This document shows, piece after piece, positions 1 through 64,000 of a stretch of 64,000 nucleotides of DNA. Numbering within the stretch: position 1 is the stretch's first letter; each line of letters starts with the position of its first letter. Both the position numbers and the translations under genes were made by a program. A model generated the notes under the pieces. That model saw only the letters and a list, made by a program, of their open reading frames with translations. It ran no database searches and was not told the origin of the DNA. Source of the DNA: Chryseobacterium gleum (lineage in GTDB: Bacteria; Bacteroidota; Bacteroidia; Flavobacteriales; Weeksellaceae); contig NZ_LR134289.1 of assembly GCF_900636535.1 (NCBI RefSeq), positions 682,001 to 746,000 of the forward strand, written 5' to 3'.

Positions 1-1573
1 GCGTTCTTCCTGCAAGAATAAATTTTTCCTCTTTTTTTAGTTTGGAAATAAAATATTCTTCAATCATTCCGATGTAACCTCCTGATATAAATTTCACCTT
101 CAGCATGGCATCGCTTACAATCACTCCCATATTCATCCTGTGAAGCATCGCGATTTTTCTTGAAGTTACTTTATAAAGCCCGTCTTCCATAATGACAACC
201 TTATGGAATTCTTCATAGCTTTTTAAAACACTTCCGCCGATGGTAAGGAATTCCAGAATACTTTTCCATTCTTCATCCAGCATTTCCTGAAATGCATATA
301 CTTTCCTGATTCTTTCATACAGTTCATCAGGATAAAAACCGTCTCCTACAGCCAATGTCATCAGAAACTGAACCAATACATCGAAGCACAGAACCTGGGG
401 CTCCCTGGGCTCAACAACTTTCTGCTTTACTGCTTCTTTTAATGCTGAAACTTCAATCAGTTCCAGAGAGTGGGTGGGAACGCAATATATTTTTGAGGTT
501 TCAAAAGGGGAGTGCCCGCTACGTCCGGCTCTCTGAAGAAACCGCGCAACTCCTTTGGCAGATCCTACCTGAATAACAGTGTCTACAGGCTTAAAATCAA
601 TTCCCAGATCGAGGGAGGATGTGGAAACCACAGCTTTTAATTTCCCGGAACTTAAGTTTTCCTCAATCCATATTCTCAGGTGCGCATCAATTGAACTGTG
701 ATGGATGGCGATCTGGCCGGCAAAATCAGGATGTGCATCCAAAAGAAGCTGATACCACATTTCACTCTGGCTTCTTGTATTGGTAAAGACAATTGTGGAT
801 TTTGATTCGAGAATAATCGGGACAACTTTATCTGCAAGCTTGTTTCCCAGATGTCCTGCCCACGGCAAAATTTCAATTTCATCCGGGAAAACAGGCAGAA
901 TATCTATTTTTTTATGTTCTTTAGCCGTAACCTTCGTCTTTTTAATATCATAAGGAATAAGAACGTCCATGGCTTCATCCAGATTCCCGATCGTGGCGGT
1001 AATTCCCCAGATCTTAACCTTCGGGACGTATTTTCTGAGCTGTGAAATCGCAAGTTCTACCATGACACCGCGCTTTGAACCCAGTAATTCATGCCATTCA
1101 TCCACAGCCACACATTTCATATCCCTGAAAAAAGCTTCATTGTTTTTCTGAGCCAGAAGCAAGTGAAGACTTTCAGGAGTTACCACAAGAATTTCAGGCA
1201 TTTTTTTTACCTGCTGCTGTCTCACTTTAGGATCAGTATCTCCGTTTCTTACACCGACAGTCCAATCCAGTCCGATTTCATCAATGGCTTCCTGCATCGC
1301 TTTTGCAATATCTTTGGATAAAGAACGAAGTGGTGTAATCCAGATCATTTTCAATCCTTTTTTGTATTGTTCAGGATGATTCAGGAAATCTGAAACCAAT
1401 GCTAAAAAAACAGAAAAAGTTTTCCCGAATCCGGTAGGGGCCACAACCATTCCGCTGTATCCGTTTCCGAATTTTTTCCAGGTTTCCAGCTGGAATTTAA
1501 AAGGGGCAATGCCTTTATCGGTCATCCATTGCTGAATGATCTTTAATCCGTTGCTATGTTCAAAAGCTGCCAA
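1..1573 (-). CDS. Ligase-associated DEXH-box helicase (Lhr-like), C-terminus beyond left edge
   Basis: This open frame runs off the left edge. It encodes an SF2 helicase of the Lhr type, expected to unwind DNA or RNA-DNA hybrids during repair. Near the N-terminus a Q-motif-like stretch (FKFQLETWKKF) precedes Walker A (APTGFGKT). The Walker B/DEAH box is DEWHELLGSKRG, the Trp variant typical of Lhr-family and ligase-associated helicases. About 524 codons are visible. The family is usually around 800 residues, so roughly a third is missing. No ATG lies at the front: the frame opens after a TAA with TTG (1573-1571), and the first ATG is at 1525. I chose TTG because the residues between (AAFEHSNGLKIIQQW) look like coding sequence just ahead of the Q motif. 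It is the third gene of a minus-strand cassette after the exonuclease and ligase, a known conserved trio, though a 128-bp inverted-repeat element separates it from the ligase. Confidence 0.9.
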   Translation of the reverse strand, partial: MAAFEHSNGLKIIQQWMTDKGIAPFKFQLETWKKFGNGYSGMVVAPTGFGKTFSVFLALVSDFLNHPEQYKKGLKMIWITPLRSLSKDIAKAMQEAIDEIGLDWTVGVRNGDTDPKVRQQQVKKMPEILVVTPESLHLLLAQKNNEAFFRDMKCVAVDEWHELLGSKRGVMVELAISQLRKYVPKVKIWGITATIGNLDEAMDVLIPYDIKKTKVTAKEHKKIDILPVFPDEIEILPWAGHLGNKLADKVVPIILESKSTIVFTNTRSQSEMWYQLLLDAHPDFAGQIAIHHSSIDAHLRIWIEENLSSGKLKAVVSTSSLDLGIDFKPVDTVIQVGSAKGVARFLQRAGRSGHSPFETSKIYCVPTHSLELIEVSALKEAVKQKVVEPREPQVLCFDVLVQFLMTLAVGDGFYPDELYERIRKVYAFQEMLDEEWKSILEFLTIGGSVLKSYEEFHKVVIMEDGLYKVTSRKIAMLHRMNMGVIVSDAMLKVKFISGGYIGMIEEYFISKLKKEEKFILAGRT

Positions 1574-1591
1574 TTCTATTTTTATTTAAAT

Positions 1592-1719
1592 TTTTAACGC
1601 AAAAGGGCGCTAAGTTTTTATTTGATATTGTTTATTTTCCGATCGCAAGGGCAATATCTTACTATAGCTTAGCAGAGTGCCTGAATATTACGCTATCATA
1701 AAAAGTCCTTGCGTTAAAA
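1592..1719. repeat. Inverted-repeat-bounded intergenic element
   Basis: A perfect 11-bp inverted repeat, TTTTAACGCAA at 1592-1602 and TTGCGTTAAAA at 1709-1719, bounds 128 bp of noncoding sequence that fills the whole gap between the ligase stop codon and the helicase start. It shares the CGCAA theme with elements near 35.0 and 40.1 kb. It could be a decayed MITE/REP-like element. Transcripts from the ligase would have to cross it to reach the helicase. Confidence 0.5.
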
Positions 1720-1720
1720 T

Positions 1721-3301
1721 CTATTGTATTAATTTTTTAATTTCTTCCAAATCATCAATTTCCTCTACAGTTTTATCTTTCCGCCATCTTACAATTCTCG
1801 GGAAACGGAGCGCCACACCGCTTTTATGGCGGTTGCTGAAACCTATTCCCTCAAAAGCAATTTCGAATACCAGCTCAGCTTTTACCGTTCTTACAGGACC
1901 GAATTTCTCAATAGCATTTTTGGTTACAAAGCGGCTTACTTCCATGATTTCCTTATCCGTAAGACCTGAATAGGCTTTGGCAATCGTTACTAAAGTGTCT
2001 CCGTTTTTCACGGCAAATGTATAATCAGTATAGTAAGCACTTCGTCTGCCGCTTCCTTTCTGGGCATAAATAAGCACGGCATCAATGGTAAACGGATTGA
2101 TTTTCCACTTCCACCAGTCACCTTTTTTACGGCCGGAATGATAAGGAGAGTTTTTTTGCTTCAGCATCAATCCTTCGCTGTTTACTTCTCTTGAATTTTC
2201 TCTGAGGCTATTCAATTCTTCCCATTTTTCAAACTCCAGGCTTTTGGAAATGCTGATGTTCTGAGGATTTTCATTCAATAACAGTTCTTCAAGCAAAGCA
2301 CGTCTTGCAGAGATCGGTTTCTCTCTCAAATCATTATCTTCAAACTCCAGAAGATCATAGGCAAAAACTTCAATCGGGATTTCCGACAGCATTTTTTTAG
2401 TTAAAGTTTTTCTGTTCAATCTTTTTTGTAGTTCATTGAAATTTAAAACTTTACCATCTTTTACTGCCAATATTTCTCCGTCCAGCACAAAGTTGCCTTT
2501 CATTTCCTGTACAACTTCCATGATCTCCGGAAATTGTTCTGTCACAAGTTCTTCACCCCTTGACCAGATGAAGACTTCATCGTTTCTCCGTATGATCTGT
2601 CCGCGTATTCCGTCCCATTTGTATTCTACCAGCCATTCATCAGGATTTCCCAGTTCTTCAGCTTCTTTTTCCAAAGGATAGGCAAGGCAGAAAGGATAAG
2701 GCTTTGAGTTGTCGGGATTAACATTTTCTGCATCAATAAGCTCTTTGAACGACACTTCATCCGGGAGCCATTTGCCCATCAGGCTATGCATTAAGGCACT
2801 GGATTCCTGACCGGAAAATCTGGTCAGCGCATTGATTAATGTTTTATCTGATACTCCGATACGGAAACTTCCGCCAATTAATTTGTTGAAAATCAAACGC
2901 TCAGTATAATCCAGACCATTCCATGACTGCAGTACGAATTCTTTTTTCTCTGTATCGGTTTTGCTTTTTAAATTAACAATATCATTCATCCATTCTGATA
3001 AAGAACGCTCGATTTTTTCCTGCGGGGGAGGCAGTATCAATGATAAGGTTTCCCCAAGATCTCCTACGGAGGAATAAGACTCCTGAAACAGCCAGTAGGG
3101 AAGCTGCGTAATCTCCAGTGCCCATTCTTTCATGTAATTGGTATTCACATTTCTCTTGGGTCTTTTTCCGGTAAACAAGGCAATAAACCATACTTTATCT
3201 TCATCAGGAGCACGCTCCAGGTAATCAATGATAGCATCAATTTTAGCGTTGGTTTTATTGGTGGTTTCCAACGCGTTGATAAGTTCTGCAAAGTGTCTCA
3301 T
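1721..3301 (-). CDS. ATP-dependent DNA ligase (repair-associated, LigB/LigD type)
   Basis: This enzyme seals nicked DNA using ATP through a covalent lysyl-AMP intermediate. It has 526 residues, normal for the bacterial ligases with an N-terminal DNA-binding domain (about 1-200), an adenylation domain (about 205-405) and a C-terminal OB fold. Motif I is EYKWDG with the nucleophile at Lys228; SRGEE (about 247-251) follows, LDGEI corresponds to motif III and GLMLK to motif IV. The start is ATG at 3301, which overlaps the end of the exonuclease gene by 4 bp (ATGA), so the two are translationally coupled. With the MBL exonuclease and DEXH helicase it forms the ligase-associated DNA-damage-response cassette. 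The usual fourth member, a phosphoesterase, would lie beyond the left edge if present. Confidence 0.95.
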   Translation of the reverse strand: MRHFAELINALETTNKTNAKIDAIIDYLERAPDEDKVWFIALFTGKRPKRNVNTNYMKEWALEITQLPYWLFQESYSSVGDLGETLSLILPPPQEKIERSLSEWMNDIVNLKSKTDTEKKEFVLQSWNGLDYTERLIFNKLIGGSFRIGVSDKTLINALTRFSGQESSALMHSLMGKWLPDEVSFKELIDAENVNPDNSKPYPFCLAYPLEKEAEELGNPDEWLVEYKWDGIRGQIIRRNDEVFIWSRGEELVTEQFPEIMEVVQEMKGNFVLDGEILAVKDGKVLNFNELQKRLNRKTLTKKMLSEIPIEVFAYDLLEFEDNDLREKPISARRALLEELLLNENPQNISISKSLEFEKWEELNSLRENSREVNSEGLMLKQKNSPYHSGRKKGDWWKWKINPFTIDAVLIYAQKGSGRRSAYYTDYTFAVKNGDTLVTIAKAYSGLTDKEIMEVSRFVTKNAIEKFGPVRTVKAELVFEIAFEGIGFSNRHKSGVALRFPRIVRWRKDKTVEEIDDLEEIKKLIQ

Positions 3302-4320
3302 GATTCCGGGGTTTGAAGGGTTTCTTTTTCGGATTCTTCCTCGTCGTCTCCAAATAATGTTTCCACAACATCTGCTTTGATTCCGATCTCATTCAGATAT
3401 TTTGAAAATACTTCTGTCTGTCCGTGGGTAACATGTACAAGCTCGGCTTCTGTGGCTTTTACAGTCTGTAATAATCCTTTCCAGTCGGCATGGTCGCTCA
3501 TGGCAAATCCTGCGTCTGCACTCCGCCATCTTCTGGCACCGCGCACCTGCATCCAGCCTGAGCAAATAGCTGTAGCAGGATCAGGGATCTTTTTGATGAT
3601 ATTACTGTCCAATAAGGCTGGCGGCACAATGACAATTTCATGCTGTACTTCTTTGGGACGTTCCCTGAAATCTGCAATTGTGTATTCAGGAAGATCAATT
3701 CCCACAGTTTCGAAGGCTTCATTCAGTTTTCCGATGGAATAGTGGACATATATTTTCCCCAGCTCTTCCACAGCCTTCATGATACGCTGGGCTTTTCCAA
3801 GAGAATATCCTATGAAGACTGATGTTTTATTATTTTCTTTATTTTTCAGTACCCAGTTCTGAAGTTTTTTATTTAGATCCGGAACTTCGAGCCAGTTATA
3901 AATGGGAAGACCGAAAGTACTTTCCGTCACAAACTCATTACATTTCACCAGCTCGAAAGGGGTACTGAGTCCATCGTTCTGTACTTTATAATCTCCCGAA
4001 ATTACGGTTACATATCCTTTATATTCAAGTCTTATCTGAGCTGATCCGATAATATGTCCGGCAGGATGCATAGAAAGCTTTACTCCATTAATGGTAACAA
4101 CCTCTCCGTATTCTATACTCTGGCATTCGATATCCGTCCCGATTCTCTGATGAAGGATAGGTTTTGTGAAATGATGACACAGGTATTTTTTCATTCCCCA
4201 GCGGGCATGATCAGCATGACCGTGCGTAATGACCGCCATATCTACAGGTCGCCAGGGGTCTATATAAAATTTTCCCTGCGGACAGTAAATTCCTTTTTTT
4301 GTAAATGTGATTAATTTCAA
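3298..4320 (-). CDS. Ligase-associated exonuclease (metallo-beta-lactamase/beta-CASP-like)
   Basis: A 340-residue MBL-fold nuclease of the family annotated as ligase-associated DNA damage response exonuclease or mRNA 3'-end-processing-factor-like. The metal-binding HGHADH motif is at residues 33-38. Further ligands are probably in PAGHIIGSAQI, SGDYK, SDHADW and VHVTHGQTEVF, the beta-CASP-type pattern. It is thought to trim DNA ends so that the neighbouring ligase can act. No ATG suits the N-terminus: translation most likely starts at TTG 4320 (KLITFTKKGIYC), which aligns with the usual family start. The acidic tail (DDEEESEKE) is dispensable-looking. It is the first gene of the cassette and overlaps the ligase gene by 4 bp. 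Confidence 0.92.
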   Translation of the reverse strand: MKLITFTKKGIYCPQGKFYIDPWRPVDMAVITHGHADHARWGMKKYLCHHFTKPILHQRIGTDIECQSIEYGEVVTINGVKLSMHPAGHIIGSAQIRLEYKGYVTVISGDYKVQNDGLSTPFELVKCNEFVTESTFGLPIYNWLEVPDLNKKLQNWVLKNKENNKTSVFIGYSLGKAQRIMKAVEELGKIYVHYSIGKLNEAFETVGIDLPEYTIADFRERPKEVQHEIVIVPPALLDSNIIKKIPDPATAICSGWMQVRGARRWRSADAGFAMSDHADWKGLLQTVKATEAELVHVTHGQTEVFSKYLNEIGIKADVVETLFGDDEEESEKETLQTPES

Positions 4321-4412
4321 TGGTGTGACTGGTTTTGTAGAGTACCTTCAAAAACTTAACCAATTTACAACAAACCGTTTATTTTTAATCACTGAAAGTA
4401 TCAAAAGAGGTT

Positions 4413-4440
4413 AAAAAAAGCTGCTTCGGTTCGAAACAGC
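4413..4440 (-). terminator. Rho-independent terminator of the S41 peptidase gene
   Basis: On the minus strand a 9-bp stem (GCTGTTTCG with CGAAGCAGC, one G-T wobble; 4432-4440 with 4420-4428) and a 3-nt loop are followed by seven T residues. It lies just after the stop codon of the peptidase gene at 4449. Confidence 0.85.
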
Positions 4441-4448
4441 CTTTTATT

Positions 4449-5894
4449 TTATTTTTCATTAAGAACTTCATTTACGTAATCAATCCATTGATAATCAGGG
4501 ATTGTTCTATCTATGTAATAATCCGGCTGAATCCCTTTTCCATCAATGGCCATTTCCGGAATACGGAAACTTTTAGAAAGAGAATATCCTAATTTAAATT
4601 CGTTACAGGGTGAATTAATAAAATACATATTGGAAATGTCAAGAACTCCCGCTGTCGTTGTCCCGAAAAGCTTCACTTTTTTGCTCTGCTTGGCAGCCAG
4701 TAAAAACTCTTCGGCAGTACTGCCATTACCATCATTGATGATAATTCCCACATTTTTCGGATAAGGCGAAATTTTATCAAGCTTGTTGATTCCTACTATA
4801 TTTCCATCGTCCTGAAGGCTGACAAACTTACCTAAGTTCCTGGTGAGTTTATCATAGGCCTTCTTCAGATATTCTCTTTCTTCCTTCGGTATTCCATATT
4901 TCTGATAATTTTCATACAGATCCAGCATTCGTTGATTATTCAGTTTTGTAGAATAAAACTGTGTCCTGATACTTCTGATAGGATTGGTATAGAGATAGGG
5001 AATAATTTTATCAAAACTGCTGTCACTGCCGCCGCCATTATTTCTGATATCAATAATCAGATTTTCTGTGCTTTCAATTTTAGATTGATTGGCTGCAATA
5101 ACGCTGTCTATATCTTTTTTTAAAGCACCGTTGAAAGAAGGAATTCTTAAAAGCAGTGTGGTTTTGTTAAGCACTTTCAGGAAAGGCTTTTGTGCTTTTA
5201 TTGTTTCAAAGTACGTTTCAATGCTTTCTTCTTTTTCAAATTGGGGTGAAATTCTTTTCAGGGTAAACTCACCCAACCCAAGATAATTTTTTCCAATTAA
5301 CCTTATATTGTTTATTTCCTGGGCTGATTTGTTTCTCAAATAAAAGGTTCCTGTGGTTTTATCAGCTTTAATAACCAGTTTCAGTTCATAAGGTTTCCAA
5401 TTTTCTGCTCCAGATGTAATGATAAAACCCTTATAACTATCGCCAAATTTCTTGATTCCAATCGTGTAAGGCCCGGTTTCCCAGATCCCTTCAATATCCG
5501 AATCTTTCTTAGTCAGAACTTCTTTTTTAAATTTTTCAAGATCAACTTTTACCATTTCTGTTTTTATATTTTCAACAGCTGCAGTTGGATTTTGCTGACT
5601 GGTATTGTCAATTTTTGAGATTGAAAAATGGCCGGATCTGAAGAATTTAAGCCAGTCATAAATGATTTGCTGGCATTCAGTATCTGACTTTACATTTTTG
5701 ATTTTGTTCAGAAATTCATTGTTATGAGCCTGATAAGCAGGGGCTCCCTTTTGATCAATTACATATTGATAGCCGGCATCATTTTCCTCAAATGTCTTTT
5801 TTACCCACTGATAATTACTTTCACAATTACAATTCTGAGCAAAGCTGAAAGAAGAAGAGATAAAAATTAAAAGAAGTGTTTTAATTTTAAGCAT
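4449..5894 (-). CDS. S41 family peptidase, secreted (C-terminal-processing-protease-like)
   Basis: A 481-residue protein with a signal peptide (MLKIKTLLLIFISSSFSFAQ) ending in the Ser-Phe-Ala-Gln pattern usual in this genus, so exported to the periplasm or envelope. The C-terminal half is an S41 fold: FLKVLNKTTLLLRIPSF, LIIDIRNNGGG, and NDGNGSTAEEFLLAA, whose Ser would be the catalytic nucleophile, then the downstream strand KLFGTTTAG. No clear PDZ domain is visible. Residues 30-180 form an uncharacterised N-terminal region. It is monocistronic with its own terminator. The substrate is unknown. A second, shorter S41 gene lies at 15.2 kb. Confidence 0.85.
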   Translation of the reverse strand: MLKIKTLLLIFISSSFSFAQNCNCESNYQWVKKTFEENDAGYQYVIDQKGAPAYQAHNNEFLNKIKNVKSDTECQQIIYDWLKFFRSGHFSISKIDNTSQQNPTAAVENIKTEMVKVDLEKFKKEVLTKKDSDIEGIWETGPYTIGIKKFGDSYKGFIITSGAENWKPYELKLVIKADKTTGTFYLRNKSAQEINNIRLIGKNYLGLGEFTLKRISPQFEKEESIETYFETIKAQKPFLKVLNKTTLLLRIPSFNGALKKDIDSVIAANQSKIESTENLIIDIRNNGGGSDSSFDKIIPYLYTNPIRSIRTQFYSTKLNNQRMLDLYENYQKYGIPKEEREYLKKAYDKLTRNLGKFVSLQDDGNIVGINKLDKISPYPKNVGIIINDGNGSTAEEFLLAAKQSKKVKLFGTTTAGVLDISNMYFINSPCNEFKLGYSLSKSFRIPEMAIDGKGIQPDYYIDRTIPDYQWIDYVNEVLNEK

Positions 5895-6087
5895 ATACTG
5901 GTTTTAGTTTATATTACAAATCTAACAATAAATATATTTTTTTATGATGTAAAAGGAGACTTATTTAGAAAACTATTCATCCTCTGTTCGTTTTTATGAA
6001 CTTTCCAGCAATATAAAAATGAGCTTGCAAGCAATATTACCCTTGTGGAAATCTTTGAAATTTGTATCATCATTAAAAAAGAATACA

Positions 6088-6195
6088 ATGAGTAAAACAA
6101 TTTTAATCACAGGTGCAGCAAGTGGGTTCGGAAAGATTGCTGCTTTTGATCTTGCTAAAAAAGGACATAAAGTAATTGCTACCGCACAGGTTTAA
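6088..6195 (+). pseudogene. 5' remnant of a short-chain dehydrogenase (SDR) gene
   Basis: ATG at 6088 opens a frame of 35 codons (MSKTILITGAASGFGK and onward to ATAQV) that is plainly the N-terminus of an SDR: beta-1, the TGxxxGxG nucleotide motif as TGAASGFG, then the first helix and HKVIATAQ. It ends at TAA 6193-6195, exactly where sequence of another gene begins. A functional SDR has about 250 residues, so more than 85 percent is missing. It retains its start region, so it is a deletion remnant and not a small protein gene. Confidence 0.8.
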
Positions 6196-6196
6196 A

Positions 6197-6295
6197 AGAC
6201 CTTCAGATATTTATCTTGATCTGGGTTTTGAGAATTTATCGCACTTTTATTCTTCATTCAAAAAGAAATTCGGACTGACCACTACTGAAGTTTAG
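6197..6295 (+). pseudogene. 3' remnant of an AraC-family regulator gene
   Basis: In the +1 frame relative to the SDR remnant, 32 codons read RPSDIYLDLGFENLSHFYSS and on to FKKKFGLTTTEV, ending at TAG 6293-6295. This is the second helix-turn-helix of the AraC/XylS DNA-binding domain (GFENLSHFYSSFKKKFG), which normally sits at the extreme C-terminus. Nothing upstream encodes the rest. The SDR head and the AraC tail abut within a few bases, so a single deletion most likely removed the bulk of two adjacent co-oriented genes. Confidence 0.75.
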
Positions 6296-6330
6296 TGCAA
6301 CCATTAAAAAGCACAACTTTAAAATAAATA

Positions 6331-6362
6331 CAAAGGCACAGGAATTAAATCTTGTGCCTTTG
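6331..6362. terminator. Terminator-like hairpin
   Basis: A 10-bp perfect stem, CAAAGGCACA (6331-6340) with TGTGCCTTTG (6353-6362), and a 12-nt loop. The plus side is followed by CATTTTC, the minus side by TATTTATTTT. It probably served the lost AraC gene on the plus strand and can serve the PPC-domain gene on the minus strand. Confidence 0.6.
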
Positions 6363-6421
6363 CATTTTCAAAACTTTGAACTTTAAGTAAAGCATTTATC
6401 CAATCGACAATTTCCAACGAT

Positions 6422-6868
6422 TTATTTTTCAAAATCATAAAGATTGATTCCCGTTTCTTCGTTTTTAATTTTTACCACTCTGGTATTCAACGGATAGAAA
6501 ATAAATTCTGCGGCTCCCTGAATTTTTGCTTCTAAAAGATGTCCTGCCAAAGCGGTGTAATCTTCTCTTCCCAGCGTAATGTGAAGGTGAAGCGTCAGTT
6601 TTCCCTCTATCTCCGAAACATTTCCGGAAATATTGGTGACTTCCATCTGTTCTTTAAAGGTTTTATCTACATATTTTTTTGTAGCCGGATTAAAGAAACG
6701 AAGTGTTGCTTCACTTACTGCTCCGATTCCTGTTACTTCTCCCGCCAGAATTTTCTGATCCATGATAAAATCAGTTAGTGTCTCCACAATATTGCAATGA
6801 TTTTCAATACTTACGATATAAATTTGATCTGCTTCTCTGGCAGACCAACGTTTTCCTTTATAATTCAT
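6422..6868 (-). CDS. PPC (DUF296) domain protein
   Basis: A 148-residue protein consisting of one PPC domain (plants and prokaryotes conserved, DUF296), usually a small trimeric fold, sometimes fused to AT-hooks in plants and stand-alone in bacteria. Diagnostic stretches are AGEVTGIGAVSEATLRFF, then GKLTLHLHITLGRED with the conserved metal-binding-like histidine pair, and GHLLEAKI. It shows no AT-hook or signal peptide, so it is cytoplasmic. The biochemical role in bacteria is not settled. It is 11 bp downstream of the dehydrogenase-like gene, probably in the same operon. Confidence 0.85.
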   Translation of the reverse strand: MNYKGKRWSAREADQIYIVSIENHCNIVETLTDFIMDQKILAGEVTGIGAVSEATLRFFNPATKKYVDKTFKEQMEVTNISGNVSEIEGKLTLHLHITLGREDYTALAGHLLEAKIQGAAEFIFYPLNTRVVKIKNEETGINLYDFEK

Positions 6869-6879
6869 ATCAGCATGTT

Positions 6880-7731
6880 TTATTCTTTTGTTTTCAGATA
6901 GTTGATAATCCCTATTACGTCATCCTGACCAAAACCTTTGTCATGTGCATTTTGATACGTTTGAATCAATGGTTCTGATAAAGGAAAATCAGCACCGGCA
7001 TTTTTAGCCAGAAGAATGTCTTTGAGCATAAGATCAAGAGCAAATGCTGGGGCATATTCATCCGCAATCAGCAGTGGCGTTTTTACCTTTGTTGCACCGC
7101 TTCCGCTGGCACTTTCATTAATGATTTCAAGCATATCAGACCGCTCGATTCCTAATTTTCCGGCCAGCAATACAGTTTCTGCCAGTCCCTGATAAATGGC
7201 AGACAGAAAATAATTAACTGATAGTTTTCCTGCGATTCCTTTTCCGTTTTCACCGAGATGTTTTACAGATTTTCCCATTTTCAAAAGGTAGGGCATGGCC
7301 CGCTCGATGTCTTTTTCTTCACCTCCTGCCATAATGATGAGTGCACCTTCTTTTGCAGGCATAGTGCTTCCTGCTACAGGAGCATCAATAAAAGAAGCTT
7401 CCTTTATCTTAAGAGCTGCTGCTGTTTCCGTGGAGGTTTCGGGAGAAATTGTACTCATATCCACGAAGAGCTTTCCCTGAATATTTATAGGGAGAATTTC
7501 CTCATACACTGCTTTTACGGCATTATCGTTGGTAAGCATTGTGAATATAATATCACTGTTTTGTACAAGGTCTTTAATTTGGGTGCAGACGGATGATTTT
7601 CCCTCAAAATCTGTGGTTTTTTCAGCAGATCTGTTGTAAACGGATAGCTGAAAGCCTGCTTTTTCAAGGTTCTTGGCCATAGGATGTCCCATATTTCCTA
7701 ATCCGATAAATCCGATTTTTTCCATTGCCAT
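6880..7731 (-). CDS. NAD(P)-dependent beta-hydroxyacid dehydrogenase (HIBADH/GarR family)
   Basis: A 283-residue dehydrogenase of the 3-hydroxyisobutyrate dehydrogenase superfamily, which oxidises or reduces beta-hydroxyacids or short aldehydes. The N-terminal Rossmann motif is GFIGLGNMG, followed by MAKNLEKAG. DVSTI-like DMSTISPETS, the substrate-binding DAPVAGSTMPAKEGAL and GENGKGIAGKLSVNYF with the catalytic Lys are all in order. The length is typical (280-300). Translation may begin at the second Met (7725), which gives the canonical MEKIGFIG start. It is the first gene of a two-gene unit with the PPC protein. The substrate cannot be told from sequence. Confidence 0.9.
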   Translation of the reverse strand: MAMEKIGFIGLGNMGHPMAKNLEKAGFQLSVYNRSAEKTTDFEGKSSVCTQIKDLVQNSDIIFTMLTNDNAVKAVYEEILPINIQGKLFVDMSTISPETSTETAAALKIKEASFIDAPVAGSTMPAKEGALIIMAGGEEKDIERAMPYLLKMGKSVKHLGENGKGIAGKLSVNYFLSAIYQGLAETVLLAGKLGIERSDMLEIINESASGSGATKVKTPLLIADEYAPAFALDLMLKDILLAKNAGADFPLSEPLIQTYQNAHDKGFGQDDVIGIINYLKTKE

Positions 7732-7944
7732 ATTGTATAATTTATTGTTAATTCGATAGTGTGTAACGTCAATTTCCTGAATAAAAAAGAGTTATGCAGC
7801 AAATAAGTAAACTGCAATACGTGTTGTTTTTGCTGCAAAATGCCTACCAATCATGGTCTTATAAGGTTAAGTTTTAATTATATTTTCAGTCATAAATTTT
7901 TTAAACCGGAGAAACTTTCAGAAATTTGCAAAAAATAAGAGTTC

Positions 7945-8571
7945 ATGAAGATTGTAGACATAGATAACTGGAACAGGAAAGAACATTTTGAATTTTTCTC
8001 TAATATGGCAAGTCCTTATTTTGGATTTACAACAGAAGTAGACTGTACAAAAGCATACGAAACAGCCAAAGAAAAAGGATATTCTTTTTTTGCCTATTAT
8101 TTTCATAAGTCTATGGTAGCGATCAATACAGTTGATGAATTAAAACTTAGAATCGTTGACGGGCAGGTTGTACAGTTTGACACGGTTCATGCTGGCAGTA
8201 CCATCGGAAGACCGGATGGAACTTTCGGTTTTTCTTTCACCCATTATTCAGAGGATTTTGAAACATTTAATGCTGCTTTGCAGGAGGAAATAAAAGGAGT
8301 TCACCAGACTTCGGGACTGAGATTAAGCAATGAAAGACTGGGAAAGGATCATGTAAGACATACCACTATTCCCTGGAACTCTTTCAGTGCGATATTGCAG
8401 CCTACTGATTTTAATACACAAGAATCTGTACCAAAAGTTGCTTTTGGGAGATTCAATATCCGTGACGGCAGAAAATATCTTCCTGTTTCTGTTGAAGCAC
8501 ATCATGGATTGGCAGACGGGATTCATATTGCCAGATACCTGGAAGAATTTCAAAGACAGCTTGATCAGTAG
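7945..8571 (+). CDS. Chloramphenicol acetyltransferase-family (CAT) enzyme
   Basis: A 208-residue trimeric CoA-dependent acyltransferase of the CAT fold. The active-site signature HHxxxDG is HHGLADG at residues 186-192, near the C-terminus as expected. Other CAT landmarks are RKEHFEFF near the start, GYSFFAYYFHKSMVAIN, and TFGFSFTHY. The length is close to classical CAT (about 210-220). The family includes true chloramphenicol-resistance enzymes and many chromosomal relatives of unknown acceptor; nothing here says which. It is monocistronic and shares a bidirectional terminator with the converging Crp-family gene. Confidence 0.88.
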   Translation: MKIVDIDNWNRKEHFEFFSNMASPYFGFTTEVDCTKAYETAKEKGYSFFAYYFHKSMVAINTVDELKLRIVDGQVVQFDTVHAGSTIGRPDGTFGFSFTHYSEDFETFNAALQEEIKGVHQTSGLRLSNERLGKDHVRHTTIPWNSFSAILQPTDFNTQESVPKVAFGRFNIRDGRKYLPVSVEAHHGLADGIHIARYLEEFQRQLDQ

Positions 8572-8604
8572 GAGCGGGCAGAATATTGTCATACAAAATA
8601 GAAT

Positions 8605-8629
8605 AAAAGCCGGAGTACATCCGGCTTTT
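8605..8629. terminator. Bidirectional terminator between converging genes
   Basis: A perfect 10-bp stem AAAAGCCGGA / TCCGGCTTTT with a 5-nt loop, flanked by A-rich and T-rich sequence so that it works in both directions. It sits between the CAT gene (plus) and the Crp/Fnr gene (minus). Confidence 0.9.
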
Positions 8630-8633
8630 ATTT

Positions 8634-9227
8634 TTAATAATAGATCTTCCGGCGTTCTATTTTTACCATCTGATCTTTTTCCATTTGTTTTATGGTTCTT
8701 ATCACTGTTTCTACCCGTAATCCAGTAAGTGAAGCAAGCTGCTGGCGCGTAAGCGGAACCTGAAAAGAGTAGGGCGTTTTTTCCTCATGATAACTTTTCA
8801 GATAATCCATAAGCAATTTCAGCTTGGATACGGGATTCTGAAAAGAAAGATTATACAACATGAGGTATTTATAATACATCCTTTCCGCAAGACATTCATA
8901 GACGCTTAAAGAAACTTCGGGATTATTCCGGATCAGGTCCATAAAATTCTCTCTTGGTATTCTGAATACACTTGAATCTTTCATTGCAACGGCATTCATA
9001 GGATATGGTCTGTCCACAAACAATAAAGACTCTCCGAAACTTTGACCGTCTGAGAAGATATTCTGGATAAATTCTTTTCCACCTTCTGTATAATTATTGA
9101 GTTTAATTTTACCTTTTTCAATCTGGTAATAATACATTGGAGACTCTTCTTCCCGGAAAATAATATCTTCTGCCTTATAATCTTTAATTTCGGCACCAAA
9201 TGAAATCAATAAATTTTCAATGATCAT
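8634..9227 (-). CDS. Crp/Fnr-family transcriptional regulator
   Basis: A 197-residue regulator with an N-terminal cyclic-nucleotide-binding-like beta barrel (FREEESPMYYYQIEKGKIKLNN, DGQSFGESLLFVDRPYP) and a C-terminal winged helix (VPLTRQQLASLTGLRVETVIRTIKQMEKDQMVKI). No N-terminal cysteine cluster is present, so it is not an iron-sulfur FNR. The ligand is unknown. A long noncoding region lies upstream, so it may be autoregulated or act on distant genes. Confidence 0.9.
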   Translation of the reverse strand: MIIENLLISFGAEIKDYKAEDIIFREEESPMYYYQIEKGKIKLNNYTEGGKEFIQNIFSDGQSFGESLLFVDRPYPMNAVAMKDSSVFRIPRENFMDLIRNNPEVSLSVYECLAERMYYKYLMLYNLSFQNPVSKLKLLMDYLKSYHEEKTPYSFQVPLTRQQLASLTGLRVETVIRTIKQMEKDQMVKIERRKIYY

Positions 9228-9809
9228 ATTGTAATTTATTTTAATTTTTTAAATGAACATTCGTACTATTCTTGTTTAAAAATTTTCTTAAAATAAAGGA
9301 ACATGGATTTTATTTATTTTTCGAACAACGTGGTACCATTCATATACCACACCTATTCACTTTTTTTGATTATTTCTTTTAACAATATTGATTGAGATCA
9401 TAAAAAAGTATAACGGTAATCAGCTACATTTACAACCCGTCAGAAAGTACATTGTAAATAATGGGAAACTGACTGATAAAAGCTGTTATGATCTTTTGCT
9501 TAAAAAAATAACGTGGTATCTATGTGGTACGCGGTTTTATTTAAATTTTAATCATTTTTTCTTTCTTTGCCAAGGTAAAAATGATGCAAATTCACAAGTA
9601 GATTTTTTTTTAACATATTTATTAACTTAATACAACTTAAATATTATAATCTATTGAATTATAATCATTGAAAATGCGTAAATTTTAACTATATAAAAAT
9701 TATTTTATTCCATTATTAACCTATAAAACACAGATATCAGAGAAAAAAAGACTTTGTACTGATGCGCAAAAGATGTCGCATCTGAAATAAGTAGAGATGA
9801 GAAAGTATT
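9228..9809. other. 582-bp noncoding region with GTGGTA sites
   Basis: No credible gene is seen here; a short open frame at 9388-9630 is low-complexity and has no recognisable domain. It does hold a dyad GTGGTA (9330-9335) with TACCAC (9345-9350), and two direct copies of GTGGTA at 9513-9518 and 9524-9529. These may be regulator binding sites for the flanking Crp-type or LuxR-type genes. The segment 9600-9800 is extremely AT-rich. Confidence 0.5.
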
Positions 9810-10151
9810 ATGAAAAACAAAAAAACTGAACCGAATATTGAGGATTTGAATCAAAAGATTCTTGTACAAGACGAAATTATGGCACTTGCCAAAGCAAATT
9901 CTCCACGTTTGCTGAATAAATTCAGACTCGTCTATCCTGATTTTTTTAAAAAGTTATCTGCTATACAGCCTTCGCTAAAAAACTCTGAATTGATCTTTTG
10001 TATCTATCTTAAGCTCAATATGACCACCAAGGAAATTGCAACCTGTATTTTTGTAACGCCCAAAGCCATACAAAACAGGAAAAACAGGATCAGAAAAAAA
10101 CTTAATATTCCTTCGGAATTTGATATCTACAAATGGTTTAATGAAATTTAA
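9810..10151 (+). CDS. Small LuxR-type helix-turn-helix protein
   Basis: A 113-residue protein whose C-terminal half is a LuxR/GerE-like HTH: LKNSELIFCIYLKLNMTTKEIATCIF, then VTPKAIQNRKNRIRKKLNI. The TKEIA and RKKLNI motifs are those of the recognition-helix region in Bacteroidota regulators of this kind. The N-terminal 50 residues are helical (a possible short coiled segment) and carry no receiver or sensor domain. Such HTH domains normally end a long tetratricopeptide-repeat membrane protein; here the domain stands alone. ATG at 9810 is the only reasonable start. No partner gene is adjacent. Confidence 0.75.
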   Translation: MKNKKTEPNIEDLNQKILVQDEIMALAKANSPRLLNKFRLVYPDFFKKLSAIQPSLKNSELIFCIYLKLNMTTKEIATCIFVTPKAIQNRKNRIRKKLNIPSEFDIYKWFNEI

Positions 10152-10165
10152 ACCATTTTTTTTGT

Positions 10166-10897
10166 TTAAATTTCAATGACAGCCTGATCCAGATCATGAT
10201 ATAACAGAATTTTCCAGTGGTTCTGCCTTGCTTCTTTTTCCCATTTAAGCCTTAATTCCATTGCTTTCCTGCCATCAAAGTCACTTTTATAAGCCAGATG
10301 ATACTTCAGATAAGAAGCCTGTGGAAGATCATCGGCACCATAGAAAACCGTTTCCTCATTTTCCCTGATCCAGAAAACCTGCATAAACGGAGTATGCCCG
10401 CCGGCCACTTCATATGAAATTTCATCTGTAATCTGACCTTTATCTTCATTCATCCAGATAATATTGGGCAGCTGGATCAATTTTTCCAGCACATCAAAAT
10501 CAAAAGAAGGATTGCCTTTATTTTCCATCGCAAAATCCAGTTCACGTTTCTGTATATAAATCTGAGCATTGGGAAAAGTTGCTTCAAAACCATTATCTTT
10601 AAGGGTTACCGCTCCTTCGATATGATCTTTGTGAAGATGGGAAAATAATAATTTAGTGATCTGCCCGGGAAGAATATTTTCTTTTTCCAGAATTTCAGAA
10701 ATTACCGTTGCTCCGGAATCATTTTTCCAGCCAATCCCTGCATCCAGAAGAATATAATCATTTTCAGTAATGATGAGAAAAGGCTGCACAGACATTTTAA
10801 TTCCTCCAACCTGATCAAAATTTTCATCTGTTAAAAGTGTAAAATCCTTAGTTTTGCTTGCCGAAAAATTACCTTCTTTAAGTGGAATGATTTTCAT
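10166..10897 (-). CDS. MBL-fold metallo-hydrolase
   Basis: A metallo-beta-lactamase-fold hydrolase of about 243 residues. The metal site motif is SHLHKDHIEG, with further ligands in AGGHTPF and in the C-terminal LYHDLD region. It resembles the quorum-quenching/lactonase-like N-acyl-homoserine-lactone-hydrolase branch, but the substrate is unknown. The frame is open back to 10945, but the start at 10897 (MKIIPLKEGNFSASKTKDF) is better: it matches the family's beginning, and the 16 extra residues upstream look noncoding. It converges with the LuxR-type gene with only 14 bp between stops. Confidence 0.85.
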   Translation of the reverse strand: MKIIPLKEGNFSASKTKDFTLLTDENFDQVGGIKMSVQPFLIITENDYILLDAGIGWKNDSGATVISEILEKENILPGQITKLLFSHLHKDHIEGAVTLKDNGFEATFPNAQIYIQKRELDFAMENKGNPSFDFDVLEKLIQLPNIIWMNEDKGQITDEISYEVAGGHTPFMQVFWIRENEETVFYGADDLPQASYLKYHLAYKSDFDGRKAMELRLKWEKEARQNHWKILLYHDLDQAVIEI

Positions 10898-11147
10898 GCT
10901 GCAAATTTCTTTAATAATTCCAATATGTAAAAGGTTTTTCATCAATATATATCATCAATAAAAACAATGATACGGCACCCTTTTGAAATCATTCTACTTA
11001 CCATAGCCTCAGTGATTATTTATAAAAAATGTGAAGTCTTAAACCGGGAAATTTCTTTTTTTAATGATTATCTTTGATCTCTTAAAAAATCTGACCCTAT
11101 AAAATCAAACGTCAGAAAGATTCATTTCAAACAAAATTTTACACGTA

Positions 11148-12344
11148 ATGCAGGAGAGTTCTACCCATGGTATTTCCCGGACGGTTATCTGGCTAATGGC
11201 CATTATTTCCGGACTTGTAGTTGCCAATAATTATTATAACCAGCCGCTACTGGCCCTCATTTCAGAAGAACTTCAGATTCCTGAGAGTTCAGCAAGTAAA
11301 ATTTCTGTGCTTACCCAGATTGGTTATGCATTGGGATTATTACTGATTGTACCATTAGGTGATAAATTCTTTCGTAAAAAATTAATTTTAATTGATTTAT
11401 TTCTTGTTTTCGGATCACTTGTATGGATGACTTTTGCCAATCAGCTATGGATGCTGTATGCAGCAAGTCTTCTGATCGGGGCAACTTCCGTTATTCCACA
11501 GCTTTTTGTGCCTATTGCAGCAGAACTTTCATCAGATAAGGAAAAATCGGGCAATATCGGACTGGTAATGTCAGGATTGCTGCTGGGAATTCTTTTATCC
11601 CGTTTTATCGGAGGTATTGTTGGTGAAGTGTGGGGCTGGAGAGCAATGTTTGGTATTGCAGCAGGACTGATGATACTGGTTTGGGTGGCTGTCTATAAAA
11701 TGCTGCCTGAGCTATCTCCGAACTTTAAAGGAACTTATAAAGAACTGATGCGTTCTGTTGCCCATCTTGCGAAAACCCAACCGGTTCTTCAGCTGGCATC
11801 TTTCCGTGGGGCAATGGCTTTCGGGTCTATGTGTGCCTTATTTACGACATTGGTTTTCCATATGGAGAAACCGCCTTTCAATGCAGGTTCTTCTGTAGTG
11901 GGAAGTTTTGGACTGGCGGGAGCGGTAGGAGCTTTGGCCGCTGCAAAGGTGGGAAAACTGCAAAAATATCTTGATATTAACCGGATTATATTGTATTCCC
12001 TGCTGATTGTCATTGGAAGCTGGGGATTTACCTACTTTGCAGGAGAAACCTACTGGGGACTTATTGTCGGAGTAATTCTTGTTGACCTGGGAGTGCAATC
12101 CAGCCATATTATGAACCAGACCAATTATTTTTTACTTAAATCCAATGCCGTAAACAGACTGAATACAGTTTATATGGTATCTTACTTTATTGGTGGATCG
12201 CTGGGAACCTGGCTGGCTTCTATTGCATGGCAAAAGGCACAATGGGGTGGTGTATGCTTTGTAGGTACTACATTTGGAGTATTGGGTCTGATTGCGCATA
12301 TTTTGTTTTCAAAAAAAGTAAATAAAGCTGCCATAGGGAAATAA
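11148..12344 (+). CDS. MFS transporter
   Basis: A 398-residue major facilitator superfamily permease with about 12 predicted membrane helices. It opens with NNYYNQPLLALISEEL; the loop between helices 2 and 3 reads GDKFFRKKLI, a variant of the MFS GxxxDRxGRR signature. Overall it looks like the AraJ/YnfM-type drug-efflux branch. There is no nearby regulator in the same direction, and 133 bp separate it from the next gene. Substrate unknown. Confidence 0.88.
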   Translation: MQESSTHGISRTVIWLMAIISGLVVANNYYNQPLLALISEELQIPESSASKISVLTQIGYALGLLLIVPLGDKFFRKKLILIDLFLVFGSLVWMTFANQLWMLYAASLLIGATSVIPQLFVPIAAELSSDKEKSGNIGLVMSGLLLGILLSRFIGGIVGEVWGWRAMFGIAAGLMILVWVAVYKMLPELSPNFKGTYKELMRSVAHLAKTQPVLQLASFRGAMAFGSMCALFTTLVFHMEKPPFNAGSSVVGSFGLAGAVGALAAAKVGKLQKYLDINRIILYSLLIVIGSWGFTYFAGETYWGLIVGVILVDLGVQSSHIMNQTNYFLLKSNAVNRLNTVYMVSYFIGGSLGTWLASIAWQKAQWGGVCFVGTTFGVLGLIAHILFSKKVNKAAIGK

Positions 12345-12403
12345 TTATTTATTTTAATGGGTATTTTAGAACGCTGATAGTTGCTTCTTTAAATACAAAA
12401 CTA

Positions 12404-12447
12404 AATGTAATAATTTTTGTTACATTAAATAAATTGTAGTAAATTTG
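12404..12447 (+). promoter_or_regulatory. Bacteroidota-type promoter with overlapping dyad
   Basis: TTG at 12417-12419, a 20-nt spacer and TAAATTTG at 12440-12447 match the Bacteroidota sigma-A pattern (TTG, 19-21 nt, TAnnTTTG). A perfect inverted repeat AATGTAA (12404-12410) / TTACATT (12420-12426) straddles the -33 element, a likely operator. It drives the DsbA-family gene at 12478. Confidence 0.65.
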
Positions 12448-12477
12448 TATCATTAATTTGATTTAAAATTCAATAGA

Positions 12478-13179
12478 ATGAAAATAGAAATCTGGTCGGA
12501 CGTAATGTGTCCGTTTTGCTATATCGGAAAAAATAATTTTGAACAGGCGTTAAGTAAACTTCCATTTAAAGATGAAGTAGAAGTGGAATGGAAAAGTTTT
12601 CAGCTGGATCCAACTTTAGATCCGAACAAAACTCAGGATACCCTTCAATATTTCAGAGAGAAAAAAGGAGTTGCCGAAGCTCAGGCTACTCAAATGCTGG
12701 GACAGGTTACCCAAATGCGAAAAGGAGCCGGAATTGATTTTAATTTTGGACAAACTTTGATCACCAATACTTTCAGCGCTCACAAATTGCTTCATTTAGC
12801 TAAGAAGCACAACAAATCCAATGAAATGGAAGAGGCATTATTTATTGCTCACTTTATTGACGGTAAAAATGTAGGTGATACTGAAGTTTTAATTGCTCTT
12901 GCTGAAAGTCTTGGACTTGATAAAGATGAAGCCAGAGAAGCTGTTACAACAGATCAACTAGATGATGAAGTCAACCAGGATATTCAGGAGGCAAGAAACA
13001 ATGGGATTTCCGGAGTTCCTTTCTTTGTTCTGAATGGTAAATATGCCGTTTCAGGAGCACAGCCTGCTGAAGTATTTGAAAATGCACTTCAGCAAACCTA
13101 TAAAGAAACGGTGAGTCCGTTTAAGGATCTTTCCGGTAGCAGTGGAGCAGCATGCGATGCTGATGGATGCAGTATTTAA
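12478..13179 (+). CDS. DsbA-family oxidoreductase (FrnE-like)
   Basis: A 233-residue thioredoxin-fold protein of the DsbA/FrnE subfamily (2-hydroxychromene-2-carboxylate-isomerase-like). The active site is CPFC at residues 11-14 within MKIEIWSDVM-CPFC-YIG; a helical insertion follows, and the cis-Pro loop is SGVPFF. There is no signal peptide, so it is cytosolic, as FrnE proteins are. The C-terminal tail (ACDADGC) adds two cysteines, which FrnE-type proteins use as a second redox pair. The role is probably disulfide exchange under oxidative stress. It has its own promoter and terminator. Confidence 0.92.
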   Translation: MKIEIWSDVMCPFCYIGKNNFEQALSKLPFKDEVEVEWKSFQLDPTLDPNKTQDTLQYFREKKGVAEAQATQMLGQVTQMRKGAGIDFNFGQTLITNTFSAHKLLHLAKKHNKSNEMEEALFIAHFIDGKNVGDTEVLIALAESLGLDKDEAREAVTTDQLDDEVNQDIQEARNNGISGVPFFVLNGKYAVSGAQPAEVFENALQQTYKETVSPFKDLSGSSGAACDADGCSI

Positions 13180-13185
13180 AATATG

Positions 13186-13220
13186 AAAACCCCAAAACAA
13201 ATATTTGTTTTGGGGTTTTT
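13186..13220 (+). terminator. Terminator of the DsbA-family gene
   Basis: A 34-nt perfect palindrome: AAAACCCCAAAACAAAT (13186-13202) followed directly by its complement (13203-13219), ending in a T run. The strong CCCC/GGGG core makes it a very stable hairpin. Confidence 0.9.
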
Positions 13221-13288
13221 AATTAGGTATACATTTGAATATTTATATATTTGAAAGACTTCAATGAAATCCTTTAATATTTAAGAAA

Positions 13289-13663
13289 ATGAACATTAAC
13301 ATTTTTAGATATACCTCAATTATTTCTTACCTGTTCATTATTTTAATGGGACAAATGACAGGATTACCATTTATTTTTTGGCTTCTATTTAATGCTTTTG
13401 ATTTCTGGAATATAGAACAAATTTTTGCTGTATCAGGGCTTTTAGGTGCTATACTTAATGTTACAAGATGGAAAAATAAAGTACCCATAACAATTTTAAG
13501 TTTTGTGATGATGCTTTCACCCATTATGAGCAGGATAGTGCAAACTCCCATAGAAAAGTTTAATTATTTTGCTTTCAAGATTCCTTTATTTCTGTTTATT
13601 GTATGTTATATAATATTTATTGTTCTTAATGCAAAAAAAGGAAAACCTATTGTATCTTTGTAA
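13289..13663 (+). CDS. Small integral membrane protein, unknown function
   Basis: A 124-residue protein that is mostly hydrophobic, with about four membrane segments (SYLFIILMGQMTGLPFIFWLL; IFAVSGLLGAILNV; ITILSFVMMLSPIM; IPLFLFIVCYIIFIVL) and short charged loops, ending in a basic tail (NAKKGK). I recognise no family. It has no close operon partner: a terminator lies upstream and 35 bp separate it from the nucleosidase gene downstream. Confidence 0.6.
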   Translation: MNINIFRYTSIISYLFIILMGQMTGLPFIFWLLFNAFDFWNIEQIFAVSGLLGAILNVTRWKNKVPITILSFVMMLSPIMSRIVQTPIEKFNYFAFKIPLFLFIVCYIIFIVLNAKKGKPIVSL

Positions 13664-13698
13664 TACAATGTCAATAGCTGTATAAATCTGATTTCTCA

Positions 13699-14280
13699 AT
13701 GATAAAAATTAACGACGAAACCCAATATTCAATTGATGATACTCTTTTTGTTTTTGCATTAGATTCCGAAGCAGGAACTGTATTTGATGATAAAAACAAA
13801 TTAATTACAGGCATCGGAAAAGTGAATGCTGCTATAGAACTAACCAAAGAAATTCATGCCAGAAAACCTAAATTGATTGTCAACTTAGGTTCTGCCGGAA
13901 GCAAAGGATTTCACAAAGGTGAGGTGGTATGCTGCACAAAATTCATCCAGAGAGATATGGATGTAAGAGGGCTTGGATTTAAACTGTATGAGACTCCGCT
14001 TTCCGGAGTGCCACCTGTACTGGAATACGGTCTTAAAATGGATGCATTGAAAGAAGGCATCTGCGGTAGCGGCGACAGTTTTGAAATGAACCATTCCGAA
14101 ACCGATTATAATATTGTAGACATGGAAGCTTATCCACTGGCATTGATTGCCCAAAAGGAAAATATTCCGTTTTTATGCCTGAAATATATTTCTGATGATG
14201 CAGGAAGTGATGCCGCAGACGACTGGAGCGCACAGGTACATCTGGCTTCTGAAGCATTTAAGAAGATTCTTTTTTCATAA
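13699..14280 (+). CDS. Phosphorylase-superfamily nucleosidase (MTA/SAH nucleosidase-like)
   Basis: A 193-residue protein of the PNP_UDP_1 superfamily that probably hydrolyses the glycosidic bond of a nucleoside such as 5'-methylthioadenosine or S-adenosylhomocysteine. Landmarks are FALDSEAGTVFDD, ITGIGKVNAAIE, LIVNLGSAGS, CGSGDSFEM, and VDMEAYPLALIAQ, the substrate-binding region, followed by CLKYISDDA with the catalytic Asp. It is shorter than MtnN (about 230 residues), mainly in the central loops. Cytosolic, with a probable terminator downstream. Confidence 0.85.
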   Translation: MIKINDETQYSIDDTLFVFALDSEAGTVFDDKNKLITGIGKVNAAIELTKEIHARKPKLIVNLGSAGSKGFHKGEVVCCTKFIQRDMDVRGLGFKLYETPLSGVPPVLEYGLKMDALKEGICGSGDSFEMNHSETDYNIVDMEAYPLALIAQKENIPFLCLKYISDDAGSDAADDWSAQVHLASEAFKKILFS

Positions 14281-14287
14281 ATAATAC

Positions 14288-14316
14288 AATCCTGGACACG
14301 CTTCAGGATTTTGTTT
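14288..14316 (+). terminator. Terminator after the nucleosidase gene
   Basis: A stem AATCCTG (14288-14294) / CAGGATT (14304-14310) with a 9-nt loop, followed by a T-rich stretch (TTGTTTTC), 7 bp after the stop codon. Confidence 0.65.
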
Positions 14317-14347
14317 TCTGTTTATTTTTTACCTTCACTCCTTTAGT

Positions 14348-15142
14348 ATGAAAGTCACTTTTTATCAACCTTTACATCCCATTCTTAAAGAATATATTGA
14401 AGGATATTACTTTGTGGAAAAAGATGACAGCCATGAGCCGGTCAGATACCTCACATTTCCGGATAATTATTTTATCATGTCAGCTTGTCAGGATGTTTCT
14501 ATTGTTCAGAATAAAGGATGGGTGGAAATCAGAAGGTCTGCAACTGAGAATATTGTGATTGATTTTGTATTCAGATGCTCTGTTCCTACCGAAATTCTTT
14601 ATCAGCAATCCGTTAATGAAGTTACGGTTTACTTCAAGCCATTAGGAATTTATCATTTTTATGATGCCGTTAAAAGCGATGACCTTCAGCGGGAAATTCA
14701 TTGTTCTGATTTTAAAGAAACCATGAATGTTATTTTAAAAGAATCTGACAGAAATATACAAATTGAAATGCTGGAAAAATACTGGCTTTCCAAATTCATA
14801 AAGAAAGATTTACAGCTGGCTTACAGCATTTTGAATGATTTTGAAACCAAAATGAGCATTGAAGAAATTGCAGATAAAAATAAAATAACAAGGCAGTATG
14901 TGAATAAGATTTCCCGGCGATATCTCGCTAAACCCGCTTCAGAATTCAGAAAAATCCAGCGTTTCCGAAATGTGCTGATTTCAAATAAAAAGACCAGAAA
15001 TCTTACAGAGCTTTCTTATGAGAACCTGTTTTATGACCAGTCCCATCTTATTAAAGATTTTAAAGAGCTTACCAGAATCAATCCCGGAAAATTCTTTGAC
15101 CATGTAGATACTGAGAAAAATAATATCTGGCTGTTTATCTGA
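14348..15142 (+). CDS. AraC-family transcriptional regulator
   Basis: A 264-residue regulator with an N-terminal ligand-binding-like domain of the type found in many Bacteroidota AraC proteins (YQPLHPILKEYIEGYYFVEKD, FPDNYFIMS) and a C-terminal double HTH (MSIEEIADKNKITRQYVNKISRRYL; ELSYENLFYDQSHLIKDFKELTRINPGKF). The inducer is unknown. The following S41 peptidase gene has its own -7 box, so co-transcription is not required. Confidence 0.85.
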   Translation: MKVTFYQPLHPILKEYIEGYYFVEKDDSHEPVRYLTFPDNYFIMSACQDVSIVQNKGWVEIRRSATENIVIDFVFRCSVPTEILYQQSVNEVTVYFKPLGIYHFYDAVKSDDLQREIHCSDFKETMNVILKESDRNIQIEMLEKYWLSKFIKKDLQLAYSILNDFETKMSIEEIADKNKITRQYVNKISRRYLAKPASEFRKIQRFRNVLISNKKTRNLTELSYENLFYDQSHLIKDFKELTRINPGKFFDHVDTEKNNIWLFI

Positions 15143-15179
15143 GTTTCCATTTTTACAATTCCCATCAACTTCATTGAAA

Positions 15180-15187
15180 TACATTTG
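15180..15187 (+). promoter_or_regulatory. Candidate -7 box of the S41 peptidase gene
   Basis: TACATTTG matches TAnnTTTG 24 bp before the peptidase ATG. No clear TTG lies at the right distance upstream, so this is a partial match. Confidence 0.4.
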
Positions 15188-15211
15188 CTGAAATATTAAA
15201 TACTTATTTCA

Positions 15212-16222
15212 ATGAAAAAAATAGGCATAGGTTTCTGCTTTTTTATCTCCTTATTCGTTGCTGCGCAGAAAAATGATGTTCAAGCTGTACTTTCTGATAT
15301 TACAAAAAAGGTGAAAGACTATTATATTGACAAAGACGCCTTTAAAAAAGTAGATTCTTTATTTCAGGATGAACTGAAAAAAGGAACGTTTAACCCACTC
15401 AATAAAAATGATTTTGCAGCATTTCTCACCCAAAAACTGAGAACCACTGTTAAGGATGAACATTTTTTTGTGAAATATCTTGAAAACTATACTCCTGAAC
15501 AACGGATGAGCGAGAAGGAAGAAGAGGCGTTAAACAATGATCACAACCGTCTTGAAAATTTTGGATTTGAAACAGTACAGAGACTTCCGGGAAATATTGG
15601 TTACATCAATTACAAAGGCTTTGCTTCTCCCGCTGCCAGTGAAAAAACACTGGCTGCTGCTATGGATTTTGTGGCGAATACCCATGCACTGATTATTGAT
15701 CTCAGAGAAAACGGTGGAGGAGAAAACGGTATGCTTCTTTTGTTTTTGAGTTACTTTTTTGATCAGAAAACAGATCTTTATACCACGTATTTCAGACATG
15801 ATCATAAAACAGTTATCAACAGTACCCAGACTAAAGTTACCGGACAAAAATACCTCCATAAAAAGATCTATATTCTTACCAGTAAAAAGACATTTTCGGC
15901 CGGAGAGGGAGTAGCTTACTTTTTGCAGCAAAATAAACTTGCTGAAGTAATAGGTGAAACAACAGGGGGTGCCGCCAATCCTGTAGATCACTTTATGGTC
16001 CGGAATCAATATTTACTGCTTGTTCCGGCAGGAAAAATAACCGCTTTAGCAACTGGTAAGAACTGGGAACATATTGGAGTAATCCCTGATCAGAAAGTCA
16101 AAAGCGAAGATGCTTTAAAAACTGCCCATAGCGTAATTTTAAAAAATTTTTTAATTACAGGTACAAAAACAGAACTTACATTGCCGGAAATAAAAAATCT
16201 TATTAATAAATTAGAACAATAA
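15212..16222 (+). CDS. S41 family peptidase, secreted
   Basis: A 336-residue S41 peptidase with a signal peptide (MKKIGIGFCFFISLFVAAQ). The N-terminal region (25-110) is helical and similar to that of the tricorn/IRBP-like S41 branch. Then come NIGYINYKGFASP, ALIIDLRENGGGENGM, and KKTFSAGEGVAYFLQQ with the probable nucleophile Ser, followed by VIGETTGGAANPV. The C-terminal tail (ILKNFLITGTKTELTLPE) is typical of retinoid-binding-like bacterial S41 proteins. Substrate unknown. The GNAT gene follows 9 bp later and is probably co-transcribed. Confidence 0.88.
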   Translation: MKKIGIGFCFFISLFVAAQKNDVQAVLSDITKKVKDYYIDKDAFKKVDSLFQDELKKGTFNPLNKNDFAAFLTQKLRTTVKDEHFFVKYLENYTPEQRMSEKEEEALNNDHNRLENFGFETVQRLPGNIGYINYKGFASPAASEKTLAAAMDFVANTHALIIDLRENGGGENGMLLLFLSYFFDQKTDLYTTYFRHDHKTVINSTQTKVTGQKYLHKKIYILTSKKTFSAGEGVAYFLQQNKLAEVIGETTGGAANPVDHFMVRNQYLLLVPAGKITALATGKNWEHIGVIPDQKVKSEDALKTAHSVILKNFLITGTKTELTLPEIKNLINKLEQ

Positions 16223-16231
16223 ATATACAAT

Positions 16232-16753
16232 ATGTCATCAGTAATCATTATTAAATCCGGAGAAAAAGACCTCGAAATACTTCAAAATATTGGTATACAA
16301 ACCTTCACTGAAACGTTTGCAGAAGATAATACTGAAGAGGCTATGAAAAAGTATCTGGAAGAAAGCTTTAATACTGAAAAGATAAAGTCTGAGTTGAATA
16401 ATCCTGATTCTCTTTTCTATATTGCCTGGGAAGAAGACAATCCGGTTGGTTACCTGAAAGTGAATTCCGGAAAGGCGCAGACTGAGCTTCAGGATGAGAC
16501 CAGCCTGGAAATTGAAAGGATTTATGTAAAGAAAAGTCATCACGGGAAAAAAGTAGGGCAGCTTCTTTATAACCAGGCTCTGGAAACGGCTCAACAGCTT
16601 GGTAAATCATACCTTTGGCTTGGAGTGTGGGAGAAAAACCTTCGGGCTATCAATTTCTACAGTAAAAACGGATTTGTTGAATTTGATAAACATATTTTCA
16701 GACTGGGAGAAGAAGAGCAGACCGATCTGATGATGAAAAAAATACTGGATTAG
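16232..16753 (+). CDS. GNAT N-acetyltransferase
   Basis: A 173-residue Gcn5-related acetyltransferase: FTETFAEDNTEEAMKKYLEESF at the start, the strand LEIERIYVKKSHHGKKVGQLLYNQALETAQ holding the acetyl-CoA pyrophosphate loop (a divergent Q/RxxGxG/A as HHGKKVG), and LWLGVWEKNLRAINFYSKNGF, the RimI/SpeG-like motif B. It most resembles the diamine or small-molecule acetyltransferases of Bacteroidota. The acceptor is unknown. Nine bp after the S41 peptidase gene. Confidence 0.88.
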   Translation: MSSVIIIKSGEKDLEILQNIGIQTFTETFAEDNTEEAMKKYLEESFNTEKIKSELNNPDSLFYIAWEEDNPVGYLKVNSGKAQTELQDETSLEIERIYVKKSHHGKKVGQLLYNQALETAQQLGKSYLWLGVWEKNLRAINFYSKNGFVEFDKHIFRLGEEEQTDLMMKKILD

Positions 16754-16814
16754 TTTTTGCCCGCAGATGGCGCATATGATTACATAATATTTCTCATACT
16801 TTCTGAATATTAGC

Positions 16815-17402
16815 ATGAAAAACTCCGAATTTATAAAACAGATCAACCGATATTATCCTTTATCTGAGGAAACTATTAAAGATTTATTGGATATCTGCAC
16901 AGAAGAATACTATCACAAGAATGATCTTCTGCTGGAATCAGGTGCCATGGCAAGATATTATTACTTTATAAAATCAGGATTGATAGGCTATTATACTGTT
17001 GATGAACAGGCAAATAACATTTACAAAATCTTCTTCGAGGAAAACAGTTTTGTTGCTTCTACGGCCGCCATTATTAAAAATGAACCCAGCGACTTCAATA
17101 TCATCGCCCTGGAAGACTGTTCAGTAATACAATATCCTGCAAAAGCTTATCGTGAGTTATTAAAAAAATATCATGACCTCGCTCTTTTTCATATGTATTA
17201 TCTTGAAAAAAATTGGGTAGTAAACAAAGAACCTCTGGAAGTTTCCCTCAAATACGAAACGGCAAAAAAACGATATTTGGAGCTACTTGAAAACACCTCT
17301 CTTTATAACAGGTTAAAACAACATCATATTGCTTCTTACTTGGGAATTACACCTACACAGCTCAGCCGGATCAAAAAGGAGATTAATGGAGATAAATACT
17401 GA
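16815..17402 (+). CDS. Crp/Fnr-family transcriptional regulator
   Basis: A 195-residue regulator: a cNMP-binding-like barrel (YHKNDLLLESGAMARYYYFIKSGLIGYYTVDEQ; FFEENSFVASTAAI) and a C-terminal HTH (QHHIASYLGITPTQLSRIKKEI). It is the NtcA/Crp-like type common in Bacteroidota, without a cysteine cluster. The short upstream gap (61 bp) contains decayed repeat-like sequence (GCCCGCAGATGGCGCA). Confidence 0.88.
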   Translation: MKNSEFIKQINRYYPLSEETIKDLLDICTEEYYHKNDLLLESGAMARYYYFIKSGLIGYYTVDEQANNIYKIFFEENSFVASTAAIIKNEPSDFNIIALEDCSVIQYPAKAYRELLKKYHDLALFHMYYLEKNWVVNKEPLEVSLKYETAKKRYLELLENTSLYNRLKQHHIASYLGITPTQLSRIKKEINGDKY

Positions 17403-17533
17403 TTAAATTACCACACACTTTTAATAATCAAACGATAAAGTGATTTATTTCATGTTTCTGGGATATATCGTATCATTATGCTAAATTTACATTATATCAC
17501 AAATAAGAGATATAAATAAAATATTGACAAGAC

Positions 17534-18511
17534 ATGAGATTACATCACACGTATTTCTATCATCCTGATTTTGTAGAAAACAACACAGCTGTTATAGACC
17601 ACTTTGAAAAGCAGGAAATTTCAATGCAAAAAATCCAGAATGCCTTAGGCAGGGCAGAACGTTTTATTGTTCCTGAGAATTCCTTTGAAACTACACTTTC
17701 TATGGGAATTGAAGCTGCAAGAGGAGTTCTTAAAGAAAGTAATATTTCTATTCTCGATATAGATGTTATTATTTTTGTAAGCAGTTCTCCCGAACATCAT
17801 ATTCCCTGTGACGCCATCCAGATCCATCATGCGCTTAACGGAAAACCGAATACCTTATGCTATGACATGAATGCCAACTGTATTGGAGGATTTATAGCGC
17901 TGGATCAGGTATCAAAATATTTGAAAGGAACCCGGTCCGGAACAAAAGCTTTGGTAGTTTGTGCCGAAAAATTTTCTAGGATATTAGATCCTGACAACCC
18001 GATTACCGCTTTTTGTCTTTCAGATTCTGCTTTTGCTTTTATCGTAGAAAATGATGGGGACGACACCTCAGGGTTATTAGATGTATTATATCATACAGAC
18101 AGCAGTTTTTGTAATACCGTACTCTATCCACCTAAAGGAAACTCACGTCATCATCATGGCGATCTGACAACCTGGGATCGTATTTTCGACGGAATGGGAA
18201 GTGTCAATTTTGCACTGGAGAATATCCCTCTGTTTTTAAAGCGCAATCAGAAAAGTCTTGAGCAGATTGATTTGTTTTTATTTTCACAGTTTTCTATCAG
18301 GAATATCAATATTATCCGCGATTACTTTCAGTTGCCGGAGGAAAAAATTCCTTTTTACTCTAAAGAGCTTGGGTATACCGGAGCATCCAGTCCATTTTTA
18401 GCTTTAGACCAATATCAAAAAGAAGTAAAATCATTGAAAAAAGGAGATTATATTCTTATATGGACACTGGGAACAGGCTATCAGGCAGGATTAATGCTTT
18501 GGAAATACTAA
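17534..18511 (+). CDS. KAS III-like protein (3-oxoacyl-ACP synthase III family), altered active site
   Basis: A 325-residue thiolase-fold protein of the FabH family. The active-site Cys is present at residue 116 (DMNANCIGGF). The other two catalytic residues of FabH, His in HQANxRI and Asn in GNTSAAS, align with SQFSIRN and GYTGASS, so they are Ser and Tyr. Proteins that keep only Cys usually transfer acyl groups and do not perform decarboxylative condensation. It stands alone, with a terminator downstream and no ACP or other lipid gene adjacent. The partner and product are unknown. Confidence 0.8.
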   Translation: MRLHHTYFYHPDFVENNTAVIDHFEKQEISMQKIQNALGRAERFIVPENSFETTLSMGIEAARGVLKESNISILDIDVIIFVSSSPEHHIPCDAIQIHHALNGKPNTLCYDMNANCIGGFIALDQVSKYLKGTRSGTKALVVCAEKFSRILDPDNPITAFCLSDSAFAFIVENDGDDTSGLLDVLYHTDSSFCNTVLYPPKGNSRHHHGDLTTWDRIFDGMGSVNFALENIPLFLKRNQKSLEQIDLFLFSQFSIRNINIIRDYFQLPEEKIPFYSKELGYTGASSPFLALDQYQKEVKSLKKGDYILIWTLGTGYQAGLMLWKY

Positions 18512-18547
18512 TCATTGACTGATCTGATTTTATTAAAAGAATTAACA

Positions 18548-18582
18548 AAAGCTTCAACATATGTTGAGGCTTTCCCTTTTTT
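18548..18582 (+). terminator. Terminator of the KAS III-like gene
   Basis: A 13-bp stem AAAGCTTCAACAT / ATGTTGAGGCTTT with one G-T wobble, followed by CCCTTTTTT. Confidence 0.88.
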
Positions 18583-18675
18583 AATTTCACAATTTTGACC
18601 TGTCTAAAGATCATTGGTATATTATATGTTTAGGAAAATATACCTGTAGCTATTATTAATTAAACACTTTTCAGT

Positions 18676-19488
18676 ATGAAAAAGCTTATCAACATTGTAT
18701 TTGTAATGACTGTATTTGTACAGTTATCAGCACAAAAAATTATCCATCAGGAAATTTTCAGTTCGAAAATGAACAAAAAGATCAAAACAGTGATCATTAC
18801 CCCAAACCTTCAGCCTAATACAAAATATCCGTCGGTTTATATCCTTCATGGTTTCAGCGGAAATCCGGACAGAATCATTAAGCAGGATATTCCGGATCTG
18901 GTTAAAAAAGCTCAGGAATTAAAAACCATTTATGTACTTCCTGATGGAAACTACAGTTCATGGTATGTAGACAGCCCGATTGTTAAGGATTCCCAGTACC
19001 AGACGTTTATTGGTAAAGAGCTGGTAGAGTTCATTGATAAAAATTATCCTGTGAAAGCGGATAAAAAATTCCGTGGAATTTTGGGATGGAGTATGGGAGG
19101 TTATGGAGCAACCAACATTGGAGTGACTTATAACAAAACATTTGGTATTGTGGGCAGTTCATGCGGGGCTCTGGACTTTAACTCATTCGGTGAAGGCTAT
19201 CAGAAATATATGGTAAATAAGGTTCTGGGGCCATTTGAGTCTTTGAATCCTGCTTTCCTGACGGACAGCAAAATAAAACTGATGGCCGGAGCAGATCAGC
19301 AATATATTTTCGACTGTGGTACAGAAGACACTCAAATGATCAATATGAACAGGAATTTTCATAAAAAACTGACAGAAATGAAGGTCCAGCACCTCTACAC
19401 GGAATCTTTGGGAGGGCACGTTCCTGAATATTGGAGCAGATCATTGTCTAAACAATTGTCCTTATTTGACAGGTTTTTTAAACAATAA
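18676..19488 (+). CDS. Secreted esterase, alpha/beta hydrolase (EstA/esterase D-like)
   Basis: A 270-residue alpha/beta hydrolase with a signal peptide (MKKLINIVFVMTVFVQLSAQ). It belongs to the putative-esterase (esterase D/FrmB/antigen 85-like) branch: YPSVYILHGFSGNPD with the oxyanion region, LPDGNYSSWYVDSP, nucleophile elbow GWSMGGYGAT, an acid in FDCGTEDT, and a final His in GGHVPEYW. In this branch it may cleave acylated sugars or siderophore-like esters, but the substrate is not evident. It lies upstream of the siderophore region but is separated by a terminator and faces the oxygenase gene. Confidence 0.88.
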   Translation: MKKLINIVFVMTVFVQLSAQKIIHQEIFSSKMNKKIKTVIITPNLQPNTKYPSVYILHGFSGNPDRIIKQDIPDLVKKAQELKTIYVLPDGNYSSWYVDSPIVKDSQYQTFIGKELVEFIDKNYPVKADKKFRGILGWSMGGYGATNIGVTYNKTFGIVGSSCGALDFNSFGEGYQKYMVNKVLGPFESLNPAFLTDSKIKLMAGADQQYIFDCGTEDTQMINMNRNFHKKLTEMKVQHLYTESLGGHVPEYWSRSLSKQLSLFDRFFKQ

Positions 19489-19500
19489 GCCTTTTTTAAA

Positions 19501-19596
19501 TTTTGGCTGAAGCCAATTTTATCATAAACAATCAATAGAAGCGGGCTTTAGCCCGTTTTAATAAATAAATATAAATTTTAATGGCTTTAGCCGAAA
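19501..19596. repeat. GGCTTTAGCC-type inverted-repeat element
   Basis: Outer arms TTTTGGCTGAAGCCA (19501-19515) and TGGCTTTAGCCGAAA (19582-19596) match as an inverted repeat at 13 of 15 positions. Between them is a hairpin CGGGCTTTAGCCCG (19542-19555). The pattern is like dispersed palindromic elements of Flavobacteriia genomes (from memory). Confidence 0.6.
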
Positions 19597-19631
19597 CTTA
19601 ACAAAGGGTAATCGGGTTAGGAATAAATAAA

Positions 19632-19666
19632 AAAAACCTTTTTGAGCTACGCCCAAAAAGGTTTTT
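19632..19666. terminator. Bidirectional terminator between esterase and oxygenase genes
   Basis: A long stem (AAAAACCTTTTTG with CAAAAAGGTTTTT) and a 9-nt loop with A/T runs on both flanks. It serves the esterase gene (plus) and the oxygenase gene (minus). Confidence 0.85.
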
Positions 19667-19704
19667 GATTGATTGAATGTTCAAAAAGTTACCCCATCAG
19701 CATC

Positions 19705-20802
19705 TTAAAAATGTTGAAAGTTTTTACCCAGATGTTCTTCTATGACAAAAAAAGGATCTTCTGTAAGGGTATGTGCTCTCATATCAATAAGGCTCACTTT
19801 ACTCATCATCCGAAGCATAATTCTTCGTTCGCACGGCTGTTCTATACCGTCAATATTTCTTACTCCCGCACGGAAAGCAGATCTTCCGTGAGCACATAAA
19901 TGATTATTAACCAGAATAACATCTCCGGCCTGAGGCGTAAATCCTGAATAAATCAAATGTCTGGCTTCTTCCCAGAACTCATGCAGTGTATGCTGCGCTT
20001 CTTCTGACTGTCTGATACTGGAATTGAAAAGCTGTTCCGCCGCATCAAATCGCATAAAAGGAAGGTTGGTATTTCCATACAATACAGAATCCAGAGTTTC
20101 TTCTTCATTTTCTCCCGTTTCCAGATTGGCATCTTTAGGGATTTTATAAATAGGCTCAAAAAGTGTCCTGTACTTTTCCCCAATAGACTCATGAGAACGG
20201 ATAGAATAAAGAGTTGAAGGTACCTGCTCTTCATTTCGGACATACATAAAGCTTAAAAAGTCAGCCTGATGTTTCAGAAAAGCATCTTCTGTATGTACAT
20301 ACAGATCCGTTGAGGATCCTGATCCTGTCTGTGTTTCTTTCATTTTTTCATCAGGAATAATAGCGTGGATCAATCCACCGCCTTTACGCTGTGAATAATA
20401 TTGTACAGGCTTTGAGGGAAGTGCCCCATGAATAAGCGCACACGCAAAACCATATAAATTAAACTTTGAATAATCTGCCGATTGCCAGTTGGGTGGAGTA
20501 GAACCTATTTCTTCCTGGTCTATCTCCATCAATCCTGTAAAAACCAGCGCTCCATACTGATTTTCAGAAAAGTCACTTGCAAAATCAGCTGCTATATTTA
20601 GAATCCTTTCCGGAAGAAAATAAGAGGCCAGTTGATGAACATGTTTTATAAAATCCCGGTTTTCATAAGTGCCATATTTTTTCTGAAGATGCAGCGCTGC
20701 ATCTTTTATCATTCTTCTCTCCTGAGAAGTGACTTCTATGACCGTAGGAAGCAGCTTTACTGCTGTTAAACAGTCTTTATCTAAAATTTGTGTAGAATTC
20801 AT
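19705..20802 (-). CDS. Fe(II)/2-oxoglutarate oxygenase, clavaminate-synthase-like (candidate lysine 4-hydroxylase)
   Basis: A 365-residue non-haem iron, 2-oxoglutarate-dependent oxygenase of the clavaminate-synthase/AsnO family, which hydroxylates free amino acids. The iron triad is His170-x-Glu172 (YVHTEDAF) plus a distal His in NHLCAHGR (His305), with Arg307 and the ERR at 325-327 placed to bind 2-oxoglutarate. The family uses Glu in place of the usual Asp, as seen here. Known members include lysine 3- and 4-hydroxylases from Flavobacterium and Chitinophaga. It is divergent from the siderophore operon across 217 bp, facing a PLP decarboxylase of the lysine type, so I infer it makes hydroxylysine as a siderophore precursor. 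If the hydroxyl goes to C4, decarboxylation gives 3-hydroxycadaverine. The family call is firm; the substrate is inference. Confidence 0.85.
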   Translation of the reverse strand: MNSTQILDKDCLTAVKLLPTVIEVTSQERRMIKDAALHLQKKYGTYENRDFIKHVHQLASYFLPERILNIAADFASDFSENQYGALVFTGLMEIDQEEIGSTPPNWQSADYSKFNLYGFACALIHGALPSKPVQYYSQRKGGGLIHAIIPDEKMKETQTGSGSSTDLYVHTEDAFLKHQADFLSFMYVRNEEQVPSTLYSIRSHESIGEKYRTLFEPIYKIPKDANLETGENEEETLDSVLYGNTNLPFMRFDAAEQLFNSSIRQSEEAQHTLHEFWEEARHLIYSGFTPQAGDVILVNNHLCAHGRSAFRAGVRNIDGIEQPCERRIMLRMMSKVSLIDMRAHTLTEDPFFVIEEHLGKNFQHF

Positions 20803-20833
20803 TAAAAAAAATTTTATGTTAAATAATAATTTT

Positions 20834-20861
20834 TATCTTTGTTTTTAATTATTCTAAATAA
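20834..20861 (+). promoter_or_regulatory. Candidate promoter and Fur-like dyad of the siderophore operon
   Basis: TATCTTTG (20834-20841) matches the -7 box TAnnTTTG. Six bases after it begins a dyad TTATT-CTA-AATAA (20849-20861), where transcription should start. On the other strand the site reads TTATTTAGAATAATT, which looks like half of an iron-regulator (Fur) box. A -33 TTG is not obvious. The implied 5' leader is about 170 nt. The site is in the divergent gap and could also control the oxygenase gene. Confidence 0.4.
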
Positions 20862-21019
20862 CAATAGCCGAATCAAATTTAGTAATAATTACGTAATCAC
20901 CAAATAAAAGTATAATAAAAAATGAAAAATTTAAAAAACTGACTTACAGATATATACAACAATATATCACAAAAACCACAACAACTCACAGATTAAAAAA
21001 ATCACATTACAAAACATTT

Positions 21020-22546
21020 ATGAACAACAATTTAACATCCCTGGAAGCACTCACCAGCAAAACTTCACACCACATTTCAGGGAATTTTGGAAATATTTTC
21101 CATCCTGACAATTATGATCATTATCGTAATGCTGTCAACAGTACTTTAGACCTGGTTCAGGAATTTCTTCAGAGAAACAACAAACCTTTCAGTGGTATAG
21201 AAGCTAAAACAATGAAGGGAATGGTACAACAGATCGACCTTAATCAAAAACTTTCCAATTATAATGAGCTTCTGGCAGAGGTAGATGATATTTATGTAAA
21301 GCATGCCACAGCTTTTCATCTTCCACAATACGTAGCTCACCTTAACTGTCCTATAGTAATCCCGGCGTTGGCAGGAGAAATTCTTGTAAGCGCCATTAAT
21401 TCTTCACAGGACACTTATGATCAGAGTGCCGGAGGAACTTTTATGGAAAGAAAACTGATCGATTGGACTGCCGGTCAGATTGGATATAATACGAATGAAA
21501 GCGACGGAGTTTTCACTGCAGGGGGCTCACAGAGTAATTTAATGGGATTAGTCATGATGCGTGACTGCTTTTCCCAGAAAAGATACAATCACAATATTAA
21601 AATGGAGGGTCTGCCGGCAGAGGCAAGCCGTTTCAGGATATTTGTTTCCGATAAATCTCACTTCAGCAATCTGAAAAATGCTTCCATTATGGGATTGGGC
21701 GAGAAAAGTATTGTTAAAGTTCCGACCGATGAGCGTTTCCGTATGGATATTTCTCTTTTAAAGAAATATATAAAGAGAGAAGAACAACTGGGAAACATCC
21801 CTATTGGTATTGTAGCAACAGCTGGAACTACAGACTTTGGAAATATCGATCCATTGGATGATATCGCGAATATTGCAGAACAATATAATATCTGGATGCA
21901 CGTAGATGCAGCTTACGGTTGTGCTTTATTATTAAGCGAGAAATACCGTGACCTGATCAATGGTATTGAAAGAGCAGACTCCGTAACAATTGATTATCAC
22001 AAATCATTTTTCCAGCCGATCAGCAGCAGTGCTTTCATTGTTAAAAATAAAAAAGAACTGTTGATTCTTAAACACCACGCCGATTATCTGAATCCGAAAG
22101 AAATGGATGAAGAGGAGATTCCGGCACAGATCAATAAATCCATTACACAAAGTACCCGAAGATTTGATGCGTTAAAACTTTGGTTTACTCTAAGAATGAT
22201 GGGTAAAGAACAGCTGGCAGAATATACAGACACGGTGATTGATCTTACCAAAGATGCAGCCGCAATGATTACGGAAGATGCAGATTTTGAACTTCTTTCA
22301 GATTCTGACTTAAGCGTCCTTGTTTTCAGATATGTAAGACCGGAAATCAGTGATCTGAATGCTCTGAATCTATACATCAAGATGAAACTGTTCTACAGTG
22401 GAGAAATCCTTGTCGCCAGTACAAAGGTTGATGGAAATTTCTATCTGAAGTTTACATTCCTGAACCCGATTACCACTACAGAAGATATTCATCAGATTCT
22501 CACCACAATCAAAAAGCATGGAAAAGACTTTAATTCAGAAAAGTAG
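21020..22546 (+). CDS. PLP-dependent decarboxylase (group II; lysine/hydroxylysine or diaminobutyrate type)
   Basis: A 508-residue pyridoxal-phosphate decarboxylase of the aromatic-amino-acid/glutamate (group II) family. The cofactor lysine is Lys328 in DYHKSF; FTAGGSQSNLMGL (165-177) binds the phosphate, and HVDAAYG (294-300) holds the Asp that pairs with the ring nitrogen. Close relatives in siderophore loci decarboxylate lysine (DesA-like) or 2,4-diaminobutyrate. It is the first gene of the siderophore operon and its last 29 bp overlap the next gene. With the divergent oxygenase it would supply a hydroxylated cadaverine; cadaverine itself is the alternative. Confidence 0.88.
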   Translation: MNNNLTSLEALTSKTSHHISGNFGNIFHPDNYDHYRNAVNSTLDLVQEFLQRNNKPFSGIEAKTMKGMVQQIDLNQKLSNYNELLAEVDDIYVKHATAFHLPQYVAHLNCPIVIPALAGEILVSAINSSQDTYDQSAGGTFMERKLIDWTAGQIGYNTNESDGVFTAGGSQSNLMGLVMMRDCFSQKRYNHNIKMEGLPAEASRFRIFVSDKSHFSNLKNASIMGLGEKSIVKVPTDERFRMDISLLKKYIKREEQLGNIPIGIVATAGTTDFGNIDPLDDIANIAEQYNIWMHVDAAYGCALLLSEKYRDLINGIERADSVTIDYHKSFFQPISSSAFIVKNKKELLILKHHADYLNPKEMDEEEIPAQINKSITQSTRRFDALKLWFTLRMMGKEQLAEYTDTVIDLTKDAAAMITEDADFELLSDSDLSVLVFRYVRPEISDLNALNLYIKMKLFYSGEILVASTKVDGNFYLKFTFLNPITTTEDIHQILTTIKKHGKDFNSEK

Positions 22547-24926
22547 AACAGAAGAAAAAGCCAGGGAAATTACCTTCAGGATTTTGTTAAATGGAATGCT
22601 GAGAGAACTAGGCAACGGAAAATTCTATCAGGGTGTTCCGAAATATGATCTCCTTACAGCAAAGGCTCTTCAGAACAGTGATTATTCATTGTTTATGAGA
22701 TTTGAAATGAAGAAAAGCGGGCTGTTTTTATTTGCTCCGGTTTCCTATCGTTCCGAAACTCTTTTTCATGAATACGGACCTGTTTTGTGGGCGGTAGATC
22801 ATCAAAACCAAGAAGTTTTTGAAGTGAATGATCAAAAACTTACTGAATTGGTTTACAAAGAACTTTCCGAAACTACAAACGAAACGGGTTTCAGAAACTT
22901 TGTGGAAAGAATTCAAAGCAGCTTAAGAAATCTGGAACTGACAACAGAAGCTTGTCTTCAGGATGATCAGCTGTTGACGTATTCTTTCCTTGAATCTGAG
23001 CAAATGCTTCCGGCAGGACACAATCTGCATCCTTTCACCAAATCAAGAATGGGATTCTCTGAGGAAGAACAGCTTTTATACGGCCCGGAATTCGGAAAAG
23101 GATTTCAGCTGGATTATTTCCTGATTCATAAAGACTGCATCACGGAGAAGTCACTTCCGGGAATTTCAGCAAAAGAAATCTTCGAGAAATGGACTTCTTT
23201 ACCGGAAAGCTACGATTTTGAAAACATTAATGATTTTTACATCGTTCCATGCCATCCATGGGAGGCACAATATCTTTTATCAACAGCAGAATATCCGGAA
23301 ATGTTAGGTTCTGGGAAAATCATCCACATCGGACCATTGGGAGAAGATTTTTATGCAACATCTTCCATAAGAACGGTATACAACCCTGATTTCAGCTGGA
23401 TGTTGAAATTCTCTCTGCATGTTTTAATGACAGGTTCTGTGAGAACAAACAGCTTAAAAGATCTCAACAGAGGATATGCTTCCGCAATATGGTGGCAGCA
23501 TCAAAAAACTTCATTTGAACAAAGCTTCCTGAATTTTAAATTATTGCTGGAACCTTCCACACTAAGCGTTCATTATGATGGAAAAAATATAGACAGTCTG
23601 AATATACTGCTCCGTGAACATCCTTTTTCCAATGAAGATAAAGTAATTTTATTAGCAAGACTTTGCCAGGATGAATCTACAGATGGGTTTAATTTTACGA
23701 CGCATTTCTTTAAAAATGTTGCGAGTCAATTAGGTGTAGATGCAGAAAAAGCAGCTATTATCTGGTTTGAAAAGTATGTAAACCTATTGCTTTCTCCTTT
23801 AAACAGGTTGTATGATCAATTAGGTATGGCTCCTGAAGTTCATCAGCAGAATTTGCTTGTACAGCTGGATAATCAATTGCTTCCTGAGTCTATTTATGTA
23901 AGAGACGGGCAAGGGTATTTAATCAAAGAAAGCTTTAAAGAAAAATATGAATCTCTGATTAAAGATTATCCTGAAGTAGATGATCTTTTCATCAGGGACG
24001 AGCGTCTTCTGGATATTGTTTCTCACCATCTTCTGGTAAGCAACCTGAGTGCACTGATTGCTTCCATAGGTAAAACAGGTCTGGTTAAAGAAAGAAGATT
24101 AATCCATATTCTGTACAGAGAGTTTGAAAATCTTCATGAAACTGAACCTTCCTCATTAACGGATTATGCTTTGAATCAAAGATATTGGGCTGTAAAATCA
24201 AATCTTCATTCTGCGGTTGCTGATGTAGACGGAGGCGTGAATGCTTCTTCTATTTCATATGCTAAAGTTCCGAACCTTCTTCACAAACATTTCTTTTCGG
24301 ATCAGTTAATTAATCCGCAGGGAACAGAAGTTTTCTTTAAAAGATACTTTCAGAAAGAGGATGTGACGATGAGTATGCGTCCTATAGATCTTGAAAATGA
24401 TCTTGAAATGCTTCATGAATGGTTCAACCGTGAACATGCCGTAAAAATCTGGCAGATGAACTGGCCTATTGATGAGCTGGAAACCTACTACAGACTGATG
24501 CTTCCAAGTGATGAAGCACACAGTTATATCATCGCAGGAAACGATGAACCTTCTTGTAATATTGAGGTGTATTGGGCTTGCAGAGATATCGTAGGCGATT
24601 ATTACGAAGTATTGCCAACCGATTATGGAACGCATCAGTTTATTGCACCAGTTGATCCTAAAAAGAAATTTGTATCTCCATCCACTCAATCTATGGTTGA
24701 CTATGTTTTTGCACAGCCACAGGTAGGAAAAATGGTAGGCGAAGGATCTGTAGACTCGCTTGCTTCTATGATGAATAAAGCCCATGTAGGCTTCAAAGTA
24801 GATAAAGTAATAGAAATGCCTCATAAAAAAGCCAATCTGAACTTCTGTTACAGAGAATGGTACTGGGAAAAATTCCCACAGAATAAAGAGGTACAAATCA
24901 CCACAAACATCACAAAAAATGACTAA
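22518..24926 (+). CDS. NIS siderophore synthetase (IucA/IucC) fused to a siderophore GNAT acyltransferase
   Basis: An 802-residue two-domain enzyme. Residues about 1-600 are an IucA/IucC NRPS-independent siderophore synthetase, which adenylates a carboxylate such as citrate and joins it to an amine or alcohol: HPFTKSRMGF, IVPCHPWEAQYLL, and SSIRTVYNPDFSWMLKFSLHV match the ATP-binding core. Residues about 615-795 are an acyltransferase of the IucB/AlcB/RhbD type (MSMRPIDLENDLEMLHEWFNRE, IWQMNWP, SCNIEVYW, KVIEMPHKKANLNF), which acylates N-hydroxy-amines. These are separate proteins in aerobactin and alcaligin systems. The start ATG is inside the decarboxylase gene (29-bp overlap), and the stop overlaps the monooxygenase start by 8 bp, so translation is coupled. 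Confidence 0.92.
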   Translation: MEKTLIQKSRTEEKAREITFRILLNGMLRELGNGKFYQGVPKYDLLTAKALQNSDYSLFMRFEMKKSGLFLFAPVSYRSETLFHEYGPVLWAVDHQNQEVFEVNDQKLTELVYKELSETTNETGFRNFVERIQSSLRNLELTTEACLQDDQLLTYSFLESEQMLPAGHNLHPFTKSRMGFSEEEQLLYGPEFGKGFQLDYFLIHKDCITEKSLPGISAKEIFEKWTSLPESYDFENINDFYIVPCHPWEAQYLLSTAEYPEMLGSGKIIHIGPLGEDFYATSSIRTVYNPDFSWMLKFSLHVLMTGSVRTNSLKDLNRGYASAIWWQHQKTSFEQSFLNFKLLLEPSTLSVHYDGKNIDSLNILLREHPFSNEDKVILLARLCQDESTDGFNFTTHFFKNVASQLGVDAEKAAIIWFEKYVNLLLSPLNRLYDQLGMAPEVHQQNLLVQLDNQLLPESIYVRDGQGYLIKESFKEKYESLIKDYPEVDDLFIRDERLLDIVSHHLLVSNLSALIASIGKTGLVKERRLIHILYREFENLHETEPSSLTDYALNQRYWAVKSNLHSAVADVDGGVNASSISYAKVPNLLHKHFFSDQLINPQGTEVFFKRYFQKEDVTMSMRPIDLENDLEMLHEWFNREHAVKIWQMNWPIDELETYYRLMLPSDEAHSYIIAGNDEPSCNIEVYWACRDIVGDYYEVLPTDYGTHQFIAPVDPKKKFVSPSTQSMVDYVFAQPQVGKMVGEGSVDSLASMMNKAHVGFKVDKVIEMPHKKANLNFCYREWYWEKFPQNKEVQITTNITKND

Positions 24927-26235
24927 CGAAGTCGTATACAATGTAATAGGCATAGGGATTGGCCCTTTCAATCTGGGACTTGCCGCATTATCCAATCCGA
25001 TTCCGGAACTGAAAACCCTTTTCCTGGACCAGAGAGATGGTTTCGACTGGCATCCGGGACTGATGATTGACCATGTAACCCTGCAGACCCCATTTTTATG
25101 TGACTGCGTATCCATGGCTGATCCTACGAATCCTTTGAGCCTTTTGAATTACCTGAAAGAAACCGGAAGACTGTATAAGTTTTTTATCAGAGAAGATTTT
25201 TTCATTCCGAGAAAAGAATACAACCGTTACTGCCAATGGGTAATTGAACAGCTTCCACAATGCCGTTTCTCTACTCAGGTGGTGGATATTACTTATGAAG
25301 AGGGTTTATATCATGTAACTACGATTCACACCAAAACCAAAGAAACTACGGTTTTCAAAACGGAAAGACTTATTTTAGGTACAGGAACACAGCCTTACAT
25401 TCCTTCTTTCATTCCGAAGGATGATTCACGTGTTATTCATACAAGTTCTTATCTGTATAGAAAAGAAGAGCTTTTGTCTCAGGGTAAAAAAATAGCGATT
25501 ATCGGTTCTGGCCAGAGTTCAGCAGAAGTTTTTTATGATCTGCTTCAAAACAGGAATGAAGAAACACATCTGGGTTGGTATTCCCGTCCGGACAGATTTT
25601 TCCCCATGGAATATTCTAAGTTGACGCTGGAGCTTACATCCCCTGATTATGTAGAGTATTTCTACAACAGAAGTGAATCCGCAAGGAAAACCATTTTAAG
25701 CAAGCAGCAAGCTCAGTTTAAAGGAATCAATTACGATCTGATCAATGATATCTATGATTTTATTTATGATCTGAATATCGATAATGCTGATCCTAATCTT
25801 AAAATTATCCCTAACAGCCAGCTGAATAGAGTAGACAACAGCAATCCGGATTTCATCAATCTTGAATTTACCCAACTGGAACAGGAAGTACCTTATGATC
25901 AGGAAGCGGATTATCTGATTTTGGGAACCGGATACCGCTATCATGAACCTGCATTCTTACAAAATATTCAGGATAGAATCAAAAGAGATTCCAGCGGATT
26001 GTTTGATGTCAACAGAAATTATTCAATAGACCACAACGGAGGCGAAATCTATGTGCTTCATGCTGAAGTACACACCCACAGCTATATTTCTACAGATCTG
26101 GGAATGGCTGCGTACCGTAATTCCTACATCATCAATGATATTCTGGGAAGAGAGTATTATAAAATTGAAAAGAAAATTGCTTTCCAGGATTTCGATGTAG
26201 AAAAATATGCTGATTTACCAACTGCCAAACTTTAA
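24919..26235 (+). CDS. Amine/lysine N-hydroxylase (IucD/AlcA-like FAD monooxygenase)
   Basis: A 438-residue flavin N-monooxygenase that adds a hydroxyl group to a primary amine to create the future hydroxamate. The FAD motif is GIGIGPFNLGLAAL (about 8-21), the NADPH motif IAIIGSGQSSAEV, and the C-terminal part holds LILGTGYRYHEPAF and HTHSYISTDLGMAAYRN. The length matches IucD/AlcA/RhbE. In this operon the substrate is most likely (hydroxy)cadaverine and not lysine, because a decarboxylase gene comes first. Eight-bp overlap upstream and a 6-bp gap downstream place it in the operon. Confidence 0.93.
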   Translation: MTNEVVYNVIGIGIGPFNLGLAALSNPIPELKTLFLDQRDGFDWHPGLMIDHVTLQTPFLCDCVSMADPTNPLSLLNYLKETGRLYKFFIREDFFIPRKEYNRYCQWVIEQLPQCRFSTQVVDITYEEGLYHVTTIHTKTKETTVFKTERLILGTGTQPYIPSFIPKDDSRVIHTSSYLYRKEELLSQGKKIAIIGSGQSSAEVFYDLLQNRNEETHLGWYSRPDRFFPMEYSKLTLELTSPDYVEYFYNRSESARKTILSKQQAQFKGINYDLINDIYDFIYDLNIDNADPNLKIIPNSQLNRVDNSNPDFINLEFTQLEQEVPYDQEADYLILGTGYRYHEPAFLQNIQDRIKRDSSGLFDVNRNYSIDHNGGEIYVLHAEVHTHSYISTDLGMAAYRNSYIINDILGREYYKIEKKIAFQDFDVEKYADLPTAKL

Positions 26236-26241
26236 TTAAAA

Positions 26242-28053
26242 ATGAACACCAACTTAAAAAATACAGTAAGCCAGGAAAACTGGAATCAGGCCAACAGAAA
26301 CCTAATGGCCAAAACCATCGCAGAGTTGATGCACGAAGAGCTTCTAAAACCTGTGGTAACCTTTGAAAATAAAAACGGATATACTGTTTTTACCCTTGAA
26401 ACCGGAGTTGAAAATATTGTCTACAGCTTCCGCGGACAGGAAAGAATGATGGATTACTGGCATATTGATAAAGATAGCATTACAAAAACAGAAAACGGTG
26501 AAGATTTGTCTTCTGTAGATGTAGCAGCTTTCTTTCTGGAAATGCAGTCTGTATTTGATTTAGATCCTTATACGATTGCAAGATATACGGAAGAATTACT
26601 GCATACGCTGTATTGTGATGCTTTAATCTTATCCAAAGGAGTAATGTCTTCAAAAGATCTTGCGGATGCAGATTATCAAACTGTAGAGCACAATATGACC
26701 GGACATCCTTGGGTCATTGTAAACAAAAGCCGATTAGGCTTTTCTCCAAGAGATCTTAAAACATTTGCTCCTGAAGCCGATGAAAATTTAAAAGTAATCT
26801 GGCTGGCTTCTCATAAAAGCAGATCATCATTCCAGTCTTTGGAACATATCAACAGAGATAAGTTTTATCGTTCTGAAATAGGAGAGGATTTATATAATGA
26901 TTTTCAGCAGCAGCTATTGAGCCAGGGAAAAATTATTGAAGATTATCACTTTATTCCTGTACATCCATGGCAGTGGGAGCATAAGCTTCAGATCAATTTT
27001 GCCGGAGATATTGCTTCAGGACTTTTAATCCCATTGGGTGAGGGCAGTGATACGTACAGTCCGCAGCAGAGTATCCGTACTTTATTCAATGTAGACCATC
27101 CTAAAAAGAGATACCTGAAAACGGCTGTTTCTATTCTGAGCACAGGAAATATCAGAGGATTATCACCTAAGCAGATGAAAATTGCTCCAGCCATTACAGA
27201 TTGGGTAAAAGGGTTAATTAAAGATGATGCTTATCTTGAGAACAAAGAAACTATTTTCTTAGGAGAAGAGGCTGCCATCACCTATCTGCATCCACAATAT
27301 GGAGCTATTGCCAGCGTACCATACCAGTATAATGAATTCCTTGGCGCATTATGGAGAGAAAGTGCTGAAAACTATCTGAAAGAAGATGAGCAAATGGTAA
27401 CCATGGCCTCTTTACTTTATGTAGATGAGAGCGGAGTTCCATTGGTTCAGGCATTTGCTGAAAAAGCAGGTGTGAGTATCAAAGAATGGATTGAAAGCTA
27501 TCTTGATGCCTATCTTACGCCTTTATTACATATCTACTACACGCATTCACTATGTGTAACGCCGCATGGGGAAAATATTATGGTGGTTCTGAAGAACGGA
27601 ATTCCGAAGAGAATTGTCATCAAAGATTTTGTGGATGATATTGTGCTTACCACAGAAGCCAGAGAAAAACTTCCTGCACACCTTGCTGACGGTTTGATCC
27701 AGTCTTCCAACAAAGAAAATATCCCGTTGTTTATTTTACTTGGAGTTTTTGACGCTTTCTTTAGATATCTGTCGAATGCTTTGCATACCTATTCCAACTT
27801 TAATGAAGAGACATTCTGGGAACTGGTTCACAACTGTGTAGAAAATTATAAAGCTGAGAATACACACCTTCAGGAAAGATACGAAAAGTATGACCTGTAC
27901 GTGCCGGCATTCAAAAGATTCTATATCAACAGTCTGCGTCTGAAAAATAACGGTTACAGTGAAAACAAGGCATTTGCCATTCCGAGAAAAGACGGAGCAC
28001 TGCCAAATCCGCTGTATCAGATTGCCAATAAAAATTCAGTAGCAGCAGTATGA
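26242..28053 (+). CDS. NIS siderophore synthetase (IucA/IucC family), second copy
   Basis: A 603-residue stand-alone IucA/IucC synthetase. Core motifs are MTGHPWVIVNKSRLGFSPRD, FIPVHPWQWEHKL, and QQSIRTLFNVDHPKKRYLKTAVSI; the C-terminal FhuF-like part includes HIYYTHSLCVTPHGEN and IVIKDFVDDI. Two synthetases in one operon fit stepwise attachment of two arms to citrate, or condensation of an acylated arm onto a mono-citryl intermediate. Its stop overlaps the MATE start by 4 bp (ATGA). Confidence 0.93.
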   Translation: MNTNLKNTVSQENWNQANRNLMAKTIAELMHEELLKPVVTFENKNGYTVFTLETGVENIVYSFRGQERMMDYWHIDKDSITKTENGEDLSSVDVAAFFLEMQSVFDLDPYTIARYTEELLHTLYCDALILSKGVMSSKDLADADYQTVEHNMTGHPWVIVNKSRLGFSPRDLKTFAPEADENLKVIWLASHKSRSSFQSLEHINRDKFYRSEIGEDLYNDFQQQLLSQGKIIEDYHFIPVHPWQWEHKLQINFAGDIASGLLIPLGEGSDTYSPQQSIRTLFNVDHPKKRYLKTAVSILSTGNIRGLSPKQMKIAPAITDWVKGLIKDDAYLENKETIFLGEEAAITYLHPQYGAIASVPYQYNEFLGALWRESAENYLKEDEQMVTMASLLYVDESGVPLVQAFAEKAGVSIKEWIESYLDAYLTPLLHIYYTHSLCVTPHGENIMVVLKNGIPKRIVIKDFVDDIVLTTEAREKLPAHLADGLIQSSNKENIPLFILLGVFDAFFRYLSNALHTYSNFNEETFWELVHNCVENYKAENTHLQERYEKYDLYVPAFKRFYINSLRLKNNGYSENKAFAIPRKDGALPNPLYQIANKNSVAAV

Positions 28054-29453
28054 GGAAATTCCTGCATATCCTAAAAGAAGGAGCGGTTTTTACGTATGGA
28101 GCCATAGCCGGAAAGAAAGTTGAACTCACTTCCGGAAGTATCAACCGTTCCATCTTTAGTCTTGCCATTCCCATGGTGATGGAACTTGTCATGGAATCTG
28201 TTTTTGTAAGCGTCAATCTATTGATTATCGCAAAATTAGGCGACAAGGTTCTTGGGCTTGTGGGAATTACAGATAACTACATCAACTTTGCCTATGCCAT
28301 TGCAGTAGGTTTGGGAATTGCAGCAGCAACCCTTACCGCCAGAAGAGCAGGCGAAAAAGATCAAGAAGGAATGGGAAGAACAGCCCAATACATCATCTTG
28401 CTGGCCCTGTTTTTTGCAGTGCTTATTGGTGGGGTTTCCTACTTTTTCGCATCAGAAATCGTTGATTTTCTGGGAATCAATGCCAGTACGGTAAATGAAG
28501 GAATTTCTTTCTCAAGACTGGTCTTTCTCAGTATCGGACTGGTGATTCTCCGTCTTTCTGTGAATGGACTTTTCAGAGGAGCCGGTGATGCCGATATTGC
28601 CATGAAATCACTTTGGATCTGCCATATTTCCAATATCATTTTTGCAGTGATCCTTGTTTTTGGATTAGGATTTATTCCTGCTTTTGGATTGATGGGATTG
28701 GCGTATGCTACAGTTTTATCAAGGCTTTTAGGGGTTTTATATCAGGCTTTCGTATTTGCCACAGGAAAAACCAGTATCAGTATCAGAGTTCCTTTACAGC
28801 TTGATATTCCATTGCTGCAGAAGATTCTGAAACTCACCTTTGGAGGATTGGTTCAGTATATTATCCCAACATCCAGCTGGCTGATTATGGTGAAGATCAT
28901 CTCCACTTTCGGAACTACAGCGCTTGCAGGATATATTATTGCCCAGCGTATTGCTTCGGTGGCAACAATGCCTGCCTGGGGAATAGGAAATGCTGCCGGA
29001 GTTCTTACAGGTCAGAATCTGGGTGCCGGAGAACCTGAACGTGCTGAAAAAACGGTCTGGAGAGCCGGAACCATCAATATGACGTATCTGGTACTTGTAG
29101 CCTTATTCTGGCAGATTGCAGCGGAATATGTGGTGAAATTTTTCACTACAGAACCGGAAGTTGCCAGATATGCGGTTCAATACATCCATGTGGTATCCAT
29201 GGCGTATCTGCTGTTAGGATTCACTATGGTGATCAGCCGCGCTTTGAATGCCGCCGGAAACATTCTACAGGTTACATTACTGTACCTCGTGATGTTTTAT
29301 GTGATTCAGCTTCCGCTGGCTTATCTCTTAGGAGTAAGATTTCAGTGGGAACTGAGAGGAATATTTACCGCTATCGTTTCTTCGGAAATAGTTTTGGCTG
29401 TACTATTCCTCATGATTTTTAAAAATGGAAAATGGAAAACTATAAAAATTTAA
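28050..29453 (+). CDS. MATE-family efflux transporter, likely siderophore exporter
   Basis: A 467-residue MATE transporter with about 12 membrane segments in two repeats: SINRSIFSLAIPMVMELVMES, VNLLIIAKLGDKVLGLVG, then in the second half LTFGGLVQYIIPTSSWLIMVKI and GQNLGAGEPERAEKTVWRAG, the conserved MATE loop. It is cation-coupled and in the inner membrane. It sits inside the siderophore operon, overlapping the NIS gene by 4 bp and 1 bp ahead of the ACP gene. By position it most likely exports the finished siderophore; major facilitators do this more commonly. Confidence 0.88.
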   Translation: MRKFLHILKEGAVFTYGAIAGKKVELTSGSINRSIFSLAIPMVMELVMESVFVSVNLLIIAKLGDKVLGLVGITDNYINFAYAIAVGLGIAAATLTARRAGEKDQEGMGRTAQYIILLALFFAVLIGGVSYFFASEIVDFLGINASTVNEGISFSRLVFLSIGLVILRLSVNGLFRGAGDADIAMKSLWICHISNIIFAVILVFGLGFIPAFGLMGLAYATVLSRLLGVLYQAFVFATGKTSISIRVPLQLDIPLLQKILKLTFGGLVQYIIPTSSWLIMVKIISTFGTTALAGYIIAQRIASVATMPAWGIGNAAGVLTGQNLGAGEPERAEKTVWRAGTINMTYLVLVALFWQIAAEYVVKFFTTEPEVARYAVQYIHVVSMAYLLLGFTMVISRALNAAGNILQVTLLYLVMFYVIQLPLAYLLGVRFQWELRGIFTAIVSSEIVLAVLFLMIFKNGKWKTIKI

Positions 29454-29454
29454 A

Positions 29455-29700
29455 ATGAACACTACAGAAGAATTTTACGAAATTATCGCCTCTGCCATCG
29501 CCATAAAGAAAGAATTGGTAGATGAAAAACTAACCTATCAGGAAATCCCGGAATGGGATTCTATGTCTCATCTTCTTATCGTAGAAGCGCTTGAACAGTT
29601 TTATCAGATCAAGTTTGATTTTAACGATATTCTGGAGATGGGAACCGTCGGAAAAATTCGCGAAAAAATGAAAAAATACGATGTATTCGTAGAAAACTAA
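29455..29700 (+). CDS. Acyl carrier protein
   Basis: An 81-residue acidic carrier protein. The phosphopantetheine attachment motif is WDSMSHL with Ser in the usual DS position, then IVEALEQFYQIKFDFNDI as helices II-III. It begins 1 bp after the MATE stop and ends 4 bp before the ligase gene. Carrier proteins are unusual in NRPS-independent siderophore operons. With the adjacent AMP-forming ligase it probably carries the acyl group that the GNAT domain transfers to the N-hydroxy-amine. Confidence 0.9.
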   Translation: MNTTEEFYEIIASAIAIKKELVDEKLTYQEIPEWDSMSHLLIVEALEQFYQIKFDFNDILEMGTVGKIREKMKKYDVFVEN

Positions 29701-29704
29701 GCCT

Positions 29705-31093
29705 ATGAAAATTTTAGAAAATGTAATTGCCAATAAGAAACTGGCGTTTACAGATGCTTCCACCGGTACAACAATACCGGTGGGAACACTGTACCGGTCT
29801 TTAGGTTTAAACCCCGTAGAAAAAGGGCTGCTCTTTTTATACAATGACAATCAGTTGTCAAGTATTGAAGTGCTGCTCAATTTTTACGGAACAGCACATA
29901 CCATTGCGGTATTGGGGCAGAAACTACATGAGGAATTCAAAGAACGTATTGAGGCAGAATACCGTCCGAAATACATATTTGATCCACAGAGAGAAGCCAT
30001 TGAAGGATACACTCTGAAAGCATTTTCAGACCATATCAGTATCTTTACAAAGGATGATTATAGGAGTGAGGTTACCATTCATCCTGAGATTAAAATCCTT
30101 TTGAGTACTTCAGGGACAACAGGTGTTCCGAAACTGGTTAAATTATCTGATGAAAGCCTTTATCAGAACGCATTGAGCATCCTTCAGTATATGCCGGTTC
30201 AGAGAACGGATGTAGTTCCTTTAAATGTTCCGATCAACTTCGTATATGGATTCTCTATTTTCACCACTAACTGTATGCGTGCCAGAAGAATCGTGTGTAC
30301 AGATAAAGACATTATGCAGAAAGCATTCTGGGATGAAATGGAGGAGTATGGCTACAGTACTTTGGGCGGAGTCCCTTTCCTTTATGAAAATCTGAACAGA
30401 ATTGGATTTTTCAGAAAAGATTCTCCAAGTCTCAGATATTTTACCCACACCGGAGGCGTGATTAATGCAGAGTTGAGAAAAACGATTTTCTCTTATTGTC
30501 ATGAGTTTAAAAAAGAATTCTTTGCACAATACGGACAAACGGAAGCAGGAGGAAGAATGGCTTATCTAACCACAGAAGGATTGCTGGAAGAAGAAACATC
30601 AATCGGAAATGTGGTAGAAAAAGGAAGCTTCAAAATTGATCCTGAAACGGACGAATTACTGTTTTCTCATGTCAGTATTTTCGGAGGCTATGCCCATAAA
30701 CTGGAGGATCTTGCCACTTATGAGCAGCCTTCCGTACTGCATACCGGGGATACCGCCAGAAAAGGTGAGAACGGAATTTATTATATCACAGGTAGAATAA
30801 AGCGTATCATGAAGCTTTTCGGAATACGTCTTAATCTGGATGAGGTAGAATTTATCCTTAAAAATGAAATGCGGGGCAATACTTTCGTATGTCTGAATGC
30901 CAATGATAAAAAAATCGTGGTATTGTATGACAATCCGGAAATAGATCCTCATATCATCACCGAAACCATTAAAAATAAACTGCGTATTAACCCCCAATAT
31001 GTACGCACAGAACGTATAGAATCATTCCCATTATCACAAAACGGTAAAATAAACTATCCCCTGTTACAAAACTTACAGCATGAAAACATCTAA
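29705..31093 (+). CDS. AMP-forming acyl ligase (adenylate-forming enzyme)
   Basis: A 462-residue adenylation enzyme. The ATP P-loop is ILLSTSGTTGVPKLVKLS; other core motifs are YGQTEAGGRMAY, HTGDTARKGENGIYYITGRIKRIMKLFG with the hinge region, and a final Lys in PLSQNGKINYPLL. It is somewhat shorter than typical CoA ligases (500-550), as stand-alone ACP-loading ligases can be. It most likely activates a small carboxylate and loads it on the neighbouring ACP. The recalled chryseochelin structure suggests fumarate; acetate or succinate are alternatives. Its last 14 bp overlap the receptor gene. Confidence 0.88.
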   Translation: MKILENVIANKKLAFTDASTGTTIPVGTLYRSLGLNPVEKGLLFLYNDNQLSSIEVLLNFYGTAHTIAVLGQKLHEEFKERIEAEYRPKYIFDPQREAIEGYTLKAFSDHISIFTKDDYRSEVTIHPEIKILLSTSGTTGVPKLVKLSDESLYQNALSILQYMPVQRTDVVPLNVPINFVYGFSIFTTNCMRARRIVCTDKDIMQKAFWDEMEEYGYSTLGGVPFLYENLNRIGFFRKDSPSLRYFTHTGGVINAELRKTIFSYCHEFKKEFFAQYGQTEAGGRMAYLTTEGLLEEETSIGNVVEKGSFKIDPETDELLFSHVSIFGGYAHKLEDLATYEQPSVLHTGDTARKGENGIYYITGRIKRIMKLFGIRLNLDEVEFILKNEMRGNTFVCLNANDKKIVVLYDNPEIDPHIITETIKNKLRINPQYVRTERIESFPLSQNGKINYPLLQNLQHENI

Positions 31094-33497
31094 AACCCTT
31101 ATATTACTTCTTGGTCTTACTTTATCTTCCAACTCGCTTTCTGCACAGCAGGGCGACAGAATTCATGGCAAAATCATGCTGTCTGAAAAAGCACCGGTAA
31201 AAAACGCTGTTTTAAGACTTGTCAACACGTCTTATCAGGCAAAAACCAATAATTTAGGAGAATATTACTTTGAAAATGTGCCACCTGGAGAATATACGCT
31301 TCAGGTGGTTTTAAATGACATCGAACTGATGAGGGAACCCATCCACATTCAGAAAGATGTCTATGAAATCCCTGCGATCTACGCTCCTTTACACAACAAT
31401 GTGATTGAAGGAATTACCGTATATGCAGTGAGCAGAAATAAATTTTTGGATAAAGACAGTACTTCAGTGGCTAAAATGCCTCTGAAAGTGCTTGAAAATC
31501 CACAGGCTTATACCAGCATCAACCAGCAGATCATGAAGGAACAGCTTACTTACGATATTTCGGAAGTACTGAAAAACGTTCCGGGTATGGTAAAAATGCA
31601 GGGTAGCCCGGGAAGAGGTTCCGGAGACGGAAGTTTCTACTACAGCCTTAGAGGTTTTCCTACCAAAGTATCCATGGTAGATGGTGTTCCTGCAACCACC
31701 AACGGAGAGATAGATCCTGCCGATCTTGAGCGTCTTGAAGTGATCAAAGGACCTTCAGGAACATTGTACGGAGGTGCGGTAACTTCCTTTGGAGGTTTGA
31801 TTAACGCAGTAACCAAAAAACCGAAAGACTATTTCGGAGGCGAGGCTTCTTATCTGATGGGAAGCTACAACCTGAACCGCGTAACCGCTGATGTGTACGG
31901 ACCAATGACAGAATCCAGAAATATGTTATTCCGTTTAAATGCAGCGTATCAGTATCAGAACGGATTCAGGGATTCTGAATTCAGGAAGTCTTTCTTTGTG
32001 GCTCCTACAATAAGCTATCAGGTGAATGACAGATTGAAATTTAATTTGGGAGCCCAAATCTACAATTATGAAGGAACCAATACGCCGATTATTTTCCTTC
32101 CGAGAACAAGAGCCTATTTTGCCCATAATCCTGATGAACTGGGCTTCGACTGGAAAAAGTCTTATTCTAATAATGATATTACTTTAAAAGCACCTTCGAT
32201 CAATGTAAAAGCAGAAGCAAATTACAAAATTTCAGATCAATGGACTTCACAGACTTTGCTTTCAAGAAACTTCAGAAAAACAGAAGGATTATACCAATAT
32301 CAGTTTATCAGGGGAAATACAAGTGATGCCATGCTGGAACGCAATGTGCAGTGGCAGAACTCAGAAGCTTCTTCTACAAGTATTCAGCAAAACTTTAATG
32401 GAGAGTTTAATATTGGAAAAATTAAAAACAAAGTATTGATAGGGTTAGATTATTTAAACCAATCTATCAACAACAACCATTCCCCGATTGTGGTGTACGA
32501 CAATATCAACGGGCAAACTTTAGCAGGTTATGCCAATATCACAAGAGATCTTGTACTGCAGAAAATCCAGACGTCTACAGCTCCTCTGGTAAGAAATAGT
32601 TCTGCATCAAACCTTTATGGAGCCTATATTTCAAACGTTACTTATATTACAGACCGTTTGATTACGCTTTTAAGCTTACGTATGGATCACTATGAAAGTA
32701 AAGGACAGCTTAACCTGAATACCAATATCCGTAACGATGATTTCAATCAAACTGCATGGTCTCCGAAAGTAGGTATTGTATATCAGATTCTTAAAGACCA
32801 GTTATCTGCCTATGGTAATTATATGAATGGTTTCAGCTATACAGCACCTGTTGCGCAGCAGCTTCCGGACATTAGCGGAGATATGAAACCACAGATGGCC
32901 AATCAGTGGGAAGTAGGAATCAAGGGAAATCTTTGGAGAAACAAAGTGAACTTCACGGTTGGATACTACGATATTCTTGTGGATAATATCCAGAGAGGAA
33001 GCGGTGTAATCCGCGACGGAAAAGAATACAATATTGTTGTTCAGGATGGAACACAAAGAAGTAAAGGGATTGAAATCGAAACCATCATGAATCCTGTTCA
33101 GGGATTAAACATCATAGCCGGATACAGCTATAATCACAGCAGATATGAAAAAGCTGATCCTGCTGTAGATGGGCGCCGTCCGGAATCTGCAGGTCCTGCC
33201 AATGTATTCAATTCATGGATCAGTTATATCCTTCCGATCAAAGGACTACAGGGACTTGGAATTGGTTTCGGGGTAAACCGCGTAGGAAAACAGATTACCG
33301 GAAATAAAACTGTTACCGGACAGTTTGCATTCCCAGCCTATACCTTAGTGAATGCTTCCATTTCTCTCGAAAAAGAAAGATACAGATTAGGATTTAAAAT
33401 GAATAACCTGGGAAATGCACAATATTTTGCAGGGCAGGGAGTGGTAGTCGCTCAGATGCCTCGCAATTTCGTTGCTGAGGTAAGCTTTAAATTTTAA
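31080..33497 (+). CDS. TonB-dependent siderophore receptor
   Basis: An 805-residue outer-membrane receptor. Signal peptide (MKTSKTLILLLGLTLSSNSLSA), then a carboxypeptidase-regulatory-like beta domain (about 25-105: AVLRLVNTSYQAKTNNLG, PPGEYTLQV), a plug domain (LPLK-like MPLKVLENPQAYTSIN, YDISEVLKNVPGMV, DPADLERLEVIKGPSGTLYGG), and a 22-strand barrel ending in the expected Phe (VAEVSFKF). It belongs to the FhuA/FoxA-like TonB-siderophore class and should import the ferric form of the operon's own product. The start lies within the ligase gene. Confidence 0.93.
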   Translation: MKTSKTLILLLGLTLSSNSLSAQQGDRIHGKIMLSEKAPVKNAVLRLVNTSYQAKTNNLGEYYFENVPPGEYTLQVVLNDIELMREPIHIQKDVYEIPAIYAPLHNNVIEGITVYAVSRNKFLDKDSTSVAKMPLKVLENPQAYTSINQQIMKEQLTYDISEVLKNVPGMVKMQGSPGRGSGDGSFYYSLRGFPTKVSMVDGVPATTNGEIDPADLERLEVIKGPSGTLYGGAVTSFGGLINAVTKKPKDYFGGEASYLMGSYNLNRVTADVYGPMTESRNMLFRLNAAYQYQNGFRDSEFRKSFFVAPTISYQVNDRLKFNLGAQIYNYEGTNTPIIFLPRTRAYFAHNPDELGFDWKKSYSNNDITLKAPSINVKAEANYKISDQWTSQTLLSRNFRKTEGLYQYQFIRGNTSDAMLERNVQWQNSEASSTSIQQNFNGEFNIGKIKNKVLIGLDYLNQSINNNHSPIVVYDNINGQTLAGYANITRDLVLQKIQTSTAPLVRNSSASNLYGAYISNVTYITDRLITLLSLRMDHYESKGQLNLNTNIRNDDFNQTAWSPKVGIVYQILKDQLSAYGNYMNGFSYTAPVAQQLPDISGDMKPQMANQWEVGIKGNLWRNKVNFTVGYYDILVDNIQRGSGVIRDGKEYNIVVQDGTQRSKGIEIETIMNPVQGLNIIAGYSYNHSRYEKADPAVDGRRPESAGPANVFNSWISYILPIKGLQGLGIGFGVNRVGKQITGNKTVTGQFAFPAYTLVNASISLEKERYRLGFKMNNLGNAQYFAGQGVVVAQMPRNFVAEVSFKF

Positions 33498-33499
33498 GG

Positions 33500-34687
33500 A
33501 TGAAATTAAAGTTGAGAAAAATTGCCTATCAGCTACATCTATGGCTCGGACTCACGTCCGGGCTTATCGTTGTTATTATGGCAGCTACCGGATGTATCCT
33601 TTCTTTTGAAGAAGAATTAAAACATATTGTTTATCCCAACAGATATTTTGTTGAAAATATTGGCAGACAAAAACTTTCATTGTCTGAGCTCACGGAAAAA
33701 GCAGAAAAAGCACTTCCTGAAGGATTGAAAGTCAAAAGGGTAGTCATGCCTTCCGATCCCTCACGAACCTATATATTCCGTACCTTAAAAATGGATAACG
33801 AAGCATGGACGTATTGGGGAACTTATCTTTATTATTATCGGATTTACGTAGATCCTTACACAGGAAAAGTACAGGAAGTGGAAGATGCAAAAAAAGACTT
33901 CTTCGAAATTATACTGGATCTTCACCGAAGACTTCTGCTGGGGGAGAAAATCGGAAAAGCGATTACCAGTTATTCCACATTGATATTTGCAGTCATCCTT
34001 TTATCTGGGCTTGTGATATGGTATCCCCGAAAAATGAGTAAAGCCATGCTGAAAGGAATGTTTTTTATTAAAATATCGGCCAATTGGAAAAGAATCAACT
34101 ATGATGCTCATAATGTCTTAGGATTTTATGCCATCATTCCTTTACTCTTAATATCTTATTCTGCATTGATATGGAGCTTTGAAGATGTAGATCAATGGGT
34201 AAAGAACACACTGAACGGAAACATTCCAACAGAAAAGCAAGTCAAAAGTACAATTCCTTCCGAAAAATTTTCAAACCGTGAAAATATCCTCAATCTCATT
34301 GGAAATACCATGAAAAAAGGATTAAAAGACAAAAAATCAGCACTTGTCAATTTTCCAAGATCGGAAGAAGGAACCTATTATGCTGAGCTGACTTATGACG
34401 GCAGGCAATACAGGAATGAACATTTTAATTTTGATCAATATTCAGGAGAAGTTTTAAAATCTCAATCATATAAAAGTAAAAATATCGGATATGGAACCGC
34501 ATTAAGAGAAAGAAATTATGATCTTCACACCGGAAGTATCTTGGGAATAACGAGCAGAATCATTTATTTTCTGGCAGCAATGATCGCAACATCACTTCCC
34601 ATCACTGGTTTTATCATCTATTTAAATAGAAAAAAGAAGAAACCAAAACATAAGAAAAACAAAATAGTTTATCCTTCTCATCATTAA
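33500..34687 (+). CDS. PepSY-associated TM-helix protein (candidate siderophore-iron reductase)
   Basis: A 395-residue inner-membrane protein with four or five membrane helices and PepSY domains: QLHLWLGLTSGLIVVIMAATGCILSFEEE at the start, then DLHRRLLLGEKIGKAITSYSTLIFAVILLSGLVIWYPRK, NYDAHNVLGFYAIIPLLLISYSALIWSF, and a last helix before a Lys-rich tail. Conserved His pairs in the helices (LHLW, LHRR, DAHN, DLHTG) suggest haem binding; relatives near siderophore receptors (FoxB-like) reduce or release iron. It is the last gene of the operon, 2 bp after the receptor, with a terminator directly behind. Confidence 0.85.
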   Translation: MKLKLRKIAYQLHLWLGLTSGLIVVIMAATGCILSFEEELKHIVYPNRYFVENIGRQKLSLSELTEKAEKALPEGLKVKRVVMPSDPSRTYIFRTLKMDNEAWTYWGTYLYYYRIYVDPYTGKVQEVEDAKKDFFEIILDLHRRLLLGEKIGKAITSYSTLIFAVILLSGLVIWYPRKMSKAMLKGMFFIKISANWKRINYDAHNVLGFYAIIPLLLISYSALIWSFEDVDQWVKNTLNGNIPTEKQVKSTIPSEKFSNRENILNLIGNTMKKGLKDKKSALVNFPRSEEGTYYAELTYDGRQYRNEHFNFDQYSGEVLKSQSYKSKNIGYGTALRERNYDLHTGSILGITSRIIYFLAAMIATSLPITGFIIYLNRKKKKPKHKKNKIVYPSHH

Positions 34688-34688
34688 T

Positions 34689-34720
34689 AAAAGCCTCTGT
34701 AAAGGGGCTTTTACTTTTTT
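34689..34720 (+). terminator. Terminator of the siderophore operon
   Basis: A 10-bp stem AAAAGCCTCT / AGGGGCTTTT with one wobble and a 4-nt loop, followed by ACTTTTTT, directly after the PepSY gene stop codon. Confidence 0.88.
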
Positions 34721-34721
34721 A

Positions 34722-34896
34722 AACCACAAAAGTCACAAAAGATTTATTTTAACCGTTTAAATAAGTTTAAAATAATACCGCAGAACAGTTCATATAAGAT
34801 GAAAATCAAAGATTTTCTAAAACTCAGGTGTACTTATTAAACGTAAAGCAGGCACTTAAAACGTAAGTGATCAAAACTTTTGTGCCTTTTGTGGTT
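34722..34896. repeat. MITE-like element with 20-bp terminal inverted repeats
   Basis: AACCACAAAAGTCACAAAAG (34722-34741) and CTTTTGTGCCTTTTGTGGTT (34877-34896) are inverted repeats with 1 mismatch in 20, bounding 175 bp without a gene. An inner hairpin CACTTA/TAAGTG lies near the right arm. No target-site duplication is evident. The element lies immediately after the siderophore-operon terminator. Confidence 0.6.
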
Positions 34897-34948
34897 AAAA
34901 ACAATTAATGTAGAAGATTATACAATTTCTATTTTAAATATTCTCAAT

Positions 34949-34981
34949 CAATTTTATCGCAGATAAAATCCTCGCGCCTTA
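34949..34981 (+). repeat. 33-nt dispersed repeat, copy 1
   Basis: This 33-nt segment contains the palindrome ATTTTATCGCAGATAAAAT. Its reverse complement recurs at 40135-40167 with 30 of 33 bases identical, so the two copies are in opposite orientation and flank the block from the MocR gene through bioB. Confidence 0.75.
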
Positions 34982-35037
34982 GAAACGCATTGTTTTGGAC
35001 ATTATTTGCGCCTTCGCGTTTTCCAACTAATAAATAA

Positions 35038-36552
35038 TCAGCTTATCAATTCTTTCACATTTTTTGAAAACACCTCAATTCCTTTATTCATCTCTTCAAC
35101 ATTCAAATCCCCAAAACCCAGACGCATTGCCGTAAGATCTTTATTCTGATACAATAATGTTTTGGGAATAAAAAGATTGTCTTTCGCACAATTCCTGCTC
35201 AGCTGCATCAGATTCAGTGGAATATTCCATTCCAGCCATATAGCAAGCCCTCCGGAAGGTCTTTGAAAAGTAATAAAATCCCCAAGATTTTCTTCTAACA
35301 ATGCAGAAAAATAATCACGCCTTTCCTGGTAGACTTTTAAAGATTTCTTCAGATAACGGTTGATTTCCCCTTCAGCAATCATCTCTCCAAGCGCCCTTTC
35401 CATCAGAATATCGCCCTGACGGTCAATAATTCCCAGGTATTTGCGCATTTCTGTCATCAGATTTTCCGGAGCTACAATAAATCCTGTCCTGAATCCGGGA
35501 GCCAGAGATTTCCCGAAAGAACCTATGTAGATCACCATTCCGTTCGTATCTGCACTGGCTAAAGGAAGAATCGGACTTTTATCATAATGAAATTCATAAT
35601 CATAATCGTCTTCCAGGATAATAAATCCGTATTCATTGGCCAGTTCCAGCAACTCAAAACGTCTCTGAGCACTCAAAGCAACGGTAGTGGGATAGTGGTG
35701 ATGCGGAGTAAGGTAAAGCATCCGTATTTTCTGCTTTTTACAGGCTTCTCTTACGCTTTCCACCATAATTCCTTCCTCATCAATGGGAATAGAAACAATA
35801 TCAACCCCAGCTTTCATAAAGATCATATTGACGGAGAAATAACTCAAAGCTCCTACTAATACGGTATCACCAGCCGAGAGAAGAATTTCAGAAACAATAT
35901 AAATACTCATTTCCGTGCTTCGGGTGATGAGCAGATTGTTCTTGGAAATAGGAAGTCCGCGGGAAAGATTCAGATATTGGGATAAATGTTCCTTAAAAAA
36001 TTCACTTCCGTCATGATTATAATGTCCGAAAGCTTTCTGACTGGATTTACGTTTCAGGATAGAACTGTAAAACCGGGAATGCTGTCCGATTTGTGTTAAA
36101 CGGATATCCGGCACTCCATCATTAAAGACATATTCACAATTGGAATGCTCGAAAGGATTATCTAAAATATTGGATGTTTTGAATGAAAAACCAGTCGAAA
36201 CAGGGTAGTTTTGAAGATTATTCTGTTTAAAATCATTCAGTTTAACAGGTTTTTCCTGATCTTTTCCGATCACAAAAGTTCCTTTGTTGGGAAAACTCTC
36301 TGTCCAACCCTGGGCCGACAGTTCATCGTAAACCGCAACCGCCGTATTTCTGTGGATTTCCAGCATCTCGCTGAAGGTTCTTGTTCCCGGAAGTTTCGTT
36401 CCAAAAGGTAAAACGCCACGCTGAATGGCATTGATCAATTGATTCGCAATCTGTAGATAAATAGAAGTCTCAGATTTTCTATCAATCTTTATAAAACTTT
36501 CATAAGGAATTCTAACCGGACTATCCATAATATCAAAACTGGCACCATGCAA
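35038..36552 (-). CDS. MocR/PdxR-family regulator (GntR HTH fused to aminotransferase fold)
   Basis: A 504-residue fusion of a GntR-type winged helix (about 25-95: SIYLQIANQLINAIQRG, LPGTRTFSEMLEIHRNTAVAVYDEL) and a class I aminotransferase domain (about 135-500). The PLP lysine is in YIGSFGKSLAPGFRTGF, and ILEDDYDYEFHYD binds the cofactor ring. Such regulators sense PLP or an amine and often control vitamin B6, GABA or taurine genes. The Met at 36528 is an alternative start. It is divergent, 42 bp away, from the biotin operon; control of that operon is plausible but not shown. Confidence 0.9.
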   Translation of the reverse strand: MHGASFDIMDSPVRIPYESFIKIDRKSETSIYLQIANQLINAIQRGVLPFGTKLPGTRTFSEMLEIHRNTAVAVYDELSAQGWTESFPNKGTFVIGKDQEKPVKLNDFKQNNLQNYPVSTGFSFKTSNILDNPFEHSNCEYVFNDGVPDIRLTQIGQHSRFYSSILKRKSSQKAFGHYNHDGSEFFKEHLSQYLNLSRGLPISKNNLLITRSTEMSIYIVSEILLSAGDTVLVGALSYFSVNMIFMKAGVDIVSIPIDEEGIMVESVREACKKQKIRMLYLTPHHHYPTTVALSAQRRFELLELANEYGFIILEDDYDYEFHYDKSPILPLASADTNGMVIYIGSFGKSLAPGFRTGFIVAPENLMTEMRKYLGIIDRQGDILMERALGEMIAEGEINRYLKKSLKVYQERRDYFSALLEENLGDFITFQRPSGGLAIWLEWNIPLNLMQLSRNCAKDNLFIPKTLLYQNKDLTAMRLGFGDLNVEEMNKGIEVFSKNVKELIS

Positions 36553-36594
36553 CCATCCGGCAATATACTACTTTTGACATCAAAATAAAAATCT

Positions 36595-37218
36595 ATGGAA
36601 TTTCATCATCTGTTAAAAAAAATTGTACAGGACGGAAGTACCCATGCCAAATGGCTCAATACCCTTTCTTTCATGGAAAATGCCGGTGCCAGAAAAATAT
36701 CAAAATGTGAACATCCAACATTGGTTTCTCAGATCCAGCTGAAACACGCTGCTGAAGAACACCGCCACGCCTATTATTTAAAAAAGCAGATTGGAAAAAT
36801 AAATCCTGAATTATGCAAAACCTATGAAAGCACAGAACTTCTGGCTCCTATCGCCACAAGCCAGTATCTTCACTCATTGGATATCAAAGCCTGTCGTTAT
36901 CTTCAGAAAGCATTCAATCTTGACAAAACAGATATTAAATATGCCGCTTACCTTTTTGTAACCTATGCTATCGAAGTTCGTGCAGATGAGCTTTATCCTG
37001 TATATCAGCAGGCCCTTACCGAAGCGTCTTCTAAAATCATGGTAAAATCGATCATTCTTGAAGAAGAAGGTCATCTGGAAGAAATGATTCATCAGCTTAA
37101 TGAGTTTTCGCCAGACTGGAAACACCATGCAGACCATATTCTGACCATAGAAAAAGAACTGCATGAAGAATGGATTAATGCGATTACAGAAGAAGTAGCC
37201 CAGTTACATTATGTCTAA
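36595..37218 (+). CDS. Putative diiron four-helix-bundle protein in the biotin operon
   Basis: A 207-residue, all-helical protein that I cannot assign to a named family. It carries a complete set of diiron ligands in ferritin-like order: Glu28, Glu55-x-x-His58 (EEHRH), Glu127 (VTYAIEVRADE) and Glu157-x-x-His160 (LEEEGH). That is the pattern of diiron oxygenases and oxidases. There is no signal peptide, so it is cytosolic. It starts the biotin operon, overlaps bioF by 8 bp and is divergent from the MocR gene. No bioC, bioH, bioI, bioW or bioZ is visible, so it might supply or modify the pimeloyl precursor. That role is inference; an iron-storage or stress role is possible. Confidence 0.7.
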   Translation: MEFHHLLKKIVQDGSTHAKWLNTLSFMENAGARKISKCEHPTLVSQIQLKHAAEEHRHAYYLKKQIGKINPELCKTYESTELLAPIATSQYLHSLDIKACRYLQKAFNLDKTDIKYAAYLFVTYAIEVRADELYPVYQQALTEASSKIMVKSIILEEEGHLEEMIHQLNEFSPDWKHHADHILTIEKELHEEWINAITEEVAQLHYV

Positions 37219-38320
37219 CAATACTTCGCGCTTTCAGGAATCCCTTGACAAAAGAAAAGAGGAAGGAACATTAAGACGTTTAAGACTTCGCTCTGACGGA
37301 ATTGATTTTTATTCCAATGATTATCTTGGGTTTGCAAAAAGTAAGGAACTTCAAAGCTTGCTACTTCAAAAGGTTACGGAAAACCCTCAACTGCTTTCAG
37401 GAAGCACAGGTTCAAGGTTAATCAGCGGGAACAGTGATATTGTAGTTTCCTTGGAAAATGAGATTGCTCGGAAACATCATTTTGAATCGACATTGCTTTT
37501 TCCGTCAGGATATAATGCCAACCTTGCTTTGTTTTCAACGCTTCCCAGCCGTCATGATACAGTGATTGTGGATGAACAGATTCATCGGTCGGTACATGAT
37601 GCGTGTAAGCTTTCGAATGCTAAAAAACTGAAGTTTAAGCATAATGATACTGACGATCTTGAAAATATTTTAAGGAGACAAGAAGGTCATTGTTATATCG
37701 CGATAGAAAGCCTTTATTCTATGGAAGGAGATTTTGCTCCTCTTCAGGAAATCGCTTCAATCGCCAGTACATATAAAGCTTCTTTAATTGTCGATGAAGC
37801 CCATGCCTTCGGAGTTTTTGGATATGGCTTGATTGAAAAATTACAGTTACAGAACCATGTTTCAGCAGTAGTTGTGACGTACGGAAAAGCTCTTGGGGCT
37901 CATGGATCAGCTATTCTTTGCAATGAAACAGTGAAATCTTACCTGATCAATTTTGCAAGTCCGTTCATCTATACCACATCAGCACAGGATTTTCAGTGGA
38001 TGAGCATCAAAACAGGATATGAATTTTTAGACCAAAACCATGAACTGGCTGAAAAGCTTAAGAATAATGTCAAAGTTTTCCGAAGCAGAAATTTACAGTC
38101 TCCATCAGCAGAAACCAGTCCTGTTCAGGCTATTGTGATCCCGGACAATCAAAGACTGAAAGCATTACAGAACACTTTATCTGAAGAAGGATTTTTAACC
38201 TATGCCATCTACAGCCCCACAGTAAAAGAAGGAAGCGAACGCTTAAGAATATGCCTTCACAGCTTTAACACTGAAGAAGAAATTATAAATCTGACAGGAA
38301 TTATTAAAGAATTTATATAA
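37211..38320 (+). CDS. bioF: 8-amino-7-oxononanoate synthase
   Basis: A 369-residue alpha-oxoamine synthase that condenses pimeloyl-ACP/CoA with L-alanine in biotin synthesis. PLP-site motifs are SNDYLGF, SGSTGSRLISG, IVDEAHAFGVFG, and TYGKALGAHGSA with the cofactor lysine. It is slightly shorter than E. coli BioF (384). The assignment among oxoamine synthases (Kbl, HemA, Spt) rests on the neighbours bioD, bioB and bioA. It overlaps the diiron gene by 8 bp, and bioD follows after 55 bp. Confidence 0.9.
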   Translation: MSNNTSRFQESLDKRKEEGTLRRLRLRSDGIDFYSNDYLGFAKSKELQSLLLQKVTENPQLLSGSTGSRLISGNSDIVVSLENEIARKHHFESTLLFPSGYNANLALFSTLPSRHDTVIVDEQIHRSVHDACKLSNAKKLKFKHNDTDDLENILRRQEGHCYIAIESLYSMEGDFAPLQEIASIASTYKASLIVDEAHAFGVFGYGLIEKLQLQNHVSAVVVTYGKALGAHGSAILCNETVKSYLINFASPFIYTTSAQDFQWMSIKTGYEFLDQNHELAEKLKNNVKVFRSRNLQSPSAETSPVQAIVIPDNQRLKALQNTLSEEGFLTYAIYSPTVKEGSERLRICLHSFNTEEEIINLTGIIKEFI

Positions 38321-38375
38321 AGTAAAAAGATTCAAAACCTGGAACACGAATCCCGAACCCCGCATCACGAAAAAC

Positions 38376-38990
38376 ATGAAATTATTTATAACAGGAATAG
38401 GAACCGAAATAGGAAAAACAGTCTGCTCAGCCGTCTTGGTTCAGCATTTTAAAACAGAATACTGGAAACCCATACAGTCTGGTGATCTGCATTATACAGA
38501 CAGTCATAAAATTGAAGCATGGACAGATACGAACGTCTGCCATCCGGAAACTTACCGGTTACAGCTGGCTGCATCACCACATCAATCGGCAAGAGAAGAA
38601 AATATCTCGATCAGTCTGAATGATTTTCAACTCCCCAAAACAGCCAACCCACTGATTGTAGAAGGAGCCGGAGGTCTTATGGTACCTATTTCAGACACTA
38701 CCTTTATGATCGATCTGATTGAGGAATTAAACCTTCCGGCAGCATTGGTTGTAAGGAACTATCTTGGCTGCATCAATCACAGTTTACTATCAATCTTAGC
38801 TTTACGACAGAGAGAAATACCATTGGAATATCTAATTCTTAACGGAGATTTCCCGGAAGATACAGAAAGAGTGATCTGCAGTTTTATCGAAAAAGAAACA
38901 AAAATGATAAAGATTCCGGAAATCATGAATACAGATAAGGAATCTATACACCTTGCTGCAAAGCAATTAACAATAACAAAAATAGGATAA
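38376..38990 (+). CDS. bioD: Dethiobiotin synthetase
   Basis: A 204-residue P-loop ligase that carboxylates 7,8-diaminononanoate to dethiobiotin. The nucleotide motif is [24 protein letters not shown] holds the conserved Lys and Asp, and [12 protein letters not shown] the second conserved segment. The last base of its stop codon is the first base of the bioB start (TAATG), so translation is coupled. Confidence 0.93.
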
Positions 38991-39973
38991 TGGATACAAA
39001 AACAACATTGAGAAACAACTGGACTAAAGAAGAAATTGAGGAAATTTACCATTTACCTCTGATGGAACTGATCTATAAAGCAGCCACCGTACACCGCGAA
39101 TGGCATGATCCTTCTGAAGTGCAAATCTCTACTTTATTATCTATCAAAACCGGTGGATGTCCTGAAGACTGCTCCTACTGCGGACAGGCAGCCCGTTATC
39201 ACACCAACATCAAAGTACAGGCTTTATTGCCTACAGAAACCGTAATTGCCCATGCACAAAAAGCAAAAGATTCGGGATCTTCAAGGTTCTGTATGGCGGC
39301 AGCATGGCGTGAAGTTCGTAATAACCGTGATTTTGACAGGGTAATTGACATGGTGAAAGGAGTAAACGACCTTGGTCTTGAAGTCTGCTGTACGTTAGGA
39401 ATGCTTACGGAAGAACAGGCTGTAAGGCTTCAGGAAGCCGGATTGTACGCTTACAATCACAACCTTGATACTTCTGAGCAGTATTATGAGGAGATCATCT
39501 CTACCAGAACTTTTGACAACAGAATCAATACGATCAACAATGTAAGAAAAGCAGGAATCACAGTATGTTCTGGAGGAATTATCGGGCTTGGCGAAACCCA
39601 TAGAGACAGGATTTCAATGCTTTTGACGTTAGCAACAATGCCAAAACATCCGGAATCCGTTCCTATCAATGCATTGGCAAGAGTAGCAGGAACGCCGCTG
39701 GCTGATAATGAAAAAGTAGATACCTGGGAAATGGTAAGAATGATTGCTACAGCAAGAATCGTAATGCCTTCTTCTATGGTAAGACTAAGTGCCGGGCGTA
39801 TAGAAATGTCTGAAACAGAGCAGGCATGGTGCTTTATGGCAGGTGCTAATTCTATTTTCACAGGAGAAAGAGAAACCCTTTTAGTAACACCTAATCCGGG
39901 TGTATCTGAAGATATGCAGATGCTGCAGACCTTAGGACTGAAACCTATGATGAAAAAAGAAACATGCTGTTAG
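38990..39973 (+). CDS. bioB: Biotin synthase
   Basis: A 327-residue radical-SAM enzyme that inserts sulfur into dethiobiotin. The radical-SAM cluster motif CxxxCxxC is in [12 protein letters not shown]. The [2Fe-2S] ligands are expected in [20 protein letters not shown], and NTIN-like regions, with the conserved Arg in MVRLSAGR. Length and order of motifs match E. coli BioB closely. It is the last gene of the diiron-bioF-bioD-bioB run; bioA is separated by a repeat element. Confidence 0.95.
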
Positions 39974-40094
39974 ATAATTATGAATTACAAATGATAAATG
40001 ATGAGTGATGAGTTGGATTATTGTTATTATAGCGCTTATTATAAAATTGGTTTTTGAATTTTTATAAACTGCTTTAATTGGATACAACATTGGA

Positions 40095-40327
40095 AAACGC
40101 AAAGACGCGAAGATTTTTAAGGTAAATAATATTTTAAGGCGCAATGATTTTATCTCCGATAAAATTGAAGAGTGTAATTTTTTAGTCTCTTGTAGATTGT
40201 GTAAATTAAACAGATGATAAAAAATCCACGGGAAAATTATAACACATTCCTTGCTGAAAATCTTTGATTTTCTTGCGTCCTTAAATATCCCACGCAATCT
40301 ATGATAAAACTTTGCGTCTTTGCGATT
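40095..40327. repeat. Inverted-repeat-bounded element between bioB and bioA
   Basis: AAACGCAAAGACGCGAAG (40095-40112) and CTTTGCGTCTTTGCGATT (40310-40327) pair as inverted repeats at 16 of 18 positions and bound 233 bp with no credible gene. It holds one copy of the 33-nt dispersed repeat. The 428-bp gap between bioB and bioA is almost entirely this element, so bioA may use a promoter of its own. Confidence 0.6.
40135..40167 (-). repeat. 33-nt dispersed repeat, copy 2 (inverted)
   Basis: Matches the reverse complement of 34949-34981 at 30 of 33 positions, with the same palindromic core (GATTTTATC-x-xGATAAAAT). Confidence 0.75.
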
Positions 40328-40401
40328 AATCCAACATTTACGACCAAATATTCAACTAAATTATTGTTAAATCCATCTCCATCACTCATTACAATCAATA
40401 T

Positions 40402-41694
40402 ATGAATACATTAACCAAAGAAATCAGCCTGCAGGAGAGAGATAAAGCGGTCAACTGGCACCCTTATACCCAGATGAAAACGGCTGAAGATGCCATTCCC
40501 ATTGTAAAAGGGAAAGGGATTTATCTTTATGATAACGAAGGAAAAAAATATCTGGATGTTGTTTCATCATGGTGGGTAACGTTGCACGGTCATTCACATC
40601 CTTATATTGCCCAACGTGTATTTGAACAGTTAAATACACTGGAGCAGGTTATTTTTGCAGGCTTCACTCATGAACCAGCCGTGAAGCTTTCAGAAAATTT
40701 ACTGAATCTTCTTCCATCTGGTCAGGAAAAAGTTTTTTATTCTGATAACGGATCTACAGCGGTAGAAGTAGCCTTGAAAATGTGTATTCAATATGCATAT
40801 AATAAAGGACAAAAGAAAACAAAGATTTTAGCTTTTAAAAATGCTTATCACGGAGATACCTTCGGAGCCATGTCTGTAAGCGGTAAAAGTTTCTGGACAA
40901 GACCTTTTGAAAGCATGCTGTTTGAAGTTGTTTTCATTGATACACCCAATGCAGAAAATCTTGAAAGTCTTCGATCACAAATTAAAGAGTTGGCCGATGA
41001 AGTAGCATGTTTTATTTATGAACCATTGGTTCAAGGGGCAGCCGGAATGTTGATGTATAAAGCTGAAGATCTCAGCCAGATGATGAAATTCTGCAGAGAA
41101 GAAGGTATTCTGATGATTCAGGATGAAGTTTTTACAGGATTCGGAAGGACAGGAAAACTTTTCGCAGCAGATTATCTTACAGAAAAACCGGATATCATGT
41201 GCTTTTCAAAAGGGCTTACCGGTGGAACGATGCCTATGGGAATCACGACCTGTTCTAATGACATCTATGAGGCATTTCTTTCTGAAGACCGTTATAAAAC
41301 CTTATTCCACGGGCATTCGTTTACAGCCAATCCTTTAGCCTGTACAGCGGCTCTTGCCAGTATGGAATTGCTACTTACAAATGAAACTCAAATGAATATC
41401 AACCGCATTACTCATCAACATTCAGAGTTTGTAAAAGCACTTGCTTTACATCCTTGTGTAGAAAAGGTTAGACAGATCGGGACTATTTTAGCGTTCGATT
41501 TCAAAACCGGGAATGGGACTTCTTATTTCAATGAAATAGGGAAGAAGCTCTACAATGAATTCTTACAGAGAGGGATTATTATGAGGCCGCTGGGAAATGT
41601 CATTTATCTGGTTCCCCCATATTGTATTACATCCGAAGAATTGGAATTTGTCTATCAGAATATTACGGAAGTTCTGGATCAGTTTAAACAATAA
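40402..41694 (+). CDS. bioA: Adenosylmethionine-8-amino-7-oxononanoate aminotransferase
   Basis: A 430-residue class III aminotransferase that makes 7,8-diaminononanoate, typically with SAM as amino donor. Key motifs are WHPYTQM near the start (substrate-binding, characteristic of BioA), VSSWWVTLHGHSHP, the cofactor-binding FYSDNGSTAVEVALKM, IQDEVFTGFGRTG, and MCFSKGLTGGTMPMG with the PLP lysine. It completes the bioF-bioA-bioD-bioB pathway from pimeloyl thioester to biotin. It is separated from bioB by a repeat-filled gap. Confidence 0.95.
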   Translation: MNTLTKEISLQERDKAVNWHPYTQMKTAEDAIPIVKGKGIYLYDNEGKKYLDVVSSWWVTLHGHSHPYIAQRVFEQLNTLEQVIFAGFTHEPAVKLSENLLNLLPSGQEKVFYSDNGSTAVEVALKMCIQYAYNKGQKKTKILAFKNAYHGDTFGAMSVSGKSFWTRPFESMLFEVVFIDTPNAENLESLRSQIKELADEVACFIYEPLVQGAAGMLMYKAEDLSQMMKFCREEGILMIQDEVFTGFGRTGKLFAADYLTEKPDIMCFSKGLTGGTMPMGITTCSNDIYEAFLSEDRYKTLFHGHSFTANPLACTAALASMELLLTNETQMNINRITHQHSEFVKALALHPCVEKVRQIGTILAFDFKTGNGTSYFNEIGKKLYNEFLQRGIIMRPLGNVIYLVPPYCITSEELEFVYQNITEVLDQFKQ

Positions 41695-41736
41695 GCGGTC
41701 CCTTCCGGTAATAATTATTTTTAATTTTTTAAATGT

Positions 41737-41767
41737 ACCTTATAGGTTTTCAAACCTATAAGGTTTT
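41737..41767 (+). terminator. Hairpin downstream of bioA
   Basis: A perfect 13-bp stem ACCTTATAGGTTT / AAACCTATAAGGT with a 2-nt loop, then TTT. It probably terminates bioA; its near-perfect palindrome also resembles a dispersed repeat. Confidence 0.65.
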
Positions 41768-42438
41768 AATGTATTAAAGGACAAGAGTTATTCACATATT
41801 AAATCTACTATAAGTCTTGCTGTCACCTTTATTGAAATCCAAATTCTGTTTAAAACATATTTTTGTTACAACTTTAATATTCAGCATCAGTAAATCCCGT
41901 TATTTGTGCAAACTTTTTGAGCTTAAAATGGAAAATTTCAGTATAAAAACAATCACTTTCTTCTTTTTCTCATAAGTATCTAAACGAAAATTTATGATAA
42001 GGTTCTTTTTATTTTCTTTATTATAAAAACATTATGACTATTTGTTAATTATTTTATTTATGATATTGATTTTTTAATATAAATTTCATTAAAATATTGC
42101 TTTATATTTAATAATATGATTATTTTTATCATAAACTAACAATCGTAATCAGCGATAATTTGGATTTTCACAATATCACACCTATACATGTGGAAAATCC
42201 GGAAAAAGAAGAAAGTCTTTCAGTCTGAAACGGAATAGAAACGGTTCCATTTTTCTGCTAAATCTGAAAGCAAAACAAAGTAACGAAGACCAACTCATAA
42301 TTCTGTTGAGCAGAGTTACATTATTGCAACATTACTTTACTATCCAAACATCTGAAACTCCTACGTAAAATAGCGAGTCGGAAAATTGATGGCTAAAAGT
42401 AAAACTGAGAAATCACCTTTAATATTAATATTTAAACT
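41768..42438. other. AT-rich noncoding region upstream of the GH5 gene
   Basis: I see no gene in these 671 bp. The stretch from 41950 to 42130 is extremely AT-rich and may hold the promoter region of the glycoside hydrolase. No canonical TTG-N19-TAnnTTTG pair stood out. Bases 42164-42420 are more GC-balanced and may be a long 5' leader or decayed sequence. Confidence 0.5.
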
Positions 42439-44151
42439 ATGAAAACAAACAAAATGTGGCTACTTGCCTTACTGTTAATCATTCTTTCCAGCTGTTCTAC
42501 GATGGATGAAAAAAATTTACTCGAAGAACCTGAAGCTAATCTAAGTGCTACTGCAAGAGCATTCGCGGCAACACCCATGCTGCATGTGGGAGGCAGATAC
42601 CTCCAGGATCCGTGTGGCAATAATGTTCTCTTACATGGTGTTGCCATAACACCCAGTCCATGGTTTAACGGATGTCAGTATGGTGCCAATTCAGGTTATT
42701 GTACCTGGGACAATTACAATGTCCAGGGAGCTCTGAACTATAACAAGGCTGTCATGACCAAGCTCAGCAATACTGCTGATGGCTGGTATCTCAACTACAT
42801 CCGCCTTCACATTGATCCGTATTGGACCAATGATCCCGGGCCGGCTATCCCAGAGAACGATATCTCAAGATTCAATTATAACCGCCTGGTTACGTATACA
42901 GATCAGGTGATTATTCCATTGATCAATCATGCCCGCAGCCTGGGAATGTATGTTATCCTGCGTCCGCCGGGTGTATGTCCGAACCGTATTGCCGTGAACG
43001 ATGCGTATCACAGCTATCTTAAAACTGTATGGACCTTTTTGTCACAGCATCCGGGCTTAAAGAATGCTGACAACGTGATGTTCGAATTAGCCAATGAGCC
43101 TGTTGAGATCCTTGGAACAAACGGCACATGGGGCTCTACAGGAAACGAGCACTTTGCAGCGCTCAAAAACTTCTTCCAGCCTTTAGTGAATATTATCCGT
43201 AACAACGGAGCCAATAATGTTTGCTGGATACCGGGTACAGGATGGCAATCGCATTATCAGGGTTATGTCAATAACCAGATCACAGGAGGGAATATTGGCT
43301 ACGCTGTTCACATTTATCCGGGTTACTGGGGTGGTGTCAACAACTATCAATCTTTTCAAAATGCATGGAATATCAATGTTAAACCAATCGCTGACATTGC
43401 ACCGATCGCCATTACAGAAACCGACTGGGCACCTCAGGGATATGGTACCTTCGGGGTTGCAACAACCGGTACTGCAGGCGGAAGCGGATTTGGCGCAAAC
43501 TTAAAATATATTGTGGATCAGTCGGGCAATGTGAGCTGGAACCTCCTTGCCCCTGATGATCTGCTTCACAAAGGAGATCCTAATGCCGGAACAGCCTTCA
43601 ATAACGACTGGGAGGCGTGTGCTGCCCCAAGCAAACAGTGGTTCCAGCAATATGCATCTTCCAATTATCCTGTTGGAAACTGTAACACAACCAGCAGTTT
43701 GGTCAATAATGGTATTTATGAGATTGAATTTCAGACCGATGCGAACAAAGTACTTGATTTAAAGTCAGGTGAGGATGCCAACGGCGCAGTGCTAAGACCA
43801 TGGACAAGAAATGGTGCCAACGCACAGCGATGGGTTGCTATTGATGCGGGAAATGGTTACTGGCGTTTTGTATCCAAAGCGAGTGCATCTAACCGTTGTA
43901 TTGACCTGACAAGTAACAGCAATACATTGGGGACATCAATCAGGCTTTGGCAGAACTATGGTAATGATGCGCAGGCATGGCAGGTAGTGGCTGTCTCCAA
44001 TGGCTATTACAAAATCCTGTCAAAAGTTGATGCTACCCGTGGCTGGGATATTCCGAACTGTACGATGGACGGTAATTCTAACTTACAGCTTTGGGATTAT
44101 TATGGTACCTCATGTCAACTGTTCAAATTCAAATTTATAGGAATGAACTAA
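42439..44151 (+). CDS. GH5 glycoside hydrolase with ricin-type lectin domain, lipoprotein
   Basis: A 570-residue surface or periplasmic lipoprotein: type II signal with lipobox LSSC, lipidated Cys19. Residues about 45-405 form a GH5-type (cellulase family) barrel, with the acid/base Glu220 in FELANEPVE and a probable nucleophile Glu327 in ITETDW. HIYPGYWGG is the usual aromatic-rich segment. Residues about 424-567 are a ricin-B/CBM13-like beta-trefoil with three QxW-type repeats (QRW 463, QAW 512, QLF 560). It likely binds and cleaves a beta-glucan or mannan; the exact polymer is uncertain. Internal Met6 is an alternative start. No SusC/SusD partners are adjacent, so it is not part of a polysaccharide-utilisation locus here. 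Confidence 0.88.
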   Translation: MKTNKMWLLALLLIILSSCSTMDEKNLLEEPEANLSATARAFAATPMLHVGGRYLQDPCGNNVLLHGVAITPSPWFNGCQYGANSGYCTWDNYNVQGALNYNKAVMTKLSNTADGWYLNYIRLHIDPYWTNDPGPAIPENDISRFNYNRLVTYTDQVIIPLINHARSLGMYVILRPPGVCPNRIAVNDAYHSYLKTVWTFLSQHPGLKNADNVMFELANEPVEILGTNGTWGSTGNEHFAALKNFFQPLVNIIRNNGANNVCWIPGTGWQSHYQGYVNNQITGGNIGYAVHIYPGYWGGVNNYQSFQNAWNINVKPIADIAPIAITETDWAPQGYGTFGVATTGTAGGSGFGANLKYIVDQSGNVSWNLLAPDDLLHKGDPNAGTAFNNDWEACAAPSKQWFQQYASSNYPVGNCNTTSSLVNNGIYEIEFQTDANKVLDLKSGEDANGAVLRPWTRNGANAQRWVAIDAGNGYWRFVSKASASNRCIDLTSNSNTLGTSIRLWQNYGNDAQAWQVVAVSNGYYKILSKVDATRGWDIPNCTMDGNSNLQLWDYYGTSCQLFKFKFIGMN

Positions 44152-44350
44152 CCATTACAAAGACATCAATACATGTGATTTTATTTTCTAAATCTTTATA
44201 TTATTTCGCGGTAAGTATTACTTATCGCGATTTTTTTAGCAAAAAGCAAAGCTTTACTATAAAGAAACTCATTCAGTATCTTGTCATTTCTCCTGACGGA
44301 ATACCGTTTAGCCTCAGATCACATATAAATTAACAACACAATAAACAGCT

Positions 44351-44665
44351 TTATCTCAATCCGTCTCCCCATGAATGAAGTTCAGAAAGAATAGGCCCCA
44401 GCTTTTGACCTTTTTCTGTCAGTCTATAATAAACTTCCGGTGGGAAATTATACACTTCGGTTCTTTCAATAATAAGATCTTTTTCCAGCTGTTTCAACTG
44501 TTCTGCCAGTACTTTCTTGGAAACTCTGGGCATATTCCGCCAAAGCTCTACGAAACGTACCTGATCTTCCTCAAAGAGGTTTTGCAGAATCAGCGGTTTC
44601 CATTTACCCGAAAGGACATCCAGGCTTCGTCTTAATCCGCAGTTTTTAAATTCTTCAAAATTCAT
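44351..44665 (-). CDS. HxlR-family transcriptional regulator
   Basis: A 104-residue winged-helix regulator with the HxlR signature: CGLRRSLDVLSGKWKPLILQNL, VSKKVLAEQLKQLEKDLIIERT, and PPEVYYRLTEKGQKL. It has a single Cys (residue 9) before the first helix, as in the aldehyde- or quinone-sensing members that react through a conserved N-terminal cysteine. It is divergent from the MBL-fold gene, with TTACC/GGTAA dyads between them, so it probably controls that gene and itself. Confidence 0.93.
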   Translation of the reverse strand: MNFEEFKNCGLRRSLDVLSGKWKPLILQNLFEEDQVRFVELWRNMPRVSKKVLAEQLKQLEKDLIIERTEVYNFPPEVYYRLTEKGQKLGPILSELHSWGDGLR

Positions 44666-44708
44666 AAGTCAATTGAATATTTATAGTTAACCTTTTGGTA
44701 ACCTTCGA

Positions 44709-44738
44709 TTGTTTTACCGTAACCAGGTAATACCTTTG
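44709..44738 (+). promoter_or_regulatory. Promoter with HxlR-type operator in the spacer
   Basis: TTG (44709-44711), a 19-nt spacer, and TACCTTTG (44731-44738) make a canonical Bacteroidota promoter for the MBL gene. The spacer contains a perfect dyad TTACC-N7-GGTAA (44714-44730), and another GGTAAC lies at 44696-44701. This is where a repressor would act. Confidence 0.7.
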
Positions 44739-44757
44739 TTCAACAAAAATACCCAAA

Positions 44758-45528
44758 ATGAAATTACAATTATGGCGCAATGCAACATTGCAACTGAATA
44801 TTGATGGAGTTTCTATCCTTGTAGATCCCATGCTCGGAGATAAAGGCTCCAGAGGAAAAATGCCAATGACAGAGAGCGAATTACTGAACCCTCTGGTAAA
44901 CCTGCCTTTTAATAAAGAAGAATTAATAAAAAAATTAGAAAGCGTAGATGCGGTTGCCGTAACCCATCTTCATCCTGATCATTGGGACGCTGCTGCTATT
45001 GAACTTCTTGATAAAAATATTCCGGTTATCTGCCCGGATGTTATTTCAAAACAGATTGCAGAACAAGGATTCACAAACATTATTGCTGTAAGTAATGATC
45101 CGGTTCAATTCAAAAATATTGAGATATCAACCACCAAAGGAAAGCATGGAACCGGAGAAATCGGAGAAAAAATGGGAATCGTGAATGGTTTTGTATTTAA
45201 AACAGACAATAAATCAGTATACATCGCAGGAGATACTATCTGGTACGATGAAATTGCTCAGGAAATCGATAAGCATCAGCCACAACACATTATTGTAGCA
45301 GGAGGCGCCGCTACTTTTTCCATAGGAGATCCTATTATTATGATCAGTGAAGATATCTTAAAAGTCTGTGAATATGCGCCGGAGTCTATTGTTTGGGTAA
45401 CGCATCTGGAAACTTTAAGTCATTGCAGGGAAAACAGAAAATTTATTAAAGAGAAAATCAATGAAAACAGACTGGAGGAGAGATGTTTTGTACTTGATGA
45501 CGGTGAAGAGGCTGAATTAAAATTTTAA
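44758..45528 (+). CDS. MBL-fold hydrolase (UlaG-like)
   Basis: A 256-residue metallo-beta-lactamase-fold protein of the UlaG/YtnP-like branch (short N-terminus, LWRNATLQLNIDGVSILVDPMLG). The metal site is THLHPDHWD, then KHGTGEIGEKMG, IAGDTIWYDE, and WVTHLETLSHCRENR. No signal peptide, so it is cytosolic. It is divergent from an HxlR regulator, which suggests induction by a reactive small molecule. Substrate unknown. Confidence 0.88.
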   Translation: MKLQLWRNATLQLNIDGVSILVDPMLGDKGSRGKMPMTESELLNPLVNLPFNKEELIKKLESVDAVAVTHLHPDHWDAAAIELLDKNIPVICPDVISKQIAEQGFTNIIAVSNDPVQFKNIEISTTKGKHGTGEIGEKMGIVNGFVFKTDNKSVYIAGDTIWYDEIAQEIDKHQPQHIIVAGGAATFSIGDPIIMISEDILKVCEYAPESIVWVTHLETLSHCRENRKFIKEKINENRLEERCFVLDDGEEAELKF

Positions 45529-45551
45529 TTAATAAAACTGTTTAAAGAAGC

Positions 45552-45598
45552 AAAAAATAAAGGATAGAAGGCAATGATTAATTACCTTCTATCCTTTA
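45552..45598 (-). terminator. Terminator of the MFS gene
   Basis: A perfect 14-bp stem TAAAGGATAGAAGG (45558-45571) / its complement (45585-45598), with six T residues on the minus strand after it (45552-45557). Confidence 0.88.
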
Positions 45599-45608
45599 AA
45601 CTTATGTC

Positions 45609-46814
45609 TTAATCTTCTACATATTTATTTCTCGCAGCCTTCATCCCAAAATAGAGCATTAACAATACTGCCGAACTCAATAAATAAAACGAACTATTCC
45701 AGGAAATATCCCAGTCATGCAGTTTACCAAATAACGGAGGCCCAAAAGCAGCAATCAGATATCCTACCGACTGTGCCATCCCTGATATTTTAACCGCATT
45801 GATGCTGCTTTTCGTTCTCGTGGAAAAGAACAGAATGGATAAACTGAAAGACAATCCATTGGAAATCCCTATGATCACTGCATTTAAGTAAATCCATTGA
45901 GACTTCAGGAAGACAAACATCATCGTACTTCCGAACATCAGAGTGCAGATAAAAAGGATCATAGCTCTCTGGTCTTTCATTTTACTGGCAATAATCGGAC
46001 AACAGAACGTTACGGGAATCATCGTAATCTGAATCACAAAAAACACCCAGCCTGAACTTTCGCCCTGCATATGAAAATCAGCAAGAAATGAAGGCAGCCA
46101 GGCTACCAGACAGTAATAAAATAAAGACTGCAGTCCCATAAAAATACTGATATTCCATGCCTGAGCAGATCTGAACATATTAAAATCTGAAGTACTGAGC
46201 GCCGTTTTGGGCTGATCAGGATTTCTTTTATTGAATATGAATTCCAATGATAAAACCATAAAACCCAATGCCGCAATCACCAGCCATATTCCCAGGGAAC
46301 CTTTCCATCCGAATCCTGTCCATTCTCCGATTTTCACGCTAAATCCTGAAGCCAGAGCTGCTGTAAGATTCATCGATACAGCAAAAATGCCTGTCATGAG
46401 ACCAATCTGCTTTGGGAAATTGTTTTTAACATATCCGGGAGTAACTACATTACCAATGCATATTCCCAAGCCAATGAATAGAGAACCTAAAAATAAAAGC
46501 CAAAGAGATCCGCTTATTCTTAAAAATAAACCAAAGCTTAAAATAATCAGAGAATACATCAGCAGTTTACTGATTCCGAACTTATTGGAAAATCTACTGA
46601 CAAGTACAGAACAGGCAGCAAACATAAAAAGTGGAATAGAAGTCAGTAAACTCACCTGAAAATTGTCCAGATGCAAGGCATCTCTTACTTCTCCCAACAC
46701 AGGCGCAACTGCAACAATTGGGGAGCGGAGATTGCTGGAAATCAATATAACTACCAGAACATTAATGATCAATAAAACATACGAATCATTCTTTTTTACT
46801 TCATTCTTCATCAT
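45609..46814 (-). CDS. MFS transporter (CynX/NimT family)
   Basis: A 401-residue permease with about 12 membrane helices. The first helix region reads NLRSPIVAVAPVLGEVRDALHL, characteristic of the cyanate/2-nitroimidazole (CynX/NimT) branch, and the helix 2-3 loop VLVSRFSNKFGISK follows. The C-terminus is typical (YFGMKAARNKYVED). It is divergent, 71 bp away, from an AraC-type regulator that probably controls it. Confidence 0.9.
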   Translation of the reverse strand: MMKNEVKKNDSYVLLIINVLVVILISSNLRSPIVAVAPVLGEVRDALHLDNFQVSLLTSIPLFMFAACSVLVSRFSNKFGISKLLMYSLIILSFGLFLRISGSLWLLFLGSLFIGLGICIGNVVTPGYVKNNFPKQIGLMTGIFAVSMNLTAALASGFSVKIGEWTGFGWKGSLGIWLVIAALGFMVLSLEFIFNKRNPDQPKTALSTSDFNMFRSAQAWNISIFMGLQSLFYYCLVAWLPSFLADFHMQGESSGWVFFVIQITMIPVTFCCPIIASKMKDQRAMILFICTLMFGSTMMFVFLKSQWIYLNAVIIGISNGLSFSLSILFFSTRTKSSINAVKISGMAQSVGYLIAAFGPPLFGKLHDWDISWNSSFYLLSSAVLLMLYFGMKAARNKYVED

Positions 46815-46885
46815 AACTAAAACTTTTGTGCAAAATTAGTATAGTAATTTTGTTTAACTTTGCCAAAGTTTTAACCTGAAACGAC

Positions 46886-47668
46886 ATGAACACAAACGAC
46901 AGTATAAAAATTGATGAACTGAAGAAGCCTTATTTCGTCTGGTTTGAAGAAAACTGGGTTCATGATGATGTTTTTCATCACCATCAGAAAGGACAGCTGG
47001 TCTATGTGGAAAGCGGCTTCCAGTATATCACTATTGAAGAAAAAATTTATCTTCTTCCGCAGAATCACGCTGTATGGATTCCTCCGAATGCTGTTCACAA
47101 AACTAATTCCCATTCTGAAAAAATTAAGCTGATGATAATGTTTGCAGATATCAGTACGGACAATCCTTTTTATCATGAGATCAGTGTATTTTCCGTTCCT
47201 CCGGTTTTAAAAGAAATGATTAAATATTCCGAGAAATGGTCAAAGCTGATGATTTCAGATTATAATGAAACCCTTTTTCTGAAAACATTGTTTAATGAAC
47301 TCCCTCAGTTTGTAAAACATTCCCTGACCCTTCACATCTGTCTTCCAAAAGACAAGCGCCTTACCAAAGTCATAGAACATCTTCACAGCCATTACCTGAA
47401 TGAAATCAAGATGGAAGATCTCAGTGATGCAGCTTTTCTTTCCTTCCGTACCCTGGAACGAATTTTCAAAAAAGAAACAGGACTTACTTTAAGCAAATAC
47501 CAGCAGATGCTTCGTATCATTAAAAGTCTGGAATTGTTAAGTTCGGGAACGCTTACAATTTCAGAAACAGCCTATGAAGTAGGGTATAAGAGTGTTCAGG
47601 CATTCACCAGAAGCTTTCAGGCGGTGATGCAGTTCAGGCCAACAGATTTTATTAAGACCATTCAATAG
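46886..47668 (+). CDS. AraC-family regulator with cupin domain
   Basis: A 260-residue regulator: an N-terminal cupin (FHHHQKGQLVYVESGFQYITIEEKIYLLPQNHAVWIPPNAVHK) and a C-terminal AraC HTH pair (MEDLSDAAFLSFRTLERIFKKETGL; ISETAYEVGYKSVQAFTRSFQAVMQFRPTDF). This architecture commonly regulates an adjacent, divergent MFS gene in NimR-type systems, which is exactly the arrangement here. Confidence 0.92.
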   Translation: MNTNDSIKIDELKKPYFVWFEENWVHDDVFHHHQKGQLVYVESGFQYITIEEKIYLLPQNHAVWIPPNAVHKTNSHSEKIKLMIMFADISTDNPFYHEISVFSVPPVLKEMIKYSEKWSKLMISDYNETLFLKTLFNELPQFVKHSLTLHICLPKDKRLTKVIEHLHSHYLNEIKMEDLSDAAFLSFRTLERIFKKETGLTLSKYQQMLRIIKSLELLSSGTLTISETAYEVGYKSVQAFTRSFQAVMQFRPTDFIKTIQ

Positions 47669-47837
47669 TTCCTATTTTATAAAAAGCATCAATATTTAAA
47701 AAAGGGAATTATTAACATTGCAAAACTTCACGCATTCCTTTATTTAAAAGAAATCAGCTCTATTAAAAAAAGAAATATTTCACATTTCAATTATTTTTCC
47801 ACTTCAATAGATAATATTCAATTATGATGCAATTGAA

Positions 47838-47935
47838 AATAAAAAGGTCTCCACGAATGGAGACCTTAAAAAAACACAAATGATGAAAAAAAATTATTTC
47901 GATTCACAAATATAAGCAAAAATTATATTATGCAA
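47838..47935 (-). ncRNA. Candidate small RNA: promoter, short transcript and terminator
   Basis: On the minus strand, TTG (47935-47933), an 18-nt spacer and TATATTTG (47914-47907) form a near-canonical Bacteroidota promoter. Starting near 47900, the transcript would be about 60 nt and end in a perfect 10-bp hairpin AAGGTCTCCA / TGGAGACCTT (47844-47853 with 47858-47867) with a 4-nt loop and TTTTTATTTT after it. No gene lies between. Either this is a small RNA, or it is the truncated remainder of a transcription unit at the element boundary. Confidence 0.4.
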
Positions 47936-47940
47936 AACAT

Positions 47941-48239
47941 TGTAAGCGCATTTTTTTTAAAAATTATTTATTTTATATAAAAAAGATTAATAAAAAGCAA
48001 AGATAGGCAAAACGGTTAACCCCGTTATTATACAATGCTTTATAAAAGTGTAGTCTTTTTTGAGAACTCTCTGTCCGATAGGTTTTGGGCTGGAAAATAC
48101 AAAGTTAGGTTCCTAAATCGTTACCAATTCAGTCGGTAACTACCCAAATCTAACTGATTATATTTCAGTCTTTTGCACCCCTTTTTACGTTTCCTTGTAA
48201 CTCAATGTAATTTAATTTTAAACATTAAACATTGTGGTT
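47941..48239. other. Left-end region of the conjugative element with nested inverted repeats
   Basis: No gene is seen. Nested inverted repeats lie here: AGTTAG (48103-48108) / CTAACT (48150-48155) and inside them GTTACC (48120-48125) / GGTAAC (48135-48140). They are just upstream of the integrase gene, where integrase arm sites and the attachment core are expected. The exact left boundary cannot be set without the other end or an empty site. Confidence 0.4.
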
Positions 48240-49490
48240 ATGGAACAGACAAAAAGGTCAACGTTTAAATTGCTTTTCTACCTGAAAAAGAACGAACCAA
48301 AAAAGAATGGTAATGCTCCGATTATGGCACGTATTACCATTGACGGAGTGCCTAAAACTTTCGGAACAAAGTTAGAAATTAACGCTGATAATTGGGATTT
48401 AAAATTCGGTAGAGTTTTAGGCAAAAGTGCAGAAGCATTAAAAGTAAACAAGAAATTAGACAACATTCGAGGTCGTATTGATACGATTTATGAAGATATG
48501 CTCAAACACGAGGGCTTTGCCACTTCGCAGAAAGTGAAGCTCTCCTTTTTGGGTGTTGGTGTAATGGACGATGCTATCCTAAAAGTTTTCAACGACCAAA
48601 ACGAACAATTTAAAAAATTGGTCGAAAAGGAAGAACGTTCAGAGGGTACTTACAATAAGTACATCACAGTTTACAATCATCTTTCCAACTTCATAGAGTT
48701 ACGGTATCATCGTGACGATATGGCTTTTCGTGAATTGAATAACGATTTTATCCGTGAGTTTGATTTTTACCTCCGCTATGATTTACAGTTAAGCCATAAT
48801 ACTATTTGGGTGTACACAATGCCTGTTTTGGCTTTGGCGGAGTTAGCGATTAAAAAAGGGCTGATACGTGATTATCCTTTTGAGGATTACGAAATCAGTA
48901 TGGAGGAAACCGACCGAGGTTACATATTGAAAGAGGACGTTGAGAAACTAATGCTTAGTAAGCCTCCGCACAAACGGTATGAAGTTGTAAAAGACCTGTT
49001 TATTTTCAGTTGTTTTACAGGGCTTGCGTATGCAGATATTAAGAAATTAAAAAGGAGCAATATACAATCATTCTTTGACGGGCATCAATGGATTATCAGC
49101 CGTAGAAAGAAATCAGACGTTGCTTCCAATGTTCGTCTAATGGATATTCCAAAACGTATCATTGAAAAGTATATCGGCACTACCCGTAATGAGTTTATAT
49201 TCCCTATCCCAACCAATGCGACTTGTAATAAGCACGTCGCTAAGTTGATTGAAAATGCAGAAATTATTACGGAGCAAAAAGTAACTTTCCACACGGCAAG
49301 GCATACTTTCGGAACAATGTTTTTGACCGAGGGCGTACCTCTCGAAAGTCTTAGCAAAATGATGGGGCATAAAAATATATCTACTACACAAATTTATGCG
49401 AAGATTACCAGCCAAAAAATCAGTAAGGATATGGATTTGGTAACTCCGAAATTTAAAGCAATGGAAGAAGCATTTTTAATGGCTATCTAA
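48240..49490 (+). CDS. Tyrosine-recombinase integrase of the element
   Basis: A 416-residue site-specific recombinase: an N-terminal arm-binding domain (about 1-100, FLKKNEPKKNGNAPIMARITIDG), a SAM-like core-binding domain (about 105-210) and a catalytic domain. Catalytic residues visible (numbered from the upstream GTG at 48234) are His353 and Arg356 (HTARHTFG), His379 (MMGHKN) and nucleophile Tyr388 (TQIYAK). The first conserved Arg, expected in the TGL-R segment, is Ala (CFTGLAYADIKKL), as in many Bacteroidota element integrases. I prefer ATG 48240 to GTG 48234. A terminator follows. It excises and integrates the element, presumably with the HTH proteins near 59.5 kb. Confidence 0.93.
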   Translation: MEQTKRSTFKLLFYLKKNEPKKNGNAPIMARITIDGVPKTFGTKLEINADNWDLKFGRVLGKSAEALKVNKKLDNIRGRIDTIYEDMLKHEGFATSQKVKLSFLGVGVMDDAILKVFNDQNEQFKKLVEKEERSEGTYNKYITVYNHLSNFIELRYHRDDMAFRELNNDFIREFDFYLRYDLQLSHNTIWVYTMPVLALAELAIKKGLIRDYPFEDYEISMEETDRGYILKEDVEKLMLSKPPHKRYEVVKDLFIFSCFTGLAYADIKKLKRSNIQSFFDGHQWIISRRKKSDVASNVRLMDIPKRIIEKYIGTTRNEFIFPIPTNATCNKHVAKLIENAEIITEQKVTFHTARHTFGTMFLTEGVPLESLSKMMGHKNISTTQIYAKITSQKISKDMDLVTPKFKAMEEAFLMAI

Positions 49491-49513
49491 TTAAATTCAT
49501 AAACATTTTTTTG

Positions 49514-49542
49514 AACAGAGCTTAACGGCTCTGTTTTTTTTT
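49514..49542 (+). terminator. Terminator of the integrase gene
   Basis: An 8-bp stem AACAGAGC / GCTCTGTT with a 6-nt loop, followed by a run of nine T residues. Confidence 0.9.
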
Positions 49543-50030
49543 GCCTCAATTTTTTATACCCAAAGCACATTTACCACCCTTTCTAATCCCCTCGCAGTAA
49601 AAGAGCTTTCGGCTATATCTGAAACAGAAATTTGAAAAACGTCCCTCCGCTCATTCCACTTTTCGACATTTTTAAAATCCCTATCAGCGTGGCTTTGGAA
49701 GCCACCTAACTAAAAAAAACATTTATCAATTAAGGGAAATAGAAGTGTTATTTCAATTCAAGACAGACCATCTTCTAATGCAATTTTCTCGGCTTCCACA
49801 TTTTTTTTATTCAAAGAAGCCTGTATGCACTATTGTCCCATTTCAAGAGCAAAGGTATTTCCGTGTTCTTAACGCCGCCAAAAGGTCAAGCAAGTTTGGA
49901 AAAAAATCTCCACCCGTTGGGTAGTATTTGTTTTCCAAAACCTTGTGTCGCCTAAACACGAACCTTTAATGCTCGTGAAACGAAACATAGCATACTCCGG
50001 CTCTTTGGACGAATAAAAAAAATGTCAGTT
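49543..50030. other. Noncoding region with hairpins between integrase and ssb
   Basis: No gene is credible here. Two structures are visible: GTGGCTT/AAGCCAC (49689-49705) with a 3-nt loop, and a nested hairpin with outer arms TTTGGAAAA (49895-49903) / TTTTCCAAA (49931-49939) and inner ACCC/GGGT (49912-49922). Neither has a T-run, so they are more likely leader or replication/transfer structures than terminators. Confidence 0.45.
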
Positions 50031-50129
50031 ATGAAAATTATAAGCATTGAAAATGGTAATGAAACGAAACAGCACCTCCTCTCATTACCGAATAAATCAA
50101 AAAAAATTAAATCAAATATCAATCACTAA
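50031..50129 (+). CDS. Possible 32-residue leader peptide upstream of ssb
   Basis: An ATG-initiated frame reading MKIISIENGNETKQHLLSLP and on to a Lys-rich end, stopping 13 bp before the ssb ATG. It has a plausible start region but no domain. It could be a small element gene or chance. Confidence 0.3.
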   Translation: MKIISIENGNETKQHLLSLPNKSKKIKSNINH

Positions 50130-50141
50130 AAATCAGAAAAA

Positions 50142-50534
50142 ATGAACATCACAGGCAGACTGACAAGAAATGCGGAAGTACGCACATTGTCGAACGAAAA
50201 ACAGGTAGTAAACTTTTCCGTAGCGGTAAATGACGGCTACAAAAACAGACAGGGCGAATGGGTAGAGCAAACGGCTTACTTCGATTGTGCCTATTGGATT
50301 AGTGCAAACGTGGCAAGGCTACTGACAAAAGGCACTTTGGTAGAACTCACAGGACGTGTAAGCACAAGAGCGTGGACAGGCAAAGACGGAGAAGCGAGAG
50401 CAGGTTTGAATTTCCATACCTCACAAATCAAATTGCACGGCGGAGGAAACAGAGCCGAAACCGTACAGGCTACTGCACAATATGAAAACAACGGATTTAC
50501 AGCAGAGGGAACAGAGGACGACCTACCATTCTAA
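50142..50534 (+). CDS. ssb: Single-stranded DNA-binding protein
   Basis: A 130-residue OB-fold protein: MNITGRLTRNAEVRTLSNEKQVVNFSVAVND at the N-terminus, then DCAYWISANVARLLTKGTLVELTGRVSTRAWTGKDGEARAGLNFH, the standard SSB core. The C-terminus is EDDLPF, the acidic tip that recruits partner proteins. It protects single-stranded element DNA during transfer or establishment. It begins the run of genes up to the PRTRC cassette. Confidence 0.92.
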   Translation: MNITGRLTRNAEVRTLSNEKQVVNFSVAVNDGYKNRQGEWVEQTAYFDCAYWISANVARLLTKGTLVELTGRVSTRAWTGKDGEARAGLNFHTSQIKLHGGGNRAETVQATAQYENNGFTAEGTEDDLPF

Positions 50535-50579
50535 AAATAAGTATTCAATCAATTTTTTAAACATCAAAATTTTATCAAA

Positions 50580-51501
50580 ATGGCACACAATCTAAATTTC
50601 AACGAGAGAACAGGAAAGTACAGTTTCTTTACAGTACAGCAAAAAGCGTGGCACGGTTTGGGGCAACTCGTAGAGCAATATCCGACAAGCGAGGAAGCAA
50701 TCAAACACGCAGGGTTAGATTACGAAGTTGTAAAATCCCCACTATTTACCAAAGGTTCGGGATTTATTGAAACTGCACAGGGTATTGAGTTAGGCAGTAC
50801 CGAATTGGAAGTACCTAACTATTTCGCCAACATTCGCACCGATAATAATGCAGTATTGGGCGTAGTCGGGAAAGATTACCATATCGTACAAAACCGTGAA
50901 GCGTTCAATTTCTTTGATGCTATCGTAGGCGGTGGGGACGGTATTTTATACGAAACCGCAGGAGCATTGGGCAAAGGGGAACGCATTTTTATTACAGCCA
51001 AATTACCCGATTATATCCGTGTAGGTAATGGCGATGATGTTACAGAAAAATACATCTTCCTAACCACAAGCCACGACGGAAGCGGAAGTATTACCGCAGC
51101 GTTTACGCCTATCCGTATCGTATGCCAAAATACCTTAAACGCAAGTTTGCGGAATATGACAAATGTAGTGCGTATCAAACACACTTCGGGAGCAAAACAA
51201 CGTATCGAGAACGCCCACAAGATTATGGGATTAGCCAACACGTTGAGCGACCAATTACAGGGCATTTTCAACGATTGGGCAAAGGTAAGGGTATCAGACC
51301 GAGAGGTTAAAAAGTTGATACAGTTAGCACTTTGCCCGAATAAAGAAACCCTTGATTTACTCCAAAAAGGTGCGGAAGATGAAGTTTCCACCGTGTTCAA
51401 AAATACCGTTAATGACGCTTTTGAATATGCAATGATGAGCGACACACAGCAAATGGAAACTACAAAGGGTACACTATTCGGAGCGTACAATGCTGTTACA
51501 G
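50580..51501 (+). CDS. DUF932 protein, 5' exon (gene split by group II intron)
   Basis: The first 307 codons of a DUF932-domain protein (ICE- and phage-borne, related to LGT_TIGR03299, function unknown): WHGLGQLVEQYPTSEEAIKHAGLDYEV, GVVGKDYHIVQNREAFNFFD, TPIRIVCQNTLNASL. The frame continues unspliced into the intron and stops at 51527 (after NAVTDAPVLDVQ). Joining base 51501 to 53995 restores an uninterrupted frame of 357 residues (922 + 152 = 1074 bp, exactly 358 codons), with the junction reading NAVTGYFQNVR as expected in intact relatives. Confidence 0.85.
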
Positions 51502-52057
51502 ATGCGCCCGTACTGGATGTGCAATAAATATACCTGTAGCGAGGTATTAGGCGAGTGTTCTTTGAAGCCTATCATCAACCGACTTATCTGGAAGGGAAAC
51601 TGGACAGGGAGTGTAGCATGTCGGTGAATCCAAAAAGTCAACCAGTTGTCAGGTTGCGACTGAATTGGGAAGATGAAATGAATAGATATGAGGATAAAAT
51701 CGAATCTGATTGAATGATGATCCGAGTGGCAACGGCACTAGCATTGACGTAAGGCAACTAAAATCGTCACTCTGATAGTACCCACTTCTCGCCTGTTTGG
51801 AAGTAGGGCATGAACAGACTATCGGCACGACTACAATAAGTAGTAAAGGATAAGTCATATCCGACAATCTAATCGAGCTATGTTATTGCACTTCTAAACG
51901 GGGATTGACCTAAATCGGAAAGCCACTGGCGTGGCTATGAGAGCAGTCTCTGAATATCCGACATGGCAACGGAGCCTCCGTAGTAGTCCGAGCAGGGGAA
52001 AGCCCTGTACATGGCGAAGGGAGGCAGCTAATATTTTTAATACAAATAAAGGAAAAT

Positions 52058-53878
52058 GTGAGAGACATTATGAGAAATCCAGAATCTGTATTAAACAGTC
52101 TATCGAAGCATAGTAGAATTTCAGGTTACAAATTTGAAAGGCTCTATCGCATTCTTTTCAATGTGGAAATGTACTACACTGCTTACCAAAAGATCTATGC
52201 TAAAGCAGGAAACATGACCAAAGGCTCAAATGATACCACAATTGACGGTATGAGCTTACAACGGATTGAAAAGCTAATTGATACTATCAGAGATGAAACG
52301 TATCAGCCCAATCCATCACGAAGGGTTTATATAGCCAAGAAAAATGGTCAGAAACGCCCTTTAGGTATTCCGTCTTTTGACGATAAATTGGTGCAGGAGG
52401 TTATTCGGATGATACTTGAAGCCATATTCGAGAAGCAGTTTGAATATAGCTCTCACGGTTTCAGACCTCAGAGGAGTTGCCATACTGCACTGGTACAGGT
52501 CAAAAAGACTTTTAGCGGCGCAGCATGGTTCATTGAAGGGGACATTAAAGGTTTCTTCGATAATATCAATCATGAGGTACTGCTGAACATCTTACGGGAA
52601 CGGATAACAGATGACAGGTTCATCAGACTTATACGGAAGTTCCTTAATGCGGGATACATTGAAGATTGGGTCTATCACAGAACTTACAGTGGAACTCCAC
52701 AAGGTGGTATTATAAGCCCCATACTGGCAAATATCTACCTTGATAAACTGGATAAGTACATGAAAGATTATGCTACAAGGTTCGACAAGGGAAAGAGGCG
52801 ACAAATTACAAAGATTGCCAAGAATAATGTATACCGAAAATCCTATCTGCTCGGGAAATTGAAACTTGAAAAAGATGAAAATGAGAGAGTGCTCCTGAAA
52901 AAGGAGATTAGAATGCTTGAGATAAAAAGACTTTCTATCGAACGCTGCAACGAAATGGATGCAAACTACAGGCGATTGAAATATGTGAGGTACGCAGATG
53001 ACTTTATAATAGGTGTCATCGGTTCAAAAGACGAATGCAAGCTCATTAAAGAGGATATTAAAAACTTCTTAAATGAAAAATTAAAGCTGTCTCTTTCAGA
53101 CGAAAAGACACTGATTACCCATTCAAAGAAACCTGCAATATTCCTCGGTTATGAAATCACTGTCCAAAGGTCTGACTTGCGCATGAGAGACAAGAATGGC
53201 TTTTTAAAGAAAGCCCACAACAAACGAGTTATGCTAAGGGTGTCCCGTTCAACCATACTGAAAAAATTACTCTACTACCGTCGGGTACAGGTAAAATATC
53301 ACAATGGTAAAGAAGTCTGGAAACCATTGCATAGAGGTTCACTTATAAATAACGATGACCTCGAAATCTTAACAAGATACAACTCTGAAGTACGGGGCTT
53401 TTACAATTACTATTCATTAGTGAACAATCTCAAACAGATTAATCACTTTGGTTATATCATGGAATACAGCCTGTACCGAACCTTTGCGGCCAAGTACAAG
53501 TCATCTGTACATAAAATCCTCAACAAATACATGCATGACAAGGACTTTACTGTATTCTATAAAAACAAAAAGGGCAAAACTCTCAAACGTGTATTCTATA
53601 ACAAAGGTTTCAAAAGAAACACCGAAGCTATTAAAGACAACAAGGTGGATAACCACCCAGATGTATACTTCACAAGGTCTATTACAAGCTTGATTGACAG
53701 ATTGAAAGCAGAGAAATGCGAGTTATGTGAGGCAAATGGACAATTGGAAATGCACCACATCAGGAAAATGAAAGATGTCGAGGGCAAGCAACCTTGGGAG
53801 TTGGTCATGATGGCAAGAAGAAGGAAAACACTGGCGGTCTGTCACGATTGCCATAGAAAAATCCACAACGGTGAATAG
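52058..53878 (+). CDS. ltrA: Group II intron-encoded protein (reverse transcriptase, maturase, HNH endonuclease)
   Basis: A 606-residue multifunctional protein. The RT domain runs from about 55 to 380: RPLGIPSFDDKLVQEVIRMIL, HGFRPQRSCHTAL, FIEGDIKGFFDNINHE, GTPQGGIISPILANIYL, and the active-site YADD in VRYADDFIIG. A maturase (X) domain follows. The C-terminal endonuclease has CELCEANGQLEMHHI and CHDCHRKIH, the HNH zinc-finger signature, so the intron should be mobile by retrohoming. The start is GTG at 52058 after AAAGGAAAAT; the ATG at 52070 is an alternative. No frameshift or stop is seen, so it looks active. Confidence 0.92.
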   Translation: MRDIMRNPESVLNSLSKHSRISGYKFERLYRILFNVEMYYTAYQKIYAKAGNMTKGSNDTTIDGMSLQRIEKLIDTIRDETYQPNPSRRVYIAKKNGQKRPLGIPSFDDKLVQEVIRMILEAIFEKQFEYSSHGFRPQRSCHTALVQVKKTFSGAAWFIEGDIKGFFDNINHEVLLNILRERITDDRFIRLIRKFLNAGYIEDWVYHRTYSGTPQGGIISPILANIYLDKLDKYMKDYATRFDKGKRRQITKIAKNNVYRKSYLLGKLKLEKDENERVLLKKEIRMLEIKRLSIERCNEMDANYRRLKYVRYADDFIIGVIGSKDECKLIKEDIKNFLNEKLKLSLSDEKTLITHSKKPAIFLGYEITVQRSDLRMRDKNGFLKKAHNKRVMLRVSRSTILKKLLYYRRVQVKYHNGKEVWKPLHRGSLINNDDLEILTRYNSEVRGFYNYYSLVNNLKQINHFGYIMEYSLYRTFAAKYKSSVHKILNKYMHDKDFTVFYKNKKGKTLKRVFYNKGFKRNTEAIKDNKVDNHPDVYFTRSITSLIDRLKAEKCELCEANGQLEMHHIRKMKDVEGKQPWELVMMARRRKTLAVCHDCHRKIHNGE

Positions 53879-53897
53879 ACTGCATATATTATGTGGA

Positions 53898-53931
53898 GAG
53901 CCGTATACAGCGAGAGTTGTACGTACGGTTC
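53898..53931 (+). ncRNA. Group II intron domain V
   Basis: A 34-nt hairpin starting GAGCCGTA and ending TACGGTTC, with the catalytic AGC triad at 53899-53901, a GAGA (GNRA) tetraloop closed by ACAGC/GTTGT, and the 2-nt bulge before TACGG. This is the most conserved ribozyme element. Confidence 0.92.
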
Positions 53932-53994
53932 GGGGGAGAGTTCAGGGAAACCTACCGATAGTAATATCGATAAGGCGTCAGGAGCTTATCCCAC

Positions 53995-54146
53995 GCTACT
54001 TTCAGAATGTACGCAAGTACAGTAATGACGAAGCCAAGTTGCAAAGTATCGTGTTAGGAGGTACTGCCCAACTGAAATCACAGAAAGCGTTTGACCTATG
54101 TACGGAGTTTTCAAAGGACGGTGCGGAAATCCTCAATCTTAATTAA
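53995..54146 (+). CDS. DUF932 protein, 3' exon
   Basis: The final 50 complete codons of the DUF932 protein (YFQNVRKYSNDEAKLQSIVL and on to DGAEILNLN). The codon split by the intron (G + GC) encodes Gly. It is translated only from spliced RNA. Confidence 0.85.
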
Positions 54147-54198
54147 ATAACCATAGGCTACTGCCTTAATCGGTAGTAGCCTACTAAAAAATTGAATT

Positions 54199-54393
54199 AT
54201 GAAAGCGACAACAATAGAGGAAGCCAAAAATTTGGCAAGAGCCAAGAGCCTTGAAAAGAAGCACAAAAACGAAAGCGTATTTATTATTTACTGCAATCGT
54301 ACAGAGCATTTTTATATAGACACGGACGGTTTAGTACGCCTTTGGGAAAAGTCATTTGGCTACTATGTAAACGGAGTTTATACCAAAGAATAA
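54199..54393 (+). CDS. Small element protein, unknown function
   Basis: A 64-residue protein: EEAKNLARAKSLEKKHKNESVFIIYCNRTEHFYIDTDGLVRLWEK and a Tyr-rich end. It is basic and helical in the first third, then apparently beta. It lies in the ssb-to-PRTRC gene run with short, same-strand spacing. I recognise no family. Confidence 0.65.
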   Translation: MKATTIEEAKNLARAKSLEKKHKNESVFIIYCNRTEHFYIDTDGLVRLWEKSFGYYVNGVYTKE

Positions 54394-54419
54394 ACGCATA
54401 ACATTTAAAAGCAGTTACA

Positions 54420-54758
54420 ATGGAAACGAAAGCAATAGCAACAAAATTTGTCAGCCACGAAGTGCCCGAATTGGAAACGCTGAAAACCGCAAAGGCTTAT
54501 CAGTTAAGGGAAAAACTGAACAAGGGCGAGAAGTTGAGCAGAGCCGATAAAAATTGGATTGCAAGAGAAGTAAACTACAATGGTTTTTTCCGCACAGCTA
54601 TTCCCCTAATGGGTTATAGGTTTGGGTTTGAGGATATTCTAAAAACCTATGTAGTGAAACAGTACGGAAGTTGGCACGAATACAATGCACCCGACAAAAC
54701 GAGCCTACGCAGTTTTATTTATGGCAGGATAGACGAGATAGCAGAAATCACAAATTAA
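54420..54758 (+). CDS. Element protein, unknown function
   Basis: A 112-residue soluble protein (ELETLKTAKAYQLREKLNKGEKLSRADKNWIAREVN, then a Tyr/Phe-rich middle ending RSFIYGRIDEIAEITN). It sits 26 bp after the previous gene and 24 bp before PRTRC E, consistent with one operon. No catalytic motif is visible. Confidence 0.65.
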   Translation: METKAIATKFVSHEVPELETLKTAKAYQLREKLNKGEKLSRADKNWIAREVNYNGFFRTAIPLMGYRFGFEDILKTYVVKQYGSWHEYNAPDKTSLRSFIYGRIDEIAEITN

Positions 54759-54782
54759 CGAACACATTAAAATTTCAGAACA

Positions 54783-55385
54783 ATGAACACAAATTTTTTC
54801 AATCAGATAGCACAGTTGGATTTTACAGGTAATTTACAACTGACAATAACCAAAGGCACGGAAAACAACCTAATCGTAACTGTATTGCTCAATAATGAGC
54901 AATGCGGAGATAGTGCAAAAAACCTCATTCCCCCTTTGACATTCAACGCCACACCGCAGGAGTTTGACGAGGGATTTTTTGAGCAGATAACCGCACCTAT
55001 CAAAACCATATCGGGCGTAATGGTAGATATGGAAGCCTTTATGAAGCAAATGGAAATCGTCAAACTGCAATCCGAAGCGGAAAAGCAGAAAGCCGAGAAA
55101 GCTAAAAAGGAAAAAGAAGCCAAAGACAAGAAGTACAAAGACGGTATGGCAAAGGCAGACGAGTTGGAAAAAGAGGGCAAGTTCCGTGAAGCGTGGATAA
55201 AAGTACCCGACATTTCGGAGTTTCCCGAAAAAGCGGACGAGATACGCAAACGCAAATCTTCACTATCTGCAAAGTTTGCTACACCCGACCTATTCGTAAC
55301 AATGGGAGCAACAGAAGAAGCACCGACACAAGCGGAAGAAGTTACAGCAGATTATCCCATTGACGAAACAGGCGAAGAAGAATAG
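54783..55385 (+). CDS. PRTRC system protein E
   Basis: A 200-residue protein of the PRTRC (ParB-related, ThiF-related cassette) E family. The N-terminal 75 residues (MNTNFFNQIAQLDFTGNLQLTI, LIPPLTFNATPQEFDEGFF) are conserved. A highly charged helix, probably a coiled coil (about 95-135, Lys/Glu-rich), follows, then a short C-terminal segment (SLSAKFATPDLFV). Function unknown. It is the first gene of the cassette, 24 bp ahead of C. Confidence 0.85.
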   Translation: MNTNFFNQIAQLDFTGNLQLTITKGTENNLIVTVLLNNEQCGDSAKNLIPPLTFNATPQEFDEGFFEQITAPIKTISGVMVDMEAFMKQMEIVKLQSEAEKQKAEKAKKEKEAKDKKYKDGMAKADELEKEGKFREAWIKVPDISEFPEKADEIRKRKSSLSAKFATPDLFVTMGATEEAPTQAEEVTADYPIDETGEEE

Positions 55386-55409
55386 TATTTAACCCAAAAA
55401 TCAAAAGTT

Positions 55410-55628
55410 ATGTTATTAGCAACAGTATTACCGAGAGTTTTTATACTCAAAGATAAAGGACAGGACATCAGACTGACCGACCCCGAAGCACGGTGGAGCG
55501 TGGAAGCTGTAATGAATTATTACGCCAATATGTACCCGATTTTGACGACTGCAAAAGTATCAGCACCGAAGATAAAAGACGATGCAGTCGAATATCATTT
55601 TGAGAGCGTAATGGGTACGAAAGGATAA
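55410..55628 (+). CDS. PRTRC system protein C
   Basis: A 72-residue protein matching the small PRTRC C family: RVFILKDKGQDIRLTDPEARWSVEAVMNYYANMYPILTTAK. It looks like a small alpha/beta domain. It lies between E and the ambiguous gene that precedes B. Confidence 0.85.
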   Translation: MLLATVLPRVFILKDKGQDIRLTDPEARWSVEAVMNYYANMYPILTTAKVSAPKIKDDAVEYHFESVMGTKG

Positions 55629-55645
55629 TTTAAAACCGTAAAACA

Positions 55646-56809
55646 ATGAACTATGCAACGCAAAATCATATCGGGAACAATCAGCATACCCGAACAGCAA
55701 CGGCAACAGAAGTTGCACCAACAGTTAGGCGAGTTCGCACAATGGATGCAAAAACCAAAAGACGCAGACCAAGTGCGGAAAGACAAACGGAAATCCGTAC
55801 CGATAGCAATGCTACCAATGGTTTTCTAAAGTGTACGTTTCTGCCTAAACTGAAAACGGCACAATCTGTACAGGCTTGTCAGAAAACGGAAAGGGATTTT
55901 TATCAGTCCCTTTCCAAACTTGCCGAGCATTACAGCATTGAGCCAATGCCGACCCGACAAGAATACGCCTTTCCTTACAATATTGTATTGGCTATGTGGG
56001 ATATGAACACCCAACAGAAGCGGACAAATATAAATTGGGACGGCTTTAAATTGGTACAGGACAGCAGGAAAACCTATTTTGTAACTGACGAACGATTTAA
56101 AACCAATACAACGCTTTTCTATATTCCTATAATACCGCTTTTCAGAATGTTGCAGGACAAACAGCGGAAGCAATCGGCACAGTTACTTTTATCGGTATGC
56201 AGTTATTTATACCATTTTGCCCGAATACCGTATTACAGGGACGAAAACACCTACTTATATGAGTTGTACGAAATGTATAAGGATTGGGCAGAATACGGAG
56301 AAGCGGAAGAAAGCGAGTGTAATAAAAAAGAGATTGAACAATCCGAAATGATGGGCGACAAAATGGAATTAGAAATATCTGACCGCACCAATTTAGATAA
56401 GTTTGAACAGCGTTTGAGCCAATTTAATAGCCGTGATACATTCGACAAAGAATGTTGGCAGATAGCGTGTAACGTCTTTGCTCTATACACGGAATACCCG
56501 AACACAAGTATTTTCAGAAATGCACCAATGCCCGAACAAGACCCATACGATGACGACAGTATCGAATATGTAGGAATGGAAAGGTACATTTCATTCGTGG
56601 CAGATACCAAAGGTTGGTTATTTGAAAGCCTTGTCGAAAGTATCAATTCAGACTTTAACGAGTTGGGAGCATTGGAAGAACCGAGTATTACCAAAGTCTT
56701 TGACGGCAGGAAAATAAACGCAGGAAACCTCGATTTTGAAAACCGTTTGTTTGACCTATTGGACGACCTCAAAATATTATTACGAAACTATAAAACAGCA
56801 GAAGAATGA
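55646..56809 (+). CDS. PRTRC-cassette gene between C and B (possibly PRTRC F), start uncertain
   Basis: A frame of 387 codons. From about residue 61 it reads like a protein (FLKCTFLPKLKTAQSVQACQ, EYAFPYNIVLAMWDM, an acidic middle, ENRLFDLLDDLKILLRNY), but the first 60 residues are Thr/Arg-rich and look like a shadow of another frame. The Met at 55742 is an alternative start. It overlaps PRTRC B by 4 bp, so it is in the same transcript. It may be the PRTRC F protein by position; I cannot confirm that. No catalytic motif is visible. Confidence 0.65.
   Translation: MNYATQNHIGNNQHTRTATATEVAPTVRRVRTMDAKTKRRRPSAERQTEIRTDSNATNGFLKCTFLPKLKTAQSVQACQKTERDFYQSLSKLAEHYSIEPMPTRQEYAFPYNIVLAMWDMNTQQKRTNINWDGFKLVQDSRKTYFVTDERFKTNTTLFYIPIIPLFRMLQDKQRKQSAQLLLSVCSYLYHFARIPYYRDENTYLYELYEMYKDWAEYGEAEESECNKKEIEQSEMMGDKMELEISDRTNLDKFEQRLSQFNSRDTFDKECWQIACNVFALYTEYPNTSIFRNAPMPEQDPYDDDSIEYVGMERYISFVADTKGWLFESLVESINSDFNELGALEEPSITKVFDGRKINAGNLDFENRLFDLLDDLKILLRNYKTAEE
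55653..55829 (+). CDS. Possible 58-residue protein overlapping the start of the PRTRC gene
   Basis: In the +1 frame, ATG 55653 opens a 58-codon frame (MQRKIISGTISIPEQQRQQK to VPIAMLPMVF) with Gln/Lys-rich, natural-looking composition and codon use like its neighbours. It ends just where the longer frame begins to look coding. It may be the true gene for this segment, with the longer one starting further down, or the two genes overlap. Confidence 0.4.
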   Translation: MQRKIISGTISIPEQQRQQKLHQQLGEFAQWMQKPKDADQVRKDKRKSVPIAMLPMVF

Positions 56810-57528
56810 ATAATTTAACAGACATAACCGCAAATTTCGGAACGCTTTATTTTCCAAAATCTGCATTGGTTTTTTACCAAAACAAAGGGCTGGACAAAGA
56901 AACCTATGTGGAGCATTTCGATATGGATAAGGACGGCAACCCCATCAACGCCCACCCATTGACCGTAAAGGAAGCCAATATTTTGGCGAAGTGTTTACAG
57001 ACCGATGAAGATAAGAACACGGCATTTTTAAAACCAAAGGGAATTTTGCCTACAAATATCCTGCATATCAATCCGAGCGACAACGGTACAGTGCTTTGGT
57101 ACACCAAAGCAAAGAAACAGCAACTTTATTTCGTGGACGATTTGGGCATACCCAACGGAACGGCACAAGTTCCTGCAATGCTTTGGTTAGCGAGTAAAAA
57201 CAGTCTTACTGTATTTGCTTTGGCAAATGACAGAAGACCAACAGAAAAAACGCCTTTGCATTACGCCCCGTTTTTCAACATTTACGAAAAAGGTAATGTA
57301 TGTATGGGAACGGTAAGTATTGATATTAAAAATTCGGTTTCGGTTGAGGAATTTGTACAGGCGTGGGAAGATTATTTTTTCAATTCCTATTTCAGCCATT
57401 CATTGTGCAGTAACCTTACAAAAAAGAACATTGTAAACCTTTGGAAAGACCTTGTAAATACACACAAACCCTTTCCGAATGAAGCATTAAAACCGAACAA
57501 TAAAACCCTTAAAAATCTATTCAGATGA
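56806..57528 (+). CDS. PRTRC system protein B
   Basis: A 240-residue protein of the PRTRC B family: DITANFGTLYFPKSALVFYQ, LPTNILHINPSDNGTVLWYTKAKKQQLYF, VPAMLWLASKNSLTVFAL, LHYAPFFNIYEKGNVCMGTV. Mostly beta; no enzyme motif is seen. It overlaps both neighbours by 4 bp (ATGA), which implies translational coupling with the ThiF protein and probably fixed stoichiometry. Confidence 0.88.
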   Translation: MNNLTDITANFGTLYFPKSALVFYQNKGLDKETYVEHFDMDKDGNPINAHPLTVKEANILAKCLQTDEDKNTAFLKPKGILPTNILHINPSDNGTVLWYTKAKKQQLYFVDDLGIPNGTAQVPAMLWLASKNSLTVFALANDRRPTEKTPLHYAPFFNIYEKGNVCMGTVSIDIKNSVSVEEFVQAWEDYFFNSYFSHSLCSNLTKKNIVNLWKDLVNTHKPFPNEALKPNNKTLKNLFR

Positions 57529-58331
57529 ACGCAGAGAAAACAAAAGTACATTTCACAGATAACTATCTGTTAAATCCGACCAATCCGATTACGGTAAACC
57601 TTATCGGAGCAGGTGGCACAGGCTCAAAAGTTCTGACAGCCTTGTTAGAGATAAACGAAAGTTTGACGGCTTTAGAACACGCAGGACTTTCCGTAAGGTT
57701 GTGGGACGATGATATTATCACGACTGCCAATTTGGGCAGACAGCGATTTTTTGAAAGCGAAACAGGATTGTACAAATCCGTTGCTTTAATCAATCGTGTA
57801 AACCGTTGTATCGGTACAAATTGGAAAGCCGAAACCCGAAAATTTGAAAGGGATAATTTCGGAATGATACCCGAAGAAGCACAGGCAACCATTACCATTA
57901 CTTGTGTGGATAACGTACAGGCACGTTTTGGCGTTGCTGAAATATTGAACGTATTGGGCAACCGTAAAAATTACCGAGATACCCCAAAATATTGGTTGGA
58001 CTTTGGGAACAGTAGGCACACAGGGCAAGTGATACTATCTACTATTGGAGAGATACAGCAACCCAATTCGGATAAATACGAAGCGGTTGGAAACCTGCCC
58101 TTTGTTACCGAAGAATTTGGCGAATTGCTGAAGCAATCCGAACAGGAAGACAATACGCCAAGTTGCTCACTTGCCGAAGCATTGCAACATCAGGATTTGT
58201 TTATAAACGGCTCATTGGCTCAAATGGGCTGCTCTTTGCTTTGGGATTTGTTCCGCTATGGAATGACGGAATACAGGGGATTTTTCCACAATCTGAAAGA
58301 CTACCGCACCCAACCGATAAAGGTTGGGTAA
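57525..58331 (+). CDS. PRTRC system ThiF-family protein (E1-like)
   Basis: A 268-residue protein with the ThiF/MoeB/E1 adenylation fold: nucleotide loop VNLIGAGGTGSKVLTALLEI, then LWDDDIITTANLGRQRFFESETGLYKSVALINR, the E1-type Asp/Asn-Arg-Gln segment, and ITCVDNVQARF. E1-like proteins adenylate the C-terminus of a ubiquitin-like or sulfur-carrier protein. No such partner with a C-terminal Gly-Gly is visible here, so the target is open. It is the last gene of the cassette. Confidence 0.88.
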   Translation: MNAEKTKVHFTDNYLLNPTNPITVNLIGAGGTGSKVLTALLEINESLTALEHAGLSVRLWDDDIITTANLGRQRFFESETGLYKSVALINRVNRCIGTNWKAETRKFERDNFGMIPEEAQATITITCVDNVQARFGVAEILNVLGNRKNYRDTPKYWLDFGNSRHTGQVILSTIGEIQQPNSDKYEAVGNLPFVTEEFGELLKQSEQEDNTPSCSLAEALQHQDLFINGSLAQMGCSLLWDLFRYGMTEYRGFFHNLKDYRTQPIKVG

Positions 58332-58332
58332 A

Positions 58333-58513
58333 GCCCGAAAAATCGGGCAAAAATGCACTTCCTCGCTTCGGTCGGAAACGCATTTTTGCGTTTAAATTGG
58401 TACAACCACTTTGCCAAAATGTATCTCTACACAACCCCATTGCCCTACATTTCATCAAACAGGTTGTGCTTGTTTGGACTTCTTTTCTTTCCGTTGCGAC
58501 CAAAGAAAAGAAG
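58333..58513. repeat. Three consecutive hairpins after the PRTRC operon
   Basis: GCCCGA/TCGGGC (58333-58348), overlapping GCAAAAATGC (58347-58356) / GCATTTTTGC (58380-58389), and a perfect 12-bp pair CTTCTTTTCTTT (58479-58490) / AAAGAAAAGAAG (58502-58513). They occupy the gap between the ThiF gene and the converging receiver gene and could end transcription from both sides. Confidence 0.5.
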
Positions 58514-58546
58514 CAAAAGAACGTCGCTTTATTAAGGACAGATATT

Positions 58547-58933
58547 TTATACTTTCTCGATAACTCTTTTAAAATCGTCTGCATCGCTACCAATAGGCAG
58601 ATAGCTTTTTATTCCTATTTCCGTAAGAGCCTGTACCGTTTCATCTGTATCATCAATATCTCCGTAGCCAATTAATCTGATGCTTGGATATTTAGCCTTT
58701 AGTTCCCGAACTTGTGCCAGCACATTCTTATCCTCAAAGTTGAGGTCAATAATAATTGCTTTGGGGAGTTCGGTCAAAGCAGATAATTGAGTTAAACCGT
58801 CCTGAATGTTCTCCGAACGGAACAGTATCTCAATTCCTGAAGCAGTAAGGTCATTGCAGATAATGTCAATTAGAGGGCTTTTATCATTGATAAATGCAAT
58901 ACTGTTTTTGTGGGGTTTGTTTCCTGTGTCCAT
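58547..58933 (-). CDS. Stand-alone response-regulator receiver domain protein
   Basis: A 128-residue receiver (CheY-like) domain with no output domain. The phospho-acceptor Asp is in PKAIIIDLNFED; the acidic pocket near the N-terminus is reduced to FINDKS, and the conserved Lys near the C-terminus appears replaced (SYLPIGSDAD), so phosphorylation may be altered. No histidine kinase is adjacent. It may take part in control of the element, downstream of the HTH pair on the same strand. Confidence 0.8.
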   Translation of the reverse strand: MDTGNKPHKNSIAFINDKSPLIDIICNDLTASGIEILFRSENIQDGLTQLSALTELPKAIIIDLNFEDKNVLAQVRELKAKYPSIRLIGYGDIDDTDETVQALTEIGIKSYLPIGSDADDFKRVIEKV

Positions 58934-59024
58934 AACTGATAATTTTTCTTTTGTTAGTGGAACCTACCCAAAAAAAGAGCGTAGGCAATCACACTTACCG
59001 ATACTAAGGCACTGGTACGCCCTG

Positions 59025-59087
59025 AACCCCGAATAAGCGGACGCCCACGCCTATTGCGTGAGCGTTCTTACTTATTGCCTCGGGGTT
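59025..59087. other. Large structured inverted repeat (63 nt)
   Basis: Four stacked stems: AACCCCGA/TCGGGGTT (59025-59032 with 59080-59087), ATAAG/CTTAT (59033-59037 with 59071-59075), ACGC/GCGT (59041-59044 with 59062-59065) and CACGC/GCGTG (59046-59050 with 59056-59060), with a 5-nt loop. No T-run follows on either strand, so it is not a plain terminator. It lies between the HTH genes and the receiver gene; a leader RNA, protein-binding cruciform or transfer-related site are possible. Confidence 0.55.
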
Positions 59088-59215
59088 ACGAAAAATTACC
59101 AGTTTTTAGTACCGAGTTTTAAAGCAAAAACACTTTAAATAATGTCTATATTTTCAAATACAAATATACTAAAGTAGTTCCGATTGAAACATAATCGGAA
59201 TGAAATTAATTACAA

Positions 59216-59515
59216 TCAATGCGTTTTATTGGTTATATAATTTTGCTCCAATATAGTCAGAATATCACTTTCCTTGTAGATTATTTTACCGCCAACCTGA
59301 ATAAACGGCAGGATATTGTCATCACGGTATTGCTGGAGAGTGCGTTTGCTGATATGTAACAGCCTGCATACATCTTCGCCCGATAAATAGATTTCGCCAT
59401 TCATTACAGGACGGTAGTTTTTCAGTATATCCTCAATACGGTTTCGTAACCGTGTTATCATTTCCTGATAGGCTACGATTTCTTCGGTGTCATTCGTCAG
59501 TAAATCCATTGTCAT
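59216..59515 (-). CDS. Excisionase-type helix-turn-helix protein
   Basis: A 99-residue DNA-binding protein with an excisionase/MerR-like HTH (about 45-95): YLSGEDVCRLLHISKRTLQQYRDDNILPFIQVGGKIIYKESDIL. The N-terminal 40 residues are helical. In Bacteroidota conjugative elements such small proteins assist excision or regulate it. It overlaps the upstream HTH gene by 26 bp. Confidence 0.88.
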   Translation of the reverse strand: MTMDLLTNDTEEIVAYQEMITRLRNRIEDILKNYRPVMNGEIYLSGEDVCRLLHISKRTLQQYRDDNILPFIQVGGKIIYKESDILTILEQNYITNKTH

Positions 59516-59810
59516 TTGTATTGTACGGTTCGCCAGCTTCGAGCAAAGCCTGTACGTCCGAGAGTTTATAATAATTCTTGCGGTTCAGTTTGGAATAAGG
59601 CAGTAAACCCTTGTCTTTATAGGTCTGCAAAGTCCGTTTGGTAATGTTCATCATCAAACAAACCTCCTGATTGTCGAGCCACTTTTCCCCTTTGAAAATC
59701 GGGTCATATTTACTGGTAGCGTTTTCGGTCAGTTCCAAAAGCTCTTTTATATCATTCGTCATTCCGTCCAATGCGGATTTTGCTATTGCGATAACTTCCA
59801 TAGTTTGCAT
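59490..59810 (-). CDS. Excisionase-type helix-turn-helix protein
   Basis: A 106-residue protein with the same layout as its downstream neighbour: helical N-terminus (DGMTNDIKELLELTENATSKY), then HTH (WLDNQEVCLMMNITKRTLQTYKDKGLLPYSKLNRKNYYKLSDVQALL). The two are paralogues by pattern and probably act together. First gene of the minus-strand pair. Confidence 0.88.
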   Translation of the reverse strand: MQTMEVIAIAKSALDGMTNDIKELLELTENATSKYDPIFKGEKWLDNQEVCLMMNITKRTLQTYKDKGLLPYSKLNRKNYYKLSDVQALLEAGEPYNTNDNGFTDE

Positions 59811-59905
59811 ATTTTTTCTGTGGAAGTCGAAGATATTAAGGCTTGTTGCAGGGTTGCGGAAGATTGCACCCTTTGGCTTTGAAAGGCAGTGTTTGGCGTA
59901 ATAAA

Positions 59906-59944
59906 AAACAAATAGGATAACCTTTTGGGCTATCCTATTTGTTT
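59906..59944 (-). terminator. Terminator of the VOC gene
   Basis: A perfect 14-bp stem AAACAAATAGGATA (59906-59919) / its complement (59931-59944) with an 11-nt loop and a T-rich tail on the minus strand. It overlaps the VOC stop codon. Confidence 0.85.
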
Positions 59945-60386
59945 AGTTGGGATTTACGAAATTCAAAACCCTGTTATATTCGGGTGGATAATAAGCCAGC
60001 TCCCATATATGCCCGTCAGGGTCTGAAAAATACCCTGCATATATACCGAGTGCTTCGTTTGTTGTCGCTTTGCTCGTTACCGTTCCGCCACACGCTGAAA
60101 CATTTGCCAACGCAATATTTACATCTTCTTCGGACGGCAAAACACAACTGATAATCGTAGAAACATTGTCCTTTGAAACCTTAACGTTACGACCTGTTTT
60201 CAGGATGTAATAGGCTTCATATCTGTTTTTGTCTATCAGGTACAAATTAAGGTTCGGAAGCTCCACAATGATTAATCCGTCTTCGAGAAATATTTCGGGC
60301 GTTTCACTGAATAGGTTTTTGTAGAATGTTACCGATACCTCCGGAAACGCTACGGGTAAATAAACGATTGTACTTGTTATGTTCAT
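59943..60386 (-). CDS. VOC-family protein (glyoxalase/bleomycin-resistance fold)
   Basis: A 147-residue protein of the vicinal-oxygen-chelate fold: ITSTIVYLPVAFPEVSVTFYKNLF, NVKVSKDNVSTIISCVL, and IYAGYFSDPDGHIWELAYYPPEYN, where DPDGHIWE carries the typical C-terminal metal/ligand Glu. It lacks an obvious N-terminal metal His, so it may be a binding protein and not an enzyme. I prefer ATG 60386 over the upstream TTG 60407. It is cargo on the element with its own terminator. Confidence 0.85.
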   Translation of the reverse strand: MNITSTIVYLPVAFPEVSVTFYKNLFSETPEIFLEDGLIIVELPNLNLYLIDKNRYEAYYILKTGRNVKVSKDNVSTIISCVLPSEEDVNIALANVSACGGTVTSKATTNEALGIYAGYFSDPDGHIWELAYYPPEYNRVLNFVNPN

Positions 60387-60420
60387 ACTATTTTTAATGT
60401 TCTCCAAATAAAGGTAAAAA

Positions 60421-60702
60421 CTATCGTGTGCTTTGGGCTTCTATCGGTTGTTTTTCCTTATCCTTTTTCATTTGGGTGTACGTCCATATACAGACCACTC
60501 CGAGAATAATAAGACCATAGGCAAACAACTTGCCGATACGTTCTAAAAAACGCACAGATATAGCTTTAGTATATCCCGAAAACATTTCTACACCAGCAGC
60601 ATTACGCCTGTAAAACCTCCTGCGGTTTATCCAATAGATAAGTACAACCGCAACAACGATAACAAAAATACCAAACACTAATTGAGCTGTAACCGTATCC
60701 AT
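60421..60702 (-). CDS. Small membrane protein of the element
   Basis: A 93-residue protein with two membrane helices (LVFGIFVIVVAVVLIYWI; IGKLFAYGLIILGVVCIWTY) joined by an Arg-rich loop and ended by a charged tail (KKDKEKQPIEAQSTR). Family unknown. It lies between the tra operon terminator and the VOC gene. Confidence 0.65.
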   Translation of the reverse strand: MDTVTAQLVFGIFVIVVAVVLIYWINRRRFYRRNAAGVEMFSGYTKAISVRFLERIGKLFAYGLIILGVVCIWTYTQMKKDKEKQPIEAQSTR

Positions 60703-60765
60703 AGCTATATGATTTATAATACCGTAAATTTAAACAAAACCCCCTAACATTGGAAGCTAAAAAGT

Positions 60766-60795
60766 AAAAAACCGACCTGTTGAAAGTCGGTTTTT
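60766..60795 (-). terminator. Terminator of the tra operon
   Basis: A 10-bp stem AAAAACCGAC (60767-60776) / GTCGGTTTTT (60786-60795) with a 9-nt loop and T-run on both strands, 22 bp after the traQ-like stop codon. Confidence 0.85.
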
Positions 60796-60817
60796 GCTTA
60801 TCTAATTTGCTGTCGTT

Positions 60818-61267
60818 TTAATCACTACTGTTAAACTGAAAACTTATCTGTTTCTCATTGCCAAAGCTGTCGGAAATCCAAATTTCAAAGGATTGTGATA
60901 CCGTAGAAGCCGAAGTATAATACAACCTGAATTGCTCCGATTGTAACGGGTACAAATCGTTTGGCAGATACGGAGGTTCATCGTAATACCTCAACGAGCC
61001 TTGTCCGTCAAATTGGAAGTAGCGGAGATAGTATTGCGTATTTTGGTAGTTACCGCTCCGCTTTATCGTTACTCTGATTTCTACCGTTTGCCCATTGGCG
61101 ACCTCTTTAGGTACGGGCATCACATTGACCTCAAAAGGAAAATCGTTCTGTATTTCAAGCTCGTCATCTTTGCTACAAGATACCAGCGAAATAGAACCTG
61201 TCAGGATTGCCAGCATTAGATATATTGGCAACATTCCTATTCTGAATTTATTAAATATTGCTATCAT
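60818..61267 (-). CDS. traQ: TraQ-like conjugal transfer lipoprotein (DUF3872)
   Basis: A 149-residue lipoprotein with lipobox LVSC (about residues 28-31) and a beta-rich DUF3872 domain (FEVNVMPVPKEVANGQTVEIRVTIKRSGNY, RYFQFDGQGSLRYYD, PLQSEQFRLYYTSAS, FEIWISDSFGNEKQISFQF). It is the last tra gene here, 11 bp after traO. TraQ is a late gene of the Bacteroidota transfer operon. The traP primase gene, found between traO and traQ in CTnDOT, is absent. Confidence 0.85.
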   Translation of the reverse strand: MIAIFNKFRIGMLPIYLMLAILTGSISLVSCSKDDELEIQNDFPFEVNVMPVPKEVANGQTVEIRVTIKRSGNYQNTQYYLRYFQFDGQGSLRYYDEPPYLPNDLYPLQSEQFRLYYTSASTVSQSFEIWISDSFGNEKQISFQFNSSD

Positions 61268-61278
61268 CGTTTTACGTT

Positions 61279-61839
61279 TTAAAAATTAAACCTTAAACCA
61301 ATCCCTGCGGACGGTCGGAACTGTCGCAAATCCGTACCCCAAAAGACCTTTGTACGCCCTTGCAGTATCAATACAAAACGGTCTGATAGGTACGTTTCAA
61401 AGGTCAGGCGACCGCCAGCTCCGTAAATGAAATTATCCTCGCTCATTATCTTTGCACCGTCATACAACATCGTTTCCCCACGATTGATACTTTCGTAGCC
61501 GACAACGCCCGTTATCCCTGCATTCAGCGTAATATTCTTACGGGCATCGCCCAGCAGGAAAAAACTGTAACCGCCCTCAGCAGTATAAGTTTCCTGCGGT
61601 ATGCGTTGGTCTTTATAGTCGTGATATTGGTGCGTGTACTCCAAAGCCCAAATCTGATAATTACCGTTTTTGCCGTTCACGGTCATTCCGAGATTGATAT
61701 AATAATCGTTACCGATTTTATCATCGGACAAAATGCCCGTACTCACTTCCAATCCTTTTTGCTTTGGCAACATTCGTTGTGCCTGTGCAACCGTGATGGC
61801 CACAAAGAGTAGCATCACGGTATAGATATACTTTTTCAT
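61279..61839 (-). CDS. traO: Conjugative transposon protein TraO
   Basis: A 186-residue exported protein with signal peptide (MKKYIYTVMLLFVAITVAQA). It looks like a small outer-membrane beta-barrel (GLEVSTGILSDDKIGNDYYINLGMTV, EGGYSFFLLG, GAGGRLTFETYLSDRFVL, ending FRPSAGIGLRFNF with terminal Phe). It matches TraO of Bacteroidota elements by size, position and pattern. Confidence 0.9.
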   Translation of the reverse strand: MKKYIYTVMLLFVAITVAQAQRMLPKQKGLEVSTGILSDDKIGNDYYINLGMTVNGKNGNYQIWALEYTHQYHDYKDQRIPQETYTAEGGYSFFLLGDARKNITLNAGITGVVGYESINRGETMLYDGAKIMSEDNFIYGAGGRLTFETYLSDRFVLILQGRTKVFWGTDLRQFRPSAGIGLRFNF

Positions 61840-61860
61840 TGTTCTTGCTTTAAAAGGTTA

Positions 61861-62763
61861 TTAAAATTTCAAGTGCATATCACTGATTACACGGGCATTG
61901 ATTAAGTCCGAATTTTCCACCTGAAGCGTTTGGTGTCGTCCGCCGTTTTTCTCGAAAATCTCAATCAATAAAACCTTATCATCGGCAATCGTGAATTTGT
62001 CTAAGAGAAAAACATTTTGCTCGGTAGATTTCCCGTTAATACCGTCCTCTAATGGCTTGTAGGTTCTTAGCGGTGTCAATGCCCGTTCCTGTACTACGGT
62101 ACGCTTAGCGACCTTTTTATCCACGACTTTGAAATTGATAAAGTCTATATCAAACGGTACATTGCTTTTGTTCCTTAATTCCGTATGGAAATAATATTTA
62201 CCATTATGGATATAGATGCCTTTCAGGATAAACTGAATGCCGAAGCTCTTAGCCCCGATATGCTTAACGATACGCTTGTCTTTTTTGTAAATCGTTTCCA
62301 AAAGCAGACCAGCCAAAGACGGAGAATTGTTTCCGAGTTCCTCGAAAAGCACATCATTACCGTTGGCTTTATCTACTGCCTTTTGCATCGTCAGCAGGTC
62401 ATAGCTCAACGCATCGGGATAGGAACTATAATACACATCAAAAGAGTAATAACGCCCGTCATTGGTAATGACCGAAAAATTGGTTTCGGTTTCAAAACTC
62501 CTTACGGCAGCTTTTACACGCAATACATTTTCCGCATCTTCCGCCTTTCCTGCAATCAGGTATTCACTTCCCAAATCCACGTACCGAATGGCGGTCGGGA
62601 AAATCAAATGCGAAGTTTTATCGTAGGTTACTTCCATTTTGTAAGGCTCAATCTTGCCCAAAGCAAGCGGAGTTTTGATATTTACACTATCCTGTGCAAA
62701 AGATTGTACGGCAAAGCCGATAGTCAGGGCAACCGCCCAAAAGGTTTTAAAAAGATTTTTCAT
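61861..62763 (-). CDS. traN: Conjugative transposon protein TraN
   Basis: A 300-residue exported protein: signal peptide MKNLFKTFWAVALTIGFAVQSFA, then a beta-rich VirB9-like domain (IEPYKMEVTYDKTSHLIFPTAIRYVDLGS, AENVLRVKAAV, and IYIHNGKYYFHTELRNKSNVPFDIDFINFKVVDKK). It belongs to the transfer pore of the type IV secretion system. The frame is open to 62805, but the signal peptide fixes the start at 62763, 25 bp after traM. Confidence 0.92.
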   Translation of the reverse strand: MKNLFKTFWAVALTIGFAVQSFAQDSVNIKTPLALGKIEPYKMEVTYDKTSHLIFPTAIRYVDLGSEYLIAGKAEDAENVLRVKAAVRSFETETNFSVITNDGRYYSFDVYYSSYPDALSYDLLTMQKAVDKANGNDVLFEELGNNSPSLAGLLLETIYKKDKRIVKHIGAKSFGIQFILKGIYIHNGKYYFHTELRNKSNVPFDIDFINFKVVDKKVAKRTVVQERALTPLRTYKPLEDGINGKSTEQNVFLLDKFTIADDKVLLIEIFEKNGGRHQTLQVENSDLINARVISDMHLKF

Positions 62764-62788
62764 TTGTCTAAATATTTGAGTTATACAA

Positions 62789-64000
62789 TTATTGTTTTGA
62801 TACAAGGAATACTTGGTGTCCTGCCTTTAGCGTGACTTTTGGTGTGCGTACTTTCTTGGCGAAATAGCCCGAAATTCCTTGTACCACGCCACGACTTAAA
62901 TCGGCAGCGACTTGTTGTCCTGCATTTTGTGTCAGCATTACACTCGTTCCACCTGTCTGGCTCATATTGCCAGCCATTTCTGTAAGTGCATTCATTTCGG
63001 GGGAATACGGAACGTACAAACCCTGCTGACCATCCAAATCGTAAATGGTTATATCTACGGGAATGATATTGCCCTCCAATTCGATAGAGGTTATTTTGAG
63101 TTGCAAACGCCCTCCCTGAAATTTCGCATTAGCTGTTACAATCGTTCCCTGTGGGATTGTACGGATTGGCGTTTTTGCAGGTTCTAACAGCCGTAACCTT
63201 ACGCCTGTTTCGCCAACTACCGTTTGTGCATCGTGTACGCAGGCTCTAATACTGTTTTTAGGTTGTACAATTTGCTCTTTAGCACCAGCAGTATAAAATC
63301 CCCGATTTCGGGTTTCGCTCCAATCGGCTAAAAAGGCACTGTCCGTAGGTTCACGGTACAAGGCTGATACGGTGTTCTTCCTTGCCGGAGTGAACGCCAC
63401 AAAATGCTCCTTTTGATTTGTCCCCGTTGTTCCTGTTGCCGTACCGTTTGCAGGTGCATTTTCTGCGGAGCTTGCAGGCGTATTAGCAGGAAGATATTTC
63501 GCTGCCATTTGATACGATTTTTCCATTAATGCAAGCTGGTCATCTACGGTTGTTGGTTTCGGTACATTTTGCTCCGCTAATTGCTCTTTGAGTTCGTCCA
63601 ACTGTCTGCGGAGTTCCATTGTTTCCGAATTGTCGTCCTGATAGAAAGACCCCAATGTACTTTGCATATTGCGGTAGCTGTTCAATGCAGGATTGCCCCC
63701 GTTTCTCCCTGAACTTCGACCGCCATTACCATAGCCGTAGCTTTCTTCCTCTTGGGCAAATTCGTCTATCGGTTCTTCCTTATCGTCCGTATTCCAATAG
63801 TCCGAAAGCGTAGCCAAAGCATTGCGTTTCTCTTGCTCTTTTTGTTCGAGCATTTCAAGCTCGTAAGCCTTGCCCTTATTGTCGGGCATTCCAGCTCCCG
63901 TAGCTTGCGGAACGGCATCGTTCAGACCAATGTTTTCGATTTCCTTTTTGTCTTTTGACGGTTTAAAAATCAAATACATACAGCCAACAAATACGATTGC
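62789..64000 (-). CDS. traM: Conjugative transposon protein TraM, N-terminus beyond right edge
   Basis: A frame open to the right edge, 403 codons visible. It is the TraM/VirB10-like component of the mating pore. The visible N-terminal end holds part of a membrane helix (IVFVGCMYLIF). A disordered, Asp/Glu-, Gly- and Ala-rich linker follows (DKEEPIDEFAQEEESYGYG; about 90-200). The conserved C-terminal domain contains SIRACVHDAQTVVGETGVRLRLLEPAKT, TIPQGTIVTANAKFQGGRLQLKITSIELEGNIIPVDI and YVPYSPEMNALTEMAGNM. The start codon lies outside the window. Confidence 0.93.
   Translation of the reverse strand, partial: AIVFVGCMYLIFKPSKDKKEIENIGLNDAVPQATGAGMPDNKGKAYELEMLEQKEQEKRNALATLSDYWNTDDKEEPIDEFAQEEESYGYGNGGRSSGRNGGNPALNSYRNMQSTLGSFYQDDNSETMELRRQLDELKEQLAEQNVPKPTTVDDQLALMEKSYQMAAKYLPANTPASSAENAPANGTATGTTGTNQKEHFVAFTPARKNTVSALYREPTDSAFLADWSETRNRGFYTAGAKEQIVQPKNSIRACVHDAQTVVGETGVRLRLLEPAKTPIRTIPQGTIVTANAKFQGGRLQLKITSIELEGNIIPVDITIYDLDGQQGLYVPYSPEMNALTEMAGNMSQTGGTSVMLTQNAGQQVAADLSRGVVQGISGYFAKKVRTPKVTLKAGHQVFLVSKQ

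What the first reader, a model, noticed from the sequence alone, without database searches (positions are those of the whole stretch)
19705..34687. Complete locus for a citrate-hydroxamate siderophore with unusual building blocks (chryseochelin-like)
Ten genes cover precursor synthesis, assembly, export and import. Besides the usual NIS parts (decarboxylase, N-hydroxylase, acyltransferase, two IucA/IucC synthetases) there is an amino-acid hydroxylase and an ACP plus acyl ligase. From memory, chryseochelin A of Chryseobacterium contains citrate, 3-hydroxycadaverine and fumaric acid. The enzymes seen here account for each part: oxygenase and decarboxylase for hydroxycadaverine, ligase/ACP/GNAT for fumarate, two synthetases for citrate. 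I know of no gene-by-gene assignment for this compound, so the mapping is a prediction.
Basis: partly seen in the sequence, partly recalled or inferred. Interest (0 to 1): 0.82.

Follow-up and report, generated by a model that had tools for sequence, protein, structure and literature searches.

The report
Gene cluster for chryseochelin-type iron scavenger
A ten-gene cluster in a Chryseobacterium genome has the enzymes expected to build chryseochelin A, an iron-grabbing molecule whose structure is published, including a three-part unit that probably attaches fumaric acid; this is a prediction from sequence.

Summary
In detail: ten intact genes lie at 19705-34687. One correction: the acyltransferase is not a gene but the C-terminal domain of the first synthetase.

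The oxygenase is a close relative of L-lysine 4-hydroxylase KDO5, and only 4-hydroxylysine decarboxylates to 3-hydroxycadaverine. Decarboxylase, N-hydroxylase and second synthetase are nearest to desferrioxamine-type enzymes. The parts add up to C24H36N4O15, the published formula of chryseochelin A.

On the least certain step, fumarate: ligase and ACP occur with hydroxylase and both synthetases in 44 of 44 type I loci, and were not found in 13 of 13 type II loci that keep decarboxylase, N-hydroxylase and a synthetase-acyltransferase fusion. By identity the fusion is a mosaic: its acyltransferase half goes with ligase/ACP, its synthetase half does not. One relative lost the synthetase core but keeps acyltransferase, ACP and ligase. 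Two relatives without the hydroxylase keep ACP and ligase, which argues against a role only in chryseochelin C's fatty acid.

Product and fumarate are predictions; no chemistry was run. No published gene assignment was found in the library searched. New variant of a known kind.

The parts
19705..20802 (-). K4H: Fe(II)/2-oxoglutarate L-lysine 4-hydroxylase (KDO5 family), predicted to make 4-hydroxy-L-lysine
   Evidence: 6euo L-lysine 4-hydroxylase 474 bits. HxE...H triad and the equivalents of KDO5 D179 and R334 in 51 of 51; the KDO5 Tyr233 position is Leu in 45 of 45 sequences of the window's family.
20803..21019 (.). Divergent promoter region: + strand -7 element TATCTTTG at 20834-20841 (its -33 TTTG is TTTT in the window); - strand TTTG-N19-TAAATTTG at 20904-20874; between them a conserved inverted repeat TTATTCTAAATAA (20849-20861), a candidate shared operator
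   Evidence: window + 44 relatives. Promoter consensus recalled; 19-base site exact once in the genome, 4 two-mismatch sites, control 1; 2 of those 4 lie 70-80 bases upstream of a TonB-receptor frame, the other 2 by an FG-GAP protein and a methyltransferase.
21020..22546 (+). DC: PLP decarboxylase, 4-hydroxylysine to 3-hydroxycadaverine (predicted)
   Evidence: best solved relative 5o5c, putative desferrioxamine-pathway decarboxylase (456 bits).
22518..24926 (+). NISa-GNAT: IucA-like siderophore synthetase (about residues 1-600) fused to a GNAT N-acyltransferase (about 620-770)
   Evidence: IucA 146 bits; GNAT part matches DfoC, SidF, MbtK; the two halves differ in which relatives they resemble.
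24919..26235 (+). NMO: diamine N-hydroxylase
   Evidence: 6xbb (426 bits; named Monooxigenase in the table, taken as the cadaverine N-hydroxylase SsDesB from recall), 5o8p desferrioxamine pathway (421), putrescine N-hydroxylase (364).
26242..28053 (+). NISb: type C (DesD/DfoC/AlcC-like) siderophore synthetase
   Evidence: DfoC 425, DesD 400-407, alcaligin synthetase 370, IucC 250 bits.
28050..29453 (+). MATE exporter, predicted siderophore export
   Evidence: TIGR00797 210 bits, cut-off 147.
29455..29700 (+). ACP: stand-alone acyl carrier protein, phosphopantetheine site Ser36
   Evidence: PF00550 E 0.027, below cut-off. Ser36 in 57 of 57 orthologues.
29705..31093 (+). LIG: acyl-ACP ligase (AMP-forming), predicted fumaryl-ACP synthetase
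   Evidence: AMP-binding. K448 and core motif residues in 57 of 57.
31080..33497 (+). TonB-dependent siderophore receptor
   Evidence: TIGR01783 244 bits, cut-off 223.5.
33500..34687 (+). PepSY-TM membrane protein, possible ferric-siderophore reductase
   Evidence: PF03929 204 bits; role inferred from position only.

Best explanation
The locus makes, exports and re-imports chryseochelin A or a near relative. (1) K4H hydroxylates L-lysine at C4 and DC decarboxylates it to 3-hydroxycadaverine; because this diamine is symmetrical about C3, either amine can be used. (2) NMO N-hydroxylates one amine. (3) LIG adenylates fumarate and loads it on the stand-alone ACP; the GNAT half of NISa-GNAT moves the fumaryl group to the hydroxylamine, giving the hydroxamate arm C9H16N2O5. 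(4) NISa (IucA-like, type A) joins one arm to citrate and NISb (type C) joins the second; joining through the 3-OH would give the ester isomer chryseochelin B, which the structure paper proposes rearranges to A. (5) MATE exports; the TonB receptor and PepSY protein serve uptake and perhaps reduction. GNAT + ACP + LIG form a portable acylation unit that is inherited independently of the synthetase. Shown here: gene content, families, conservation, linkage, domain mosaic. Inferred: every substrate, the fumarate in particular, and the product.
For: K4H; a K4H from a same-type locus of genus g34 (probably Flavobacterium, see full report) matches 6euo at 727 bits over 360 residues; passages of PMC12930750 say KDO2-5 give (4R)-4-hydroxylysine. 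DC, NMO and NISb are nearest to desferrioxamine-type enzymes. Composition by hand: citrate + 2 N-hydroxy-3-hydroxycadaverine + 2 fumarate - 4 H2O = C24H36N4O15, the published formula; one arm protonated = C9H17N2O5+, a published fragment. Linkage: 44 of 44 type I loci have K4H, DC, NMO, NISa-GNAT, NISb, MATE, ACP and LIG; 13 of 13 type II stretches have DC, NMO and a 35-37% fusion but no K4H, ACP or LIG at E 1e-3. LIG is in 29 of 202 family genomes, each a type I genome. Mosaic: synthetase half window genus-g34 32%, g34-type II 47%; GNAT half 67% and 48%. L195 keeps GNAT, ACP and LIG without the IucA/IucC core. Two K4H-less genomes keep ACP and LIG.
Against: No chemistry. The producers of PMC9989332 were typed by 16S to genus only, so they are not tied to this locus by sequence. 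The position of KDO5 Tyr233, which a computational paper (PMC11066847, passages) proposes to steer C4 selectivity, is Leu in all 45 K4H of the window's family; that paper also says the Tyr-Asp couple is not conserved in the class. LIG has no specific fumarate relative; the six homologues examined outside these loci (30-40%) have none of the window's siderophore genes nearby except ACP-like frames, and the one looked at closely is in a glycan cluster. The GNAT clustering test (Fisher p = 0.04) used a region chosen after looking, on related sequences. In trees rooted at the window, type II falls inside the g34 group for NMO, synthetase half and GNAT alike, so the mosaic rests on identities, not on a resolved topology. 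LIG Arg284 is also in the six outside homologues, so it does not point to fumarate. Chryseochelin C's fatty acid is unexplained.
Confidence: 0.74

Rival explanations
1. LIG and ACP activate long-chain fatty acids for the acylated form chryseochelin C (as MbtM/MbtL do for mycobactin, recalled), while fumarate reaches the GNAT as fumaryl-CoA from general metabolism or by later oxidation of a succinyl arm.
For: Chryseochelin C carries fatty acids, and that paper cites a mycobactin gene-locus paper beside other amphiphilic siderophores. The GNAT has a weak match to MbtK (32 bits). LIG's best general models include acyl-CoA ligases.
Against: Fumarate fragments are reported for A, B and C, the fatty acid for one arm of C only and with many chain lengths. 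The amine that takes the fatty acid is free only if an arm is bound through its 3-OH, yet two genomes without K4H keep ACP and LIG. The locus has no second acyltransferase and no desaturase. ACP and LIG go with the GNAT domain.
Confidence: 0.12
2. A relative of chryseochelin with another small acid (for example succinate, malonate or a hydroxy acid) on the hydroxamate.
For: Sequence does not fix the ligase substrate. The LIG subfamily also occurs in a glycan cluster, perhaps with other acids. antiSMASH calls the C. herbae locus only NI-siderophore, 33% like fulvivirgamide (PMC10459008 passages).
Against: Succinyl-CoA or acetyl-CoA would need no dedicated ligase and ACP. The structure paper says no other Chryseobacterium siderophore had been characterised, and the chryseochelin parts match gene for gene.
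Confidence: 0.11
3. The DesD-like NISb condenses the free fumaryl carboxylates with amines, giving linear or cyclic fumaryl-hydroxycadaverine oligomers (desferrioxamine-like) instead of a citrate compound.
For: NISb is nearest to DesD/DfoC. L195 has two DesD-like synthetase frames and no IucA core.
Against: NISa is IucA-like (citrate type) and is present in 44 of 44 type I loci. The known product has free fumaryl carboxylates and citrate. Alcaligin synthetase and IucC are also within NISb's range.
Confidence: 0.03

Closest known systems
Chryseochelin A/B/C (Chryseobacterium CHR2, CHR5, CHR6; PMC9989332)
   Same: Citrate, two 3-hydroxycadaverine and two fumarate units: each has a matching enzyme here; same genus.
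   Different: A compound for which no genes were found in the papers searched; producer genomes not compared; the fatty acid of C has no gene here.
Desferrioxamine pathways (Dfo/Des)
   Same: DC, NMO and NISb are nearest to 5o5c, 6xbb/5o8p and DfoC/DesD; cadaverine logic; a synthetase-GNAT fusion exists (DfoC).
   Different: No lysine hydroxylase, IucA-type synthetase, ACP or ligase, and CoA acyl donors (recalled); in DfoC the GNAT is at the N-terminal end (chain coordinates).
Aerobactin / rhizobactin-type citrate hydroxamates (IucA-D, Rhb)
   Same: Type A plus type C NIS synthetases, N-hydroxylase and GNAT.
   Different: Hydroxylated diamine and, as predicted, an ACP-borne acyl donor; NISb is closer to DesD than to IucC.
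Mycobactin acyl unit MbtK/MbtL/MbtM (recalled)
   Same: Ligase + stand-alone ACP + GNAT acylating a lysine-derived hydroxylamine.
   Different: NRPS/PKS siderophore, long-chain acyl; here a small dicarboxylic acid is predicted and the GNAT is fused to an NIS synthetase.
KDO5 L-lysine 4-hydroxylase (PDB 6euo)
   Same: Same family; a g34 relative in a same-type locus matches it at 727 bits.
   Different: Tyr233 position is Leu in the window's family.

Membership tests
NIS citrate-hydroxamate siderophore pathway | Two IucA/IucC-family synthetases, one type A and one type C | tested here: met
   (by nearest solved relatives)
NIS citrate-hydroxamate siderophore pathway | Diamine N-hydroxylase and GNAT acyltransferase | tested here: met
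NIS citrate-hydroxamate siderophore pathway | Citrate as the backbone | not testable with these tools
   Inferred from the IucA-like synthetase
Chryseochelin pathway | Enzyme set able to make 3-hydroxycadaverine (lysine C4 hydroxylase + decarboxylase) | tested here: met
   by homology; regiochemistry not assayed
Chryseochelin pathway | Fumarate activation and transfer | tested here: inconclusive
   A ligase, ACP and GNAT linked as a unit; substrate unknown
Chryseochelin pathway | Production of m/z 621.22 siderophore dependent on the genes | not testable with these tools
   Needs culture and LC-MS
L-lysine 4-hydroxylase (KDO5/K4H) | Clavaminate-synthase-like family with HxE...H iron triad and 2OG arginine | tested here: met
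   (51 of 51)
L-lysine 4-hydroxylase (KDO5/K4H) | Tyr233-Asp179 couple proposed for C4 selectivity in KDO5 (the source paper says it is not conserved in the class, so it does not define the family) | tested here: not met
   Asp in 51 of 51; Tyr position is Leu in 45 of 45 of the window's family, Tyr in 8 of 10 of g34; paper passages
MbtK/L/M-type acyl-ACP hydroxamate unit | AMP ligase + stand-alone ACP + GNAT together | tested here: met
   44 of 44 type I loci fetched through the fusion; 12 of 12 g34 loci fetched through LIG or K4H; ligase and ACP not found in 13 of 13 type II stretches
MbtK/L/M-type acyl-ACP hydroxamate unit | Long-chain acyl substrate | not testable with these tools
   Argued against by the two K4H-less genomes

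The most novel reading that the evidence does not exclude
GNAT + ACP + LIG is a dedicated, portable fumaryl-ACP acylation unit, in which hydroxamate formation in an NIS siderophore uses an acyl-ACP in place of an acyl-CoA. It has been joined in nature to at least three synthetase arrangements: the Chryseobacterium NISa half, the different g34 NISa half, and two DesD-like synthetases. It also gives the KDO-type lysine 4-hydroxylases, used as biocatalysts, a natural role in siderophore synthesis.
Probability: 0.55. Interest if true: 0.66.

Novelty: new variant of a known kind. Interest (0 to 1): 0.52.

Why it matters
[quoted passage not shown] A gene-by-gene map makes producers predictable from genomes and each step testable. 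It offers a natural role for lysine 4-hydroxylases used as biocatalysts. If the ligase and ACP carry fumarate, hydroxamate siderophores have a swappable acyl unit, and the relatives found here are built-in contrasts: loci without the hydroxylase, without the ligase, or with exchanged synthetases.

Tried and rejected
AlphaFold2 of LIG with an alignment of 16 close sequences gave mean pLDDT 42, so no fold search was made. A ligase pocket reading was tried: Arg284 falls four residues after the motif glutamate (a pocket position by the recalled GrsA numbering) and is in 57 of 57 orthologues, but also in all six homologues outside siderophore loci, so it is not used as evidence for fumarate. His248 (56 of 57; Gln in those six) is a weaker hint of the same kind. 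A classical Fur-box pattern (recalled) gave one palindromic 3-mismatch hit at 21107-21125, inside the decarboxylase gene (counted on both strands, 3 of 100 shuffles reach it); not used. The esterase at 18676-19488 was considered as a chryseochelin B/C ester enzyme and set aside: an orthologue is in the fetched stretch of 32 of 44 type I loci and of 5 of 13 type II loci, so it belongs to the site rather than the cluster. The KASIII gene 17534-18511 was found in only 5 of 44 type I stretches. An apparent stop in one relative's fusion lies at residue 800 of 802 and means nothing. Paper searches for fumarate-activating ACP ligases, Fur boxes, and 4-hydroxylysine with siderophore gave nothing used.

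Rows set aside before counts: 6 of 64 matches were C-terminal only (DfoC-like) and were not typed. L053 was left out of the test. In one search intergenic stretches of 10 g34 loci were asked for and none passed the script's filter, so the promoter alignment is of the window's family only. Identity means and trees used 10 relatives of the window's genus (plus the window in trees), 10-11 g34 sequences (9 for K4H) and 7 type II sequences, not all loci; the 50-residue profile used 3, 4 and 3. Tree results against a clean reading: g34 is not a clade in the NMO, synthetase-half and GNAT trees when rooted at the window, because all 7 type II sequences fall inside; in the DC tree the g34 clade has support 0.18.
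Full report
Names. The window lies in a 5.6-Mb single-contig genome, G000. The window's genus g1 is taken as Chryseobacterium because all 43 named loci found with its ligase are Chryseobacterium and several contig lengths coincide with those of g1 genomes. Genus g34 is called Flavobacterium here only by inference: its lysine hydroxylase is very near KDO5, which PMC12930750 (passages) assigns to a Flavobacterium species.

Observation. Ten frames fill 19705-34687: hydroxylase K4H on the - strand, then DC, NISa-GNAT, NMO, NISb, MATE, ACP, LIG, TonB receptor and PepSY-TM on the + strand, mostly overlapping or a few bases apart. The acyltransferase is a domain of the first synthetase (PF04183 + PF06276 + PF13523), not a gene of its own.

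3-Hydroxycadaverine. K4H's best solved relative is L-lysine 4-hydroxylase 6euo (474 bits); arginine beta-hydroxylases reach 83 bits and the L-lysine 3-hydroxylase 6f2a 44 bits. Decarboxylation removes the carboxyl next to C2, so a C4 hydroxyl gives 1,5-diamino-3-pentanol, while C3 or C5 hydroxyls would give the 2-hydroxy isomer. The paper's 3-hydroxycadaverine thus requires lysine C4 chemistry. The iron triad and the equivalents of KDO5 Asp179 and Arg334 are in 51 of 51 sequences. A caution: the KDO5 Tyr233 position, given a role in C4 selectivity by computation (PMC11066847 passages), is Leu in 45 of 45 sequences of the window's family, and Tyr in 8, His in 1 and Phe in 1 of 10 g34 sequences. 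A g34 K4H from a same-type locus matches 6euo at 727 bits over 360 residues, so a lysine 4-hydroxylase of solved structure belongs to the branch found in these loci. PMC12930750 (passages) states that KDO2-KDO5 make (4R)-4-hydroxy-L-lysine. DC is nearest to a putative desferrioxamine-pathway decarboxylase (5o5c, 456 bits) and NMO to 6xbb and 5o8p (426 and 421 bits). PMC9288024 (passages) tested a Flavobacterium johnsoniae decarboxylase, FjdA, on 3-hydroxylysine and found 1.1% relative activity; its relation to DC was not tested here.

Backbone. NISa is IucA-like (146 bits); NISb is DfoC/DesD/alcaligin-synthetase-like (425-370 bits) before IucC (250 bits). This is the type A plus type C pair expected for a citrate bis-amide. 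The parts add up, by hand, to C24H36N4O15, the published formula of chryseochelin A, and one arm to the published fragment C9H17N2O5+ (PMC9989332: abstract, passages, sections 21 and 23 read).

Two kinds of locus in the family. In 246 genomes of the family, 64 match the fusion: 45 at 67-100% (type I, window included), 13 at 36-37% over nearly the whole length (type II), 6 over the C-terminal part only. I fetched the 44 other type I loci (43 from g1, one from genus g23) and the 13 type II loci. K4H, DC, NISa-GNAT, NMO, NISb, MATE, ACP, LIG and receptor are in 44 of 44 type I stretches. In 13 of 13 type II stretches DC (57-59%), NMO (51-53%) and the fusion (35-37%) are present and K4H, ACP and LIG are not found at E 1e-3; the only NISb-like match there overlaps the fusion itself. 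These are stretches of about 18 kb; genome-wide absence was seen only for the four type II genomes that fell in the other samples (G082, G165, G175, G177: no K4H at 1e-60, no LIG at 1e-40). LIG occurs in 29 of 202 family genomes, all 29 being type I genomes. In an order-wide sample, at E 1e-60, K4H occurs in 28 of 395 and the fusion in 33 of 395 genomes; all 28 are among the 33, the other five being four type II genomes and G487.

Genus g34. LIG is in 24 of 299 g34 genomes; all 24 have the GNAT match, 23 of them over nearly the whole fusion, and 22 have K4H. G487 and G1131 have no K4H match at E 1e-3 in the whole genome but keep DC, NISa-GNAT, NMO, NISb, MATE, ACP and LIG. Both are drafts (about 100 and 60 contigs), though the contig runs on past DC with other genes. 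G1085 (locus L195) keeps K4H, DC, NMO, MATE, ACP and LIG, but its fusion protein is only 461 residues: an N-terminal remnant and the GNAT, without the IucA/IucC core, and two DesD-like synthetase frames lie beside K4H.

The acyl unit. The two halves of the fusion protein resemble different relatives. Mean identities in the synthetase half: g1-g34 32%, g1-type II 32%, g34-type II 47%. In the GNAT half: 67%, 47%, 48%. In 50-residue steps the order changes at about residue 600, just before the GNAT domain. DC (63, 56, 58%) and NMO (53, 51, 57%) serve as yardsticks. So the GNAT half is alike wherever ACP and LIG are present, and the synthetase half is not. The argument rests on identities: trees are unrooted, type II forms one group in each (support 1.0 for GNAT), and when rooted at the window it falls inside g34 for NMO, synthetase half and GNAT. 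Among 57 GNATs with LIG, 13 type II and 7 others, 28 columns separate the first two groups. In a stricter test 7 of 7 changes peculiar to the LIG+ group lie at 740-775, against 2 of 8 peculiar to type II; Fisher p = 0.04 for 740-765. That segment binds CoA in GNATs as I recall; the region was chosen after looking and the sequences are related, so this is a hint only. ACP Ser36 and LIG Lys143, Glu280, Asp349, Arg364, Lys370 and Lys448 are in 57 of 57.

Fumarate or fatty acid. The structure paper reports dual fumaric acid appendages, and a fatty acid only on the amine set free when one arm is ester-linked through its hydroxyl. Loci without the hydroxylase cannot form that ester, yet keep ACP and LIG. 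The locus has one acyltransferase and no desaturase. Hence fumarate is the more likely cargo. The inference rests on two K4H-less genomes and on chemistry from other strains. Six LIG homologues outside these loci (30-40%) have none of the window's siderophore genes nearby except ACP-like frames in three; the one examined, L142, sits with glycosyltransferase, sugar aminotransferase, ACP, ketoreductase and LuxE/LuxC genes.

Regulation. The 217 bases between K4H and DC hold two opposed promoter-like elements of the Bacteroidota kind (consensus recalled; the + strand -33 element is not intact in the window) and between them a conserved inverted repeat TTATTCTAAATAA (window and 44 relatives). One operator could control both directions, which would make the - strand K4H part of the cluster's regulon. 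The 19-base site is exact once in the genome; of four two-mismatch sites (control 1) two lie 70-80 bases upstream of frames with TonB-receptor plug domains, and two beside an FG-GAP protein and a methyltransferase. This is weak support for iron control.

Site. The window locus and type II loci share chromosomal neighbours. An esterase orthologue lies in 32 of 44 type I and 5 of 13 type II stretches; MocR and BioF lie in 10 of 13 type II stretches and 39 of 43 named type I loci, two of the four misses being short loci. In L042 the gene order on both sides (GNAT, Crp-like, esterase; MocR, 207-residue protein, BioF) equals that of the window, apart from the KASIII gene, with a type II cluster in between. 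Two siderophore clusters thus occupy one site as alternatives.

Literature. Ten searches of open-licence PMC papers were made. No gene assignment for chryseochelin was found: of the 7 papers holding the word, I read parts of PMC9989332 and saw one passage each, a reference entry, of PMC11734721 and PMC12297923; the other four I saw in the listing only. In PMC9989332 itself a term search for gene, biosynthesis and antiSMASH showed no gene assignment in the passages returned. PMC10459008 (passages) reports an antiSMASH NI-siderophore region 6.1 in C. herbae at 239589-255146, 33% like fulvivirgamide. Locus L183, on the record numbered 6 of that strain, covers 241647-263032 with LIG near 251647, so, if region 6.1 is on that record, software has flagged this locus as an NIS cluster without a product. 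PMC11705823 and PMC11381245 were seen in passages and name no chryseochelin genes there. Baud 2014 and Hara 2017 I saw only as reference entries; two papers asked for by id were not held.

Verdict. An ordinary NIS framework with two uncommon additions that fit a known compound; the product link and the acyl unit are new predictions with good comparative support and no chemistry.

Noticed in passing
window 18676-38320 and L042 4098-17909: The site between an esterase gene and MocR/bioF holds either the K4H/LIG cluster (type I) or a smaller siderophore cluster without them (type II) in different genomes of the genus: alternative siderophore loci at one chromosomal site.
   Followed up: partly
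L195 10928-17679 and beyond: Locus of genus g34 (probably Flavobacterium) in which the IucA/IucC core of the fusion is missing and two DesD-like synthetase frames stand beside the lysine hydroxylase; suggests a different backbone with the same arms.
   Followed up: partly
L034-L046 (13 type II loci): Siderophore cluster with one NIS synthetase (fused to GNAT), decarboxylase, N-hydroxylase and no ACP or ligase found; product unknown.
   Followed up: partly
window 17534-18511: Stand-alone KASIII-like gene between Crp-like regulator and esterase, found in only 5 of 44 type I stretches.
   Followed up: no
window 48240-63979: Parts of a mobile element: tyrosine integrase, DUF932 protein, group II intron reverse transcriptase with HNH, ThiF-like protein, DUF4138 (conjugative-transposon TraN type, recalled) and TraM proteins.
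   Followed up: no
window 36595-37218: Conserved 207-residue protein between MocR and bioF without a significant Pfam match; found wherever bioF was found in the relatives' stretches.
   Followed up: no
L142 5589-13149: A LIG homologue (40%) with ACP, ketoreductase, LuxE- and LuxC-like proteins in a glycan cluster of another member of the order.
   Followed up: partly
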